The translations under genes were made by a program, and so were the position numbers. Under the pieces are notes generated by a model. It worked only from the letters and a program-made list of their open reading frames with translations, was not told where the DNA came from and ran no database searches. A stretch of 64,000 nucleotides of DNA from Lineus longissimus (taxonomy: Eukaryota > Nemertea > Pilidiophora > Heteronemertea > Lineidae): the NCBI RefSeq assembly GCF_910592395.1, contig NC_088315.1:17283808-17347807 (forward strand), read 5' to 3'. Positions 1-64,000 of the stretch are shown in pieces (the stretch's first letter is position 1; each line of letters begins with the position of its first letter).

Positions 1-1025
1 AAATCTAATATAGCTGCCAATTTGCCCCCCCCCCCCCCCCCCAGTTCTTTTATAACTTTTAACATGCAAGTACATTCTTGTCCCTTGTCCAGCCAAAGAC
101 CGACCAACATCGCACATTTCGTTAACTTTTCTGCCAAGTGCCTTGCCCAAGGAACTACACCTCACACTTGGTGACCCTTCTGCATGCCAAGTGCCTTACC
201 CAAGGACCCACTCCCCAGCTACCAACATAAGCACACGCTCTGAGCTCCCAATTCCCACTTGGAAATAATAATGTTGGCAGCACACAGGCGGTGGAGAGCG
301 ATGACTGTCAGTCCAGTGTTTCCTAGTCCAACCCATAGTTTTGTAATCCATAGTTTTCCAATACCCACAATAAACACCCTCATTTTTATTGACTTAATTT
401 GATTAATGTCATGTATGTTCATCACAATCAAAACAGCAAAGAATAAAACCAGTTATTTCGGTCTCATACACTGAAAAGTCATTTGGTTTTATTTAGCGTC
501 TCTGAAAATAATTTCATCCAAGTTCGAACATCGTTCAGCTGACAGAGTCACATTAAAGAGTTAATTCAACAGCTTCGTCTACTACTACTGGTCAACAGCT
601 AACATCACTGTAGGCAATTTAGTTGTTAGTTGATATTTGGTTGGAGGCGTTAGTCTGTTGGCCCAAGCGGAAACAACTACGAGTCTTTTTAGGCACAGGC
701 TACTACCCTTGTGTGGTCTTACTGATACAATGGCCAAGGATTTTACCCGCGAACTAACATCTTTTTTGTTCCGTTCCGTGATTGCTGCAGGTTCCAGCGA
801 CAAATATCGTTCTTTGGCAGTACGCTTAATATTTCATTGTTCACAATATAGCCTAGAAATGCAGCGCGAAAAAACAGAAGCCCAATTCAGTAGACAACTG
901 GTTTTTAAGTGTAAATGATTTATCAGCACTTTGAAATATCACAACATGAACCAAATATTGGATAAAAAACATGAGGATGTCTTCAAACACCAATAGCGTC
1001 CACATCACGGACGTCACTTACTCTG
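1..1025. other. Non-coding flank, nothing recognised
   Basis: No convincing gene is visible. A homopolymer run of 18 C lies at 25-42 and may be an assembly weak spot. Short open frames on both strands have no recognisable domain. The stretch just upstream of 1026 would hold the promoter of the GPCR copy, but I see no clear TATA box there. Confidence 0.5.
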
Positions 1026-1964
1026 GTGGACCAACTACTAGAATTCGCTCAAAGCTACGTCACGATTATCATCGTTTTTCTAGGACTTTTCGGTAACGGA
1101 CTCTCTCTCACTGTGTTCGTACGCTGTAGGAAGAGGCGAGATGCCAGCGTACAGTATTTAAGCTGCTTGGCTATCTCGGATTCGGCATATTTATTGGGGA
1201 ATATGATCTTAGTGTGGCCCCAGCAAGGACTGCAATTCATTGTTAACTACACGCCAGTTGCCATCATGAGAATCTCCACGTTCTCCTGCAAATTGTCTAA
1301 TTACCTCCTCTTGATAGCTGGATGCATGTCTTCATGGCTTATTGCGGCCTACTCGATAGAGCGTGTAATAGTTGTTTGGTGTCCATTAAAAAGAGTCCAC
1401 ATCACATCACGTAAACGTGTAACTGTCATCGCAGTACTGTTCGTCACATCAGTCATTACAAGTCTCCATCGGCCAATATTAATTTCACTAAATATTAATT
1501 TCGATTACGGCATGAAAATATGTAACTATATAGGTGGCGCCACAATGCAATTGGTTCTGACACAGGTGGATTGGGGTTTGTATTTCTATATACCATGCCT
1601 CGTCATTATTGTGGCAAACATCGCCATTCTCGTCGGAATTTTCAAAGGTTCGCGAAAACGTTCAACGTCCTAAGCAATGCCATCGCAAAAGGGAACATCC
1701 GATACCAAGGTTTTGTTGAATCTCTTGGTCGTTTCCACAACATACATCGTTCTAATGACACCAAGTGCTTTTCTTTGGTTACTCTACGTTATTTTGGCAA
1801 ATTCAAACTCGACGCCACAATTTATGAATCTACTGGTAAAAGCTGCGGGATTTGGTAGCGTTATCAGTCTGTGTAATTTCAGTTTAAACTTCATTATTTA
1901 TGGCTTGACACTACCTTTTTACCGGGAAGATATACATCACATGTTCTGTTGCTCCAAAAAATAG
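1026..1964 (+). pseudogene. Rhodopsin-family GPCR, one in-frame stop
   Basis: A class A seven-helix receptor of about 312 codons that would act at the cell surface, probably for a peptide ligand (inference). Seen: TM1 with the family Gly-Asn pair (FGNGLS), a second helix with LAISD, a third-helix end reading YSIERV in place of the usual DRY, and a TM7 with NFIIYG in place of NPxxY followed by a Cys-rich tail. A TAA at 1671-1673 interrupts the third intracellular loop; the frame continues unbroken to the stop at 1964. The second copy downstream has CAA at the same codon, so the stop is a C-to-T change. The coding region is intronless in this window. It could be a recent pseudogene, a polymorphic null allele, or a sequencing error at one base. 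Confidence 0.75.
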
Positions 1965-2031
1965 TTGAAATGGGACTAAAGCATAATATTGTTACGTGAC
2001 TGTATTTGTTGTTTCTTTCTAGAGTGACGAC

Positions 2032-2775
2032 GTGATCATAGTTTATTGTTCAGTTTACACAGGTTGCGCGTCAAGGAACGCAGTACTGAATTTAAGCTGC
2101 TTGGCTATCTCGGATTTGGCATATTTTTTGAGGAATATGATCTCAGTTTGGCCCCAGCATGTACTGAAATTCATTGTTGACCATACGCCAGTTGACATCA
2201 TGCGAATCTCCACGTTATCATCACATCACGTAAACGTTTAACTGTCATCGCAGTACTGTTCGTCACATCAGTCATTACAAGTCACCACCGGGCAATTTTA
2301 CTGATTATTTATTTCGATTACGGCATGACAATATGTCACTATATAGGTGGCGCCACAATGCAATTAGTTCTAACAGAGGTAGATTGGGGTTTGTATTTCT
2401 ATTTACCATGCACGTCATTATTGCGGCAAACATCGCCATTCTCGTCGGAATTTTCAAGGGTTCGCGTAAACGTTCAACGTCCCAAGCAATGCCATCGCAT
2501 AAGGGAACATCCGATACGAAGGTTTTGTGGAATCTCTTGGTCGTTTCCACAACATACATCGTACTAATGACACCAAGTGCTTTTCTTTGGTTACTCTACG
2601 TTATTAAGACAAACTCAATATCGACGCCACACTTATGAATATACTGGTAAAAGCTGCGGGATTTGTTAGCGTTATCAGTCTGTGTAATTTCAGTTTAAAC
2701 TTCATATTCTATTGCTTGACACTGCCTTTTTACCGGCAAGATATACATCACATGTTCTGTTGCTCCAAAAAATAG
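2032..2775 (+). pseudogene. Second, degraded copy of the same GPCR
   Basis: A tandem duplicate of the upstream receptor; flanking sequence at about 1978-2035 recurs at 2788-2850, giving a period near 812 bp. TM1 is largely missing, about 110 bp around TM3 and the ERV motif are deleted (junction near 2215-2225), and small indels shift the frame later. TM2, TM4-TM5 and TM6-TM7 blocks are still readable in different frames, ending with the same Cys-rich tail and a TAG at 2773-2775. Clearly non-functional. Its value is in showing the original codon (CAA) at the stop of the first copy. Confidence 0.75.
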
Positions 2776-2938
2776 TTGAAATAGGACTAAAGCAAAATAT
2801 TGTAACGTGACTGAATTTGTTGCTTCTCTCTAGAGTGACAACGTGATAATTGTTTGTTTTTTAAGATGATTCACGTGTGTCAAATTGTGAAAATTATGAT
2901 TATTGTGCTCGTGAGAAAGTAATGAACAGCCCAGTCTA

Positions 2939-3024
2939 CAGGGTGGCCCAGAAAACTTTCCCTCGCACAATGCATACACAATAGAATTATATTGTGCAAG
3001 GAAAAGGTTTTCTGGGCCACTCTG
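2939..3024. mobile_element. 86-bp mariner-type MITE
   Basis: Nearly the whole element is a palindrome. The arms begin CAGGGTGGCCCAGAAAAC and are flanked by TA on both sides (2937-2938 and 3025-3026), as expected for Tc1/mariner target duplication. It has no coding capacity. Confidence 0.75.
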
Positions 3025-3355
3025 TAACATCCACCCTTTCTGTTCGCCTCCGCACTGAAATCAAGGGTCATAACATTGCAGTTACATCTATTAGGGTTAT
3101 TGATAGACCACGTAAAAAAGAGCGAAAACCAGTTTGTTTGGAAGCCGATACGAAGTGGAAAAATTCACCACTAATTTGTTCCCGACTACGAAACTTTGTG
3201 GCCGAACCGAACACCAACCTTGGAATCACTGTTCACCTTTTAGACTTCAAATCCACCCCTCATCAAAATCCAGCCATGCATTTTGATGGGAAATTATCAA
3301 TTTTCATGTCCCTTATAAATGATTCTTTGGTAAACACTGTATCTAATTGAAAATA

Positions 3356-3591
3356 CAGGGTGGATCAATAAAAAGGTACCCTGAAACAAACAGCTTATGT
3401 GATAACTATTAATGATATGGATATTTCTTTGCATGTATAATCAAGTAGGAGCTAGACCCTTTCCATTGATGTCTTCATATGTATCAACCATGCGCCCACG
3501 GATTGAACACTATTGTCTAGAAATTGACATGCATAAATCTAATTGTTCCAACACGTTTGTTTCAGGATTACCTTTTTAGTGATCCACCCTG
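3356..3591. mobile_element. 236-bp mariner-type MITE
   Basis: Terminal inverted repeats of about 37 bp start CAGGGTGGATCA and end TGATCCACCCTG, flanked by TA at 3354-3355 and 3592-3593. The paralogous segment near 13,505 lacks the element and shows the uninterrupted site, which confirms a true insertion. Confidence 0.85.
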
Positions 3592-4850
3592 TATATTTTT
3601 TATTATATGAACTGTTTCCAACCAAAGTAACAATCGATTCAAGCAAGGCATTGATCTGTTTCACGTTTTGACGAAGACTCGATATTCCAAGCATTTAAGA
3701 CATTGTAATCATTTCAAAATCGTAATTACAATATATCGCTTTGATGCAATACTTCGACCAAGTCCTCTGATCTCTGAGAGCAATGCGTTACAAGTATAGC
3801 TCTCTGATCGGTTGTCTGCTCTTGCTAACGAACCCACTTCACTCAATTTACGCTGTACATCAGAATTTACTTTGCTCTGATTTCCTATCACAATGACTGA
3901 TATCCTAAGTGACCCTGACGTACGACGGACACCCGACGTTTTTAGTGTTTTTTTCTGGCCATCTTCAATGAAATAGGGTGAATTCTTCGTGTTCTGCGTG
4001 TTCAACCAGAAAACTGCAAGAAATTACCTTTTATTTGGTAAAGTAGCCCACCAGACAGTTCTTGCTATACAAACGACTTTTACTGCCGGCCTCATTTTGC
4101 TAGTCTTCTTGTTGTTATTTCAATCTGTTATTTGTCATATTCCAATCTAGCCGTGGCCGAAGGATAAAAACAGCCGGAACTGTGCAACGTATTTAAAATG
4201 CACTTTATCGTCATAGTAAGTTTAATGCATCAAGAGGATTTTGGCAATACTATAATATATGGTCATAATTTTTGCTCTTGCCTCCTTGATCAATCATTCA
4301 AAAACCTGATCGAGCAGTTGGGCGTCACCAATAAAAGAGACAAGGACAATGCAACAACTAATATATAAAGAGCAATCTCTAGTGAACTCACACAACTGTT
4401 TGACATGGGGGAGCCCCCAAACCCCCGTCCTTCTGACATATATAGCCAGTACATTGGGGGATGAGTCCCCCAAACCCCCTCCCCGTTCTCTGAAAGTGAC
4501 AGGTTTTAGTCAGTACATTGGGGGGAAGGCCCCCCCCCAACCCCCCCCCCCCCCCCCCATTGGACTCTAAAAATAGAATTCCTTGGAGACGCTGAACAAT
4601 AAGGCCCCATAAAGAATTAGTCCCCGCCCCGGTAGCTGTCTCATATCTGCTGAAAGAAGCAGCTCTTTGTGGTGAAATAATAATTGAATGCATGTCATGA
4701 CACCCAGGAGCTTTTTCTCATTTCTGAAACAGTTGCATTGTTGGAATGAATTGCCAAATCAGTCCGTCAAATCTCTATCCAAATGGAACTTTAAGACCAC
4801 TCTATAATTGTGCAGTAGTGTTAAAACTGACTTTTTTGAAGTAAAGTACG

Positions 4851-5862
4851 TAAATCGAGAAGAAGAGGACGTTTGCTTTGGTCTGCAATAAAATGTCACA
4901 TCTGTCTCCGCCGACGTCGTCCTGTACATATGTCCTAGCAGACGATTTTTAAAATCATGATGTCCCACACCCGCACTTCAGTGGCGCCGGTGTGAATAAA
5001 TCTACTTGCGTGAATGGTCAATGGCTCATGACGTCATGAAATAATTGCGTCACGAGGAAGGAAACAATGGGAATCATGGTAACTGTGGTTGCGGTGCGTC
5101 GTGAAAGCAGGATCGGCAAGCGCGGCCCGTATGGAATGCAACAAACTGTACCGGAACCGGAACTGTCATGGGTCTGCACAAATTTTTTCAGATTCGATGG
5201 ACATGATGGATATATGAATTTTGTTTACACTTTATATTCATACGTAACCATTACACTCACTACGTTGTGTGAGTTAATATGTAAAGAGCAATCTCTAGTG
5301 AACTCACACAACTGTCCTTCTGACATATATAGCCAGTACATTGGGGGATGAGTCCCCCAAACCCCCTCCCCCGTTCTCTGAAAAAACCAAAAACTTGCAT
5401 AAATGAGTAGAAATACTCACACACAAGTTTTATTCATGAACTAAAGTAAACTAAAGTAATAGTAAATCGAGAAGAAGAGGACGTTTACTTCGTCTGCAAT
5501 GAAATGTCACAACTGTCTCCGCCGACGTTGTTGTCCTGTATGTTCTAGCAGACGATTTTTAGATACACTTCAAGACAGTGGCGCCGGTGTGAATTAATCT
5601 ACTTGCGTGATTGGTCAATGGCTCATGACGTCATGAAATAATTGCGTCAACAACGGGAATCATGGTAACTGTGGTTGCGGTGCGTCGTGAAAGCAGGATC
5701 GGCAAGCGCGGCCCGTATGGAATGCAACAAACTGTACCGAAACCGGAACTGTCATGGGTCTGCACAATTTTTTTCAGATTCGATGGACATGATGGATATA
5801 TGAATTTTGTTTACACTTTATATACATACGTAACCATTACACTCACTACGTTGTGTGAGTTA
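4851..5862 (+). repeat. Direct tandem duplication, about 0.4-kb units
   Basis: Units 4,851-5,277 and 5,463-5,862 are highly similar apart from small indels. Both contain the same 60-90 codon open frame (5067-5351 and 5662-5865), which I do not recognise and consider more likely chance than coding. Short hairpins made of a GGGGG/CCCCC stem sit beside the units at about 4,454 and 5,340. Confidence 0.7.
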
Positions 5863-7324
5863 TAAATTAGGCCACTCTAAATATCAGCCGTATCAGCTCG
5901 TTAGTCTTGGACAATGTTACCACTGATTTGCCACTAATCTTATCCTCATGAGTCAAATAAAAGTATAACACAGTACCACATAGTCTAAACAAAATGTGGT
6001 CTAACCCAGAACTACAAACCTTTCTTTGTATCATTTTGTTTGTGGGATTATCCTCTTCCAACATACCTAAAATTCTCTGATTTTTTGGCTCGGGAAAGGG
6101 CCTAATTTGCATGAATTCAAAATGGCCGCAAACATGCCTTTGAAGCCTCATAACACTTTTATTATTGATTTTTCACCCTATAAATGTATTACACAAACTC
6201 AGATAGAAAAATGACCTCTGCGAGTCATAATATCAAGTCTGAAATATCATAAATTAACCCCAATGACGTCCAATGACTATATCGAGCCTTAATTGACGTT
6301 AAATTATGACGTCACCAAAATTTTTTCAAAAAACTGAATCAAATCTTAGAAGATCTTAACCAATCTAAATTAAAAAATTAATTGCAATGTAATCCTGAAT
6401 TCTTATAAAGGGTGCCATGAGTGATGTAGAAGCCCGCAGACATAATACAGAAACGGGTCATTCAGGTGCATTTTTTGATAAACTAATGCAAAGTTGGAGG
6501 ATGAGACATCTAAAATAGCTAGTACTGGGTGCCTTGATACAATTATGTGAGAATGGTTGACCTGCTAATTAGATTTCTCCGAGCACAAGCGACAGGCAAT
6601 TCCAAACTTTACTGATGGAGTCTCTCGAAGAAGGCATTTTTACTGCAGCTGGACGAGGTCTATCGACTGCCATTACAGCTGTTTTGTGGGGTCGATGTTA
6701 TCAAGAATTTCCATGGTAACCCGTTGATAAGACAGTAAAATAATGGTAATTTAGGTCGAGGTGCGAGCGGGCATTGTTTAAAGGCAATAGACCGTACTGG
6801 GCTGGCCTTGATTCTTTTTAACTACGAGGTGTGGGTGAATTAGCGTATAATTCTGTTTTGATCTTAACTATTAACATGATAAATACTCTTGCAAGAACCT
6901 TGTAAAGATTGTGCATTTTGCGTGTAATTAAAATAGGTCCTGATAATGTTTTTTTCGAATCTCATCGGAATTCTGCTGCCTGGGCATGCACTGTGTTTTA
7001 AATAACTATAAATAAATGTACAATTTGTTTACTGAAGATCTATACTACATTTATTCCAGTAGCCACCTTTCGTTTTAGCAGTTTCAATATCTTGACATCG
7101 AAAAGTATTTCAAAGTGAAACCAACAATTTCAGACCCCCACACGCAGTTTACACCACACACTGACACTGTGCCTACCCTCTAAATAGAGTTGACCACAAT
7201 TGAGTAACTGCGCAGACGGAAGCACACCTTGGTAGTGTATTTTGCAATGTAATACCCGTAAGCGGAGCTATTCTGATAATAGCTGCCTGGAGGGTGGATC
7301 GGCGATGCCAGCACTGTTTTTTCG

Positions 7325-7545
7325 ACAGTGATTCAATTTTCAATTTCAATTTAAAGCTTTATTGAGCACCAATCCCATACATGTACAATACTATTCAGAG
7401 GATATAACAACAGAAATGAAAACAATAAAACATATAGTCGAATTAAAATAAAAACAAGGTGCCCAAACGGGACCGCCAAGGGGTCAATTAAGATCCATAA
7501 TAGTGATACGGGACTCCTGAAATATTAAATGACGTATACATATGT
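7325..7545. mobile_element. Insertion, possible non-LTR retroelement fragment
   Basis: This stretch is present here but absent from the paralogous position near 17,310, so it is an insertion. It begins with a T/A-rich repeated CAATTT tract and carries an A-rich interior. Class assignment is a guess; I see no ORF and no clear target duplication. Confidence 0.35.
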
Positions 7546-8454
7546 GATAGCCTCGTGCCTGCCATATTTTCAAATCAACCAATCACCACGCGATTTGTGA
7601 TTTGTAACGTCAAACGTCACATGGGAATATATTAACGTGTACTTGTCATGTGACTTTTGGCTTGACAAATGAAAACCGCCAATGCCGGGGGGGGGGGGCA
7701 GTTTGTCTCTAATGCAAGCATCGGGGAGACGCCCATTTTAGATATTTTTCAGCATTTATTTACCGACTTGACGGCACTGATAAAAAAATCAGGTATGTGT
7801 AATTAAGTGTAGTAGGCTTGTTCTAAATTTGTAACGTTAAAGGACCAATGGCATTATTAAGAGCATTATCAGCAATGGGTCGGCTGCCCAGTCACCATCC
7901 ATTTTGGAGAAGTGGCTCCTATCCTTGGTAACACATAAATGGAAAAATGAAGAAAATGATTGAATCACATGTATTACGCTTTTCCGATTTCAATCCCAAC
8001 TGGACCCGAGTAAAGCCTCCGTAGAGAGATCATCCTGCACATTTGGAAATAATGGTGGCCAATTCAAGCAGGGGCGGAATGACGTCTTAAATAACTAGAG
8101 TTCGATATTTCGAAAGGAGGACGGACGTAGTTTGGCCTGTTTGGAAGAAAACAAAATCTGTCGAGGTGAAGGGCTTTCCCTGCCGCCGTTTGGATTATCA
8201 TCTGCTCGACTGTATGCGCATTTACCTTATTTCATTGAATTGTAATACCATAAATACGTATATTGATAAAGCATTTTCTCCCAGCCTTCGCATACCTATG
8301 ATTAAGGCAAAGGTACTGCCGAAAGCTTAATTATATCGGGCTTCCGGACGAAAAAATAGCAAATCATGAAAAAAGTGTCACCCTCTCTATTTTCCTGTTT
8401 CATATCAATCAGCACTGATGCGTATTAATCTTTTTATCATCTTTGACATTCAAG

Positions 8455-8461
8455 TATAAAA
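8455..8461 (+). promoter_or_regulatory. TATA box of LamG-like gene 1
   Basis: TATAAAA lies 76 bp upstream of the ATG at 8537. The same motif occupies the same place in copy 2 (40,596-40,602), and the sequence between TATA and ATG is conserved. This supports the ATG at 8537 as the true start rather than an internal exon. Confidence 0.7.
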
Positions 8462-8536
8462 CGTGGAGCCGACTACATTAGGTCTTCACGGTTTGGCACT
8501 GTCCTCTCACTTTTCGAACGCAAACACTGGGTTGGA

Positions 8537-9649
8537 ATGCCGCCCATACACATCGACCCGTTGACGCAAATCTCCTTTACGATATTCTTTAGTGTACGAT
8601 GCCCAGACCAAACGGCGTATATTTTCGATTGTTTACATAAGTGTTCCTTTTTTGCGGTCTGGCTGAGAGAAACTCAGATAGGAGTGAAATGGAATCGAAA
8701 TTGCATAGTTGCGCGAGGAGGAAATAGCCCTGTGACAAAACACGTCACTATCCACCCCATCAGTTTCGGAAGTAAAGATTGGATATTTTTAGCAGTTACA
8801 GCGGATTGTCAGAGAAATATTTTCCGGATTTTTGTCAACGGGAAAAAGGAAGGCACGATCGCTACTCATGCTGCGTATGTGGGACATCCATTTCCAATAA
8901 CACTGGGGAGCAACGCGGCAGGAAACGACATGTATTTCGTAGGATCGCTGTCAATGTTGAGAGTGTTTTCTTATACGCTGAGTCCTCGTCATATCGAGAG
9001 CATGTACCGGGCAAGCAATGGTAAGAGCATCCGCAGGACACCATTCAGCTCATACGTTAATTTGCATTTGCCGGTTTAGGCTTATCGATCTCAATGAAAG
9101 CTGTTTCGTGGGGGTCGATCGCGATGTTATCAATATTTGCCCTGATAACCCTTTGCTTAGACAGCAGAACAATAAGAATTTAGTTCGAGGTGCGAGCGGA
9201 CTTTGTTTAGTGACAATATACCAAGTATTGGGCAAGGCCTGAATCCATCCAATAACTTCTTATCACTCAAAACGACAGCAGCAGCTTCTGAAAAAAAATG
9301 TGCCTCAAATTCAATATGACATTACGCAATATCACGTTTCTGCGATCATTCAAACTTTTCTTATTTTCTTTCTTCTCGGCCTATAGCTCAAGCAGCATTA
9401 AACATTATTTTCGCTAAACGCAGACTACGAGATACATTGACCGAGTTGGTGACAATCAAACTTGCTCGTTCACGACTTGAATGCGGACACATTAGCCGAG
9501 AAAGCGAGTGGGGAAACTCCAAGACGTGCGAGGAATTTACCTTCAGAGGATCAAGCTGTCATATGAAATATGACATAAAGGAAGAATGTGATAATAACAA
9601 GCCTTTCAAGATCAAAACGTTCAGCAGTCGATATGTCATTATACCCTAA
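8537..9649 (+). CDS. LamG/concanavalin A-like domain protein, two exons
   Basis: I predict exon 1 at 8537-9020, an intron at 9021-9386 (GTAAGA...TATAG, phase 1) and exon 2 at 9387-9649. The spliced CDS is 747 nt, 248 aa, with no internal stop. Exon 1 encodes a LamG-like jelly-roll fold (residues about 10-160): the WIFLAVT strand, an FVNGKKEG turn and the LGSNAAGN to LRVFSYTLSPRHI block are typical of LamGL/pentraxin-like domains. Exon 2 is basic, Cys-containing and unrecognised. There is no signal peptide, so secretion is uncertain. The paralogue at 40,678 keeps the same splice sites, phase and exon lengths, which supports a real gene. Such domains often bind glycans or matrix proteins, but no ligand can be inferred here. 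Confidence 0.72.
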
Positions 9650-10634
9650 TCGCCGTGTGTAGAGGCCCGAGACATGATCGATTCTCCGGTGCTGGTGGTC
9701 GGTCGCTTTGTCACTCCTCCCGCCAACGCCGAACTCATGAAGACCGTTTCTTTGCCAGATGCATAGAATATGCATTTTGGGGAAGGCATTATCTGTCTTT
9801 TAGCTTGTTAAGCAGATTTATTGAACTTAGCCAGCAAAAGGTAACGTCAACTGAGTTTAGCTGAAAGAAAGCTTTAGTTCGTTAAATATTTGTGTATTTA
9901 GCCACTGGCATCTCAAATATTTGCTTACATATTACTCTCAACATGATGTTCTTTCTACCTTATACTCCCAGCAAAGTAGACTCGCAATTGTTCTGGTAAA
10001 AAAGTTTCTTTTCAGATTTTGTTTTAGTCGCGAATTTGGGAGTGCTTCCATGTTGTTTTCATTGTCTAGGTTGGCATGGCGCAGCCACACGACACGGGTG
10101 TGGTCGATACGTCCCTGCATATAAATACTTCCATGAGCTTTCTAAGATTGTGTTACATTATTCCAATTAAACACCAAACTTAATCAGCAGAACATGTTTG
10201 TTTTTTGTCGCTGTTATTTTAAGCGATTGAACGGGTCGATACAAAAGCCTGTGTAAGAGTTTTAAAACACATTCCTCACCGCAATGACCGTAAAGTATGC
10301 AAGAGGTTATGGATCTTGCGAGACTGGAGTGTATATCGATTCGAAGTACTATATTTCCGTTTACACAACACACCCAGGCACTGTACTGTGAACACGATGC
10401 ACAGCACAGCTTATGTACGCCGGTCATGACCATCTGACACTGAGCCATGTTCTTTTCTAAATTTAGCATATGCCGCCATGACACCTCATTGATTCACTCT
10501 TGATCTAGCCTCACCCATATAAGATGATCGGGTATCAACATTGCCGAGGAGCTGCAATGCTTCCGCCAAGTATTTGTAGATGGCATCACTAGTCGCGCGC
10601 GTCGGTATAAGTTTTGTCGTCAATGCCGCGTCAC

Positions 10635-10957
10635 TCCCCGGGCGGTTATAAATATTTCAACGCTGGTGTAAAAAACCGGAAGTGTGAGAAACCACGTGTA
10701 AGCAACATATTATTTGACAGCAAACTGGTGGATTGTTGCTTGTCCTCCGAACTGGTAGATCGTTCGAAACAACGGGAGAAGGAAAAGGTCTTTGCAACGC
10801 AGGCAGTACGAAGGGACGGAGTTTGATTATTTTCGGCCGTTTTGTTTGCGGACTTAATCGGTGATTGAGACGTACTTCAAAAGACACGCGGTATATTTTT
10901 AGGCCCTTAGGTCACGAGCGGAAGTAGATTAGAATTACCATGGGCGCGTACAATAAG
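10635..10957 (+). other. Possible promoter plus short first coding exon
   Basis: A TATA-like GGTTATAAATA lies near 10,643. Downstream, an ATG in good context (ACCATGG, 10,940) opens six codons (MGAYNK) ending at 10,957 in a GT splice donor. The other duplicate preserves the same arrangement (ATG at 43,230, donor at 43,248) with two amino-acid changes. I cannot find the next exon, so this is tentative; conservation may simply reflect recent duplication. Confidence 0.25.
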
Positions 10958-11950
10958 GTAGGCAACATTTTTAGACAAATTGATACTTTTTGTTCTTTTT
11001 ACCTTGCAACGTCTATCCACATGTTTTAGCAAAATGAATCTTTGTGGAAATGGGAAGTTCTCCGCTAACTTTCCACACATTTTGAACAGGAACTTGACAA
11101 TTTAAAAATTACATGATTTCAGAACTTCTCGATGGAGAAAGGCAGCCAGACAGCAATCTTATTTTCAGGTGAAACATCATTTTCGGAAATTTCTCTCAAA
11201 TATATTTTGAGAAAACTGTCATCGAATTTCTGAAGTTATTATCAAAAAGGAATCGTTTTTGTCATTTCTTTATGACAGTTAGTTGTGGACTGTGTATTAA
11301 TTTGCAGTGAGGCAATTAAAGGGCATAGTTAGCTGAAGTCGTCACTTTTTCAATCAGTGATACCTGCACTACATTTTGAGTCAATCCTTTAAAATAATGA
11401 AGTGGGGGCTTTCGATTTTCTTTGATTGACCAGTTACACGAAAAAGCCAATCATCAAACGTATTTCAAGCCTGAAGTATAAAGGCTCAACAAGAAGAGAT
11501 TGTGGTTGGATTTTTTCCTGGAGTTCTCAAGCCCGAAACATAAAGCATAGAATAAAGCGAAGAATGTTGTTCGATTATCTGATGAGTTGAGGTCGACACT
11601 CATGCATGTGATTGTAGAAAGTAGCTCCACTTCCGCTCGATATTACACATAAACGGCAACGTCTATGAGGAAATTTATGATACAGTACGCTGAATGTAAA
11701 ACATATATTCGGTGAATGTCCACAAAAAGGTATTTCATAATTAGTGTTGACTGCCCGAAAGTTTCGTCTTGCACGAGATCCCAAAACTTTTCATAAAATG
11801 TTGTCGTTGAAACCTCATCGATAAGGTGATAACTAACTCGCAAAGAGAGGTACACAAATATACGATTTTCTAAAATTTGTAATAATTTTATTTATAATCA
11901 ATATTTTTCCTGAACTGTATGAAGATGTTTTAAGTCTGTTCAAAATACCA

Positions 11951-12642
11951 TTCTAAAATACCTTGGTACCGTAAAGTCAACTTTTAAATGGAAAATACAT
12001 AAGCCTCGTTCTGAGAGCGGAGTGTTTTGGACACGCAACCAAGATGCTCTACCAAAGTTCCCTCGGGTTGCACTAAAATGTGGAACCATGCACACGTCAC
12101 GTCAATGGAATTTCAGCTCACTTCAGAAGTTTGAGGCTCTCAAAACACTGCTTCAAACACAAATCAGTCAAGGAAGCATCAACCACCCTAAGTTTTTTAA
12201 TGAGCACTACACATATTTCCCGAGAAAAACGCTCCAAATAGCCCATTTGCGCGGATTTTAGCATCACTTGAGCGAGCCGATGCGGACTTCCTATGCGCGC
12301 TGTACAAAATGTACATGTCTCATTTTCTGTAACGTTGCCGTAACATAATGTAAACAATGGCGCTACCGGCGCTCCGGCCGGGCCAGCGATGGATGGAATT
12401 TGCCGAATTCGCACATATTCAAGTTATTTTCGTGGCCTATCTTTTTAAGTTTGAGGTATTTTAGAATAGAAATTGAACCCTCGGCTTCGGACCTTGGTTG
12501 AGTTACCAAGACACTCGAGGGTGGAGCTAAAATACAGTCCAAACCCGAGCCGACAGGCGAGGGTTTGGACGAAATTTTAGCTCCACCCGAGAGTGTCTTG
12601 GTAACTCAACCAAGGTCCTCCGCCTCGGGTTCAATTCCTTAA
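11951..12642. mobile_element. 0.69-kb palindrome-bearing element, copy 1
   Basis: The element starts TTCTAAAATACC and ends AATTCCTTAA. Copy 2 (62,787-64,000) lacks it at the matching place and shows the uninterrupted sequence near 63,283, so this is an insertion with no target duplication. The same element occurs at 43,721-44,354, a different site. It holds an unrecognised open frame (12,022-12,261), an inverted copy of its own first 13 bp (near 12,455-12,468), and a near-perfect 166-bp palindrome at 12,471-12,636. Lack of a TSD and a subterminal hairpin would fit a non-autonomous Helitron/Helentron, but the ends do not match the classical TC...CTRR rule, so the class is open. Confidence 0.75.
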
Positions 12643-14012
12643 ACCTGAATACAAAAAACATTTTCCGGGTGTGTGTGTGTGTCTCGAACAAAATGTCGCT
12701 ATTTTGTCAAGTCTCGGTTTGGTTTCATTTATACATTTAAAGTTCTGTCATTCAAATCTCCTGCGTATTGTCCGAGTCTTGAAAGAATCTGGCATTTTCT
12801 AGATCTGCTGTCCCGTTTTGATATAGATCGATCATGCAGACTTTGCTTCGATATTCGGCAATTGATTCGTACAGCACTAAATTATCAAGATTTAGTTGTA
12901 TAATCAGTTGTGTGATCGTCCAGTCACAAAATGAAAAAGGTACAATATTTTGCTGCGATGCCTTTGGAAACTAGGTAGTTCGCCTACAAATTTATTGTTC
13001 TAACAAATGTCTCTTTTTAATTTAATTGACTGAAAAATAGTTTATAACTATTTAGTTTGACCAGTGTGTTGTCATATCGCGCACTGTCCATCGTTTGATC
13101 TAACCCGCCCATTGTTTGAGAGCTGATGCCCCATTGTAATGCTCGACTATCGATTCAGGGTTTAGTTAGGCTCACAGAACAATAGTCCCAATCTTGGATG
13201 GACCTGATTCGTTCGAATTTGGTTCTGAGGGGCCTGTACACGTAAAGTTACACAACACAAAAAAGAGCGAAAACCAATTTGTTCGGATGCTGATACGAAG
13301 TGGAAAAATTTACCACTAATTTTTTCCCGACTACGAAACTTTCTGCTCGAACCGAAAACCAAGCATAGAATCAGTGTTCACCTTTTAGATTTCAATCCCA
13401 CCCCTCAGCAAAATCCAGCCCAGCATTTTAATGGGAAATCATCAATTTCCATCTCCCTTATAAATGATTCTATGGTGCACACTAGCTGTATCTAACTGTG
13501 AAAATAATCTTCATCACATGAACTGTTTCGAACCAAAGTAACAATCGATACAAGGAAGGTATTGAACTGTTTCACGTTTTGACAAAGACTCGATATTCAT
13601 TGTAATAATTTCAAAATGCAAATAAATACAATACATCGCTTTGATGCAATTCTTTAACCAGGTCCTCTCTGATAGCAATGGGCTACAATTATAGCTCTCT
13701 GGTCGGTTGTCTGCTCTTGTCCTAATTCAGGAGATGTGATGTTTTGATTGGCGGATTTAATGGTCACCATAATTCGAAATTACTGCACGTAATAATTCTG
13801 ATCTTTCGCGACGTTTAACTCAGAATTGTGTCGGCTCCAACTAGCAGCACCAGTGTCTGTGATATCGTTGTATTAGCCATGAAGAACGAACCTGCTTTTC
13901 TCCAGAGACTCTGTCGGAATTCGGTCCTTTTATGCTTTCGTTTTGGTCCAGTTGCATTACTTTTCCCCGCTTTCCTATCACGATGATTCATGTCCTGAGG
14001 GCCCTCGACGTA
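12643..14012. other. Duplicated non-coding sequence
   Basis: Contains a GT microsatellite (about 12,668-12,681) and an open frame at 12,673-12,903 that is shared with 63,317-63,547. The shared frame is explained by the recent duplication, and I see no domain or splice signals that make it a gene. From about 13,257 the sequence also matches 3,095 onward. Confidence 0.5.
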
Positions 14013-14330
14013 CAGTCCTTCCAGAAAGTTTTTAATACAACAGAGACAGAATAAGATAATTGAATGCGGTTTTCAGCAGAGAATGGTATATCTAGTTGGT
14101 TATGTATCTGTTGTATTTGGGCCCAGCTTATCCTGTCAGACAAGTGATTTTTGGACCTTTTTTGAAATGTTTGTTCGTAATGAAGGGATGGAATTAGGTG
14201 CATCCAAATACAACAGATATATAAACCAACTATTATACCATGCTCTGCTAAAAACTGCATTCAAATATCTTATTTTATCTCTGTGATATTAAAAAAAAAC
14301 CCTGTTGACATTTACTTTCTCGAAAGACTG
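14013..14330. mobile_element. 318-bp mariner-type MITE
   Basis: Imperfect terminal inverted repeats of more than 90 bp begin CAGTCCTTCCAGAAAGT and end ACTTTCTCGAAAGACTG, with TA at 14,011-14,012 and 14,331-14,332. The paralogous position near 3,925 has a single TA and no insertion. No transposase is encoded. Confidence 0.8.
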
Positions 14331-16323
14331 TACACCCGGCATTTTTAGAGTTTTGGCGGCCATCTTAAATGAAATAGGGTGGACTCTACGTTTTCATAGC
14401 CATAATATCCGTTGCTGTGTATATATTTTCAGAGACTGTGACATTTTAATGATGTTTTCTTAATTAATTATTATCGTGTTCAACCAGAAAACTGCAAGGA
14501 ATTACCTTTTATTTGGTGAAGTAGCCCACCAGACATTTCTTGCTATACGAACAAGTTTTACTGGTGGGCAGAGACATGTATTCATCCACAGGCGGAAGTG
14601 TGGCACTGACACATGGTCCGTACTCAACTGTGAAGCTGTGGTAAATACATGACTGTGATGGGTGCAAGTGGATTTATTCTTCAATCTTTGGTGGATTCTT
14701 AATCTACAGAGCCAGGCCATAACGGGGATATACTTTTTGATAATTAATTTAAGGAAAAATTGTCTCACTGGCCAGTTTAGAGCTTGTATTCTAATAGGCC
14801 CATATCAGTCCGCGAGTGACGATTTGATGGTAATGCTGTACACAAATCACTTTTTCTCAGGCAATCGGTATTGGAATGTTTTGAATTTTTACTATCATTT
14901 TGATAAAAGCCTCTTCAAAACACATACAAAATTTATTGGGAATTAAAAAACCCTTGGTGTACTTTTTTCACCAACCTATATTCATTAAAATGTACACAGA
15001 ATGTACACGCTGGCTAATAGAGGTCTCTGGCCTGGTGGCCTCATTTTGCTAACCCTCTCGTTGTTATTTTAATATGTGATTTGTTATATTCCAATCTAGC
15101 CGTGGCGGTTCCGAGGCAACTTTGTGGCAAATGGATGAAAAGAGCCGGAACTGTGCAACGTATTTCGAATGCACTTTATCGTTTATAGTAAATTTAATGC
15201 ATCAAGAGGATTATGACAATGCCTCATTGATCATTATATGTAGCCAAAACCTGGTCGAGCGGTTTGGCGTCAGCAATAAAAGAGACCAAAAAAAAGACAA
15301 TGTCACAACCATAAATTGGGCGACTCTAGATTTCAACCACATCAGCTCTTTGGTCAAGTACAATGTCACCATTGATTTGCCACCAATTTAATCTAAATTA
15401 GCCAATCAAAAGGCGTGTTAATGATACAGCATGCGTGGTCTAAGTACTGCTAGATACTACATGTACTTTATTTTCTGCTGTGGAGTTTTTAATAACCCAT
15501 CCGACCCTGCCAATGTTGGTGAGAGTAGAAGACGGCGTAAGTTTTCCAGTGAGTTCATGTGGCACGTTAATTTATACCTACCCAGGGTAAATCGTGATTA
15601 GATTCTTAAAGACTGTTATCACCGATCAAGTTCATCAGTTTCAAATACGTCTGCATGACCATTTCAGATTTGTGTAAATTACGTTTTAGTTGCACTTGCC
15701 GATTTCCATGAAGTTGTTCCGTGGGGGTGGATGTTGACAAGATTGGCCATGGTAATCCTTTCATGAGACAGTAAAATAATGGTAATTAGATCAAGGTGCG
15801 AGCGGGCTTTGTTTAAAGACAATAGACTGTGCATTGGGCTGCCTTAATTTTTTAATTGCAAAGTGTGGCATGGGCGACATAACCTGGTAAAATTCTGGTT
15901 TGATCTTAACTATAAATACTCTTGCAAGATCCTTGTAAAGATTGTACATTTTGCGTGTAATTGAAATAGGCCCTAAGAATCTCCCTGAATCTTATCGGCA
16001 TTCCGCATCCTGGGCATGCACAATGTCTATATTGCATAACTCTCAATAAATGTACATGTACAACTCCTTAACTAATTATATGTTTTACATTTTTTTCATA
16101 AACTACCCTTTGTGTTTGCAGATTCACCATCTTCACTAACGTTTGTTTCTGTTAGATTTCGCAAAGTATTTCAAGGTGAAACTAATGTCAGACCCCTTCA
16201 CAGTTTACACCACACACTGACGATGTGTCTGCCTACAAATGCAGTTGAAAATCCAGCGGTAACCGCAATAACTTCGCGAACGGAAGCACCACTTGGTAGT
16301 GTGTTCTGCAATGTTATGCCCGA
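14331..16323. other. No gene; gene-remnant sequence
   Basis: Part of the old duplicate of 4,000-7,250. The stretch 15,690-15,860 resembles the intron of the LamG-like genes, and an acceptor-like pyrimidine tract ending in CAG near 16,121 precedes an open frame at 16,112-16,369. The end of that frame runs into the foldback element. I read this as the decayed tail of an older LamG-type gene copy. Confidence 0.45.
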
Positions 16324-17240
16324 TATGGCACGCCAAAGCGGAATTATTTCAACCCTGAAAAAATATTAGCAACTACAAATTTCTTGGCAACAGAGAAGAA
16401 ATACTATTTAAACTTTCAAAAATATACCCGACAATCTTTTAAAAAAGATAATTTTTTTTAGACTCATGTCAACATTTTTAAAAAACAAGCCAACAATTTT
16501 TTTTTCGTGATACTTCGAAAAATTCGTTTACATTTTTTTCTTCTCTTGAAAATATTTTCCACCCAATTTACAATTTTACTGCAACATTTATTTTCGTTCA
16601 AGATTTTTTTCTTTGCAACATTTTTTTCGTTCAACATTTTTTCCGTTCAACAACGAGCGCCACCAATGAACTGCTAATAGAACTCGCGCGCAGGGACGAG
16701 GTTAAGCTGGGAAGATCTCCGCAGTTCTCTCAGCAAATCTTCGAAATCGCAAGCATTCGCTAGCAAATTTAAATTGTTTGTCATGATTGTAGGGGTTTAA
16801 CTTATGTAATTTAATGACGGTAAAAATCTGACACTGACACATTCATGACGAGTGACAACCACGTGCGTAAGATATTCGTGTAAAGAAACATGCCAGAAGT
16901 ACCCCGTAGCTAAACCTCGTCTCGAGGGGATATAGTTCAATTAGTTGTTCACGGGTGGCGCTCGTTGTTGGACGAAAAAATTGTTGACGAAAAAAAATGT
17001 TGCAAGAAAAAAATCTTGAACGAAAATAAATGTTGCCGTAAAATTTTGTCAACATTTAAAAAAAAATGTTGGCTTGTTTTCTCAAAATGTTGGATCTTTT
17101 TTTTAAATAATGCTTATATTTTGTACAGGGTTGAAATAATTCCGCTAATGTTGGCTTGTTTTCTGAAAATGTTGGATCGTTTTTAAAATGTTGCTAATAT
17201 TTTGTACAGGGTTGAAATAATTCCGCTTTGGCGTGCCATA
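16324..17240. mobile_element. 917-bp foldback element, family 1 copy 1
   Basis: Long inverted arms start TATGGCACGCCAAAGCGGAA and end with its complement. The element is flanked by a perfect 6-bp duplication, gcccga, at 16,318-16,323 and 17,241-17,246. The empty site is visible near 7,248. Arm interiors carry many short tandem motifs of the form TTTTTTCGTTCAACA and TGTTGG. No coding capacity is seen. The same termini and TSD length occur in the element at 39,569, so this is a family. Confidence 0.88.
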
Positions 17241-17246
17241 GCCCGA

Positions 17247-19216
17247 ACGTGGAGCTATTTTGATTATAGCTGTTTGGAGGGTGGATCGGCGATGCAAGCG
17301 CTATTTTTTTTATATATAGTTATAGCCTCGTGCATGTCATATTTTCAAATCAACCAATCAACACGCGCATTGTGATTTGTGACGTCAAGTGTCCATGGGA
17401 ATATATTAACCTACATGTCATGTACCGCCCATTGGGGGGGGGGGGGGGCAGTTACGGGAGACGACCATTTTTATATTTTTCAGCATTTATTTACCGACTT
17501 GACGGCACTGATAAAAGAATCAGGTATGTGTAATTAAGTGTAGTAGGCTAGTCATTTGTTCCAAGTTTGTAACGTTAAAGGACAAAGTGCATTATTATGT
17601 GTCGGCTGCCCAGTCACCACCCATTTCGACGAGCAGATCCTGTCATTTGATAACACATAAAATTGAAAAACGCAAAAAAACTGATCGAATCACATAAGAT
17701 CAGCTTTTCCGATTTCAATCCAAACCGGACCCGAGCAAGGCCTCCGTAGAGAGATCATTTTTGTGCGTGTCGATGCATGGCAACGTCGCGGAAAAAATGG
17801 CTGATTAGAGAGGTTAAGATTTTGATCCGAGAACGAGAACGAGGTGGTTTTGTTTCTCTGGCTGACGTCATCAAGTCAAACTGATTGTTTTGTATTATTG
17901 TGTTTAGGCATACCACGCATTACACACTGTTTCGTTTCATTTCTGACAGCAGGCAATACGGTATCTATCGTCAAAATACCACTTCGTTTTCGTTCTCGTC
18001 CTCGGATTGAAAATCTTAACCACTCTAATACAAACCGCGAGATGGGAAATCGCGAAATCGCGAGATGAGTAATCATTAATTTCTGCCCAAAGATAAATTT
18101 TCTACTTCACTGGACCACGACGTTCACAATTTCCGATGCTGCCGTGAACTTCTCCTCAAAATAGCAGTGTTTCCGAAGACAATACAGAGGCTACATGCTC
18201 TATGTCGAAGCACACGACTGACTTTCAGTGAATTTAGCGATAATTTCCGATAGGGGCTCTAGCAGCTAAACGCCATATCCCCATTACTCCTAATGATTCT
18301 GATGAGGGGCCTGGGCACCCCGACTCTTCTACCCTAAGAAGTTTTCACTTTGTGAATGTTGAAGAGGTCACATTGTATATTTCCCTTGTATTGCACTCCG
18401 CGAGGGGGCATGGCATGCAGTACGAGCTGGTGCAAGAGTTTGAGACATACGGTGTTGGGTACGACTCAGTGTGGTTATTTTTATTTTATCGCATGCACAT
18501 TGGCCGAAAGCCTCTTGTAAAGCCACACTCGGGGGGGGGGGGGGGATTTCCAATGTTTCGTCAATCTATGTGTTTAACTTTTTCTGATGATACTAGTAAT
18601 GCCAAATCATACCCGAACAAATTATAACAGAGATCTCTGATCCTCAATTAAAGGATTGCCCTGGTTGCCATTTGATACGACTGTACAACAAAAGGAATGT
18701 GGTCCTAGAAAAGAAGTGAGAGCAAGCTTGATTTAAAGACAGTAGACCGCGTATTACACCTGGCCAGATTTCCTAAAGGCAAATTATTTTTTAAAATTTA
18801 ATAAGGGTTTTCCCCTAGCCTCGTTTTTATTGTGCTGCAGTAATCTTGACATAGCGCAATAATGCTAGAGTCCACTCGTGTGTTGGCGATAGTTTGGAGT
18901 ATGCCTATGTCAAATCAAATCCCCGCAACAAATCTGTAGTGACATCGACAATCCTGGTATTTTCTGTATTCATTTCCAGCGACCCGAGTTAGAAACCCGC
19001 GGTGGTCAACTTTTTTCCTTATTTTTTCCGTCATTCTTATCATTTTTAGTGAATGTATATACTGTAGTTTCATGAAAATAACACCACTTCGGGATATTCA
19101 AGGCCCGGCCTCTTCTCTCGAGTCTATTCACCAGAGTTAACCAATGAGTGACTTCGCTGGCCCTTGTGATGGCTCAGCCGAGCTGTCACGGTTACGCTAA
19201 ACCACTTATTACCGCA
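17247..19216. other. Host sequence without recognisable gene
   Basis: Continues the old duplicate of about 7,260-7,900. G-homopolymers lie near 17,436-17,449 and 18,531-18,546. A segment near 18,650-18,790 again resembles the LamG intron. Open frames (17,844-18,068 and 18,352-18,627) have no domain I recognise. Reverse-complement similarity of about 35 bp exists between about 19,055 and 38,875, probably a dispersed repeat. Confidence 0.4.
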
Positions 19217-19221
19217 TCCCT

Positions 19222-20308
19222 TGTTCAGACGAACTATGATCAATTTCAAAGCGCCCGTGCGGGTTCCTGGAAAACTCGGTTAAATAAGTACGCGGCCGAA
19301 TAAGTACTCAACATGTGACAAGTTGCGTAAGACTACTAGTTGTTGATGTCTGAGCGAAAACGAGGCTAGCGGATCGGAGGCGGCATCGGGTTTGGAGGAG
19401 CAGGACGTGTTTTCTCATCTCTCCTGAATAGTACAGTTTTCGTCAAGAAGCCGGTGAATCTTTCAACTCTACAAGCAGCGAGTTTAGTTAGCACGACTAG
19501 ATGAGAGCCGAGTGATCCAGTTTCCGAACTTCCGACCAAGTTTTTAGAAGAAGTGGTGCCCCTCCCAACGGACCCAAGCCAAGTTCTGTCTCTCTCCAAA
19601 CCCAAGAAAACGATGAGCGTCTGAATGAAGGAGAGTGTAGTCCGGACCATAGACATGCCCCGGTAACGTGAATCTTCATTCTTCTATATCTGCCACTCCT
19701 AGTTGCCAATGGTTCTGGGATGTTTGGTGGAATAAATACGCTTCATTATAAACAGATCAATAAGCCTGCCGGCAGCGCGGTTCTGTAAATTCGTTTGTCT
19801 AAAAACCACACCCAACCGAGTATTATTTCGTTGGGTGTGGCCACAAAAATATATATATATTCAGGAGTAAGTCTCCTTAGTAAAAGAACACTAGAATAAG
19901 CCAAAAATAGTTTCTTCATTCAGTTAAATATGCTCATAGTTAAGAGCTTTTTAATTGTATTGTACGTCCTGTTAGTCGTCAAGTGCTCAAATAGTTAAGA
20001 GCCTTCATAAATATATGAACATTAGTATAGTCCATTGGACTTTAAATTTAAACTAATATAATAGCCCTTGTCTGCAACAAAGGTTGTAAACGAGAGACCT
20101 CCGAATCGACGGTGAGGAAAAATAACCGTCGAAATATCGATGCCAAGCTGTTCGTGAAGATGACACAACCAGCCCAGCTGTTCGTGAATTCAACCTGCCC
20201 AGCAGTTCGCGAAGGGGTCCAGACTTCAGCAGCAGCCAGATCAAGAAACAAAAAGTCGAGTTGCACCAGGTAACAGTTTTTACCATTTATAATTGCTTGG
20301 TGCCAACA
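19222..20308 (+). repeat. 5' LTR of element B
   Basis: 1,087 bp, TGTTCAGACG to GGTGCCAACA, differing from the 3' LTR by about four substitutions and no indels. It contains an 11-bp perfect-stem hairpin (CCACACCCAAC, 19,806-19,840) in the likely R region. Confidence 0.93.
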
Positions 20309-20311
20309 TTT

Positions 20312-20333
20312 TGGTCTCTCCGACCGGATTTGA
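20312..20333 (+). promoter_or_regulatory. Primer-binding site of element B
   Basis: Three T after the LTR end comes TGGTCTCTCCGACCGGATTT. It begins with TGG, as required to pair with a tRNA CCA end, and continues as the complement of an acceptor stem and T arm. The tRNA species was not identified. Confidence 0.7.
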
Positions 20334-20517
20334 TATAACCATAGTTAAGTTTGAAATAATTGAAGTTACAGATGTCTCAGCAAGTTAGAAAATCGGGACG
20401 CACTAGAAGACCACCCGCCCATTTGGCAGACTATGAATTGAACGCTGGCACAGAAGATAAAGGGCGCACACAGAGGTCCTTAGACGTAAGTAGGCTGGCT
20501 GTAGAGAGCGATGCCTT

Positions 20518-20902
20518 TGTAAGTGGACCCCCGTTAGGAACCGCACACTCACGTGTACCTAATGCTTTAATGCGCTAAGACACTGCATTCACGACAGATC
20601 ACCGTGTGATGAGGAGATGATTGAACTTTAGATTTTGACCCCTAAACTAGGACTAAGGGATATGAAAGGGGCACAAACGTGTGAGTAAGAATCCGCTATC
20701 TGTGATTTGGACTATCAGTTTCGATCAGATATTCAGACCAATTGTTCTTTTATGCAGATCAGGCCAACGAACCCTACTCGATGATGCCAGAAGCTAAAAG
20801 CAGATGTTTATGTTGGACTCGATATTAAAGACCCCACTTTAACACACCTTTTTATCGTCTTCCGTGTGTTCATCCCTGAGTTTGAAGGCTAAGCCACCCA
20901 CA
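20518..20902 (+). repeat. 5' LTR of element A
   Basis: 385 bp, starting TGTAAGTGGACCCCC and ending AGCCACCCACA. Against the rejoined 3' LTR it differs by about four substitutions, a 1-bp deletion and a 7-bp insertion (TATTTCG) in the 3' copy. Confidence 0.85.
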
Positions 20903-21174
20903 CTGATACGTTTAGAAGACGATGAGCAAGCTGACGAAACCAAGAAGTCTACAGTTTTGATGTAAAAGTACCGTGAGTTAGTCCGATTTCTGAAGATTTC
21001 GACATTGCAGAGTCCCCGATTCCTGGAACCGAGGTTGTTGCTGTATTGATATTACGTACAACACACTGCCGCGTCATTGAATTTTGTGACCTGGAGACGA
21101 GGTTGCCTGCCAGCCACACCTGCAGAGCTACGCCGCTATAACAGTGAGGCTCCAAAAGGGGATTCCCGTCCAAG

Positions 21175-24100
21175 ATGAGTGGAAAAGAGAATCGAAATAC
21201 AAGCGCGGGAAATGATGATGGCGCTGAAGATGAGTTCCATTTAGGTGACGAACCAAATCAAGATGAGTTTGAAGAGGACGATCAACATCCTAGTGAAGAT
21301 AGAAGACAGTTAAGGAGTGGTTTCTCAGCCCAGATGAAAGGAGCTGAGTTGAAGCAGCTCAGTCGTAGCAGATCCGCTTTGACCGGCCGAATTACTGCTA
21401 AGAAGAATTGTTTATCAAGACTAATGGAAGGTACCGATACCGATAAGGTGAAAACAATATTGCGGCAAATGAAAGAGCTGATGGACAAGTTTCTTGGCTG
21501 TCATAATGAGTATCAAGCACGACTTCCTGTGAAAGAGAGAGAACGGGACCAGGCCTACTGCGACACCAGATTGGACGATTATAAACAGTTTGAAGCCGAA
21601 GTCGCGGGTTGGTTGGATACAATGGTAGTCATGGAAACAGAGGGATTGACTCAACCTGAAACTTCGAGAGGAGTATTTGGCCGAATTGACGTCCGTGCGT
21701 CGCCGTTTACACCAGCAAATCAGTCAACGAGAATGTCGGATCCGTTACCACCAGATCTTACAATGATTTCAAATGTAACACAAGCTACCGAACGAGCACT
21801 TTCAGCAATTGCTGACACGCAAAGGGATCTGACGAAACAAATGAGGATTCCTAGAGCCGAACCAGAGATATTTGGTGGAGATGAGACCAAGTTCCGTGAG
21901 TTCTTCATTGACTTCCAAGAGTACGTAGCTAAATGGACCGACACGGACAGAGAGAGGCTAACACAGTTACGAGCATACACGTCAGGAACACCGCATGAAT
22001 TAGTGCGTGGCTGTGTCCATCTGAGACCTGAAGAAGGGTACGCAGAGGCTCTTAGACTACTAGAAACAAAATACGGAGCACCGTACGACACCAGCAGAGC
22101 ATATATCAGGAAAATATCAGCCTGGCCGAAGTTGAGTATGAAGGCTGCAGAAGATATGGATCGATTTGCGATTTTACTACGGGATAGCCTAAATGCATTG
22201 ACTGGACTTGGGCGACTGACTGAACTGGAACATCCGTCCATGATGGCCCAGATTGTGGATAAACTACCTGACTGCTTAAGATATAAGTGGATTAGGCAGG
22301 ATACAGAAATTTTTACGAAAACTGGTAATCCGGCTAATTACCAGAACTTGGTTAAGTTTATTGAAGCACAGGCCAAGGTAGTTATGAACCCCATGTATGG
22401 CACCAGACAAAGGACCGAAGAGGGACCAAAACCATCTCAAGGAGAAAGAAAACAAGACAAGTCACGATCAAATCCGGGAAAGCAAGCACCGTCCAAAGCT
22501 GCTTTCAGAGTAACATCCAGCAGTGAAAGGTCCAATGACAAGCCAGGAGAAAGAGAAGATCATTGCAGTTACTGTAAGGAATTGCATAAAATCCAAGATT
22601 GTATGAAGCTTAAGAAGTTGCCAAGACCTGAGAGAGGTGAATTTCTGAAGAAGACGGGGCGTTGTTTTAAGTGCTTGGAGCGGGGCCATATTGCTAAAGA
22701 CCATGGCAATCAGTCAACCAGCCAGACAGTTGTGAAACCTGAGACCCCCAGTTCTGTAAACAAATCAGAAGCTGTAAAGTCAAGAGAAGCCGTGAAAACT
22801 GTGAAAACAGAAGAAGTAACTTCAAGAAGAATTGGAACCACTGGGAGAATTGCAATGGCAGTCTTACCAGTCAAGCTGAGAAGTTTACATAATGGAGTAG
22901 AAGTTACTACGAATGTATTCTTAGACAATGGAGCCGGAGCGAGTTTCATCACTGATGGATTGGCGACCAAGATGGGACTTACAGGCCAGTCTGTGAAAGT
23001 TGACCTATCCACGATGCTCCAGAGCTGTGCTAGTGTTGATTCAAGAAAAATCCAGAGACTTGAAGTCAAAGGCCTTTCCAAGGGAGATGAGTGGATCAAA
23101 TTGAATGAACTCTTCACACACAGTACGATTCCCATCAAGCCTTGGGAGATTCCCACAGAGAATGATGTTAGGAAATACCCAGAGTTAAAGAAAGTTGATC
23201 TGAAAGTTATCGATCACCCAGTTGAGATACTCTTCGGAGCTAATCAACCAGAAATCACACGGCCAGTAGAGATCATTCCCACAAAAGAAGATGGACCCTA
23301 CGCTATGCGGACCAAGATCGGCTGGACGCTACTCGGACCTGTTCAGAGGGGCCGGATGAATATTGCTTCAAAGCCTCTCCACAGACTTACCGTTGAAGAA
23401 CTGAACAACAACATGAATGCTCACTTCAGCAGAGAATTTGATGACGGACCACAGGGCGAAGAGATTCGTATGTCCAGAGAGGAAGAACGCTTCATGACTA
23501 AGCTGCGAGGAACCACCGCCTACACTGGAGAACGATATCAGGTTCGCTTACCGCTGAAGGATCAACTTCCAGCAGTTCCAGAGAGCAGACCAATGGCTGA
23601 ACGTAGATTATCTGCAGTGTTGAAACGAATGAAAAGAGACAAGAACTATGCGACTGCTTATCAGAGCCAGATGAATGACCTTAAGAAAAAGAGATACATC
23701 GAACGTGTTCCAGAGAATGAACTTGATGTAAAAATCAGATGGTATCTACCACATCATGGTGTAATCAGCGAGAGAAAGCAGTCCAAGTTGCGAATCGTGT
23801 TTGATGGTTCAGCTGAAATTGATGGAATTTCAATCAACAACCTGTTGATGAAAGGGCCAGACCTGACAAACAGGCTAGACGGAGTACTACTAAGGTTTAG
23901 AGAGTACCCAGTTGCCGTTAGCAGTGACATTCAAGCCATGTTCCACCAGATACAAGTACCGCCAGAAGATCGAAATTGGTACCGATTTTTATGGGTCGAT
24001 GACCAAGGCCAGATTGAAGATTGGAGGTGGACAGTACATCCTTTCGGATCGAAACCTTCACCAGCCATAGCATGCCATGCGTTGAACCACGGGTTGGAAG

Positions 24101-26640
24101 AACAGGCTGATGACAGAACAAGAGAGAGTTGTATCGCTGCTAAACAGACATTTTACGTTGATGATCATCTCGACAGCTTCATAGACACTGAAAGGGCAGT
24201 AAAACACGTTAAATGTGTTGACGAGACATGCCAACGCTCAGGATTCCTGTTGAGAAAATATGCCAGTAATCATCCAGAGATCATCAACTGTATACCGCAG
24301 GATCGCCATGTTGAAATTGGGAGTGAAATTAGCCTAACAGAAGATTGTAAAGAGATGCCAACACTTGGTATGAACTGGAAGCCTGAGAGTGACAAGTTGA
24401 CTTACCGAGCTCCAGATCTTAAGGAAGTTAAAACCAGACGCGAGCTTTTGTCAAACATGACGAAGCTGTTTGATCCGTTGGGGTTGGTGTCACCATGGAT
24501 ACTCAACTGTAGATTGATTGTACAGAACCTGTCAAGGCTGAAGCTAAATTGGGATGACCCTGTACCAGAAGATGAACTTCGAAAGTGGATCAACTGGAGA
24601 GATGGAACTCATGCAGTCACGGAGATAGAGTTTGAGAGATGTGTGACCACTTATACACCTGGACCACACGATGAACATCAGCTACACGTGTTCGGCGATG
24701 CATCCGAAAGAGCACATGGTGTAGCAGCTTACATTAGCACCCAGAGTGAGGATGAGATTGACTCCAAGCTGATCTACGCTAGATCCAGAGTAAATCCGCA
24801 AAAAGGAGAAACCATGCCAAGAGCGGAGTTGGTTGCAGCTACGCTGGGAGCAAAGACTACTGCAAAGTTGAAGAAAGAACTACGACTACCGCTGCAGAAA
24901 AGTGTTAATTGGACAGATAGCACGATTGTCCTTGAATACCTCCGAAATGAGACCATTCAAACCTCAGTCTTTGTCAGAAACCGAGTTGGGACAATTTTGA
25001 CTCTCACCAGAGTCGAGGATTGGAGGCATGTACAAGGCAGAGAAAACCCAGCTGATATTGCATCAAGGGGCGGGACAGCCCGGGATCTAAGATCAAGCCT
25101 ATGGCAACATGGGCCAGAGTTCCTGCGACTGCCTGAGGAGATTTCAGTAAATCGCATAGAGGGACAATCAGCAGCAGACAAAGGAGCAGATCACACCATT
25201 TCAGTACTGAATAGACTATCCGATTGGGAAAGGATCCTAAACCTTGTCCAGTGTATGCTGAAGCCTTTCAACCCTGAGGATGAGGTTTCAACAGCTGATG
25301 CTAGAATTCATGCCAAGGTTGCAGTCCTGAGAACCATTCAACGAATGTACTACAGTGCGGAGTTACAGAGTCTGCGTGAGAAATTGACAACTCCAAGATG
25401 CAGCAAAATTCGTAAGTTATGCCCAGAGATCGACAAAGATGGCTTACTTCGCGTCGGGGGAAGATTGAACAACAGTCTGCTACCACATGAGGGAAGACGA
25501 CCAATCATACTGCCAGGTGGAGAGCCATTGGTCCGAAAACTCATCCGCAGGATCCATTGGATGGAAGGCCACGTCGGAAGAAATCATGTGATTTCATCAC
25601 TGCGAGAACGATACTGGGTCACGGGAGTCACAGTAGCTGTCAAGCAGGTTTTAAAGGATTGCATGTTATGCAAGAAATACCAAGCAAGACTCCAGACTCA
25701 GAAAATGGGAAACCTACCTATCGACAGAATATCTGCCACAAGAGCTTTCGAGAATTCGGGAGTCGACTACTTCGGACCGTTGGAGGTGAAGATATCAGGT
25801 CGTTTGTACAAACGGTACGGAGTACTCTTTTCATGCAACTATACTAGAGCCATTCACTTGGAGCTGACTCGAAAGTTGGACACTCAGTCGTGTCTCTTGG
25901 CAATCAGCCGATTCACGAACCGCCCGGGGAGACCAAGGAAACTCAGATCCGATAATGGAAGTAATTTGATTGGAGCTTCCAAGGAGCTGAAACAGGACTT
26001 ACTTAAATTGAACAAGGAGTTGCGGCTCCAAGAAAAACTAGCAAAGGAGGAGATTGACTGGGAATTTAACCCCCCTCTTGCAAGTCACTTTGGAGGACAC
26101 TATGAACGGCAGATAAGATCGGTCAGAAAGATTCTATATGGACTAATGAACAAACAACGATTGGATGAGGAGGAGATGCAGACAGTTATGGTGAAAGCAG
26201 AGTGGATCATGAATAGCAGACCACTAACCGCATGCAGCGCTGCTGACACTTCGGTCGTCGCAATAACTCCGAATCATTTAATGGGATTGAACACGGTGGA
26301 AACAGACACTAGTGTAACTGAGGAAAGTGACATGTACGGAGGAAGATGGAAACGCGTGAATTACGTGACTGACCAAATCTGGAAGCAGTTTAACAAACTG
26401 TATGTTTCATCATTGCAGGAGCGAAACAAGTGGCAGGATGCAAAATCAGACCTGCAACAGGACGATATCGTTGTGCTACAGGACACTTCAGTTGGTAGAG
26501 CCTATTGGCCAGTTGGCAGGATTGTGAACATTCACAAAGGAAGTGACGGTCATGTTAGATCATGTGAAGTTCGCACTCAGAATGGAACCTACCGTAGACC
26601 AATCACCAAGTTAGCCAAACTGCTAGAAGCAGAGGACTAA
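21175..26640 (+). CDS. gag-pol: BEL/Pao Gag-Pol polyprotein, intact 1,821 aa
   Basis: A single open frame encoding all replication proteins of element A. Domains in order (approximate residues): acidic N-terminus 1-50; DUF1759-type Gag 225-385; Cys/His clusters at about 463 (HCSYCKELH) and 499 (CFKCLERGH, whose last zinc ligand appears to be His rather than Cys); aspartic protease at about 582 with DNGAGASF, an unusual DNG in place of D(T/S)G; peptidase A17/RT linker; reverse transcriptase with YVDD near 993; RNase H from about 1,171 (VFGDAS, NWTDSTI); H2C2 integrase zinc region about 1,456-1,500; DDE integrase core about 1,529-1,640 (VDYFG, RSDNGSN, and the Glu in HYERQ); DUF5641 C-terminus about 1,724-1,815. 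The length suits a complete single-frame BEL/Pao. Retrotransposition of this copy is compromised because C splits its 3' LTR. Confidence 0.95.
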   Translation: MSGKENRNTSAGNDDGAEDEFHLGDEPNQDEFEEDDQHPSEDRRQLRSGFSAQMKGAELKQLSRSRSALTGRITAKKNCLSRLMEGTDTDKVKTILRQMKELMDKFLGCHNEYQARLPVKERERDQAYCDTRLDDYKQFEAEVAGWLDTMVVMETEGLTQPETSRGVFGRIDVRASPFTPANQSTRMSDPLPPDLTMISNVTQATERALSAIADTQRDLTKQMRIPRAEPEIFGGDETKFREFFIDFQEYVAKWTDTDRERLTQLRAYTSGTPHELVRGCVHLRPEEGYAEALRLLETKYGAPYDTSRAYIRKISAWPKLSMKAAEDMDRFAILLRDSLNALTGLGRLTELEHPSMMAQIVDKLPDCLRYKWIRQDTEIFTKTGNPANYQNLVKFIEAQAKVVMNPMYGTRQRTEEGPKPSQGERKQDKSRSNPGKQAPSKAAFRVTSSSERSNDKPGEREDHCSYCKELHKIQDCMKLKKLPRPERGEFLKKTGRCFKCLERGHIAKDHGNQSTSQTVVKPETPSSVNKSEAVKSREAVKTVKTEEVTSRRIGTTGRIAMAVLPVKLRSLHNGVEVTTNVFLDNGAGASFITDGLATKMGLTGQSVKVDLSTMLQSCASVDSRKIQRLEVKGLSKGDEWIKLNELFTHSTIPIKPWEIPTENDVRKYPELKKVDLKVIDHPVEILFGANQPEITRPVEIIPTKEDGPYAMRTKIGWTLLGPVQRGRMNIASKPLHRLTVEELNNNMNAHFSREFDDGPQGEEIRMSREEERFMTKLRGTTAYTGERYQVRLPLKDQLPAVPESRPMAERRLSAVLKRMKRDKNYATAYQSQMNDLKKKRYIERVPENELDVKIRWYLPHHGVISERKQSKLRIVFDGSAEIDGISINNLLMKGPDLTNRLDGVLLRFREYPVAVSSDIQAMFHQIQVPPEDRNWYRFLWVDDQGQIEDWRWTVHPFGSKPSPAIACHALNHGLEEQADDRTRESCIAAKQTFYVDDHLDSFIDTERAVKHVKCVDETCQRSGFLLRKYASNHPEIINCIPQDRHVEIGSEISLTEDCKEMPTLGMNWKPESDKLTYRAPDLKEVKTRRELLSNMTKLFDPLGLVSPWILNCRLIVQNLSRLKLNWDDPVPEDELRKWINWRDGTHAVTEIEFERCVTTYTPGPHDEHQLHVFGDASERAHGVAAYISTQSEDEIDSKLIYARSRVNPQKGETMPRAELVAATLGAKTTAKLKKELRLPLQKSVNWTDSTIVLEYLRNETIQTSVFVRNRVGTILTLTRVEDWRHVQGRENPADIASRGGTARDLRSSLWQHGPEFLRLPEEISVNRIEGQSAADKGADHTISVLNRLSDWERILNLVQCMLKPFNPEDEVSTADARIHAKVAVLRTIQRMYYSAELQSLREKLTTPRCSKIRKLCPEIDKDGLLRVGGRLNNSLLPHEGRRPIILPGGEPLVRKLIRRIHWMEGHVGRNHVISSLRERYWVTGVTVAVKQVLKDCMLCKKYQARLQTQKMGNLPIDRISATRAFENSGVDYFGPLEVKISGRLYKRYGVLFSCNYTRAIHLELTRKLDTQSCLLAISRFTNRPGRPRKLRSDNGSNLIGASKELKQDLLKLNKELRLQEKLAKEEIDWEFNPPLASHFGGHYERQIRSVRKILYGLMNKQRLDEEEMQTVMVKAEWIMNSRPLTACSAADTSVVAITPNHLMGLNTVETDTSVTEESDMYGGRWKRVNYVTDQIWKQFNKLYVSSLQERNKWQDAKSDLQQDDIVVLQDTSVGRAYWPVGRIVNIHKGSDGHVRSCEVRTQNGTYRRPITKLAKLLEAED

Positions 26641-26937
26641 GTTCAGGTTATGGAAAGATACAGTGACTTTGTGTAGAATTCGATTACTTCGTTCGTTGCG
26701 CTTTAGAACCTAACGTGTACTATCGCATTAATTCTTTGGACTGAAAATTCAAGGAGTTCTAGTTGTGTTGATGAGCAAAATCAGATGCGCTATTAAGTTC
26801 AGGAGATTTCTTTTTTATGTGTTTCATAGTTCGCGTTAATATTCTATTTAGAGGACCCGTTAAATATAGTTAGTTACTAGTCTTCGTACACTCTTTTGGA
26901 CTTGTAAATCCAAACGCAGTCGGATTTAAGGGGCCGG

Positions 26938-27280
26938 TGTTAGTGGACCCCCGTTAGGAACCGCACACTCACGTGTACCTAATGCTTTAATGCGCTAAGA
27001 CACTGCATTCACGACAGATCACCGTGTGATGAGGAGATGATTGAACTTTAGATTTTGACCCCTAAACTAGGACTAAGGGATATGAAAGGGGCACAACGTG
27101 CGAGTAAGAATCCGTATTTCGCTATCTGTGATTTGGACTATCAGTTTCGATCAGATATTCAGACCAATTGTTCTTTTATGCAGATCAGACCAACGAACCC
27201 TACTCGATGATGCCAGAAGCTCAAAGCAGATGTTTATGTTGGACTCGATATTAAAGACCCCACTTTAACACACCTTTTTA
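26938..27280 (+). repeat. 3' LTR of element A, first part
   Basis: Matches 5' LTR positions 20,518-20,853, then stops abruptly at TTTTTA where insertion C begins. The remaining part of the LTR is at 29,551-29,601. Confidence 0.9.
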
Positions 27281-29550
27281 GCTCAGCTGACAAAGTCAGC
27301 GGAGCTAGTAGTATAGCTGTTCAAATGGTGTCCGTCCTGCAATCCATCCATCTAGGGACCCATCTGTGGACAAAATTGGACATTTCTGACCGGGAAGGCC
27401 TAGCCACTTCGTTGACGATGCTAAATTAGGAGTTGCCCAAGGTGAACTCAAAAAACGAAAAATCGGCGCGATCCGACCTGTATTAAGAGAATGAGGTCAT
27501 TTCGCGTTTAGATTTCTTTCCCTTTTTACCTCGGTCCACAGAGCAAATATTGTTTTCAAATGTGGCTGAATATTTTTAAATATTTTTTCATTTTTTACTT
27601 TTAATGGAATTAATATAGTTTTCACCGCCAGTTGGCGCTGCAGGCACATTGCCTGAATTTTGGCGATTTCAAATTTGGCGGTGGCTTAACTTTTTTGCAA
27701 GCAGTGCCGCTGATTGGCCGATCGATAGAAGAGATGCCACCATTTAAAAATGGCGGTAGTCGCTGCTTCAATGAAGGTGAGTGAACTTTCTCATGTTCAA
27801 TCGGTTGATACTCTTTTAATCAACATGACCATGTACCTGAAATTTGTTTAGGTACTGAAAAGAGTCTATATAATTCAGATTTATCAATAGTTTTTTATAA
27901 TATTCCGGAAATTTTGTGCACAAATCAGCGGAAGTTGGTGCTCGTCTCATGTCATTTTAGAGCGAAAAGTTTGTTTCCGTCGATCTCTACCACTGAAAAA
28001 TCGCTTGCATAGCTTCGAATTTTTGTGAAAATAAGTATCTGAACTTGGTTTCAAATAGTCTAGAGAGTTACCTTTGTGGTGATACATATGGTATGTGATA
28101 AATATTTGTGGAATTTGTGAAATTCGGTTTTCAAACGTGCCGATGATGCAAGCGATCTCGGGTGAATTTTGCAAGTCCTGATATGTCGACCGGGTGTCAA
28201 AAATCACTCGCCTAAATTCAATTCAAAAGATCGAAAATGACATCTGAACTTAGTTTCAAATAGCCTACGCAATTATCATTTCGGTGATATATAATGCATG
28301 CATGTAATAATTGATTAATCTACCTAAAACGCGCAATTAAAACGGCGAAAGATCGTGATAAACACTCTGGTGGCGGTCGCACTAAATAACGACCGGTAGG
28401 GCCCGGCGTGTGGCGGAGAAAAAAAGGTAGCGCCCGGAGGTTGAAACGGGATTTTTATGCACTTTTAACTGTATATATATGTTGTTTAGATGTATTTCTA
28501 ACAGTTCTGTAACTTTTATGACCAAGCTTGCACCCAAAGTTGGTAAAATTGATGCTTGTTTATGGACTGCGCTAGCGACCGGAGAATTCGCCGTCGGCCA
28601 TTTTGGGACGGTCAACAAATCTCGCCATTTACGTTTGTTTACAATTATTTTGAAAGTCACATTAGGCCTATGACATCGTAGTATGAATTCCACTGCAGTT
28701 TCCTTACGCAGCAATGCTCATGTTTTTGGTTGGCAATCCTGTACTGTCTGTACACTGCGCTGTGCAGGCTTAGAGTATAACTCAACAGGCCCTCATGATT
28801 CATTTGATGGACACCTTATTTGATAGTACCTCATCATTAAGTCCACTAGATCCTGTTCTGTTACATGATAGACAATTTTCAAAATGTAGTACACCACTCG
28901 CTCACGGCTCACATCATGTGGGCACGGTTGGCTGTTGAGTGTTATGGTTCAGTCTGTGAGACTAATTCAAAGAGGTTACACTTTTATTTTGAATTGGAAA
29001 ACAACCCCCAGGACTGACTTTTCACTGAGTGATAAGTGTGCCCTTCGAAGGTTAAGTCTCTTTCTGGATTTGCTTCCATAGATGCCTTGTTCAGGATATC
29101 ATCTGACCGATGCCTGATCAAGCACAGACTGTATCCGGTGGTGTACATTTCCCCGTCTATGTCACCCTTTTTTATTCAGTCAGTGTTAATTTCTCTTCTC
29201 TTTTTTTACAGATTAACTGTTGTTGGTTATTGCAAGAGGAGTCGTTGGCACATTTCAAGTCCAGGAAAGCACTTGCTGTTCCCACATTCAGAGTAAGGTG
29301 TGCTTACTCGTTTTACTGCTTTCCATTCCTGGAGAGCGTTATCAAATATCTGCCGCAAGGCAACAAATATCTGCCGCAAGGCGCTTCAATATCTGCCGAA
29401 AGGCATCAAATATCTGCCGCACCAATAAAGTTCATTTTGTTAACCAACTCTTTATCTTCTTCGTTGCCTCATAATAACGGTACCGACACACACTTGACCC
29501 TTGCCTTCACCTATCCATTTCAGCTGAGCGCCAGGCCCTTGGGCCTCTTG
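27281..29550. mobile_element. Insertion C, 2.27 kb, within the 3' LTR of A
   Basis: Defined by the broken LTR; the junctions share TTA (27,278-27,280 and 29,551-29,553), a candidate 3-bp duplication. The left end starts GCTCAGCTGA, and its reverse complement occurs about 21 bp in from the right end, so the termini are related but the left end looks shortened. Inside are two diverged direct copies of a roughly 55-bp motif (about 28,037 and 28,243), four copies of AATATCTGCCG (about 29,345-29,420) and AATAAA at 29,424. I find no credible ORF. The class is unknown; it appears non-autonomous. Confidence 0.75.
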
Positions 29551-29601
29551 TTATCGTCTTCCGTGTGTTCATCCCTGAGTTTGAAGGCTAAGCCACCCAC
29601 A
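29551..29601 (+). repeat. 3' LTR of element A, terminal part
   Basis: The final roughly 49 bp are identical to 20,854-20,902 of the 5' LTR, ending CCCACA directly before the GCCTT target duplication. Confidence 0.88.
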
Positions 29602-32029
29602 GCCTTTAAGCATTCGATCGAGAGAGATGTGGCCCGGACCACCGAGATCATTACAAATGAGGGCCGACGGGCCATAATAGTCAGAATAAGAGAGCGTATG
29701 CTCCAAAAGTGGAGTGAATGTGAAGCACTCGTCAAACACTCATTGGCCGTGTGCCAGGATCCGTCAGAGATGCAGTCTCTCTCAGATTGGCTGGGTTTGC
29801 TCAGAATTAGAGTGGAAACTACTGAAGATAAGATCATTGATTATCTTGAATCCCGTAAAAATGATGATCCATCTATTGCAGGTTCTTTCTCGGGTTTTAG
29901 TTCAGAGTTTACCTTCGACGAAGCAGTGGAAGAAGAAGAAGACGAAGAAGCCAACCTTGTGGTAGTGGACGACGAACCAGAGCGAGCAGCCGCTGATCAA
30001 TCCCCGGAGAATCCAGGTGATGGGGACCAGCCGGCCGAACCTGTGGAAGACAGAGTCGAGGAAGCTGCAATAGATGGTCAACAAGTAGAGGTAAAACCAG
30101 AGTTAGTGGTCAGAGAACCTCTTGTTAACCCTGGACGTGTTCAGTTACCGGTTGAGAGACCTGATGATGTCCCAGGAGTAAGACCAGTATCAGTGATTGG
30201 TGATCAGGTAATCGGTAAAAAAGTCTGGTGAGAAACCACAACTCCCAGATGAAGAGCCGCCAGCGAGGGAGGATGATCAGTTATCATTTAAGTCAAGAGA
30301 GGCTGAGATTGAGGCTGTGGTGGCGGAGTTTCGAGTAAAACAGGAAAAGGTGCGTCATTCTCAAGAGAGTCAAGTGTTAGAAATGCAACGTTGGTTAGCT
30401 CTTGAGAGGCAACAAGATGCCGCAGATCGGTACGAGCTAAAAGCAAAGTTGTGGAAAAAAGCTGAAAGGTCAGAGCCTCATGATTTTGTAAAACCTGAAA
30501 AATTACGTTTTAACTTGCCATTGCAGAAGGAGCCTAAGAGAGAAACGTCTTTAGACCCAACCACACCTGTGGCGACCTCCACGCCGAAGATAATAGATAA
30601 GTTGGCAACAAGAGGAGAGTCTCCGTTGCAAGGAGTGCTTAAGCGTCTAGAGGGTCGGCAGTTAGATACGTCACATTCTTGGAAAGCTGTAAGTTCATTG
30701 GAAAGCCCTGATGATAGGACGGGAAACTCTGGTGAGTTACATAGGTTTTTTCAAGGCATGGCCAAACCCAAGCTCCCGAAATTTGCTGGTGAGGCAGAAC
30801 AGTATGAGGACTGGCGGGCTCAATTTGATATTTTTGTACACCAAGCAAAGGTCCCAGCTGGACACAAGATGATGATGTTGAAAAACGCTCTTACTGGGCG
30901 GGCTAAATGCCTAGTAGAACGTCTAGGGTATACAGATCAACAATATCAAGTTGCATTGTTGAAATTAGACCAGAGATACGGCGGTCATCGTCGATTGTTA
31001 CAACGCTATCTTGATGCCGTAACGAGCTTCCCAGCTATCCGGGAAGAGAATCTACCAAAGTTAGAAGAGTTAGCTAATCGTCTTTGTGATTTAGTTACCA
31101 AGTTAGCCGACTCTGATAGATTACAAGAATTGTCTGGTGTCTCAACACTATATACCATGGTGATCCAGAAAATCCCTGATTCGCTCCTGATATTGTATCA
31201 TAACTCTAGATCCAGCAAAGATGAGGAAGGATTGGCAGCCTTTGCAGACTGGTTAGACAGACAAGTGAACCTTCGCCTGGAGTTAGTGGAGCTGAAGAAA
31301 ACTGCTGCGACGTCAGGAAAGAGGGCTAGTGGGAAACAGCAGGCGTCAAGTCATGTGACCTCCAACACAAGTGAGAATGAGAAGCGTCCAACTTCCAATC
31401 GAAATAAGGCAAGAGCAAAAGCGACTTCAAATGCTGTAGGAGCTACGTCATCAGGTAAACCTAGAGTTTGTCCTATTTGCCAGGCTGGACATTCAGTTCC
31501 GTATTGTAAGAAGTGGAAGCAAGCCACCCCTAATGAACGATGGATGATTGCTAAAGAAAAACGTTTATGTTATCGCTGCTTGGAGGACTCACATGTTGGC
31601 GCCTCCTGTCCGATGCCTGTTAAACGATGCTCAATTGATGAATGCCCCAAGACCCATCATACCACTTTGCATCCTCTCGTTAGTAAATCAACCTTAGCTT
31701 CAACATCGGTGACTACTGATCTGCCCTCCAGCTCGAACACAGAGAGTTATTTTGGGCTGTCCAAGGATGGGGTGGTGAAGCCAACGCGGATTGGGTTAAG
31801 AATCATTCCTGTTTTTGTCCAAGGAGAGGGCAACCGTAAGTTGCGTGTGAATGCACTACTAGATGAGGGTTCCGACAGCACCTATATACGAACAAGTATT
31901 GCTGAAAAGCTAGAACTTCCAGTAGTTGGGAACAAGCTAACAATTTCCACCTTGATGAACCGCGGGAAGTCTGTAGATAGTGGTCTTGCAGCCTTAACCA
32001 TTGAAAGTCTAGACGGCAGCCTTAAATGA

Positions 32030-35000
32030 CGGATTGGTGCTAGAACCTTAGATAATTTCTGTAACAATCTTTTCATTCCTAATTGGAACAGGTACCAGGC
32101 AGAATGGGATCATCTACGTGATATCAAGTTCCCCAAGTGCTCAGAGCCTAAGAAGATTGACCTTTTGATTGGTGCGGACCATCCCGAGCTTACTATGTCG
32201 TTGGAGGAGGTGGTAGGTCTTCCTGGTGATCCAATCGCCCGTCGTACCCCTTTAGGATGGACGTGCATAGGATCCCTTGGTCAACACTCAACATGCCAGC
32301 ATTGTGCGTCTAACTTAGCTCATCTGTACCATGTTAACAGCTCTCCTGATATAGGCCAGTTGGAGGAAGACATGCGACGATTGTGGAATCTGGATGTTAA
32401 TACCCCAGTACCGTCCCAGTGCTTCAGCCCCGAGGAAAAGATAGCCATGGAGAAAGCTCGGAGTACCAGGCGTTATGTAGGAGACCGGTATGAGATTGGC
32501 ATCCCATGGAGAGAAGACGCACCGCAGTTACCTAACAACCGTTCCATGGCTGAAAGATGATTCTTCTCGCTTGAAAGAACCTTGGTGAAGAAGCCAGAAC
32601 TGATGACCCGCTACAATGAGATAATGGAGCAGAATTGCAAGAAGGGTTACATCGAGACGTGTCCAGAAACCAACCCAGAAACACCATGCTGGTATCTGCC
32701 CCACTTCCCCTTCTTACGAGAAGACAGAAGCACCAATAAGGTTAGAATTGTCCTAGATTCAGCTGCCAAATACCAGAACTTGTCCCTGAACGACACCATG
32801 TTAGCGGGCCCTAAACTCCAGCACGACATCATAGACATTTTGGTTGGGTTTCCGGAAAGGTGCAGTAGCTTTGGTCGGAGATGTGCGTGAAATGTTTCCC
32901 CAGGTAGTTTTACGCGAAGAGGACCGGATGCTGCACAGGATTTTATTTAGGGAATTAGGCAGTCAGAAGCCGTTACAAGAGTTGAGAGCTGCCCGTTTGA
33001 CATTCGGAGATAGAGCTTCCCCCTTTTTGGCCCAGTTTATTGTGCATGCACATGCTCAGGAGAACAAGGAGAAATTTCCCCTCGCAGCAGCTTCATGTGA
33101 ATCCTCCCTATACATGGACGATGATATTGACTCGACTGGAAGTGTATCCAGTGGGATTGCCCTGAGAATTGAGTTAACCCAGATGTTCCATGAAGCGGGG
33201 TTTGAGATCAGGAAGTGGTGTAGTAACTACCTAGATGTGTTAGATGGTGTAGCAGAGGAGGACCGTGTAGCAGGTGTGAACTTTGAGACTGAAGAGCTGC
33301 CCTGTATGAAGACATTGGGAGTAAAGTGGGATGCTGGTTCTGATACCCTTGGTTTTGAGTACACTCCAGTGGAAGCTACAGTTGTCACCAAGCGCACTCT
33401 CCTTGGAAAGATTGCCAGGCTTTTCGACCCACTCCAACTTCTTGCCCCGTTTGTAATCAGAGCCAAGATACTGCAGTAGGAGGCTTGGATCCTAGGCTTA
33501 GGATGGGATGAGCGATTCCCAAAGGCATTGGAAGAGCAAGTGGATCAGTGGATCTCAGAGTTACCTCAAGTATCAAGATTTAGCGTCCCCCGTTGGTGTT
33601 TTGAACCAGGTTGCAGAGATGTTCAACTTCATGTCTTCGTCGATGCTTCAACTAGAGCGTATGCAGCAGCCGTATACTTGAGGAGTGAGTATGATGACAG
33701 TCAGGTTTGTATCCGCTTAGTATTAGTTAAAGCCAGGGTAGCTCCTTTGAAGGTTATCAGCATTCCCAGATTGGAGTTAATGGCAGCAATGTTAGGATTA
33801 CTATTGGCACTAAGAGTAGTTGAGACATTAAAGATGGCCGTGAAGGATGTAATATTTTGGTCTGACAGCCTCGATGTAATCCACTGGATCCATGGTCAAA
33901 CCCGACAGTACAAGCCGTTCATCGCCCACCGAGTCTCAGAGATACAACAGAAAACGCTCCCGTCTCAATGGCATCATGTCCCTGGAGAACAGAATCCTGC
34001 CGATTTAGCCACCCGAGGAAGCAGTATGACCAGCATGTCAGATAAGAGTGTATGGACAGAAGGCCCTCAGTTTCTGTATGGGGGGAGAGACAGCTGGCCA
34101 TCGCTAGGACCCCAGGCAACATTTGATCGTCAGTTGACAGCCAAAGCCCAAGAAGAGGTCAAGAAAACAGATATTGCCTGTGCTCATGTCACTGGAAGTA
34201 CAGACCCGGTCAACAACACCATCTTTGAGTCTACTCGTTTTTCTACCTGGTCGAAGACGGTGAGAGTAACAGCGTGGGTGTTACGTTGGCGACGTCTGGT
34301 GACAGGCAGAAAACCTGCGGCACCCAGTTTAGAAGCTGATGAAGTTCGAGCTGCTGAGATGTATTGGGTACGACACCTTCAGAGTATGTTAGAAACTACA
34401 GTATCCTCTTTGAAAGCAGGAAAAACAGTGCCAAGTATGAGGTCGTTGTCCCCTTTTTTAGATGCTGATGGTCTGTTGAGAGTTGGCGGTAGACTGAATA
34501 GTTCAAATTTGCCATATGACGCTAAACATCCTCTTATCATTCCAGGAAAGAACCATCTCTGTACCCTGCTGATACGACACTTCCACAATCAACACCGCCA
34601 CTCGAAAGGGGTTAATGCACTGTTAGCAGAGACACGTCAACGTTTTTGGATCCTAAGAGGCCGAGAGGAGATCAAGCGTTTCAAGAGGTCCTGCATCATA
34701 TGCAAAATCAGGAAGAAGAGGGTAGGTGAACAGATGATGGCAGCACTGCCCGATTACCGAGTTACAATTCCATTAAGAGCCTTTGCAAGGTGTGGGATCG
34801 ATTACGCCGGACCATTTGGAGTGAAGCTGACCTGCAACACCCGTGGAAAGAGGTACATTTGCTTATTTACATGTTTGTGTTCACGTGCTGTACACCTAGA
34901 AGTTGCATATTGCTTGGATACCCAGAGTTTTCTGAATGCTTTCTCCAGAATGACAGCGCGGCGTGGTGTCCCTCAAGAGGTAGTATCCGATAATGGCAGT

Positions 35001-35684
35001 AATTTTGTGGGAGCTGAGCGGTACCTGGGAGAACTGATTTCCGAGATGAGTGAGGTGAAGATTTTGGAGAAGGCCTCCAGCCTTGGCATTAAGTGGCGTT
35101 TTAACCCCCCGTTAGGCTCACACCATGGAGGAGTGTTTGAGGCAATGGTGAAGTGTGCTAAGCAGTCGTTGAAGGCAATCTTGGGAGAGGCTCAGGTAAC
35201 TGACGAGGAACTGTTAACTGCTGTGATTGAGGTTGAAGGTCTGCTGAACTCCCGTCCTATTGTGTATTGTGGAAACGACCCAGAGGATGAAGTCTTGACA
35301 CCTAATCATTTCTTACATGGCCAAGCTGGTGGTCAGTTGTCCCCTGAGATTCCCGCTGAGATCGCCTTCAACCCGCGTCTTCGATGGCGCTTTGTCCAGG
35401 ATTTAGTCCAGAAAGTGTGGCGGCGTTGGATGAAGGAATATGTGACACTCTTACAGCAACGTCCAAAATGGCTGACTCCACAACGTAGCTTAGAGATAGA
35501 TGACATCGTTCTAGTGGTAGATCAGACAAACCCAAAAGGTCGTTGGCCTCTTGGCCGTGTGATGCAAGTTTACCCAGGCAGTGATGGTCGGACCAGAGTC
35601 GTCGACGTGGAAACCGGTGGAAAGATTCTGAAACGCCCCATTACGAGATTGTGTCCCCTAGCTATGGACCAGATAAGGGTCTAG
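32030..35684 (+). pseudogene. pol: Element B Pol: A17 peptidase, RT, RNase H, integrase
   Basis: Same polyprotein continuing after the TGA. Segments: 32,165-32,560 (Pao peptidase A17 region), a second TGA at 32,558-32,560, 32,582-32,890 (start of RT), a frameshift between about 32,844 and 32,890, then 32,844-33,479 (RT core with the YMDD active-site motif near 33,110), and a TAG at 33,477-33,479. The last segment, 33,528-35,684, is open for 718 codons: RNase H (HVFVDAST, WSDSLDV), an H2C2 zinc-binding region (residues about 360-400), a DDE integrase core (GIDYAGPFG, VVSDNGSNFVGA, then the Glu in the SHHGGVFEAM region) and a C-terminal DUF5641-like domain. With three breaks it cannot give a full polyprotein. 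Confidence 0.9.
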
Positions 35685-35705
35685 GAAGTCCCTTGGGGGG
35701 GAGTA

Positions 35706-36792
35706 TGTTCAGACGAACTATGATCAATTTCAAAGCGCCCGTGCGGGTTCCTGGAAAACTCGGTTAAATAAGTACGCGGCCGAATAAGTACTCAACATGT
35801 GACAAGTTGCGTAAGACTACTAGTTGTTGATGTCTGAGCGAAAACGAGGCTAGCGGATCGGAGGCGGCATCGGGTTTGGAGGAGCAGGACGTGTTTTCTC
35901 ATATCTCCTGAATAGTACAGTTTTCGTCAAGAAGCCGGTGAATCTTTCAACACTACAAGCAGCGAGTTTAGTTAGCACGACTAGATGAGAGCCGAGTGAT
36001 CCAGTTTCCGAACTTCCGACCAAGTTTTTAGAAGAAGTGGTGCCCCTCCCAACGGACCCAAGCCAAGTTCTGTCTCTCTCCAAACCCAAGAAAACGATGA
36101 GCGTCTGAATGAAGGAGAGTGTAGTCCGGACCATAGACATGCCCCGGTAACGTGAATCTTCATTCTTCTATATCTGCCACTCCTAGTTGCCAATGGTTCT
36201 GGGATGTTTGGTGGAATAAATACGCTTCATTATAAACAGATCAATAAGCCTGCCGGCAGCGCGGTTCTGTAAATTCGTTTGTCTAAAAACCACACCCAAC
36301 CGAGTATTATTTCGTTGGGTGTGGCCACAAAAATATATATATATTCAGGAGTAAGTCTCCTTAGTAAAAGAACACTAGAATAAGCCAAAAATAGTTTCCT
36401 CATTCAGTTAAATATGCTCATAGTTAAGAGCTTTTTAATTGTATTGTACGTCCTGTTAGTCGTCAAGTGCTCAAATAGTTAAGAGCCTTCATAAATATAT
36501 GAACATTAGTATAGTCCATTGGACTTTAAATTTAAACTAATATAATAGCCCTTGTCTGCAACAAAGGTTGTAAACGAGAGACCTCCGAATCGACGGTGAG
36601 GAAAAATAACCGTCGAAATATCGATGCCAAGCTGTTCGTGAAGGTGACACAACCAGCCCAGCTGTTCGTGAATTCAACCTGCCCAGCAGTTCGCGAAGGG
36701 GTCCAGACTTCAGCAGCAGCCAGATCAAGAAACAAAAAGTCGAGTTGCACCAGGTAACAGTTTTTACCATTTATAATTGCTTGGTGCCAACA
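35706..36792 (+). repeat. 3' LTR of element B
   Basis: 1,087 bp, the same length as the 5' copy with about four substitutions. It is preceded by the polypurine tract and followed by the TCCCT duplication. Confidence 0.93.
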
Positions 36793-36884
36793 TCCCTATT
36801 GATTCGAAGTGTTGTGGGCCTACTGGTCGATGAGTGCGCATGTGGAATGACGTAAATGGTAAGGCCACTCGCCGACCGTTTATA

Positions 36885-38610
36885 CAGGTTGTCTCATAAA
36901 ACTGAAGCACCTTTTAGATTGATCCAAACCCCCCAAAACAAAAAAGTCCTTATTGAAACTCTGAAGGAAAATCTACGAATGCTTGCATTAGTAAAGCAAA
37001 GTGAGATTCAGGCAATGATAATAGTCACGAAATTCCGAAGAAAAACGAGGAGCTCATCCTCGAGCAGAAGCAAGAACAATGGCATGGCCGGAAGAAGACG
37101 GTGATGGAGCCCCGTGATCCGTTATGGCCACAGGTTGAGGACCAGCTTTACCAATGGCTGCAGCAGATGAGAGAGCGTCGCCTCGCAGTCTCCGTTCTCG
37201 ACATTCAAGATAAGGCGTTGGTAGTGTGGCAAAGCTGGTGGAATGCGTTAGCCCAAAATGTCAGAGGAGGGATTCAGCATTGTCGCTCTCAGCTATGGGA
37301 TTTCAACCCATCCATAGGCTGGGTGGAGTGCTTGATGAAGAGACGCCACGTGTCCCTACGGAAGGTGACCAAGAATACAACGACCGTCCCCGCTGATGCT
37401 GCTGCAAGGATCCAGACCTTCCGAGATGCGGTTACTGGGAGCATCGATCGTCTTGATATACAGATGCGGTTCTTCTTTAACATGGACCAAACCTTTGTCC
37501 TGTTTGATATGAGAACCATGTACACGGCCAACACCACGGGGGAGAAGGCCATAGACGTCCGATCATCTAGGTCCAATACCAAGCTGGGAGACACCGTCAC
37601 CCTCTGCATCGCAGCCTCTGGAGCAAAGTTGCCGGCGCACATCACCTTCCCCAGCCGTCCGGGTGTTTGCAGCCCTCCAAGACAACCCACCAGTAGATGT
37701 AAAGATTACCCAGTCGGCGGAAACTGGTTGGATGAGAGAGGAAACGGCGCACCACTGGTTAGATGAAGTCCTATCACCCCACGTCATCGACAACGAGGCC
37801 GACCAGTTCCTGTTAATCGTCGATCATTATCGGGTCCACCGGACAGAGAACTTCCGGACGAGAGTCCGCGACATGAGAGGCAGCCTGGATTACGTACCTG
37901 CTGGTTGCACATCCCTCGTACAACCGTTAGACGTTGCAGTCATGAAGTCCTTCAAATGTCACGTACGGCGACAATGGAAATGGTGGAAGAAGGACCACAC
38001 GGACGAACGAGGAGACTGCCCTCACATCGGCCTGAGAGACGTGACCAACATCATCAGAGATTCCTGGGATGGTGTTGATGAGGACGTTATCGTCAACTGA
38101 TTTGAAACATCGTTTCGACCAAGGCCAATCGAAGCTGGACCACATGCTATCTTGGAGGAAGAAGAGGAGACTGCCGTGGATGGACCAGAGTTCGTGAATG
38201 TTGTTCGAGGAGGACATTGTGATCGACTTGAATTGACTGTGGGTGTTGTGAATGATTGTGTGTACGATTCTGAACGCTGGACAATCTAATATTGTGTATC
38301 TTTAGGTTTGAAAAAAAATTGAATCGGGATTTGCATCGTTCTTTTTTATTCCTTCACTGAACACTTCGGACAAGACTGTACATCAGAGGGATGTTCGGTT
38401 TTGTCTCCAGATATGTGACGGACAACTTCTCATTCTTACCAATTTCGCACTGCAAAGTATCTTTCAAAGCCCGAAGCTGGTAAGGGATGATAAGACCCGA
38501 AGACATGCTCCATTACCTCCCTGAGCAATGCCTCACTTTGAAAGGGCAGGTCAGTCCCTAAAACCAGCAGAAGCCAATATGTCAGTTGGACTTTTTTCAT
38601 GGACACCCTG
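36885..38610 (+). mobile_element. pogo/Tigger-like DNA transposon, 1.7 kb
   Basis: The termini CAGGTTGTCTCATAAAA and the complement of CAGGGTGTCCATGAAAAAAG are flanked by TA (36,883-36,884 and 38,611-38,612), as in the IS630-Tc1-mariner superfamily. It encodes a broken DDE transposase and is visibly richer in G+C than its surroundings. Confidence 0.8.
37101..38100 (+). pseudogene. pogo-type DDE transposase, frameshifted
   Basis: Two overlapping frames, 37,101-37,766 and 37,663-38,100, together give a CENP-B/pogo-like protein. The first frame has an N-terminal helix-rich DNA-binding-like region and the first catalytic Asp in FNMDQTFVLFD. The second has the next Asp in LLIVDHYRVH and a C-terminal acidic position in LVQPLDVAVMKSF, the DDD/E signature of the pogo group. 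The frameshift is near 37,650-37,670 in a G/C-rich stretch. A TGA at 38,098-38,100 is followed by more similar-looking sequence, so a nonsense change is also possible. Not functional as read. Confidence 0.8.
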
Positions 38611-38612
38611 TA

Positions 38613-39562
38613 CACTACCAATGACGATTAGTTGAAAATGTTCTGGCACACTCAGTACAATGGCCGAAGGCCCGATCCCATTATCCAATTAATAGGAGAC
38701 CTACGAATCGGTTTCAACAACCCAAACATTAAGGATTGGACTCGAAACTGATGTATATTCGATATGAGGCCTGGACAACCCTCTCTGGAATCCCAGCCAA
38801 TGATCGGCCTTCTCAATAGCTCTGTTCGCCACCCTATGAGTCAGGGGCGGCGACACCGGCTGTTAATGAAGTGGTGTTATTTTCATGAAACTACAGTATG
38901 TATATACGCATATCAGTGCGACTCGTATAATATAGATTCCGAGCCTCGACCAATACCAATATATACCCCCACAGCTCCCAACATGTTCACATATTCCATT
39001 CAAATCATATCGGAATGTCGCATCATACTAGAAACTGCCAAGTTTGTCGATGCAGTCATTACCGATTTGCTGCAGGCAATTGATCGGACATAGGCCTATC
39101 CCAAAACAGTCGCCAACACACAAATTGATCCTCAAAATCAATGACACACTCATAAGCAAGTTGCAGGGCTCCTCCACAACGTATTTGAGTGCAAGGAGAC
39201 AGACCAGTTACTAATGATGAAACGCAACAGGACAACTATCCCATTGAAATTCTTACATGTAATTCGATGACTGCGAGGGTATATGCCAACCATTCGTCTC
39301 ATCTTGAAATAGGGTGCAATTGACACGCTTCTCCGAACCTTGACATCCCAAAAGGACTCTATATGGAACACGGATTTAAACTTTCGGTTAAATTTTCAGG
39401 GAGAAGTTGTATCAGTTACAAGTATGTAATCAGCAGTTAGTTCTTTTGAAGCGGCAAATAACGACCAAATTATAATGAATTACAAAGGTTCCTCTCTGCT
39501 GATTATTCCTTCGACCAATTACCGAACACGCCATGTGTCCATGCCCCATAGTCCGTGCGGAG
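38613..39562. other. Host sequence, no gene recognised
   Basis: An open frame at 38,764-39,093 has no domain I know. A roughly 35-bp stretch near 38,870-38,905 matches 19,055-19,090 in reverse complement. Otherwise featureless. Confidence 0.4.
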
Positions 39563-39568
39563 CACGGG

Positions 39569-40553
39569 TATGGCAAGCCAAAGCGGAATTTATTCAAGAC
39601 TTTAGAATTACCATTCAAGAAGTTAAATATAAGTTCAAGAAGGAAATATATGTTCAAAACTAAAATATGTTCAACCTTGAATCAAATGTTTTCAACCTTG
39701 AATAAAATATGTTCAACCTTGAATAAAATATGTCCAACCTTGGATAAAATATGTTCAACCTTGAATAAAATATGTCCAACCTTGAACAAAATATATTCAA
39801 CCTTGAACAAAATATATTCAAGACTCACGTGACCATATTCAAGACGCACGTGACCACAAAATTGATGACGTAGTTGCTCATGTTTTGATGCTTTACGGAC
39901 TTTCCCGAACCCGCGTCCGGACTTTCCCGAACCCATGGTACTTGTGTTGCGTTTCGGAGCTCGAATTGTTCGCACGAGGTTTTGACACATGGTTGTACAC
40001 GTACCTAGCCGCCTACACCTGACATGTACTGTAATCCTACACATCATGACATGGATGCCGAGTGAATGTCAGAGTCGATACATGTTTCACAGACATATCA
40101 GGCAAATTATAGGTTCAAAATGCGCAATGCCTCTCACCTTTCATTCTTAAGGCCGACACCACTGTATCGGATTCTCGTTGTCTTTTGACATGTTTGAGTG
40201 TTTAGGCTATACAGGCAATCAATCATGTCGTGAAACAGAACGCATCAGAAGTACCACAGATTCTACGCTCTACGTCATCAATTTTGTAGTCACGTGCGTC
40301 TTGAATATGGTCACGTGAGTCTTGAATATATTTTGTTCAAGGTTGAATATATTTTGTTCAAGGTTGGACATATTTTATTCAAGGTTGAACATATTTTATT
40401 CAAGGTTGAACATATTTTATTCAAGGTTGAAAAAATTTGATTCAAGGTTGAACATATTTTAGTCTTGAACATATATTTCCTTCTTGAACTTATATTTAAC
40501 TTCTTGAATGGTAATTCTAAAGTCTTGAATAAATTCCGCTTTGGCTTGCCATA
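39569..40553. mobile_element. 985-bp foldback element, family 1 copy 2
   Basis: Termini TATGGCAAGCCAAAGCGGAA and complement, arms of about 280-300 bp, and a perfect 6-bp duplication cacggg at 39,563-39,568 and 40,554-40,559. Each arm contains a minisatellite of roughly 21-22 bp (GTTCAACCTTGAATAAAATAT type), eight or so units in the left arm (39,664-39,830) mirrored in the right (40,315-40,470). Open frames across the minisatellite are repeat artefacts. Confidence 0.9.
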
Positions 40554-40595
40554 CACGGGTAATTGCTAGTCGTTTTATCATCTTTGACCTTCAAG

Positions 40596-40602
40596 TATAA
40601 AA
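40596..40602 (+). promoter_or_regulatory. TATA box of LamG-like gene 2
   Basis: TATAAAA, 76 bp before the ATG at 40,678, in the same place as in copy 1. Confidence 0.7.
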
Positions 40603-40677
40603 CGTGGAGCCGAATACATTAGGTCTTCACGGTTTGGCACTGTCCTTTCACTTTACGAACGCAAACACTGGGTTGGA

Positions 40678-41788
40678 ATGCCGCCCATAGACATCGACCC
40701 GTTGACGCAAATCTCCTTTACGATATTCTTTCGTGTACGATGTCTAGACCAAACGGCGTATATTTTCGATTGTTTACATAAGTGTTCCTTTTTGGCGGTC
40801 TGGCTGAGACAAACTCAGATAGGAGTGAAATGGAATCGAAATTGCACAGTGGCGCGAGGAGGATCTAGCTCTGTGACAACACACGTCGCTATCCACCCCA
40901 TCAGTTTCGGAAGTAAAGATTGGATATTTTTAGCAGTTACAGCGGATCGTCAGAGAAATATTTTCCGGATTTTTGTCAACGGGAAAAAGGAAGGCACGAT
41001 CGCTACTCATGCTGCGTATACGGGACACTCATGTCCAATAACACTGGGGAGCAACGCGGCAGGAAACGACGGGTATTTCGTAGGGTTGATGTCAATGTTG
41101 AGAGTGTTTTCTTATACGCTGAGTCCTCGTCATATCGAGAGCATGTACCGGGCGAGCAATGGTAAGAACATCCGCAGGAAATCATTAGGCTTATATAAGT
41201 TTATTGTACTTGCCGGTTTAGGCTTATCGATCTCAATGAAAGCTGTTTCCTGAGGGTCGATCGCGATGTTATCAAGATTTGCCCTGATAACCCTTTGATT
41301 AGACAGCAGAACAATAGGAATTTAGGTCGAGGTGCGAACGGGATTTGTTTAATGACAATATACCAAGTATTGGGCAAAGCGTGAATACATTCAATAACTT
41401 CTTTTAACTCAAAACGACAGCAGTAGCTTCTAAAAGTAAATGTGCCTCAAATTCAATAGGACATACGCAATATCACGATTCTGCGATCATTCTAACTTTT
41501 CTTATTTTCTTTCTTCCCGGCCTAGCTCAAGCAGCCTTAAACATTATTTTCACTAAACGCAGACTACGAGATACATTGACCGAGTTGGTGACAATCAAAC
41601 TTGCTCGTTCACGACTTGAATGCGGACACATCAGCCGAGAAAGTGAGCGGGAAAACTCCAAGACGTGCATGGAATTTACTTTCAGAGGATCAAGCTGTCA
41701 TATGAAATATGACATAAAGGAAGAATGTGATAATAACAAGCCTTTCAAGATCAAAACGTTCAGCAGTCGATATGTCATTATACCCTAA
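40678..41788 (+). CDS. LamG/concanavalin A-like domain protein, paralogue 2
   Basis: Predicted exon 1 at 40,678-41,161, intron 41,162-41,525 (GTAAGA...CCTAG, phase 1) and exon 2 at 41,526-41,788. The CDS is 747 nt and 248 aa with no stop, exactly the exon lengths of the copy at 8,537. The jelly-roll signature blocks are kept, with scattered substitutions. Exon 2 is almost identical between the copies. Both copies being open argues that they are expressed genes rather than remnants. Ligand and location are unknown; no signal peptide is seen. Confidence 0.72.
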
Positions 41789-43720
41789 ACGCAGTGCGTG
41801 GACGCCCGAGACAAGGTCGATTCTCCGGGTGCTGGTGGTCGGTCGCTTTGTCACTCCTGGTCCCGCCAACGCCGAACTCATGAAGACCGTTTCTTTGCCA
41901 GATGCATAGAATATGCATTTCGGGGAAGACATTATCTGTCTATTAGCTTGTTAACCAGATTTATTGACCTTAGCCAGCAAAAGGTAATGTCAACTGAGCT
42001 TAACTGAAAGAACGCCTCAGTTCGTTAAATATTTGTGTATTTAGCCACTGGCATCGCAAATATTTGCTTACATATTACTCTCAACATGATGTTCTTTCTA
42101 CCTTATACTCCCAGCAAAGTAGACTCGCAATTGTTCTGGTAAAAAAGTTTATTTTCAGATTTTGTTTTAGTCGCGATTTTGGGAGTGCTTCCATGTTGTT
42201 TCCATTGTCTAGATTGGCATTGCGCAGCAACACGACACGGGTGTGGTCGATACGTACCTGCATATAAATAGATCCATGAGCTTTCTAAGATTGTGATACA
42301 TAATTCCACTTAAACATCTAACTTAATCAGCAGAACATGTTTTTTTTTTGTCGCTGTCATTTTAAGCGATTGAAAGGGTTGATACAAAAGCATGTGTTAG
42401 AGTTTTAAAACGGGTTCTGGAACACATTTGTCGCCGTGATGACCGTAAAGTATGCAAGAGGTCATGGATCTTGCGAGACTGGAGAATATATCGCAATACG
42501 ACATGAATGGTCGTTTCATTTTCCCTGCTGCCATACCAGGTGTTTTAACGTGATAACCTGTGCCGAGTCGTAAAATGGAAATTCCCAACGGTAAAGTTTT
42601 CACTTTTCTCAGAAATAATTGTAAATAATGATTCGAGGTATATTTCCGTTTACACAACATACCCAGGCACTGTACTGTGCACACGATGCACAGCACAGCT
42701 TATACGCCGGTCATGACCATCTGACACTGAGCCATGTTCTTTTCTAAATTTAGCATATGCCACCATGACACCTCATTGACTCACTCTTGATCTAGCCTCA
42801 TCCATATAAGATGTTCGGGTACCAACATTGCCGAGGAGCTGCAATGCTTCCACCAAGTATTTGTAGATGGCATCACTAGTCACACGCGTCGGTATAAGTG
42901 TTGGCGTCAATGCCGCGTCATTCCCCGGGCGGTTATAAATATTTGAACGCTGGTGAAAAAAGCCCGGAAGTGTGAGAAACCACGTGTAAGCAACATATTA
43001 TTTGACAGCAAACCGGTGGATTGTTGCTTGTCCTCCGAACTGGTAGATCGTTCGAAACAACGGGAGAAGGAACAGGTCTTTGCAACGCAGGCAGTACGAA
43101 GGGACGGAGTTTGATTATTTTCGGCCGTTTTGTTTGCAGACTTACTCGGTGATTGAGACGTACTTCAAAAGATCCACGCGGTAGATTTTTAGGCCCTTAA
43201 GTCACGAGCGGAAGTAGATTAGAATTACCATGGGCGTGTACGATAAGGTAGGCAACATTTTTAGACAAATTGGTACTTTTTATTCTTTTACCTTGCAACG
43301 TCTATCCACATGTTTTAGCAAAATGAATCTTTGTGGAAATGGGAACTTCTCCGATAACTTTCAACACATTTGAACAGGAACTTAAAAATTTAAAAAATAC
43401 ACGATTTCAGAACGTCTTGATGGTGAAAGGCAGCCAGGCAACAATCTAATTTTCAGGTGAAACATCATTTTCCGAAATTTCTCTCAAATATATTTTGAGA
43501 AAACTGTCATCGAATTTCTGAAGTTATTATCAAAAAGGAATCGTTTTCGTCATTTCTTTATGACAGTTAGTTGTGAACTGAGTATTAATTTGCAGTGAGG
43601 CAATTAAAGGGCATAGTTAGCTGAAGTCGTCACTTTTTCAATCAGTGATACCTGCACTGTATTTTGAGTCAATCCTTTAAAATAATGAAGTGGGGGCTTT
43701 CGATTTTCTTTGATTGACCA

Positions 43721-44354
43721 TTCTAAAATACCTTGGTACCGTAAAGTCAACTTTTAAATGGAAAATGCATAAGCCTCGTTCTGAGAGTGGAGTGTTTTGG
43801 ACACGCAACCAAGATGCTCTACCAAAGTTCCCTCGGGTTGCACTAAAATGTGGAAACCATGCACACAGCTCACTTCAGAAGTTTGAGGCTCTCAAAACAC
43901 TGCTTCAAACACAAATCAGCCAAGGAAGCATCAACCACCCTAAGTTTTTTAATGAGCACTACACATATTTGCTGAGAAAAACGCTCCAAATAGCCCATTT
44001 GCGCGGATTTTAGCATCACTTGAGCGAGCCGATCCGGACTTCCTATACGCGCTGCCGTAACATAATGTAAACAACGGCGCTACCGGCGCTCCGGGCAGGC
44101 GATGGATGGAATTTGCAAAATTCGCACATATTCAAGTTATTTCGTGGCCTATCTTTTTAAGTTTGAGGTATTTTAGAATAGAAATTGAACCCGAGGCGGA
44201 GGACCTTGGTTGAGTTACCAAGACACTCTCGGGTGGAGCTAAAATTTCGTCCAAACCCTCGCCTATCGGCTCGGGTTTGGACTGTATTTTAGCTCCACCC
44301 GAGAGTGTCTTGGTAACTCAACCAAGGTCCTCCGCCTCGGGTTCAATTCCTTAA
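43721..44354. mobile_element. 0.63-kb palindrome-bearing element, copy 2
   Basis: The same element as 11,951-12,642 with two internal deletions, inserted without target duplication; the empty site is at about 11,437 in copy 1. Its palindrome is at 44,183-44,348. The 40-nt loop (44,246-44,285) is the reverse complement of the loop in the other copy (39 of 40 positions). The conserved open frame here runs 43,714-44,013 and is unrecognised. Confidence 0.78.
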
Positions 44355-44380
44355 GTAACACGAGAATGCCACTCATCAAA

Positions 44381-44592
44381 AGAATAGTAGTATTGTGGTG
44401 GTAGGAACTAGGTTATGTTTTAGGCCCTTTTGACCAAAGACCTTACAGGTCTTTTGCCCCAAATTAGCCTACAACCCCAAAGAACCATCCACCACAATAC
44501 TACTATTCTATCATTCATGAGATTCCCAGTGAAGCGTTGCAATGAAATGGTCAATGAAATGGTGAGGGAATACTAGAGCTCAATGGGTTAAT
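44381..44592 (+). repeat. Polinton left TIR with terminal foldback
   Basis: 212 bp, identical to the right TIR at 62,575-62,786 in reverse complement. Its outer 129 bp (44,381-44,509) form an imperfect palindrome, since AGAATAGTAGTATTGTGG at the tip returns as its complement. The inner stem AAAGACC/GGTCTTT closes on a short loop near 44,440. Confidence 0.95.
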
Positions 44593-45176
44593 GTAATCAT
44601 GACTTACTGTATTCCAACAGAAAGCACACGTCAATAGCTTTCCAAGGATACCTCATTTGCAAATATCCGTTAAAAAATAGCAGAGAAATTGACCCTATTC
44701 CCATGCATGTGCCACACTGAATGAGATATCACATGACAGCTGTGACGCGCATAATCAATAGGCGCTCTTATTACCTTAAACAGATGTTACTTTTAAATAG
44801 GCATAAATGTTATCGGTCTAAATAAAAAGTTCAATAGCCTAGTGGGATAACATATGCTTACCACGCAGAATACCCGGGTTCGAGTCTGGCCTATGTCAAG
44901 CTTGTTTAGTTAGATGTTACAATGAAAGATGTCGCAATCGGTTCTGGTCAACGAGATGGTAGTTTGTGTTTGTACATAGCAACCATCCTCCTGACAGTGA
45001 TCGTTGTTAAGGACCAAAATGCGCATGACTGAATTGCTAATGAGAGCCGATCAATATTACAATAAAGAATAGTTTATCAATTACCATATGTGGCATAAAG
45101 CCACGCTCCATGAATTTTAGAGGCCTTAATTTTGCCTGGAAAATGTAACATAATTTTACTAGTAAATAAATAGAAA
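44593..45176. other. Polinton left non-coding region
   Basis: AT-rich, with no open frame on either strand that I can support. Contains the tRNA-like sequence near 44,826-44,897. It probably includes promoter or origin sequence for the left end (inference). Confidence 0.5.
44826..44897 (+). other. tRNA-like sequence with box A and box B
   Basis: Box A TAGCCTAGTGGG (44,835-44,846) and box B GGTTCGAGTCT (44,877-44,887) are spaced as in a tRNA, with an anticodon-loop-like TTACCAC between. Acceptor-stem ends do not pair well, so it is likely a degenerate tRNA, a tRNA-derived SINE head or a Pol III promoter rather than a working tRNA. Confidence 0.4.
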
Positions 45177-46435
45177 ATGGCAACAGGATATTTATTAAAT
45201 ACCGAAAGGGCACATAAGATTCCACTTGGTTTAAAAGCTGAGAGGCAGCATCATATCATCACTCATAACCCCTCATCTGCTAACCCCAAAGAAACACTGT
45301 ATGTTAGAATACCGGCATTGCGAGAGAATACATTCTTTGTACCTAAATCTCTTTATCTGTCTGCTGATGTAACCATTTCTGGTGATTCTAAAAATAGTGT
45401 TGTAAATAATCTTGGTAGAAACCTAATCTCAAAGATGGTGGTTAAGTGGGGAACAGAGAAGATATTTGACCTTGACGAATACAGTCATTATTCTACATTT
45501 AAAGATCTGTGGTTAACAGAAGAAGAAAGAAATGATAGAGTTTTTCAGGGTATTCAATCAGAAAATCTTAGAGAATTAAGATCAGGAGTCGCTGAAGCTG
45601 ATGTCACTGGAGAAACAGCTAATGAAAAGACATTAAAGAAAGTGTTTGACAAGAAGTACAAAATACCGTTAGATTTTGAATTATTCCACCATCATGCTCC
45701 ATTTTACAAGTTTCCAATTCAAGAAGATGTGATTATTGAAATCACATTAGCACCAAAGGAAGAGATCATAGTTACCGCAACCACAGCAAGTATGGGCTAC
45801 AAACTAGAGAATATTTGTTTTGAATATGACACCGTAACCAACAAGATGATTGCTAGTCAATTGAGTAACAAGTACAATTCTGGATTCTCAATATTTTATG
45901 ATTGGGTAGACCATTTTAAGACAGTCAATGTTACTGCTAATGAAACACTAATTAATGAGAACATCAACTTTCCAAGAATGTCTATTAAAGGATTATTGTT
46001 ACTATTTGTGTCTGACTATGTAGATGGAGCTAGAGATTCAGAGAAGTTTGAAAACCCTAACATAAGTAAAGTGCAGATCACAATAGAGGGTGTTGCCAAT
46101 CAGGTGTTCCCAGAAGGAATGAGAATGATGGATCAATTGGAGGAGATCAAGAAACATTACTGATGTCTGAAGATTTGAAGAAAACTTATGACTGTTACAT
46201 GACAATGGAGAAATACTATGGTGATTCTAATCACTATGGTTTATGGTTGGATTTGAGAACCACAGAAGACAACCGCTTACACGGATCAGGAAAGAAGCTT
46301 CAGAACACAAAAGATGGTATTCAATTATCTGTTTCAAAGAAATCTGGAAAGGGACCATACAAAATGCACATATTCGTGGTTTCTGACGCCCAGGTTAACA
46401 TTCAGAATTCTCAGATTGCTTCACTCCAGCACTGA
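45177..46435 (+). pseudogene. Major-capsid-like protein, frame-broken
   Basis: Two frames, 45,177-46,163 (328 aa) and 46,163-46,435 (90 aa), meet at TGATG, where the stop of one overlaps the start of the other. The first resembles the conserved capsid-type protein found at this position in many metazoan Polintons, with strand-rich sequence, an LGRNLISKMVVKWG block and a DYVDGARDSEKFENP block. The second matches the expected C-terminus of the same protein (LWLDLRT, LHGSGKKL). I therefore infer a one-base frameshift in a roughly 420-aa protein, although coupled re-initiation at TGATG is possible. A double jelly-roll fold is expected but not provable by eye. The stop at 46,433 lies in a hairpin repeat array. 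Confidence 0.62.
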
Positions 46436-46523
46436 GGTGCTGCAAGAACAAAGTTCGCTCCAGCACTGAGGTGTTGCAAGAACAAAAGTTCACTACAACA
46501 TTAGTTGCAGAACAAAGTTCGTA
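46427..46523 (+). repeat. Tandem hairpin array after the capsid gene
   Basis: About 2.5 units of roughly 37 bp. Each has a CAGCAC/GTGCTG (or GTGTTG) stem followed by a GAAC-AAA-GTTC hairpin. The first unit supplies the TGA of the preceding frame. The layout resembles the double-hairpin repeat with a different first stem. Confidence 0.75.
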
Positions 46524-46587
46524 CAACACTAAATTAAATACTAAATACTAGATAATGAGTTTTACTAGTGATTTTCTAAGTAATTAA

Positions 46588-46824
46588 ATGGATACACCAG
46601 GAAAGAAAGATATCATAAATACACTGTATCAAAGTTTACTGTTGGCATCAACAACAATTGGTTACTCTATGCTACTGAAAAGGTTCTTGAGAATCAATAT
46701 TGGTCCCCCAAGTCAGGCCGACCTAGAGGAAATTCTTAAACTGGGCGGAACTGTAGCTATTAGCAATGGAACATTAGAGTACCTTTACGATCAAGGAATC
46801 CTACCCAGAAATATTATGAAGTAA
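46588..46824 (+). CDS. Small membrane protein, Polinton type
   Basis: 78 aa with one hydrophobic helix at about residues 14-32 and a second, weaker one at about 50-62. It has the TTAAATGG start context shared with neighbouring genes. Small membrane proteins of this kind lie beside capsid genes in Polintons; function unknown, perhaps an internal membrane or entry component (inference). Confidence 0.6.
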   Translation: MDTPGKKDIINTLYQSLLLASTTIGYSMLLKRFLRINIGPPSQADLEEILKLGGTVAISNGTLEYLYDQGILPRNIMK

Positions 46825-46881
46825 GAATAATTTACTTATTTGATAAAAGGTAAATTTGAAAACGAAAATTTACTTAACTAA

Positions 46882-47658
46882 ATGGTTACTGTAATGAACA
46901 TAGATTCAAGTGACTACCCAGATTAGAGTTCAAGTGATTTAACAGTCAATCTCAAGACTGAAATTCAGGATACATGTAGCATCACTTTAACTTTTGCAGT
47001 AATACCTTGTACATTCTACAACATAAGTGCAGCCAGGGAGAATAACCGAATCAAAGTTAAGGGGTTTGATGTGGCAGAGATTACGCTACCAGATGGTCTC
47101 TATGACCTACAGAGCTTTTCAAAAGTATTTGCGGATAAGTTGAAAGAAAATAGTATGAGTAGAGGTGCTGTCAGATTTGACCTTGAAGAACCAACAGGTA
47201 AGGCCATCTTACACTTCCTAAAGAGAAAAAATGAGGCGCATTATCAGATCTATTTTCTTGGTAAAAGTAATGAATTATTTGGCATGAAATCAGAATGGCC
47301 TTACCCTTTAGACAATAAAAGTAAGGATGATGTTGTAAGCGAGAAACCCATCAATTTTAGACCAATTAACCATTTTGTTTTTCACTGTGACATAATCGAA
47401 TCTAATAGTGTATTAAGTAATGGTGAAGCATCTGATGTGCTAACCACAAGACCAATAAAGGAAGCTAAGTTTGGAGATTTAATAGCATACACATTTGAGA
47501 AACCAATAGCAATTCCCTGTAAACCAAGATTCAATAAGCTGAATATTCGCTTAACTGATGAAAAAGGTGACATCATCGATCTTAATGGTCATAATGTACA
47601 GTACCAATTGGTATTAACTCGAGCTATGCTCTCAGGACAAAGTCCGACACATCATTAA
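46882..47658 (+). pseudogene. Minor capsid (penton-like) protein 1, in-frame TAG
   Basis: The frame starts at the ATG at 46,882 in the usual CTAAATGG context, meets a TAG at 46,924-46,926 (codon 15), and is then open to 47,658. The open part from 47,071 is 195 aa. The C-terminal block LTDEKGDIIDLNGHNVQ has the pattern seen near the end of single jelly-roll minor capsid proteins and recurs in the protein at 55,806. The last residues (TRAMLSGQSP) are encoded by a double-hairpin repeat. Initiation downstream of the TAG or readthrough is possible, but simple decay is the plain reading. Confidence 0.6.
47618..47647 (+). repeat. Double-hairpin repeat, copy at penton 1 end
   Basis: Canonical 30-bp form: a GAGC-TAT-GCTC stem-loop, spacer TCA, then a GGAC-AAA-GTCC stem-loop. 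Translated as the C-terminus of the penton-like frame. Confidence 0.85.
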
Positions 47659-47691
47659 ATTCACTGGAATTAACATTTTCACTGGAATTAA

Positions 47692-48150
47692 ATGGCTGGC
47701 ATTGGTATGTTATTTGGATCTGCAATAATCAATGGATTAGCATTCACTGGATCCGGTTACCTTTTCAAGTCACTAGACAAAAACGGTTATGAAGATGAAG
47801 TGAAAAGACATGATTTGGCTCAGGAGCAATTACAGAAGGCCTCCACAGAATGGGAGGAGCATAGAAAGAGTACTATTGACTTTGTTAATCTTGAATTAAA
47901 GAGAGAAAGAGACGCTTCTATTGATTTTAACAATACTGATTCAGCACTTACTGTTTACAATCATTTACATCCAGAAAGAACTATTGTACTACCTCAGCGA
48001 CCACAATTAAGTGATTACTACCAACCTAGTGATGAAATGAAGAAATACGAGTACCTATGGATTATCCTAGGACTTAGTGGTTTAGGGTTAATAATTTATT
48101 ATTTTACTAGGGTTAGAAAGACTAAGACCACTGATCGGACACAGTCCTGA
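47692..48150 (+). CDS. 152-aa membrane protein, Polinton type
   Basis: A Gly-rich hydrophobic N-terminus (about 2-25), a charged helical middle with coiled-coil character (about 35-70), and a TM helix near 122-140 followed by a basic tail. The TAAATGG start is present. The stop codon is supplied by a half copy of the hairpin repeat (48,135-48,150). It lies between the penton-like gene and the ATPase, a usual place for virion membrane or minor proteins; the function is not known. Confidence 0.6.
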   Translation: MAGIGMLFGSAIINGLAFTGSGYLFKSLDKNGYEDEVKRHDLAQEQLQKASTEWEEHRKSTIDFVNLELKRERDASIDFNNTDSALTVYNHLHPERTIVLPQRPQLSDYYQPSDEMKKYEYLWIILGLSGLGLIIYYFTRVRKTKTTDRTQS

Positions 48151-48165
48151 TGATCAGAAGCGGGA

Positions 48166-48786
48166 CTAAGATTTTTGATGGGAAAGAGTAAATCCAAATG
48201 GATGTTGTAGTCTAATGATCAGTTTTGATCCTTTTTTCATCTTAAGTTCTTCTATGTAGTACTGTCTTTTCTCCTTAGGAATAACACTGTTTTCTTCTAA
48301 GGCATCTTTCATGGCTGATTCATCCTTGTTAAAGAACAGGACTAAAATTCTTATGTTCTCTCTGTAGTCCTTGACAACTGAATTGTACTTCTGAACTAGT
48401 TACCAAACAGTGAGATTGTAGTGCCTGCCGGAAAAGGCAAGATTACATAACTCGGACACCTTCTTTTTTGTGTCTCTCAAATTAGCATAGTCATCAATTA
48501 GGAATAATGTGTTAGAACCAGCAAAGGTCAGAGTAGCAAACTGAAGCACAAGGTCCAAATTACTGGCCACAGCTTCGGGATTAACTATGTAGACGTTCTT
48601 GTCTTGGTAAATCCATTTCCTTTCATATGTCTTATTGTTGAAATATGTTGGACAGAAAATGACTATGTTCTGGAACTTGTGCCGATACTCCTTTTCTAAG
48701 AGGTCAAGGGCAAAATATGTCTTACCACAATTGGTAACACCAGAAATTAACATATTGTGTGGCTCGTAAATAAATACTTCACTCAT
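48166..48786 (-). pseudogene. DNA-packaging ATPase (A32/FtsK-like), one TAA
   Basis: A genome-packaging ATPase of about 206 codons. The Walker A motif is GVTNCGKTYF near the N-terminus and the Walker B motif FLIDDYAN lies near residue 97. The frame is open for 128 codons, hits a TAA on the minus strand (48,400-48,402), then continues in the same frame for 77 codons to 48,166 with the expected C-terminal region. It starts head-to-head with the integrase gene, only 4 bp apart. Non-functional unless the stop is read through. Confidence 0.82.
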
Positions 48787-48790
48787 TTAA

Positions 48791-49912
48791 ATGGATGTAA
48801 AGGATGACACACAGCAGTATCTAAGGGATTTGTACTACAACCCCGAGAGTCCCGTGGCTTACAGTTCTTTGAGTAAAATCTGGAAACAGGTCAAGGAAGA
48901 TATGACTTCGTCACGAGAGCAGAGCTCAGGAAAACTTATTAAACAAAAAGAAGTGAAAGAATTTCTAGAAACACTACCAACTCACCAACTACACAAACCG
49001 GCCATTAAGAAATTCACCTTCAGGAAGACAATGGTATCGTACATCGATCAACAGTGGCAAGCTGATCTGGTTGACATGCAGAAATTCGAGAGTAAGAATA
49101 AGGGTTTCAGATTCATTTTAACAGTCATAGATCTATTTAGTCGTTTTTCTTGGGCTCTAGCAGTTAAGAGTAAGAGGGGAGAAGAAATCAGAGATGCCTT
49201 CAAATTGATTTTCAGAGAAGCAAAACCAGAAAAGATCCAGTTTGATGACGGTACAGAATTTTACAACAAACACTTCAAGGAACTCTTAACAGAAAATGAC
49301 ATAGAATGGTTCTCCACAAAATCTGATAAGAAGGCAGCAGTAGTAGAGAGATTCAATAGAACCCTTAAAGAAAAAATGTGGCGTTATTTCACCGCTAAGG
49401 AGACTGACAAGTGGATTGACGTTCTGGATGACCTGGTCAGCGGCTACAATAACACATTTCACTCATCAATAGGTATGAAACCTGTAGACGCCAGAAAGAT
49501 GGAAAACGAAGGAACAGTGTGGTACAATCTTTACGGTCTTCACCTCAAAGAGACATTTGGTAATCCAAAGTACAAAGTAGGTGACAGTGTAAGAATTTCA
49601 AAGTACAAGTCCATTTTCGGTAAAGGTTACATGCCCAACTACACTGAGGAGGTGTTCCAAATCAAACAGATCATCTTTACTCACCCTATCGTCTACAAGC
49701 TTGAGGATTACCACAAAGAAGAAATTCAGGGATATTTCTATGAAGAGGAATTGAGCTATGTTCCTAATCCTGACCAGCTAGAGTACAAGATCGAGAAAAT
49801 CCTCAGGTACAAGACCAGTAAAGGCAAGAAATACGGATTAGTGAAGTGGAAGGGTTACAGTGATAAGTTCAATGAATGGTTACCAGTTTCTGATATCAAA
49901 TCATTGAAATGA
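48791..49912 (+). CDS. INT: Retroviral-type integrase with chromodomain
   Basis: 373 aa, intact. DDE core: first Asp in WQADLVDM (about residue 97), second in QFDDGTEF (about 153), Glu in AVVERFNRT (about 190). It is followed by an SH3-like stretch and a C-terminal chromodomain (about 330-373: IEKILRY, VKWKGYSDKFNEW), which in related integrases guides insertion to chromatin. The N-terminal part contains MTSSREQSS, encoded by a decayed hairpin repeat (48,902-48,930). It would catalyse insertion of the element with 6-bp staggered cuts. It is the one core gene here that is fully open. Confidence 0.92.
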   Translation: MDVKDDTQQYLRDLYYNPESPVAYSSLSKIWKQVKEDMTSSREQSSGKLIKQKEVKEFLETLPTHQLHKPAIKKFTFRKTMVSYIDQQWQADLVDMQKFESKNKGFRFILTVIDLFSRFSWALAVKSKRGEEIRDAFKLIFREAKPEKIQFDDGTEFYNKHFKELLTENDIEWFSTKSDKKAAVVERFNRTLKEKMWRYFTAKETDKWIDVLDDLVSGYNNTFHSSIGMKPVDARKMENEGTVWYNLYGLHLKETFGNPKYKVGDSVRISKYKSIFGKGYMPNYTEEVFQIKQIIFTHPIVYKLEDYHKEEIQGYFYEEELSYVPNPDQLEYKIEKILRYKTSKGKKYGLVKWKGYSDKFNEWLPVSDIKSLK

Positions 49913-49999
49913 AATAAAGTCTCTAAAGTGACTTAAGTCACAAGAACAAGTTCGAAAAACGTAATTTAAAAAAAAATGTCCTACTAAATAAAGAAAGAA

Positions 50000-51094
50000 A
50001 TGGAGGGAGCAATATTTGATAATCAAAATGGTATGATGAATCAGAATAATATGATGAATCATGATAATATGATGAATCAAAATATTCAGAAGTTTTTGTA
50101 TTATTTGCATCAAAATATTATGTTAAATCAAAATATGATAAATCAGATTATGTTAAATCAAAATATGATAAATCAGTTTATCTTAAATCAGATTATGTTA
50201 AATCAAAACATGGAAAATCAGAATAATATGATGAATCAAAACATGGAAAATCAACCTACAATTTATTGTGTTAAGTGCTGTGAAAAGAAACCTGAAATTA
50301 ATTTTGAAAAGAACAGGCGTAATAAACTACTTGATTACTGTAAAGAATGTGGTTCAAGTAAAATCAAGGGATGTAATAAATGTTATGAAATTAAATTACT
50401 AAGTGATGGTGAATTTGGTAAAGACGGAAATAGAGGTAACTGCAGATCATGTTTTAATTCATATTACAAAAAGGATTACCTTGACCAAAATGGTAATAGA
50501 GACAGACACAAAATTAGAGTTGGTCTAAACCGCATTTCTAAGGGAGAGTGTAACGGTAATTCCTCATTTAATCTAGGATGTACAGACAGTTTCTTCCATC
50601 AGTGGTTAGAGTACCAGAGGAGTCTATCTCCAATAGGACAAAGTCCCGAGAACAGAGTTCGAATAGAAGAAGAAGAGTTGGATCATGTCTTACCAATCAA
50701 GGAGTTCAAAGATAAACCTGAACTGTGCTTTGCTTGGTTTAACATAAGACCAATGGAAAAGACAGAAAACAGACAGAAGAGTGCTACAGTAGACTACACA
50801 CTATTTAAGGATCAATTGGATAGGTCAATGGATTTCATGGTAAAGATGAGAAGTGAAAACTGGTTTGTCTTTCGAGACCAGAATGTAATACCAGATTGGA
50901 AAATAGTGATATCACAGCATTTCGGGGATTATCTTCGTGATAAAAATATGATTCTGCTTGATAGATTATCGAATTTAAATAATAACATGAGAATGAACCA
51001 GAACATTAACATATGTAGTCAGACAGAAATCATAAACGAGATGATTAAGTTGAATAATAGACTTGAAAGAAATTTACTCTTTGCAGTGAATTGA
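50000..51094 (+). CDS. Zinc-ribbon and HNH-type nuclease-like protein
   Basis: 364 aa. Residues 1-85 are a low-complexity Met/Asn/Gln tract built from a short DNA repeat. Next come Cys pairs typical of zinc binding (CVKCCEKK, CKECGS, CNKCYE, CRSC; about residues 88-155). A region near 225-265 with LDHVLPIKEF and a later WFNIRPM resembles HNH-type endonuclease cores of viral and phage nucleases (inference from motif). A hairpin repeat encodes SPIGQSPENRV just upstream. The start at 50,000 is AT-rich. The role could be DNA processing or homing-type cleavage; biochemical activity is unproven. Confidence 0.6.
   Translation: MEGAIFDNQNGMMNQNNMMNHDNMMNQNIQKFLYYLHQNIMLNQNMINQIMLNQNMINQFILNQIMLNQNMENQNNMMNQNMENQPTIYCVKCCEKKPEINFEKNRRNKLLDYCKECGSSKIKGCNKCYEIKLLSDGEFGKDGNRGNCRSCFNSYYKKDYLDQNGNRDRHKIRVGLNRISKGECNGNSSFNLGCTDSFFHQWLEYQRSLSPIGQSPENRVRIEEEELDHVLPIKEFKDKPELCFAWFNIRPMEKTENRQKSATVDYTLFKDQLDRSMDFMVKMRSENWFVFRDQNVIPDWKIVISQHFGDYLRDKNMILLDRLSNLNNNMRMNQNINICSQTEIINEMIKLNNRLERNLLFAVN
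50635..50664 (+). repeat. Double-hairpin repeat in nuclease-like gene
   Basis: GGAC-AAA-GTCC, spacer CGA, GAAC-AGA-GTTC. The second stem differs from the canonical GAGC/GCTC by a paired change. In frame within the ORF. Confidence 0.8.
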
Positions 51095-51113
51095 TTTTAT
51101 TTTACTTAATTAA

Positions 51114-51365
51114 ATGAATAGAACTTGGGGTTACACAAAACGACCACGTAATTGGAAAGAAAGATTAGAACGATTTCATAGAGAATTAGAGGCAGAAGTA
51201 GAGTCAAAGTTGGAGCCTGGTCCCGAAAAACCTTTAAAACCTGCTGGGCCTGCAGGGTCAGAAAAACCTTTAAAATTTAATGTACTTCAAAAACCTGTAG
51301 TGTCTGCAAGATCAACACTAAACACTGGAAATGACAGAACAACTGATTCTAGTTATTCCCACTAA
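51114..51365 (+). CDS. 83-aa hypothetical, basic/Pro-rich
   Basis: It starts at an ATTAAATG context 19 nt after the previous gene and ends 4 nt before the next, so position and start motif support expression. Contains a short Pro/Gly/Lys repeat (EKPLK twice). No known domain. Confidence 0.45.
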   Translation: MNRTWGYTKRPRNWKERLERFHRELEAEVESKLEPGPEKPLKPAGPAGSEKPLKFNVLQKPVVSARSTLNTGNDRTTDSSYSH

Positions 51366-51369
51366 TTAA

Positions 51370-52029
51370 ATGGATGGAGACAACAAGGTTTATCCAGATT
51401 TAAGTAATTTAAACTCTGAAAGTCAATTAAACTATGAAAGGTCTGAAAAGCATACAGAAAGTAACCCTCAGTCTTTCAGGCTTAATTCAATTAGTGATGT
51501 CAAGAGGTTTTTTGAGGGCGAGATTGAATGCAGGAGAAAGATATCTTTAAAATACAAAAAAGCTTTTGATGTGATTACTGGCATTAGCCATTTCCTTAAT
51601 TTTGCCAGCGTTGCAGCTGGCTCTGTTGGTGTTTCCGCTTTAGCTGGTGTCATCACGGCACCGATAGGCTTAGCTTTGGGTGGCGTAACAATAGGTAGTG
51701 CCATTATTTCATCAGCCTTAGGCTGGGAGAAAAAGAATATTCTTAGGAAAATTGAAAAGCATGAGAAGATATCACAACTGGCCATTTCCAAACTTAACAC
51801 AATCAATGATTTGGTCAGTAAAGCCTTAACCGATTCTCACATATCTACAGAGGAATTCGGTTTAATACTCAAGGAGAAGGAGAAGTACATTTCCATGAAA
51901 AATGCCATTAGGAAAAAACAAAGGGAGACCAATTCCAATGTCGATGTAGAGTCCCTTAAAAAGACTTTTTTAGAAGAAGGAAAAAAACTACCACAGACAG
52001 AGATGCTAGAAAAACTAAAAGTTCAGTAA
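51370..52029 (+). CDS. 219-aa Polinton-type membrane/coiled-coil protein
   Basis: A helical N-terminal half, a long hydrophobic Gly/Ala segment (about residues 75-118, probably two TM helices), then a charged helical C-terminal half with coiled-coil pattern. Proteins of this layout are common in Polintons of marine invertebrates and remain uncharacterised. It starts at ATTAAATGG and ends 11 bp before paired hairpin repeats. Confidence 0.6.
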   Translation: MDGDNKVYPDLSNLNSESQLNYERSEKHTESNPQSFRLNSISDVKRFFEGEIECRRKISLKYKKAFDVITGISHFLNFASVAAGSVGVSALAGVITAPIGLALGGVTIGSAIISSALGWEKKNILRKIEKHEKISQLAISKLNTINDLVSKALTDSHISTEEFGLILKEKEKYISMKNAIRKKQRETNSNVDVESLKKTFLEEGKKLPQTEMLEKLKVQ

Positions 52030-52040
52030 ATCATACAGGA

Positions 52041-52100
52041 CTCGAGCTCTGCTCTCAGGACAAAGTCCGACTAGGACAAGGTCCCGAGAACAAAGTTCGA
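52041..52100 (+). repeat. Two adjacent double-hairpin repeats, intergenic
   Basis: A canonical copy at 52,041-52,070 and a variant at 52,073-52,100 with GGAC-AAG-GTCC and GAAC-AAA-GTTC stems. They lie between the ends of two convergent genes (52,029 and 52,233). Confidence 0.85.
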
Positions 52101-53453
52101 CTAAATAGTCCTAATCCTAATGTGGTTTATCACTATCACTATTATCATGACTTTGGTGTTAGGGATGAATTTCACCAAGTAGCACTACCATCAGCACCAC
52201 CCTATTCATTAGTTTAAGAATGATTTCGCAACTCAAGCGAAGTTTGAATCGCTGTAATCCATGTAGCCTTCATAATACATTCCAAATGGTAAGGTGCTTA
52301 TTCCATCTTCAAGTATGAACCTCTTGTCATCAAAAGGACTGAGGCTTTTTTTGTCAACTTCTTCCAAATAGATTTGGTGTTTATCTGATCTTAAGTGTCT
52401 CATCTTGTGGTAAAATGACCTACTCTTTTCAAGACAATCAACATAGTCATCAAATGAGATATTTCTCCTTACTACATTCTTGGCAATACCCTTCAATTTC
52501 TTAGAATCGTAATCTTTTGTCCTGTAAGCGTACATCTTACTTCTCAGGGCAATGAATTCAGTCATCTCTACTCCTCCTAGCTCATCCTTAAAGTAGCCTG
52601 GTACCTTCTTTTTACTGGTATCATAGAATGTATGATCTTTTGGATAATTACTGAAATCAAAATAGTGTCTCAACTCCTTTAAGTCTTTAGTTAAGTCATC
52701 AGTATTAATGTTAACTACGAAAGAATCTGTATCTAGATACAGTAATTCAATATTTTTCTCACCAAAATATGGTTGAAGAACTTCATAATAGAACTCATAC
52801 ATTAATAATTTAGACAATTCAAGTACGGCAGCTCCTATGTAGATTGGTTTGTTGAATTTCATTGATGTTTTCCTCATGCTAATAGCAGCATTATGTTCGT
52901 CAAATACGCATATCGATGAAAACCTGGGATTGGCCATTACATTCCTGGCTCTCTCCCCGTCCGATACCAATTCAATTTCAACCCTGTTCCTTACATTCTC
53001 ACAAGTCTTTCCGTAGAACGCATTATTCATGAGCTTAAAATAGTCTTTCTCAAAATCAGTCTTAGAATCCATACGTCTTTTAGTGTTAAAATCAATGTAT
53101 GGTGCTAACCACTTTGATTGTTTAAAGCTTATCACTGAATGAACCCTCTTAAGTACCATTCCGTGCTTTAGGTAAAACTGTAGCATTCTGTAATGCACTA
53201 TGTAATTAGTTTTATCCTTTTGTGTTAGTATTAGTTTCTCTACATTTGATCTTTTATCATCACCCAGTAACTCCCTCTGGTAAGGACTTAATTCATCATC
53301 TTCAATAAAGAGAGATTCAGGACAGAATGGAAAGTTCCTTGACTTAAATTTAATATTTCCTGGATACTCCAAATCAACCTCTAAGAAGTAGCCTACTTCA
53401 CTATCACTTGGAATTGCCATAATCTGCTCTTTACTAATAGCATTCATGTTAAG

Positions 53454-53483
53454 TCGGACTTTGTCCTGAGAGCATAGCTCGAG
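53454..53483 (-). repeat. Double-hairpin repeat inside polymerase core
   Basis: Canonical form, translated as LELCSQDKVR without disturbing the frame of the DNA polymerase. Confidence 0.85.
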
Positions 53484-55187
53484 TGGATCAATATCTATCA
53501 TTTCAAAACTACCATAGGGTTGAGGTTCCATCATGGCCCATCCGTAAAGATTATTAGCATCGATGTACAGCAATTTATGACTCTCATCGGCCTTGATATG
53601 TCTTGTGCCCATAACACCCGATATTCCACCTCTTATTGCCTTTTCAAAAGTAAGTAATATGTTGGTATCAGTCAGTAGTTCTAGGTTTATTCCTGTGTAT
53701 TTCAAACCAGCTTGCCAGGTTAGGCCTGGTGCCGAGTAACAGTGACATGGATCTATCTGAAAGTAGTTCAAATTGACATCCCTGAATTTCTCAAATAAAT
53801 CAGCTAGAAGGATCACATCAGTTTTGAGGTAGAGGTCAATGAACTCACCGTGATTCCTGATCTTGAAATGATCCCATATTACCTTAGCTTCATCATAGGC
53901 AGAATCAGGTGCCATTTCATTTTTCAATTCGTCAAAAAACATAGACTTTTCTAGGTAAGTAACATTGTAGCTTTCATGTGATGTGTAAAAAGAGTAAGGT
54001 ACTGAACCCTTCTTCCTCAATAGCTTAAAGTCAGTGGTATTTGGGAACAGCTGTCTGGTAATTTTAAAATCATCATCCAACATTGATTTGGTTATGTTGT
54101 CTAAACTGGACTGCAGGAATCTGTACGAGTCCAAAAACCTGAAACAACCGAACTGAAATGAAATGTATTCCTCTGATGTTTTGGCAAGTATTTTCAGTTT
54201 CTTGTACTTCGGTAGCTTAGTCATTAATTCTTTAATAAATAAGTGAGAATCGTAATTACTGAGAAAAAACACTGGAACAAACATAGCTTTCTTTTCATTC
54301 AAATTACACGAGTTGTGAGCAGCACCTCGATATCTACCACAGTAGTGATCATGATCCTTGACCTTGTCATATCCCAAAGGTTGATTACAATAGTAACAAT
54401 GTGTTTCTAATTGATATTTATGCCAGTCTTCATCTGTCATTGTTAGAGGAAAGTTACAGTTCAATACATTAGAGAATTGTTCTTCCATCCTGATTAACCA
54501 ATCACAGAAATCATCTACAACATCAGCACCCCTGTGAGACACATACTGGCTACTGTAAAGGTGTGTGTAGTCTGAGTGAACATAAACACCAACAGCTGAT
54601 GCATTTTGTTTAAAAAGTTTCTTAAAATTCTGTTCTTTCACCATAGGTGGCTCTACTGACACTACTGGTATGTTGCCTTCGGCAGAAGAACAAGGTTCGC
54701 TTATTGATTCAAAATCAGCATAGATCACAAACGGAACTCTATTTTTGAATGAGTGTTTTTCAATTTAATTTGTGACCATTTACTGTTAGGTGGAGGCAAA
54801 GTAATCTTACAGTAATCGTGTTCTCCACATTTCTTTTTATGATTATCTAGTTTTGACTTCCTGTAAAAGTAATTCATGCATCTCCTGCAAAGATACACTC
54901 TATGAGCTAGTGTCCTGAAGAAAAGATTGATGTCTCTTATGTACATGAAATGGTCCTAGAAATACAGCAGATCGATGACATCATAATCATCATAATTCTT
55001 GGACAGGTAGAGAGGTTCTAGTTTTGCCTCACAGGTGCTCTTAGCCGATTCATTCTGCAATTTAAACACATTAATTTTGAGATTATTATCACTCTCTATC
55101 TTAGGAATATCCTTTTGAATACATACAGGAAATGAGTCTATTCGTACTCCGTACTGAGAGCTAGGCTCGATTACGACATCAGTAGTT

Positions 55188-55216
55188 TTCGAACTCTGTT
55201 CTCGTGACGAAGTCAT
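55188..55216 (+). repeat. Double-hairpin repeat variant in polymerase N-region
   Basis: Stems GAAC-TCT-GTTC and TGAC-GAA-GTCA; both are compensated relative to the canonical form. On the minus strand it encodes MTSSREQSS, the same peptide seen in the integrase. A half copy (GAGC-TAG-GCTC) lies just before it at 55,157-55,171. Confidence 0.75.
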
Positions 55217-55805
55217 TTCTAGCATATCGGTAGTAATATTTAATGTACTCTCTGGATTTTCTTTCAGATATTTAGCGGCCAATAAAGACCAGAGAAAACA
55301 TTTATTGTCATTTGATTCCACATTTATTACTGCTTTTGTTTTAAATGGTAATTTAGTGTAATGACCACCTTTACAACTCTTGTAGGAACAGATGGTCATG
55401 TTACAAGACTCTATTTTATTTAAAGTAAGTCCAGAACCTTGAAAGTACCTTTCCTCAATCTGTGTCTTAATGTAGTTTAACTGGTTGGTTATGGCATAAA
55501 TTGCCTGGTTCCTTTTACTATTTCTATTCCACTCACTTTCTTTATGCCATCTAGCTCATTTTCCTCAAATGCAAGTTTCTTATCCATAGTTTTAGGGATC
55601 AGTGATTGGGCTCGGGGTTGAGCAATAGGGACATAATCCGGATTTAATTTACTTAAGTGACCTTTGGTTCTCCTGTGAATGGCCATATTATTGTAGGATA
55701 TGTACTTGTCACATGTAGTGCAAAGTATTTTCTGATTCTTATCAGTCATTCTATTTATTAGATTAAAATTTATTAAATTCAATAAATCTCTTGAATTAAA
55801 TAGAA

Positions 55806-56837
55806 ATGGACTTCATAATCAATGAACAAGAATGTAATGAAGCCAAATTTGAGTACTACTTAACAGACCAATTAGACATAAAATCCATTACTTTGAAATC
55901 GATAACCTTTTACAATTCATGGTGGACAGGTGATTTTCTACCAGAGGGAGTAAGGATTTTCTCATTTCTAGTCGAAATAACCAGAATTACAACAAATGAG
56001 CCCTTAGATAAACAATTATGGTGTATGGATGAATTTAGGACATTATTTGCTCCTGGACTTGAAACAGATACACTTGAAAAGGAAGTCATGAAAATTTGCG
56101 AACGGCATTTGGAAAATGAATCTACCACAACTAAAGACACCATTACTCAATACACATTTCCATACTCTCGACATTTTAGTTTAAGTGAGTTTTGTGAGGT
56201 ATGGCAAAAATACATAAAAGAAATTGGAATTAGCCACGTTAAGGTCAACTGTGATAACAATAATTACATAACCCTTGAACTTACAGAGGATAAAGAGTAC
56301 CCTCTGAAAGTAGACAAGTTAGATAAAAATGAAAAAATCAAGATTGAGCGAAACACAGAAGGTTTTCAAATAAGCAAAACCACAAGAGAGGTGATAAAAA
56401 AACAGCTCACAGTGGTGAATGAGTGGTTTGGCTTTAAGCAAACTAAATTCACCAAGAAAGGAAAATACTACTCCACAAGACCACTCAACTTTTACAGGAA
56501 ATATCTATTCCTGCAAGCTAATTTGGTTGACAAAGCTAAGACCCTCTACAACAATAAACCATCTAACATTTTCTGCATCATACCTGTAGAAGATGGTGAC
56601 CAAATAAAAATGCAGCGATACGAACCGAATTGTAAGAAAACGATAAATAAGTGTACTAATCACATAAAATTCGAAATCACTGATGAGAATGGTAAGCTAG
56701 TTAATTTCAGAGGAACAGAGGTTTCTTTAGAGTTAAGAATAGAGTTAAACTCTCAGGACAAAGTCCGAATAGAGTTAAACTCTTGTGGTGAAGACAAGCA
56801 CCTCGGACTCGAGCTCTGCTCTCAGGACGAAGTCTGA
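55806..56837 (+). CDS. Penton-like / minor capsid protein 2
   Basis: 343 aa, intact. Strand-rich, ending with FEITDENGKLVNFRGTEVS, the same pattern as the end of the protein at 46,882, so I infer a second single jelly-roll capsid protein. After this block the C-terminal roughly 35 residues are entirely encoded by hairpin repeats, and the stop TGA itself is part of one. It is divergent from the polymerase gene (57 bp between the starts). It could be a vertex variant or a spike base; the assignment rests on the C-terminal motif and context. Confidence 0.5.
   Translation: MDFIINEQECNEAKFEYYLTDQLDIKSITLKSITFYNSWWTGDFLPEGVRIFSFLVEITRITTNEPLDKQLWCMDEFRTLFAPGLETDTLEKEVMKICERHLENESTTTKDTITQYTFPYSRHFSLSEFCEVWQKYIKEIGISHVKVNCDNNNYITLELTEDKEYPLKVDKLDKNEKIKIERNTEGFQISKTTREVIKKQLTVVNEWFGFKQTKFTKKGKYYSTRPLNFYRKYLFLQANLVDKAKTLYNNKPSNIFCIIPVEDGDQIKMQRYEPNCKKTINKCTNHIKFEITDENGKLVNFRGTEVSLELRIELNSQDKVRIELNSCGEDKHLGLELCSQDEV
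56741..56837 (+). repeat. Double-hairpin cluster at end of penton 2
   Basis: A full copy with a GAGT-TAA-ACTC first stem (56,741-56,770), a half copy (56,771-56,782) and a canonical copy (56,808-56,837) whose last three bases are the stop codon. Confidence 0.82.
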
Positions 56838-56936
56838 CCACCTGATGAGATCATTCCATTAAAGGAATAGTACATTTCTTCTCTTTAACTACAGGTTTAA
56901 CAAGAGGGTTAATTGATCCCTTCATGACTGCTTCAT

Positions 56937-56966
56937 TCGGACTTTGTCCTGAGAGCATAGCTCGAT
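56937..56966 (-). repeat. Double-hairpin repeat, intergenic
   Basis: A canonical copy in minus orientation, 14 bp beyond the stop of the leftward gene ending at 56,980. Confidence 0.85.
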
Positions 56967-56979
56967 TCAAGCCTGATCG

Positions 56980-57327
56980 CTACTCTTTACTTACTTTTTT
57001 AGGAAGTTTCTTAAACATAATGAATGCTGCTAAAATAATTGCACCTAAACCTAGTACATAGACATAAGTATTACTGGTAGATTCACGCAGTGATACATCA
57101 GTATTTTGAGATTGTGGTTCTTCTTCCTCTACTTCTTCTTCCTCCTTTTCCACAACTCTGTTGTTTGGTGGGGAGTCCTGTACTTTAAATGTTGTCTTAT
57201 CCTTTTTTATCCTCTTAAATTCCTTAGATCTTCTACCCAGTTCTCTGGACCATGCTAATTGTTTCTCTGATCGAGGTTTCTTAGACACTGAAACTTTAGT
57301 AGTATCAGGTACAGTTTCAAGTTCCAT
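56980..57327 (-). CDS. 115-aa basic protein with C-terminal TM
   Basis: A Lys/Arg-rich N-terminal half (RELGRRSKEFKRIKK), a Glu-rich stretch (about 63-72) and a TM helix near 90-107 followed by a short basic tail. Similar small proteins occur in other Polintons; function unknown. Confidence 0.55.
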   Translation of the reverse strand: MELETVPDTTKVSVSKKPRSEKQLAWSRELGRRSKEFKRIKKDKTTFKVQDSPPNNRVVEKEEEEVEEEEPQSQNTDVSLRESTSNTYVYVLGLGAIILAAFIMFKKLPKKVSKE

Positions 57328-57375
57328 TTATCTTGCTCAAATTAATTGGAACTCAGTTCTCATAACCAGGTTAAT

Positions 57376-58278
57376 TTAGTCTTCTTTATCATCACTACCT
57401 GTGATATCTAGACTTTCATCTATTGGTTTGTCACATTCAGAGACAGTCATATTCGGTGTATTCATATTTGATGCAGTCATACTCGATGTATTCATAGATG
57501 ATTCCTCATGACAATGACCTAAAGTAATAAGTGTTGTTGAAGCAAGTGCAGTTAATGGACCCATTCTCAAACTCAACCATCCAAGCCATTTAGCCAACTC
57601 GTTAGTTATCAAATAATCATTTCTAAGATCATGGTAAAGATCATCTTCATCATCTATTGGTAATAACCACCTTGATAATTTAGTGTAAGCTTTAAGTACT
57701 GTCTTACCCAAAGAATCATTAAGTCTAGCAGCCATCTTTGTTTCATACATTCTATGGTGTTTTAAGATTTCTTTTTCAGTCATATTATCTAAGTCATTAA
57801 AATTTATTTGTTTGTTAAGGAAATCCTTGCTTTTACCAGTTGCAACTAGAATCTCTAAGTCTTGTTTGGCTTTAAGGCCACTATCAGTCAAATAGTTCAA
57901 ATTTTGTTGATTGCTAGTTGAGCCTAGTTGCCAACTAGAATTGACTATTCCCTGACTGGGATTAACTATTCCCTGACTGGGATTAACTAAATTTGAACTA
58001 TTCAACTGCTTGTTTGAAACTTGTTGATTTGTAGAGCAGTTCTGTTGAAAGTTAGTTCTGTTTTGTTGGTAACTACCAGTGTTCTGTTGGTTAGAAGCCC
58101 CAACTCGAGCTAAGCTCTCAGGACTGTGTCCGACTCGAGCTAAGCTCTCAGGACTGTGTCCGACTCGAGCTAAGCTCTCAGGACTGTGTCCGACTGGGTT
58201 TGGAATGATAACACCAATCTGTTTCATCTGTTGTTCAATCACTGCAGATGTCTGACTGTTCATTTGCTGATTATTCAT
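57376..58278 (-). CDS. 300-aa Polinton protein with hairpin-encoded repeats
   Basis: A Gln/Asn-rich N-terminus followed by three perfect 10-residue repeats (VGHSPESLAR) encoded by three tandem 30-bp double-hairpin units at 58,103-58,192. Next come further Gln/Asn-rich sequence and a conserved-looking helical domain (about 150-250) with PIDDEDDLYHDLRNDY and a hydrophobic segment near 232-250. The tail has Met/Asn/Ser repeats. The family is common in Polintons; function unknown. Confidence 0.6.
   Translation of the reverse strand: MNNQQMNSQTSAVIEQQMKQIGVIIPNPVGHSPESLARVGHSPESLARVGHSPESLARVGASNQQNTGSYQQNRTNFQQNCSTNQQVSNKQLNSSNLVNPSQGIVNPSQGIVNSSWQLGSTSNQQNLNYLTDSGLKAKQDLEILVATGKSKDFLNKQINFNDLDNMTEKEILKHHRMYETKMAARLNDSLGKTVLKAYTKLSRWLLPIDDEDDLYHDLRNDYLITNELAKWLGWLSLRMGPLTALASTTLITLGHCHEESSMNTSSMTASNMNTPNMTVSECDKPIDESLDITGSDDKED
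58103..58192 (+). repeat. Three tandem 30-bp double-hairpin units
   Basis: Three identical units with loops changed to TAA and TGT but stems GAGC/GCTC and GGAC/GTCC kept. They encode a triplicated decapeptide on the minus strand. Confidence 0.9.
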
Positions 58279-58329
58279 TTAAAATTATGGAAAAATGTCT
58301 GTTAAGTGCAAAATGCTGTTTTCACAACT

Positions 58330-59472
58330 TTATTGCATCTTAACACTAGCTCGAGCTATGCTCTCAGGACGAAGTCCGGCTGGTGTAAACTTAATACTAC
58401 TGATGCAGTTATTGTCTCTACCTGCACTGGCACTCAGTAAAACGTCAAACTGCTTGTCAATATCCTGGTCATATACCTTCTCAAATTTGTAATTTTGGAA
58501 GAAAATACTTTGAGTGAAATCATACCATAATCTCTCCAAATCATTTACTCGCTCCTTGTTGGTTAAAAAAGGTGTAAATATTACATAATCAATTTTCAGC
58601 GTTTTAAAGGCTTGGTGTAAAAATACCTTGTAGTTAATGGTGACCTTGACACCACAGTAATGCAGAAATCTTAGGAAGGCAAAGTAAACTAGTCTAAGGT
58701 CAGTGATATTCTCATCTGTTAATTGGGGTTTACCAATTGCCCTGTTAATAAATTCTATTGCAAGAAACCAGTCATATTCCCCACAGTGAAATTTAAAAAG
58801 CATGGCTTCACCATGTAACCCTTGGTTACATAATTTAGAGGGGAGAGTGTTAATACCCATTTTTAGGGCTGACTGAAGAGTACTTTCATATCTCTGCTTA
58901 CTGAGGCATTTTCTGGAACTTGAAAAGCAACCCTGCAAATACCATTCCACAAAGTCCTTTAAATACTTAACTGCCGATTCGGACAGCCGCCTCCATCCAA
59001 GTTTCCTTAGAATACTGTCAAAGTAACGTGTCTTGTTGTCAATATTGATCTCAAGAGTTTTAAAATCATCGTCGTAAGTAGTCGAATTGCAATTGGTGCA
59101 GAATTGATACCTGACAGTTTTAGCTGCGTACCTTGCTGAATTCAAGTTTTTTCGGTACTCACATAGTGTCCACCTTTTACAATTTCTACATAATTCCGCT
59201 TTGGCGATGGTACTGGTGTCATACTCTTTCATTTTTGGCATACCTTTGGTATTAACAGCAGAGCTGTGCACAAGAAAGTTGTTTTCATCTTTGCCTGTCT
59301 CAGTCAGACTTCGTCTTGAGAGCATAGCTCGAGTAGGCTTATCATCTTCTCCACTGTCATCTTTTTTATTGAATGTAGAATTTCCATCCATAACCCTAGG
59401 ACGAAGGAATCCAGTAAGATTTTCATTGCTACATTTACTAAAATAGTCTTTTAATGAAATCATCCTATTCAC
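58330..59472 (-). CDS. 380-aa zinc-ribbon-like hypothetical
   Basis: Cys pairs CRNCKRWTLC and CTNC (about residues 95-130) suggest one zinc-binding site; the rest is helical without a recognised domain. Two hairpin repeats are translated within it: TRAMLSRRSLT near residue 48 (59,304-59,333) and PESIARAS at the C-terminus (58,350-58,379). A 17-bp stretch at 59,190-59,206 matches the terminus of the foldback family. No catalytic motif seen. Confidence 0.55.
   Translation of the reverse strand: MNRMISLKDYFSKCSNENLTGFLRPRVMDGNSTFNKKDDSGEDDKPTRAMLSRRSLTETGKDENNFLVHSSAVNTKGMPKMKEYDTSTIAKAELCRNCKRWTLCEYRKNLNSARYAAKTVRYQFCTNCNSTTYDDDFKTLEINIDNKTRYFDSILRKLGWRRLSESAVKYLKDFVEWYLQGCFSSSRKCLSKQRYESTLQSALKMGINTLPSKLCNQGLHGEAMLFKFHCGEYDWFLAIEFINRAIGKPQLTDENITDLRLVYFAFLRFLHYCGVKVTINYKVFLHQAFKTLKIDYVIFTPFLTNKERVNDLERLWYDFTQSIFFQNYKFEKVYDQDIDKQFDVLLSASAGRDNNCISSIKFTPAGLRPESIARASVKMQ
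58350..58379 (+). repeat. Double-hairpin repeat at C-terminus of 380-aa ORF
   Basis: Canonical stems with a GAA second loop, translated on the minus strand as PESIAR near the protein end. Confidence 0.85.
59304..59333 (-). repeat. Double-hairpin repeat within 380-aa ORF
   Basis: The second stem is changed to AGAC/GTCT by a paired substitution; the first stem is canonical. In frame. Confidence 0.82.
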
Positions 59473-59523
59473 TTCTATTTACATAATAATTATTTTTTAA
59501 ACATTGTTTTGATAGAAGGTCAC

Positions 59524-60303
59524 CTAAGACCTTTTACGTGATTTTAAGGCTTTACGTGATTTTAAGGCTTTAACACCCTCTATTAAACCATAAATTATGG
59601 AACTAACAATAGCAATAACTGCTATGATCAGATGTTCGGCTAAAAATCCAACAGCAGCACCTACTGATTTCAATAAAAATGAAACTAAAGACCCTATTAT
59701 TCCAGGTAAAGCTGCAGCTGATTTCTTGGCTAGTTCTTTCAACCATTCAGCCAACTTCTTAAGACCTTCTTTTACTTTATCTGGTATTGATGGTTTTGGT
59801 CCAGGTTCTGGTGTAGGTCCTGGAGTTGGGTCTGGTCCTGGTGTAGGTCCTGGTCCTGGAGTTGGTTTTACAGATTTAGTGGCACCACTTAAAGCACTAC
59901 TGATACTAAGACCTAGAGTTGTAAATGTCATTACAACAGCTGTTATTATGGCGCTAATAGTTACACCATACGTCTTAAAAAGTAACTTTATTCTGTCCTT
60001 TAGAGGAATAGTTGAATCTGGTTTCTTTAGAACATCAACAATTAAACGTTTAATTCTTCTAGTTTGTGACTCCCTGTCATTGTCTAACCTCCATACCTTT
60101 GACTGTTCCTCATGCAATTTGTCATTTAGTTCATCTATTTGCTTTTTCAACTCTCCCTCTCTTATTATTAGATTTTCCTTTTCGTCTGAATGATCTTCTC
60201 CAGAGTTAATTAAGTCATTACTTAGAACTTCATTTTCTTCTCCTAGGATAGCATATTCTCTTTTTTTACTGTTAAGTTCTTCTTCTAGGCTTTCTATTTG
60301 CAT
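59524..60303 (-). CDS. 259-aa coiled-coil, Pro/Gly-linker membrane protein
   Basis: An N-terminal coiled coil (about 1-80), a TM helix (about 113-138), a PTPGPGP-type linker (about 146-170), an amphipathic Lys/Leu helix, then one or two strongly hydrophobic helices (about 195-245) and a basic tail with a duplicated ALKSRK. The second half is of a type frequent in Polintons and might be membrane-active (inference). Confidence 0.6.
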   Translation of the reverse strand: MQIESLEEELNSKKREYAILGEENEVLSNDLINSGEDHSDEKENLIIREGELKKQIDELNDKLHEEQSKVWRLDNDRESQTRRIKRLIVDVLKKPDSTIPLKDRIKLLFKTYGVTISAIITAVVMTFTTLGLSISSALSGATKSVKPTPGPGPTPGPDPTPGPTPEPGPKPSIPDKVKEGLKKLAEWLKELAKKSAAALPGIIGSLVSFLLKSVGAAVGFLAEHLIIAVIAIVSSIIYGLIEGVKALKSRKALKSRKRS

Positions 60304-60347
60304 GTCCTTATCCCTCTTTACTGTAGCTAGATCATCACCAGCCTGTT

Positions 60348-61100
60348 TTACCCTCTAAGTTCTCTCAAGGCATATTCAGTAAAACCCAGTGTTTTAAGTT
60401 CATCATCATTGGAATCAATTAATTTATCTATTGGTTTGTTTGAACTGTTTACCTCATTAATTACTGCCTGTGTTTCAGGGGTTACTAATGTAGGTTGACT
60501 TACTGGTGTTGGGCCTTCCATAGGTGCCATTCTAGGTACTTCCATAGGTGCTGGTTCATCAGGTTCAATCATATCTTTAATAATGTTAGCAAATCTCAGA
60601 CCATACTTAGTCTTTAATGTCAGTTCAGAATAGAATTTACCATTTGATTTAATTAAAGGAATGATAGCGGCAGTCCCTCCATCAAAAGTATTAGGAATTT
60701 TAATCAAATTGTTCATTTGTTGTTCTGTAATGTTTGCTAATTCTCCTTTTGTAGGCCAGAAGTAAGGTTCCTTGTTGTGCAAATAAATACGTGGTGCTAG
60801 TTTACTTAGTTTGTTAGGGTCATATTTCCATTTACCACTTTTTTTCAATGCTGTATCAAGTTTATCCTCTTTATCCTCTAGCAATGACTTCTTCTCCTCT
60901 AGTTGCTGGTCAAAAACTCTTGGCCTTTCTGGAGTTGTAGTGAATGAAGTTTCAGTAGTAAGATTTCCGACTCCTGTGTTGTATCTTGTGCCGTCATCTT
61001 GAAAAGTTCTATTGGTTTCACCTGTATTAGGATCATTCACATTACGAATGCGATAATTATCTATCTCACCCATTTGGATATCTTCACCTCCTTCAGCCAT
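60348..61100 (-). CDS. 250-aa hypothetical, Polinton type
   Basis: A charged, disordered N-terminus, a helical middle (about 65-90), a compact region (about 90-180) with LAPRIYLHNKEPYFW, then a Pro/Met-rich stretch (PAPMEVPRMAPMEGP) and a C-terminal helix. No motif is recognised. It lies in a same-strand run of five genes reading leftward. Confidence 0.5.
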   Translation of the reverse strand: MAEGGEDIQMGEIDNYRIRNVNDPNTGETNRTFQDDGTRYNTGVGNLTTETSFTTTPERPRVFDQQLEEKKSLLEDKEDKLDTALKKSGKWKYDPNKLSKLAPRIYLHNKEPYFWPTKGELANITEQQMNNLIKIPNTFDGGTAAIIPLIKSNGKFYSELTLKTKYGLRFANIIKDMIEPDEPAPMEVPRMAPMEGPTPVSQPTLVTPETQAVINEVNSSNKPIDKLIDSNDDELKTLGFTEYALRELRG

Positions 61101-61110
61101 AATTACTTAT

Positions 61111-62502
61111 TTATCTAACCATAAAAACAATTAATGTACCAACAACTGAGTAAAGCATGAATTTAATTGTTTCATGAGTATCATCCACCTTCTCAACTTT
61201 GGTGTCAAGTTTAGTAGTAGTAGGAGTATTCTTTGAGGTTTCAGTTGTTTTTGGTGTATCAACATTACTCTTTGGTTTATGACTGGTCTCGAGCTCTGCT
61301 CTCAGGACAAAGTCCGTCTTGACAGTACCAACGCTACTCTTAACTCTTATTTTCTTAGAACTATTTCCTTCCATCAGTGGTGGTGGTAAAGTCTTTTTGT
61401 GGTTAATGTCATTCTTACCAGGTTTAGCATTTTTTGGTGCTATTAAAATGTTATTATTGTAGTTAACCAGCTTACCAATAACGAGTACCATATTTGATCC
61501 TATGACATACAATCCTGGTGATATTACATAATCTAGTCTTGTATGAGTGTCACTCACTGCTTTTTGGTATCTTTGAATTGAAGTGGGAATATCAGGATGT
61601 TGATTAATCGAGTCCTTTAATAGTTTGTTGAATTCCTTCTGAGCATCCAATTCTGTACCCGGTACTCCAATTATTGGTGTTCTGGTCAACGCCTGAGCAC
61701 CCAGAATACAGTAAACATATGTTCTTATTGTGTCATTCAACCTCTCTATTCCAGGATTAGAGAAACCATTTGATTTAAATATCATGAATTGTTGATAGGT
61801 TTGACATTCATTTTGTGTAATTACATCAAATACATTCTTGTGTCTCCTGACATGATCCTTGATGAAAGTATCAGGATATTTGAAATTAGCCATTCCAGCA
61901 TCCCAGTCTTTACTGAACATCGGTGGCATTCTATTTTCATGAACTTGCATGAGGAAGAAATTGATTTTAGAATCATTGATGTAATATCCGGGATCAGTTA
62001 TGTTCGGGTTGTAATCCGGTACACTCCATGACCTCCAACCACCGTTATTTTCAAACACCGAGAAATCGTACTCGTCTTTTAAACCAAATTCACTCAATAA
62101 CCCTCCTAGTTTCCTACGGTTAATGTTATTGTTTGTCTCATTAAAATCACTTTTACCTGGAATTGGTATCTCTAGATTCTTCATGATCTTCAATATTTGA
62201 TAGTAAACATGAAACCTGTAAATTGACCTTATCAATGGGTCACTGTGATTCAAGTGATCGTCTATTGAAATACCACAACCTGTTGTAGCAAACCAAACAG
62301 CCATGTTAAATTGGTTTTGGTAAAACGATAATGGATTCTTTTCCAGTCGCAGACAGTCTTTCTTATTTTTCAGGCTCAAAAACCCAGGTGTTATCTTAGT
62401 TTCTTGTAGTCTGAAGAAATTGTTACTGTTAACAGTTACTTCTAAATTAAAGAAGTCATAGGTGAATTTACTTTTATGTTGATTTGCTATTGGATAATAC
62501 AT
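61111..62502 (-). CDS. 463-aa Polinton protein with C-terminal TM
   Basis: A large ordered region (about 1-360) containing WFATTGCGIS, FRFHVYYQ-like and LNDTIRTYVYCILGAQA blocks, a Lys/Thr-rich linker that includes a hairpin-encoded DFVLRAELE (61,288-61,317), and a TM helix at the extreme C-terminus (about 445-463). This family recurs next to Polinton termini in other animals but has no assigned role; a virion surface or membrane protein is plausible. The start has an ATTAAATG context 73 bp from the right TIR. Confidence 0.6.
   Translation of the reverse strand: MYYPIANQHKSKFTYDFFNLEVTVNSNNFFRLQETKITPGFLSLKNKKDCLRLEKNPLSFYQNQFNMAVWFATTGCGISIDDHLNHSDPLIRSIYRFHVYYQILKIMKNLEIPIPGKSDFNETNNNINRRKLGGLLSEFGLKDEYDFSVFENNGGWRSWSVPDYNPNITDPGYYINDSKINFFLMQVHENRMPPMFSKDWDAGMANFKYPDTFIKDHVRRHKNVFDVITQNECQTYQQFMIFKSNGFSNPGIERLNDTIRTYVYCILGAQALTRTPIIGVPGTELDAQKEFNKLLKDSINQHPDIPTSIQRYQKAVSDTHTRLDYVISPGLYVIGSNMVLVIGKLVNYNNNILIAPKNAKPGKNDINHKKTLPPPLMEGNSSKKIRVKSSVGTVKTDFVLRAELETSHKPKSNVDTPKTTETSKNTPTTTKLDTKVEKVDDTHETIKFMLYSVVGTLIVFMVR
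61288..61317 (+). repeat. Double-hairpin repeat within 463-aa ORF
   Basis: A canonical copy read in yet another frame on the minus strand (DFVLRAELE), in the flexible linker before the TM helix. The TCT loop avoids the stop that the more common TAT loop would give in this frame. Confidence 0.85.
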
Positions 62503-62574
62503 TTAATTTACTTGAATTTTTCCTTGAATTTTTTGGATAATGAAGACATTAAAAAAGCCATTTATTTTAATGGA

Positions 62575-62786
62575 ATTAACCCATTGAGCTCTAGTATTCC
62601 CTCACCATTTCATTGACCATTTCATTGCAACGCTTCACTGGGAATCTCATGAATGATAGAATAGTAGTATTGTGGTGGATGGTTCTTTGGGGTTGTAGGC
62701 TAATTTGGGGCAAAAGACCTGTAAGGTCTTTGGTCAAAAGGGCCTAAAACATAACCTAGTTCCTACCACCACAATACTACTATTCT
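62575..62786 (-). repeat. Polinton right TIR
   Basis: The exact reverse complement of 44,381-44,592, including the 129-bp terminal foldback in the same arrangement. Followed by the atcaaa target duplication. Confidence 0.95.
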
Positions 62787-64000
62787 ATCAAACGTATTTC
62801 AAGCCTGAAGTGTAAAGACTCTAGGAAGAAAAGGTTGTGATTGGATTTTTTCCTGGAGTTCTCAAGCCCGAAACATAAAGCATAGAATAAAGCGAAGAAT
62901 GTTGTTCGATTATCTGATGAGTTGAGGTCGACACTCATGCATGTGATTGCAGAAAGTAGCTCCACTTCCGCTCGATATTACACATAAACAGCAACGTCTA
63001 TGAGGAAATTTATGATACAGTACGCTGAATGTAAAACATATATTCGGTGAATGTCCACAAAAAGGTATTTCATAATTATTGTTGACTGCCCGAAAGTTTC
63101 GTCTTGCACGAGATCCCAAAACTGTTTATAAAATGTTGTCGTTAAAACCTCATCGATAGGGTGATAACCAACTCGCAAAGAGAGGTACACAAATATACGA
63201 TTTTCTAAAATTTGTAATAATTTTATTTATAATCAATATTTTTCCTGAACTGTATGAAGATGTTTTAAGTCTGTTCAAAATACCAACCTGAATACAAAAA
63301 AACATTTTCCGGGTGTGTGTGTGTGTCTCGAACAAAATGTCGCTATTTTGTCAAGTCTCGGTTTGGTTTCATTTATACATTTAAAGTTCTGTCATTCAAA
63401 TCTCCTGCGTATTGTCCGAGTCTTGAAAGACTCTGGCATTTTCTAGATCTGCTGTCCCGTTTTGATATAGATCGATCATGCAGACTTTGCTTCGATATTC
63501 GGCAATTGATTCGTACAGCACTAAATTATCAAGATTTAGTTGTATAATCAGTTGTGTGATCGTCCAGTCACAAAATGAAAAAAGGTACAATATTTTGCTG
63601 CGATGCCTTTGGAAACTAGGTAGTTCGCCTACAAATTTATTGTTCTAACAAATGTCTCTTTTTAATTTAATTGACTGAAAAATAGTTTATAACTATTTAG
63701 TTTGACCAGTGTGTTGTCATATCGCGCGCTGTCCATCGTTTGATCTAACCCGCCCATTGTTTGAGAGCTGATGCCCCATTGTAATGCTCGACTATCAATT
63801 CAGGGATTAAGCTTACAGAACAATAGTCCCAATCTTGGATGGACCTGATTCGTTCGAATTTGGTTCTGAGGGGCCTGTACACGTAAAGTTACACAACACA
63901 AAAAAGAGCGAAAACCAATTTGTTCGGATGCTGATACGAAGTGGAAAAATTTACCACTAATTTTTTCCCGACTACGAAACTTTCTGCTCGAACCGAAAAC
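62787..64000 (+). repeat. Segmental duplication copy 2, right part
   Basis: Continues the duplicate of 11,452-13,358 after the Polinton and runs to the window end. The hairpin element seen at 11,951-12,642 is absent here, leaving an empty site near 63,283. The open frames are shared with copy 1 and have no recognised domain. Confidence 0.9.

Follow-up and report, generated by a model that had tools for sequence, protein, structure and literature searches.

A family of 30-nt double-hairpin elements with filled and empty sites in Polintons of Lineus longissimus

Micro-elements recognizable by structure only are known mainly from organelles and bacteria. Bacterial REP/BIME units with RAYT transposases are very short, non-autonomous and hairpin-based and are moved in trans, REPs being largely extragenic; Rickettsia palindromic elements are bacterial palindromic units of about 100-150 nt inserted in frame within genes. 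In fungal mitochondria, the double-hairpin elements (DHEs) of Allomyces, chytrids and fission yeasts are described as two short adjacent stem-loops, scattered and potentially mobile (PMC10085805, PMC2800124). Those of fission yeasts are given as mostly intergenic (PMC10085805), and those of Allomyces were reported without flanking duplications in a source that also describes the yeast mitochondrial GC clusters as short, G+C-rich and mobile, some of them lying in the coding gene var1 (PMC2800124). Coding palindromes, i.e. inverted repeats inside protein-coding genes, were reported for the mitochondrial genes of Nematomorpha (PMC6649704), and the Submariner MITEs of Pandoravirus are presented as non-autonomous elements of a DNA virus, some of them in genes (PMC5799277, PMC4495683).

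A sequence-only reading of the window, by which we mean the whole stretch of 64,000 nt analysed here, had proposed a mobile-looking family of double hairpins confined to one Polinton. In this report, we compare this family with the systems above.

The carrier Polinton and its double hairpins

The window Polinton spans 44381-62786 and is bounded by terminal inverted repeats (TIRs) of 212 bp. It carries the following features:

44381..44592, + strand: left TIR of the Polinton, 212 nt, 100% complementary to 62575-62786
48400..48786, - strand: part of a packaging-ATPase-like protein (PF04665 Pox_A32, E 2.7e-9)
48791..49912, + strand: rve integrase with chromodomain (PF00665, PF00385)
50000..51094, + strand: Endonuclease VII/HNH-like ORF, ORF50000 (phrog_1035 endonuclease VII, E 1.4e-6, residues 122-271)
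52233..54728, - strand: PolB ORF, identified via relatives carrying PF03175
62575..62786, - strand: right TIR of the Polinton, pairing with the left one

The carrier thus has the TIRs, rve integrase, PolB (through relatives) and Pox_A32 ATPase of a Polinton, together with a sub-threshold Capsid_N match (18 bits vs 24 in Pfam). The window's elements lie on contig 8, which at 20.96 Mb has the size of a nuclear chromosome and not of a mitochondrial genome. A weak Endonuclease_7 match (PF02945, E 1.2e-4, 22.4 bits with a cut-off of 23.6) was seen in the PolB ORF. For ORF50000, a Pfam search gave nothing above cut-off, and a homologue search with its residues 90-364 at E<=1e-3 returned none.

A strict scan for a 4-bp stem, 3-nt loop, 3-nt spacer, 4-bp stem and 3-nt loop identified 18 distinct double hairpins in the Polinton, against a mean of 1.2 rows over both strands (max 4), or about 0.6 sites, in 50 dinucleotide shuffles of its DNA. 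The covariance model that the sequence-only reading had suggested (R1) was built from 67 rows, 12 of them from the window's own copies and hence partly trained on these, and gave 18 window matches at E <= 1.6e-5, all within the Polinton. Each list holds one element that the other lacks (56809, with one broken pair, and 54674, with different stems), which brings the total to 19:

47619..47647, + strand: double hairpin near the 3' end of ORF47071; 46.2 bits; 3 of 5 copies empty by an exact 30-nt difference
48901..48929, - strand: double hairpin in the integrase ORF, TGAC/GTCA stem, TCG spacer; 29 bits; missing in 4 of 8 copies, by a 27-nt rather than an exact 30-nt difference
50634..50662, - strand: double hairpin in the Endonuclease VII-like ORF; 2 of 9 copies lack exactly 30 nt here; filled also in the divergent Polinton L050
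52042..52070, + strand: intergenic double hairpin; strict scan and model
52072..52100, - strand: intergenic double hairpin adjoining the preceding one; missing in 4 of 7 copies, exact 30 nt, one of the four having a base change
53454..53482, - strand: double hairpin in the PolB ORF, encoding LELCSQDKVR; 9 of 19 copies lack exactly 30 nt here, with ACT repeat
54672..54700, + strand: divergent double hairpin in the PolB ORF, TGCC/GGCA and GAAC/GTTC; strict scan only, not among the matches of R1
55142..55170, - strand: double hairpin, second stem GTAC/GTAC; 11 of 14 copies lack exactly 30 nt here
55189..55217, + strand: double hairpin, GAAC/GTTC and TGAC/GTCA, TCG spacer; strict scan and model; no clean empty site among the Polinton copies compared
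56740..56768, + strand: apparently hybrid double hairpin; 25.3 bits; 2 of 8 copies empty
56809..56837, + strand: double hairpin where ORF55806 ends, with one pair broken or G-T; 3 copies empty by an exact 30-nt difference
56937..56965, - strand: intergenic double hairpin; strict scan and model; one or two units in other copies, L021 and L025 reading as empty
57347..57375, + strand: weak intergenic double hairpin; 25.7 bits; filled in every copy compared, possibly old
58105..58193, + strand: three identical head-to-tail elements in ORF57376, 30-nt period; one unit in L025, a truncated unit in 14 other copies
58351..58379, + strand: double hairpin in ORF58330; 1-3 tandem units in other copies
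59304..59332, - strand: double hairpin in ORF58330, AGAC/GTCT stem; strict scan and model
61289..61317, + strand: double hairpin in ORF61111; model; loop TCT, where TAT would create a stop in the reading frame; all of the 10 copies filled

Two related features were also recorded:

46427..46523, + strand: tandem look-alikes
48135..48153, - strand: half unit, single hairpin; 15.5 bits, E 0.012

All 16 full copies listed from sequence alone (58,103 counted as three) proved to be real, and the weak element at 57347-57375 had been overlooked. Their claimed absence from the rest of the window holds, with one strict-scan site at about chance level (526-550) and a best model match of E 0.3 (524-552). 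The supposed halves fared differently. That at 48,135 is a true half, at which the C19 sister copy carries a 48-nt expansion, but 55,157 is the second hairpin of the full element 55142-55170 (GAGC/GCTC and GTAC/GTAC), 54,688 is that of a 4-3-4 pair at 54674-54698 with different stems and spacer GAA, and the hairpin at 56,771 is already there in empty copies. Next to it, the variant with GAGT/ACTC at 56,741 seems to be a hybrid, its first hairpin matching that of the empty target and its second that of the element, as if the resident hairpin had replaced hairpin 1. The look-alikes at 46427-46523 are a tandem, with a longer first stem and units of about 34 nt, fewer in L024.

Pairing is preserved while letters vary. 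Over 67 rows hand-picked from 101 with a left-arm match and >=5/8 pairs (4 further sequences had <5/8, and related rows inflate the scores), 96.3% of cells were paired vs 90.0 when shuffled, and stems had changed on both sides in 31 cells vs a shuffled mean of 6.1, a value reached in 0 of 500 shuffles; the number of pairs showing such change was matched by 5 of 500. Among inserts placed by their left arms, 313 of 328 cells were paired (shuffled mean 287, max 299). These counts agree with the compensated stem variation, and selection on structure, that had been read from the letters. Single-strand DNA folds of five stretches gave -2.9 to -4.5 kcal/mol with z-scores of -1.6 to +0.5, and at 56809 the double hairpin was not the best fold, which weighs against the copying model given below.

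Of the window's 19 elements, four are intergenic and fifteen fall within ORFs and have no internal stop, apart from 56809, which contains its ORF's stop codon. The predicted insertion at codon boundaries stands in so far as an insert of 30 nt leaves the frame unshifted, yet insertion is not limited to such boundaries, all six frame/orientation classes being occupied with unrelated peptides. In the stop-prone frames, 1/18 and 0/14 elements had a stop, although 60 and 56 of the 106 variants would introduce one there, and stops were carried by 5 of the 89 in-ORF elements, which are non-independent (115 of 286 instances had been dropped as having no frame on both sides). Since stop variants are rare in the local frame, selection on Polinton genes appears to filter them.

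A genome pattern search returned 2,385 matches (1,192 forward, 1,193 reverse) and none with controls. The first 100 (contig 1, up to 13.11 Mb) fall in ten clusters, and the one DNA piece examined from each was Polinton, as were 40 of 40 sampled exact matches, four of which lie within the ten clusters. Among the matches checked, none proved to be unrelated to Polintons, which upholds the proposed confinement over the ten clusters and the 40 sampled matches and speaks against abundant host copies there. One array has seven head-to-tail units in 30-nt steps (C1:13018053-13018259).

Empty and filled sites

Twenty-one Polinton records were scanned, blind to structure, for insertions of 3-120 nt that are exact from flank to flank. 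The count peaked at 30 nt, with 95 site keys; 60 nt gave 35 and 90 nt gave 13, and lengths of 15, 18 and 45 nt gave 27, 26 and 19. Of the 95, 67 were placed as elements via their left arms, 18 were protein-repeat changes and 10 were unplaced. Filled and empty sites with an exact 30-bp difference formed 50 clusters, 19 of them clean (flanks free of element-like words), in line with the supposed mobility; 20 of the 50, and likewise 3 of the 19, were filled in one sampled copy only. Four elements that the window lacks (49095, 52098, 52215, 55248) are present in a sister copy, which shares 97.6% identity over 9,496 columns and is without one of the window's own (55136). The 53454 insert is absent from 17 of 17 aligned PolB relatives, all spanning the site, so that in the PolB gene the encoded residues are not conserved sequence of orthologues, the case that had been named as speaking against an insertion.

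The inserted unit is 30 nt, made of a 28-nt core and a 2-nt target repeat. The core reads TC, hairpin, TCN, hairpin, G/T, each hairpin having a 4-bp stem and a 3-nt loop, and it is inserted in both orientations, within genes and between them. The preferred target is ACT (A 21, C 15, T 18 over 23 contexts filtered from 46, some of which abut elements or repeat a site). Of the 19 clean sites, 10 had one and the same trinucleotide on the left, in the target and on the right; in 5 the right one differed, in 3 the left one, and one site was mixed; thus the exact duplication expected of a MITE moved by a DDE enzyme was seen at 10, with 8 unequal. Perfect 3-nt repeats would be given by an ordinary transposase too, which counts against strand-switching. 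Since left and right repeats are at times unequal, microhomology-guided copying fits better than a clean staggered cut.

How the unit may be copied

It seems rather probable to us that these are very short non-autonomous mobile elements of the Polinton lineage, copied during Polinton replication. Copying would take place on Polinton DNA while this replicates by strand displacement: at an ACT-like trinucleotide, a strand being extended or repaired would move to a donor copy that forms hairpins, copy 30 nt of it and return on the same trinucleotide. Endonuclease VII-type branched-DNA nucleases (ORF50000, and the weak domain in PolB) may nick or resolve the double hairpins, and ORF50000 is, by its family match, a candidate for making or processing the insertions. 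Such switching would account for a unit of constant length, for flanking repeats that do not always match, for tandem arrays in 30-nt steps, for the hybrid hairpin, and for the lack of copies in the host DNA examined.

We regard as doubtful a dedicated single-strand HUH/Y1 transposase (RAYT-like), encoded by Polinton or host, that would recognize the two hairpins and place the 30-nt unit on the 3' side of a short target. The pair of hairpins and the preference for a short target do resemble REP and IS200/IS605 logic, and with the unit taken as T-27-NN the left dinucleotide equals the target's at 18 of 19 clean sites (the mixed one aside), as a one-sided rule predicts; moreover, near 56811 elements in both orientations abut one trinucleotide. 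However, the right dinucleotide too usually equals the target, which to our knowledge HUH/Y1 enzymes do not produce, and Pfam (E<=0.01) found no such domain in 16 Polinton ORFs.

That the elements are old and immobile, with gene conversion among hundreds of Polinton copies and precise hairpin-promoted deletion making the differences, is unlikely. The Polinton copies are mosaics with clustered substitutions, so that some presence/absence may be gene conversion, and site 50636 is filled unevenly: a Polinton with about 18% divergence there has the element, as do L021 and L025, but the close kin of these two, L010 and L027, are empty, which indicates that losses or conversions occur. Nevertheless, the clusters filled in a single copy and the PolB relatives without the insert argue against immobility, and at site 47621 W and L010 share their flanks but hold variants that differ in three places, which suggests separate insertions.

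Quite unlikely, in our opinion, is a conventional element of the cut-and-paste or MITE type, whose 2- or 3-bp target duplication would come from a DDE enzyme, perhaps the rve integrase that the Polinton encodes. The perfect 3-nt repeats would suit it, as would the perfect 2-nt repeats at 13 of the 19 clean sites if the leading T is counted in the element, but the right repeat is unlike the target at five sites whose flanks are otherwise kept, the usual terminal inverted repeats are lacking, no host insertion occurred among the matches checked, and Polinton integrases are known for duplications of 5-6 bp. Retention of the units for useful encoded peptides and not DNA mobility, to which the stop-free elements in ORFs might point, is highly improbable given the six frame/orientation classes with unrelated peptides, the four intergenic elements and the pairing conserved across frames.

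Tentatively, the double hairpin could be a parasite of a parasite, a 28-nt element, perhaps the smallest known to spread by nuclear insertion, using Polinton replication and branched-DNA nucleases, with a ten-codon step that makes insertion tolerable in gene-dense DNA. If this is true, the restriction to Polintons shows where these replicate separately from host chromosomes. The element may also act as a natural tag for DNA with a history of Polinton replication, and virus-like genes can acquire ten-residue inserts without loss of frame. In a single chromosome-level genome, copies number in the thousands, and sites both filled and empty can be compared on near-identical flanks; together with the fixed unit, target preference and candidate enzyme class, this makes the mechanism directly testable.

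Comparison with known systems

Yeast GC clusters differ from the Lineus element in genome, sequence and target, and Submariner, which has terminal inverted repeats and a transposase relative, exceeds it in length. The palindromes of Nematomorpha, reported as long perfect inverted repeats of up to 284 bp, are mitochondrial, and unlike the REP/RAYT system, no RAYT-like domain was found by Pfam in the 16 Polinton ORFs. The likeness to Rickettsia palindromic elements and mitochondrial DHEs is one of behaviour and not evidence of descent. With the former, the Lineus unit shares in-frame insertion in ORFs, but it measures 30 nt and resides in a metazoan genome. With DHEs, it shares two adjacent short stem-loops with conserved pairing, scattered copies, and presence or absence between close relatives. 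Unlike Allomyces DHEs, it has identical 3-nt repeats at 10 of 19 clean sites, and unlike organellar DHEs in general, it sits in a nuclear Polinton, keeps a fixed 30-nt step and has most of its window copies in ORFs.

Insertion of the elements among Polinton copies

The double-hairpin elements carried by the Polinton insert with a fixed length and a target preference, and their structure is under selection. The carrier and its main genes in the window are:

44381-62786: Polinton, bounded by perfect TIRs of 212 bp in an inverted-repeat comparison
48791-49912 (+): integrase ORF, with rve and chromodomain in a Pfam domain scan
50000-51094 (+): ORF50000, Endonuclease VII/HNH-like
52233-54728 (-): PolB ORF, recognised via its relatives

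A packaging-type ATPase part of the Pox_A32 type is also present, and the capsid match in the Pfam scan was sub-threshold. The window flanks of the elements were compared with Polinton copies elsewhere in the same genome (L001-L055 denote such copies or pieces), and exact empty sites were found, as tabulated below.

Table. State of the window's element sites in other Polinton copies (elements start 2 nt before the label)
47621: exact empty site in 3/5 copies
48903: 27-nt difference with local changes
50636: exact empty site in 2/9 copies
52074: exact empty site in 4/7 copies
53456: exact empty site in 9/19 copies
55144: exact empty site in 11/14 copies
56742: exact empty site in 2/8 copies
57349, 61291: filled in every copy compared
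58107: truncated unit in 14 copies
59306: no comparison available

The length emerged from a scan blind to hairpins. It collected all exact flank-to-flank insertions of 3-120 nt from the window's Polinton and the copies L009-L028 (21 records, with L001-L008 omitted); site keys numbered 95 for 30 nt, 35 for 60 nt and 13 for 90 nt. Left arms identified 67 of those at 30 nt as elements; another 18 come from protein repeats, and the other 10 comprise shifted, divergent or variant units. The same scan gave 27 site keys at 15 nt, 26 at 18 and 19 at 45, classes that probably come from short repeats in ORFs. Some sites, such as 50636, show loss or conversion rather than gain, and just 3 of the 19 clean sites described below are filled in one sampled copy only, which counts against our main reading. 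Substitutions between the copy L029 and window 46401-56700 are clustered (for example at about 51472-51960, 53537-53643 and 54651-54696), as expected if recombination made the copies mosaic.

Structure, pairing and reading frame

A strict double-hairpin scan found 18 sites inside the Polinton against about 0.6 expected, and an Rfam scan of window 44000-64000 gave no match. The canonical unit reads N-N, then TC, hairpin 1 (stem mostly GAGC or GAAC), TCN, hairpin 2 (stem mostly GGAC), G or T, and N-N. Of 280 instances oriented by the spacer TC, from a scan that required loop-closing C-G pairs, 274 show the leading T and 270 the C; in an alignment of 67 rows picked without regard to the closing G's, the closing pair is C-G in 67/67 for the first hairpin and 65/67 for the second. 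We read the element at site 48903 in L009 and L013 as a nested variant with 5-bp stems and a 2-nt spacer, still of 28 nt.

In these 67 rows, hand-picked from 101, all five measures of stem covariation lie above their shuffled means; among 500 shuffles none reached the observed value for three measures, 1 did so for pair types and 5 for pairs with two-sided change, and no slid register had more than 40.9% of cells paired, far below the true one. A point against the main reading is that the hairpins have little thermodynamic stability. For the elements within ORFs, stops were counted by frame, as tabulated below.

Table. Stop codons by frame: first the distinct elements within ORFs that carry a stop (the counts are not independent, since a site's copies are related), then the variants that would have one
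Frame -1: 1/18 (stop past the insert); 60/106 variants
Frame -2: 0/14; 56/106 variants
Frame +0: 0/3; 36/106 variants
Frame +1: 3/14; 6/106 variants
Frame +2: 0/21; 10/106 variants
Frame -0: 1/19; 13/106 variants

In the window, where the phase numbering differs from these frame classes, the two antisense elements whose frame is prone to TGA have the spacer TCG, not TCA, and the single element in the TAG-prone frame has the loop TCT, not TAT.

Several other repeats were seen in the window. At 46427-46523 lie tandem units of about 34 nt that keep the double-hairpin plan with a longer first stem; the small ORF preceding them has its stop codon in the first loop, and L024 has fewer units. Outside the Polinton, an identical 28-nt double-hairpin-like sequence with stems ATAT and GGAG/CTCC occurs at 19849-19876 and 36333-36360, about 16.5 kb apart, and a look-alike at 524-552 (E 0.3 with the covariance model) was treated as chance. 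Inverted repeats were found at 44180-44351, just outside the left TIR (84-nt arms, 93% complementary, 4 nt apart), and at 39565-40557, outside the Polinton (236-nt arms, 96% complementary, short tandem units).

Distribution in the genome and in relatives

Across the 391-Mb genome, in which the window belongs to contig 8, the pattern TCGARCNNNGYTCTCNGGACNNNGTCC gave 2,385 matches (1,192 forward, 1,193 reverse), with none for the reversed-pattern control; an earlier pattern with up to 3 mismatches gave 1,914, again with none in the control. The 100 matches listed, in contig 1 order, all lie between 8.63 and 13.11 Mb and form ten clusters of about 14 kb at most. From every cluster one DNA piece was compared, and all ten (L030, L053, L051, L050, L009, L010, L055, L031, L054 and L052) are Polinton, including L050, a lone match in a divergent Polinton, where two ORFs are 63% and 65% identical as proteins and 37% of the piece could be aligned at the DNA level. 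Moreover, 40/40 sampled exact hits (20 isolated as 10-kb pieces and 20 as short pieces, 4 of them within the ten clusters), drawn from the listed exact hits of the earlier pattern and not at random over all, are Polinton. A PolB piece gave 374 first-look candidates in the genome, the best 40 of which scored 97-100% identical.

The sequence-only reading, which saw mobile-looking units rather than conserved residues of Polinton proteins, was borne out at the 53454 site (the element in the PolB ORF encoding LELCSQDKVR), as all 17 PolB relatives, at 44-68% identity, nearly all metagenomic and compared by protein alignment, span the site and none has the ten-residue insert. The insert columns are empty in 12 of them and hold 1-4 residues in 5, and no insert of at least 5 residues elsewhere in the 17 looked element-like by eye at the protein level. 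In P0009, a Lineus protein about 80% identical to the integrase, an insert lies in the same loop, and its residues GHSPESIA may correspond to a reading of the element. Among integrase homologues that bear an animal's name, the nearest comes from Lineus longissimus; P0001, closer still (96% identical), is filed under Bartonella sp. CL29QHWL and is probably from a contaminating contig. The element pattern had 0 matches in IMG/VR viral contigs, and of 40 pattern stretches from the integrase alignment against viral contigs none was confirmed. Among the papers listed on Polinton/Maverick with palindromic repeats or hairpins, and on in-frame or double-hairpin elements, none dealt, by title and abstract start, with such elements in Polintons.

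Target junctions and a proposed path of spread

Nineteen of 50 filled/empty clusters are "clean", with no element-like words in their 8-nt flanks, although 2 of these still adjoin an element end and 2 share one target in opposite orientations. The left, target and right trinucleotides agree in 10/19 (four with ACT, three with AAT and one each with TCT, ATT and AGT), a perfect repeat that would also be expected from a normal transposase and so counts against the main reading. One cluster has mixed trinucleotides (ACT/ACC), the right copy differs from the target in five (TGT/GGT twice, AAT/ACT, GGT/AGT and GAT/ACT), and three have ACT on the left against a target of ACC or ACA. Copying guided by 1-3 matching bases would leave unequal repeats of this kind, in which the odd copy is like a usual donor flank. 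Since the left copy ends in T in 19/19, this T is best counted as part of the element, and a perfect 2-nt repeat then remains in 13/19. Of 46 contexts recovered, 23 passed filtering, and their targets have the letter A in 21, C in 15 and T in 18. Folding of the targets themselves into hairpins gave a weak signal at 31 nt (p 0.003) and 41 nt (p 0.024) and none of significance at 21 nt (p 0.11), and is not claimed because some contexts adjoin other elements.

ORF50000 matches phage endonuclease VII (E 1.4e-6), and PolB has a sub-threshold match to an endonuclease VII-type domain. Residues 90-364 of ORF50000 gave 319 candidates in a large protein collection, 0 of them at E<=1e-3, and 0 matches among PDB sequences; a structure predicted from one sequence (mean pLDDT 33.9) was discarded. 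Its N-terminus has a Q/N-rich repeat, and more divergent versions occur in L010, L021, L025 and L027 (about 65-68%) and in L050 (63%).

The copies examined sit in Polintons, and Polinton DNA is therefore the probable meeting place of donor, target and machinery. When replication is protein-primed and proceeds by strand displacement, single-stranded DNA is exposed. We propose as the likeliest path that copying switches template at ACT onto a hairpin-forming donor copy and that endonuclease VII-type nucleases would resolve the outcome; enzyme and copying route alike are inferred. Such a role would be in keeping with the endonuclease VII class, which cuts branched DNA.
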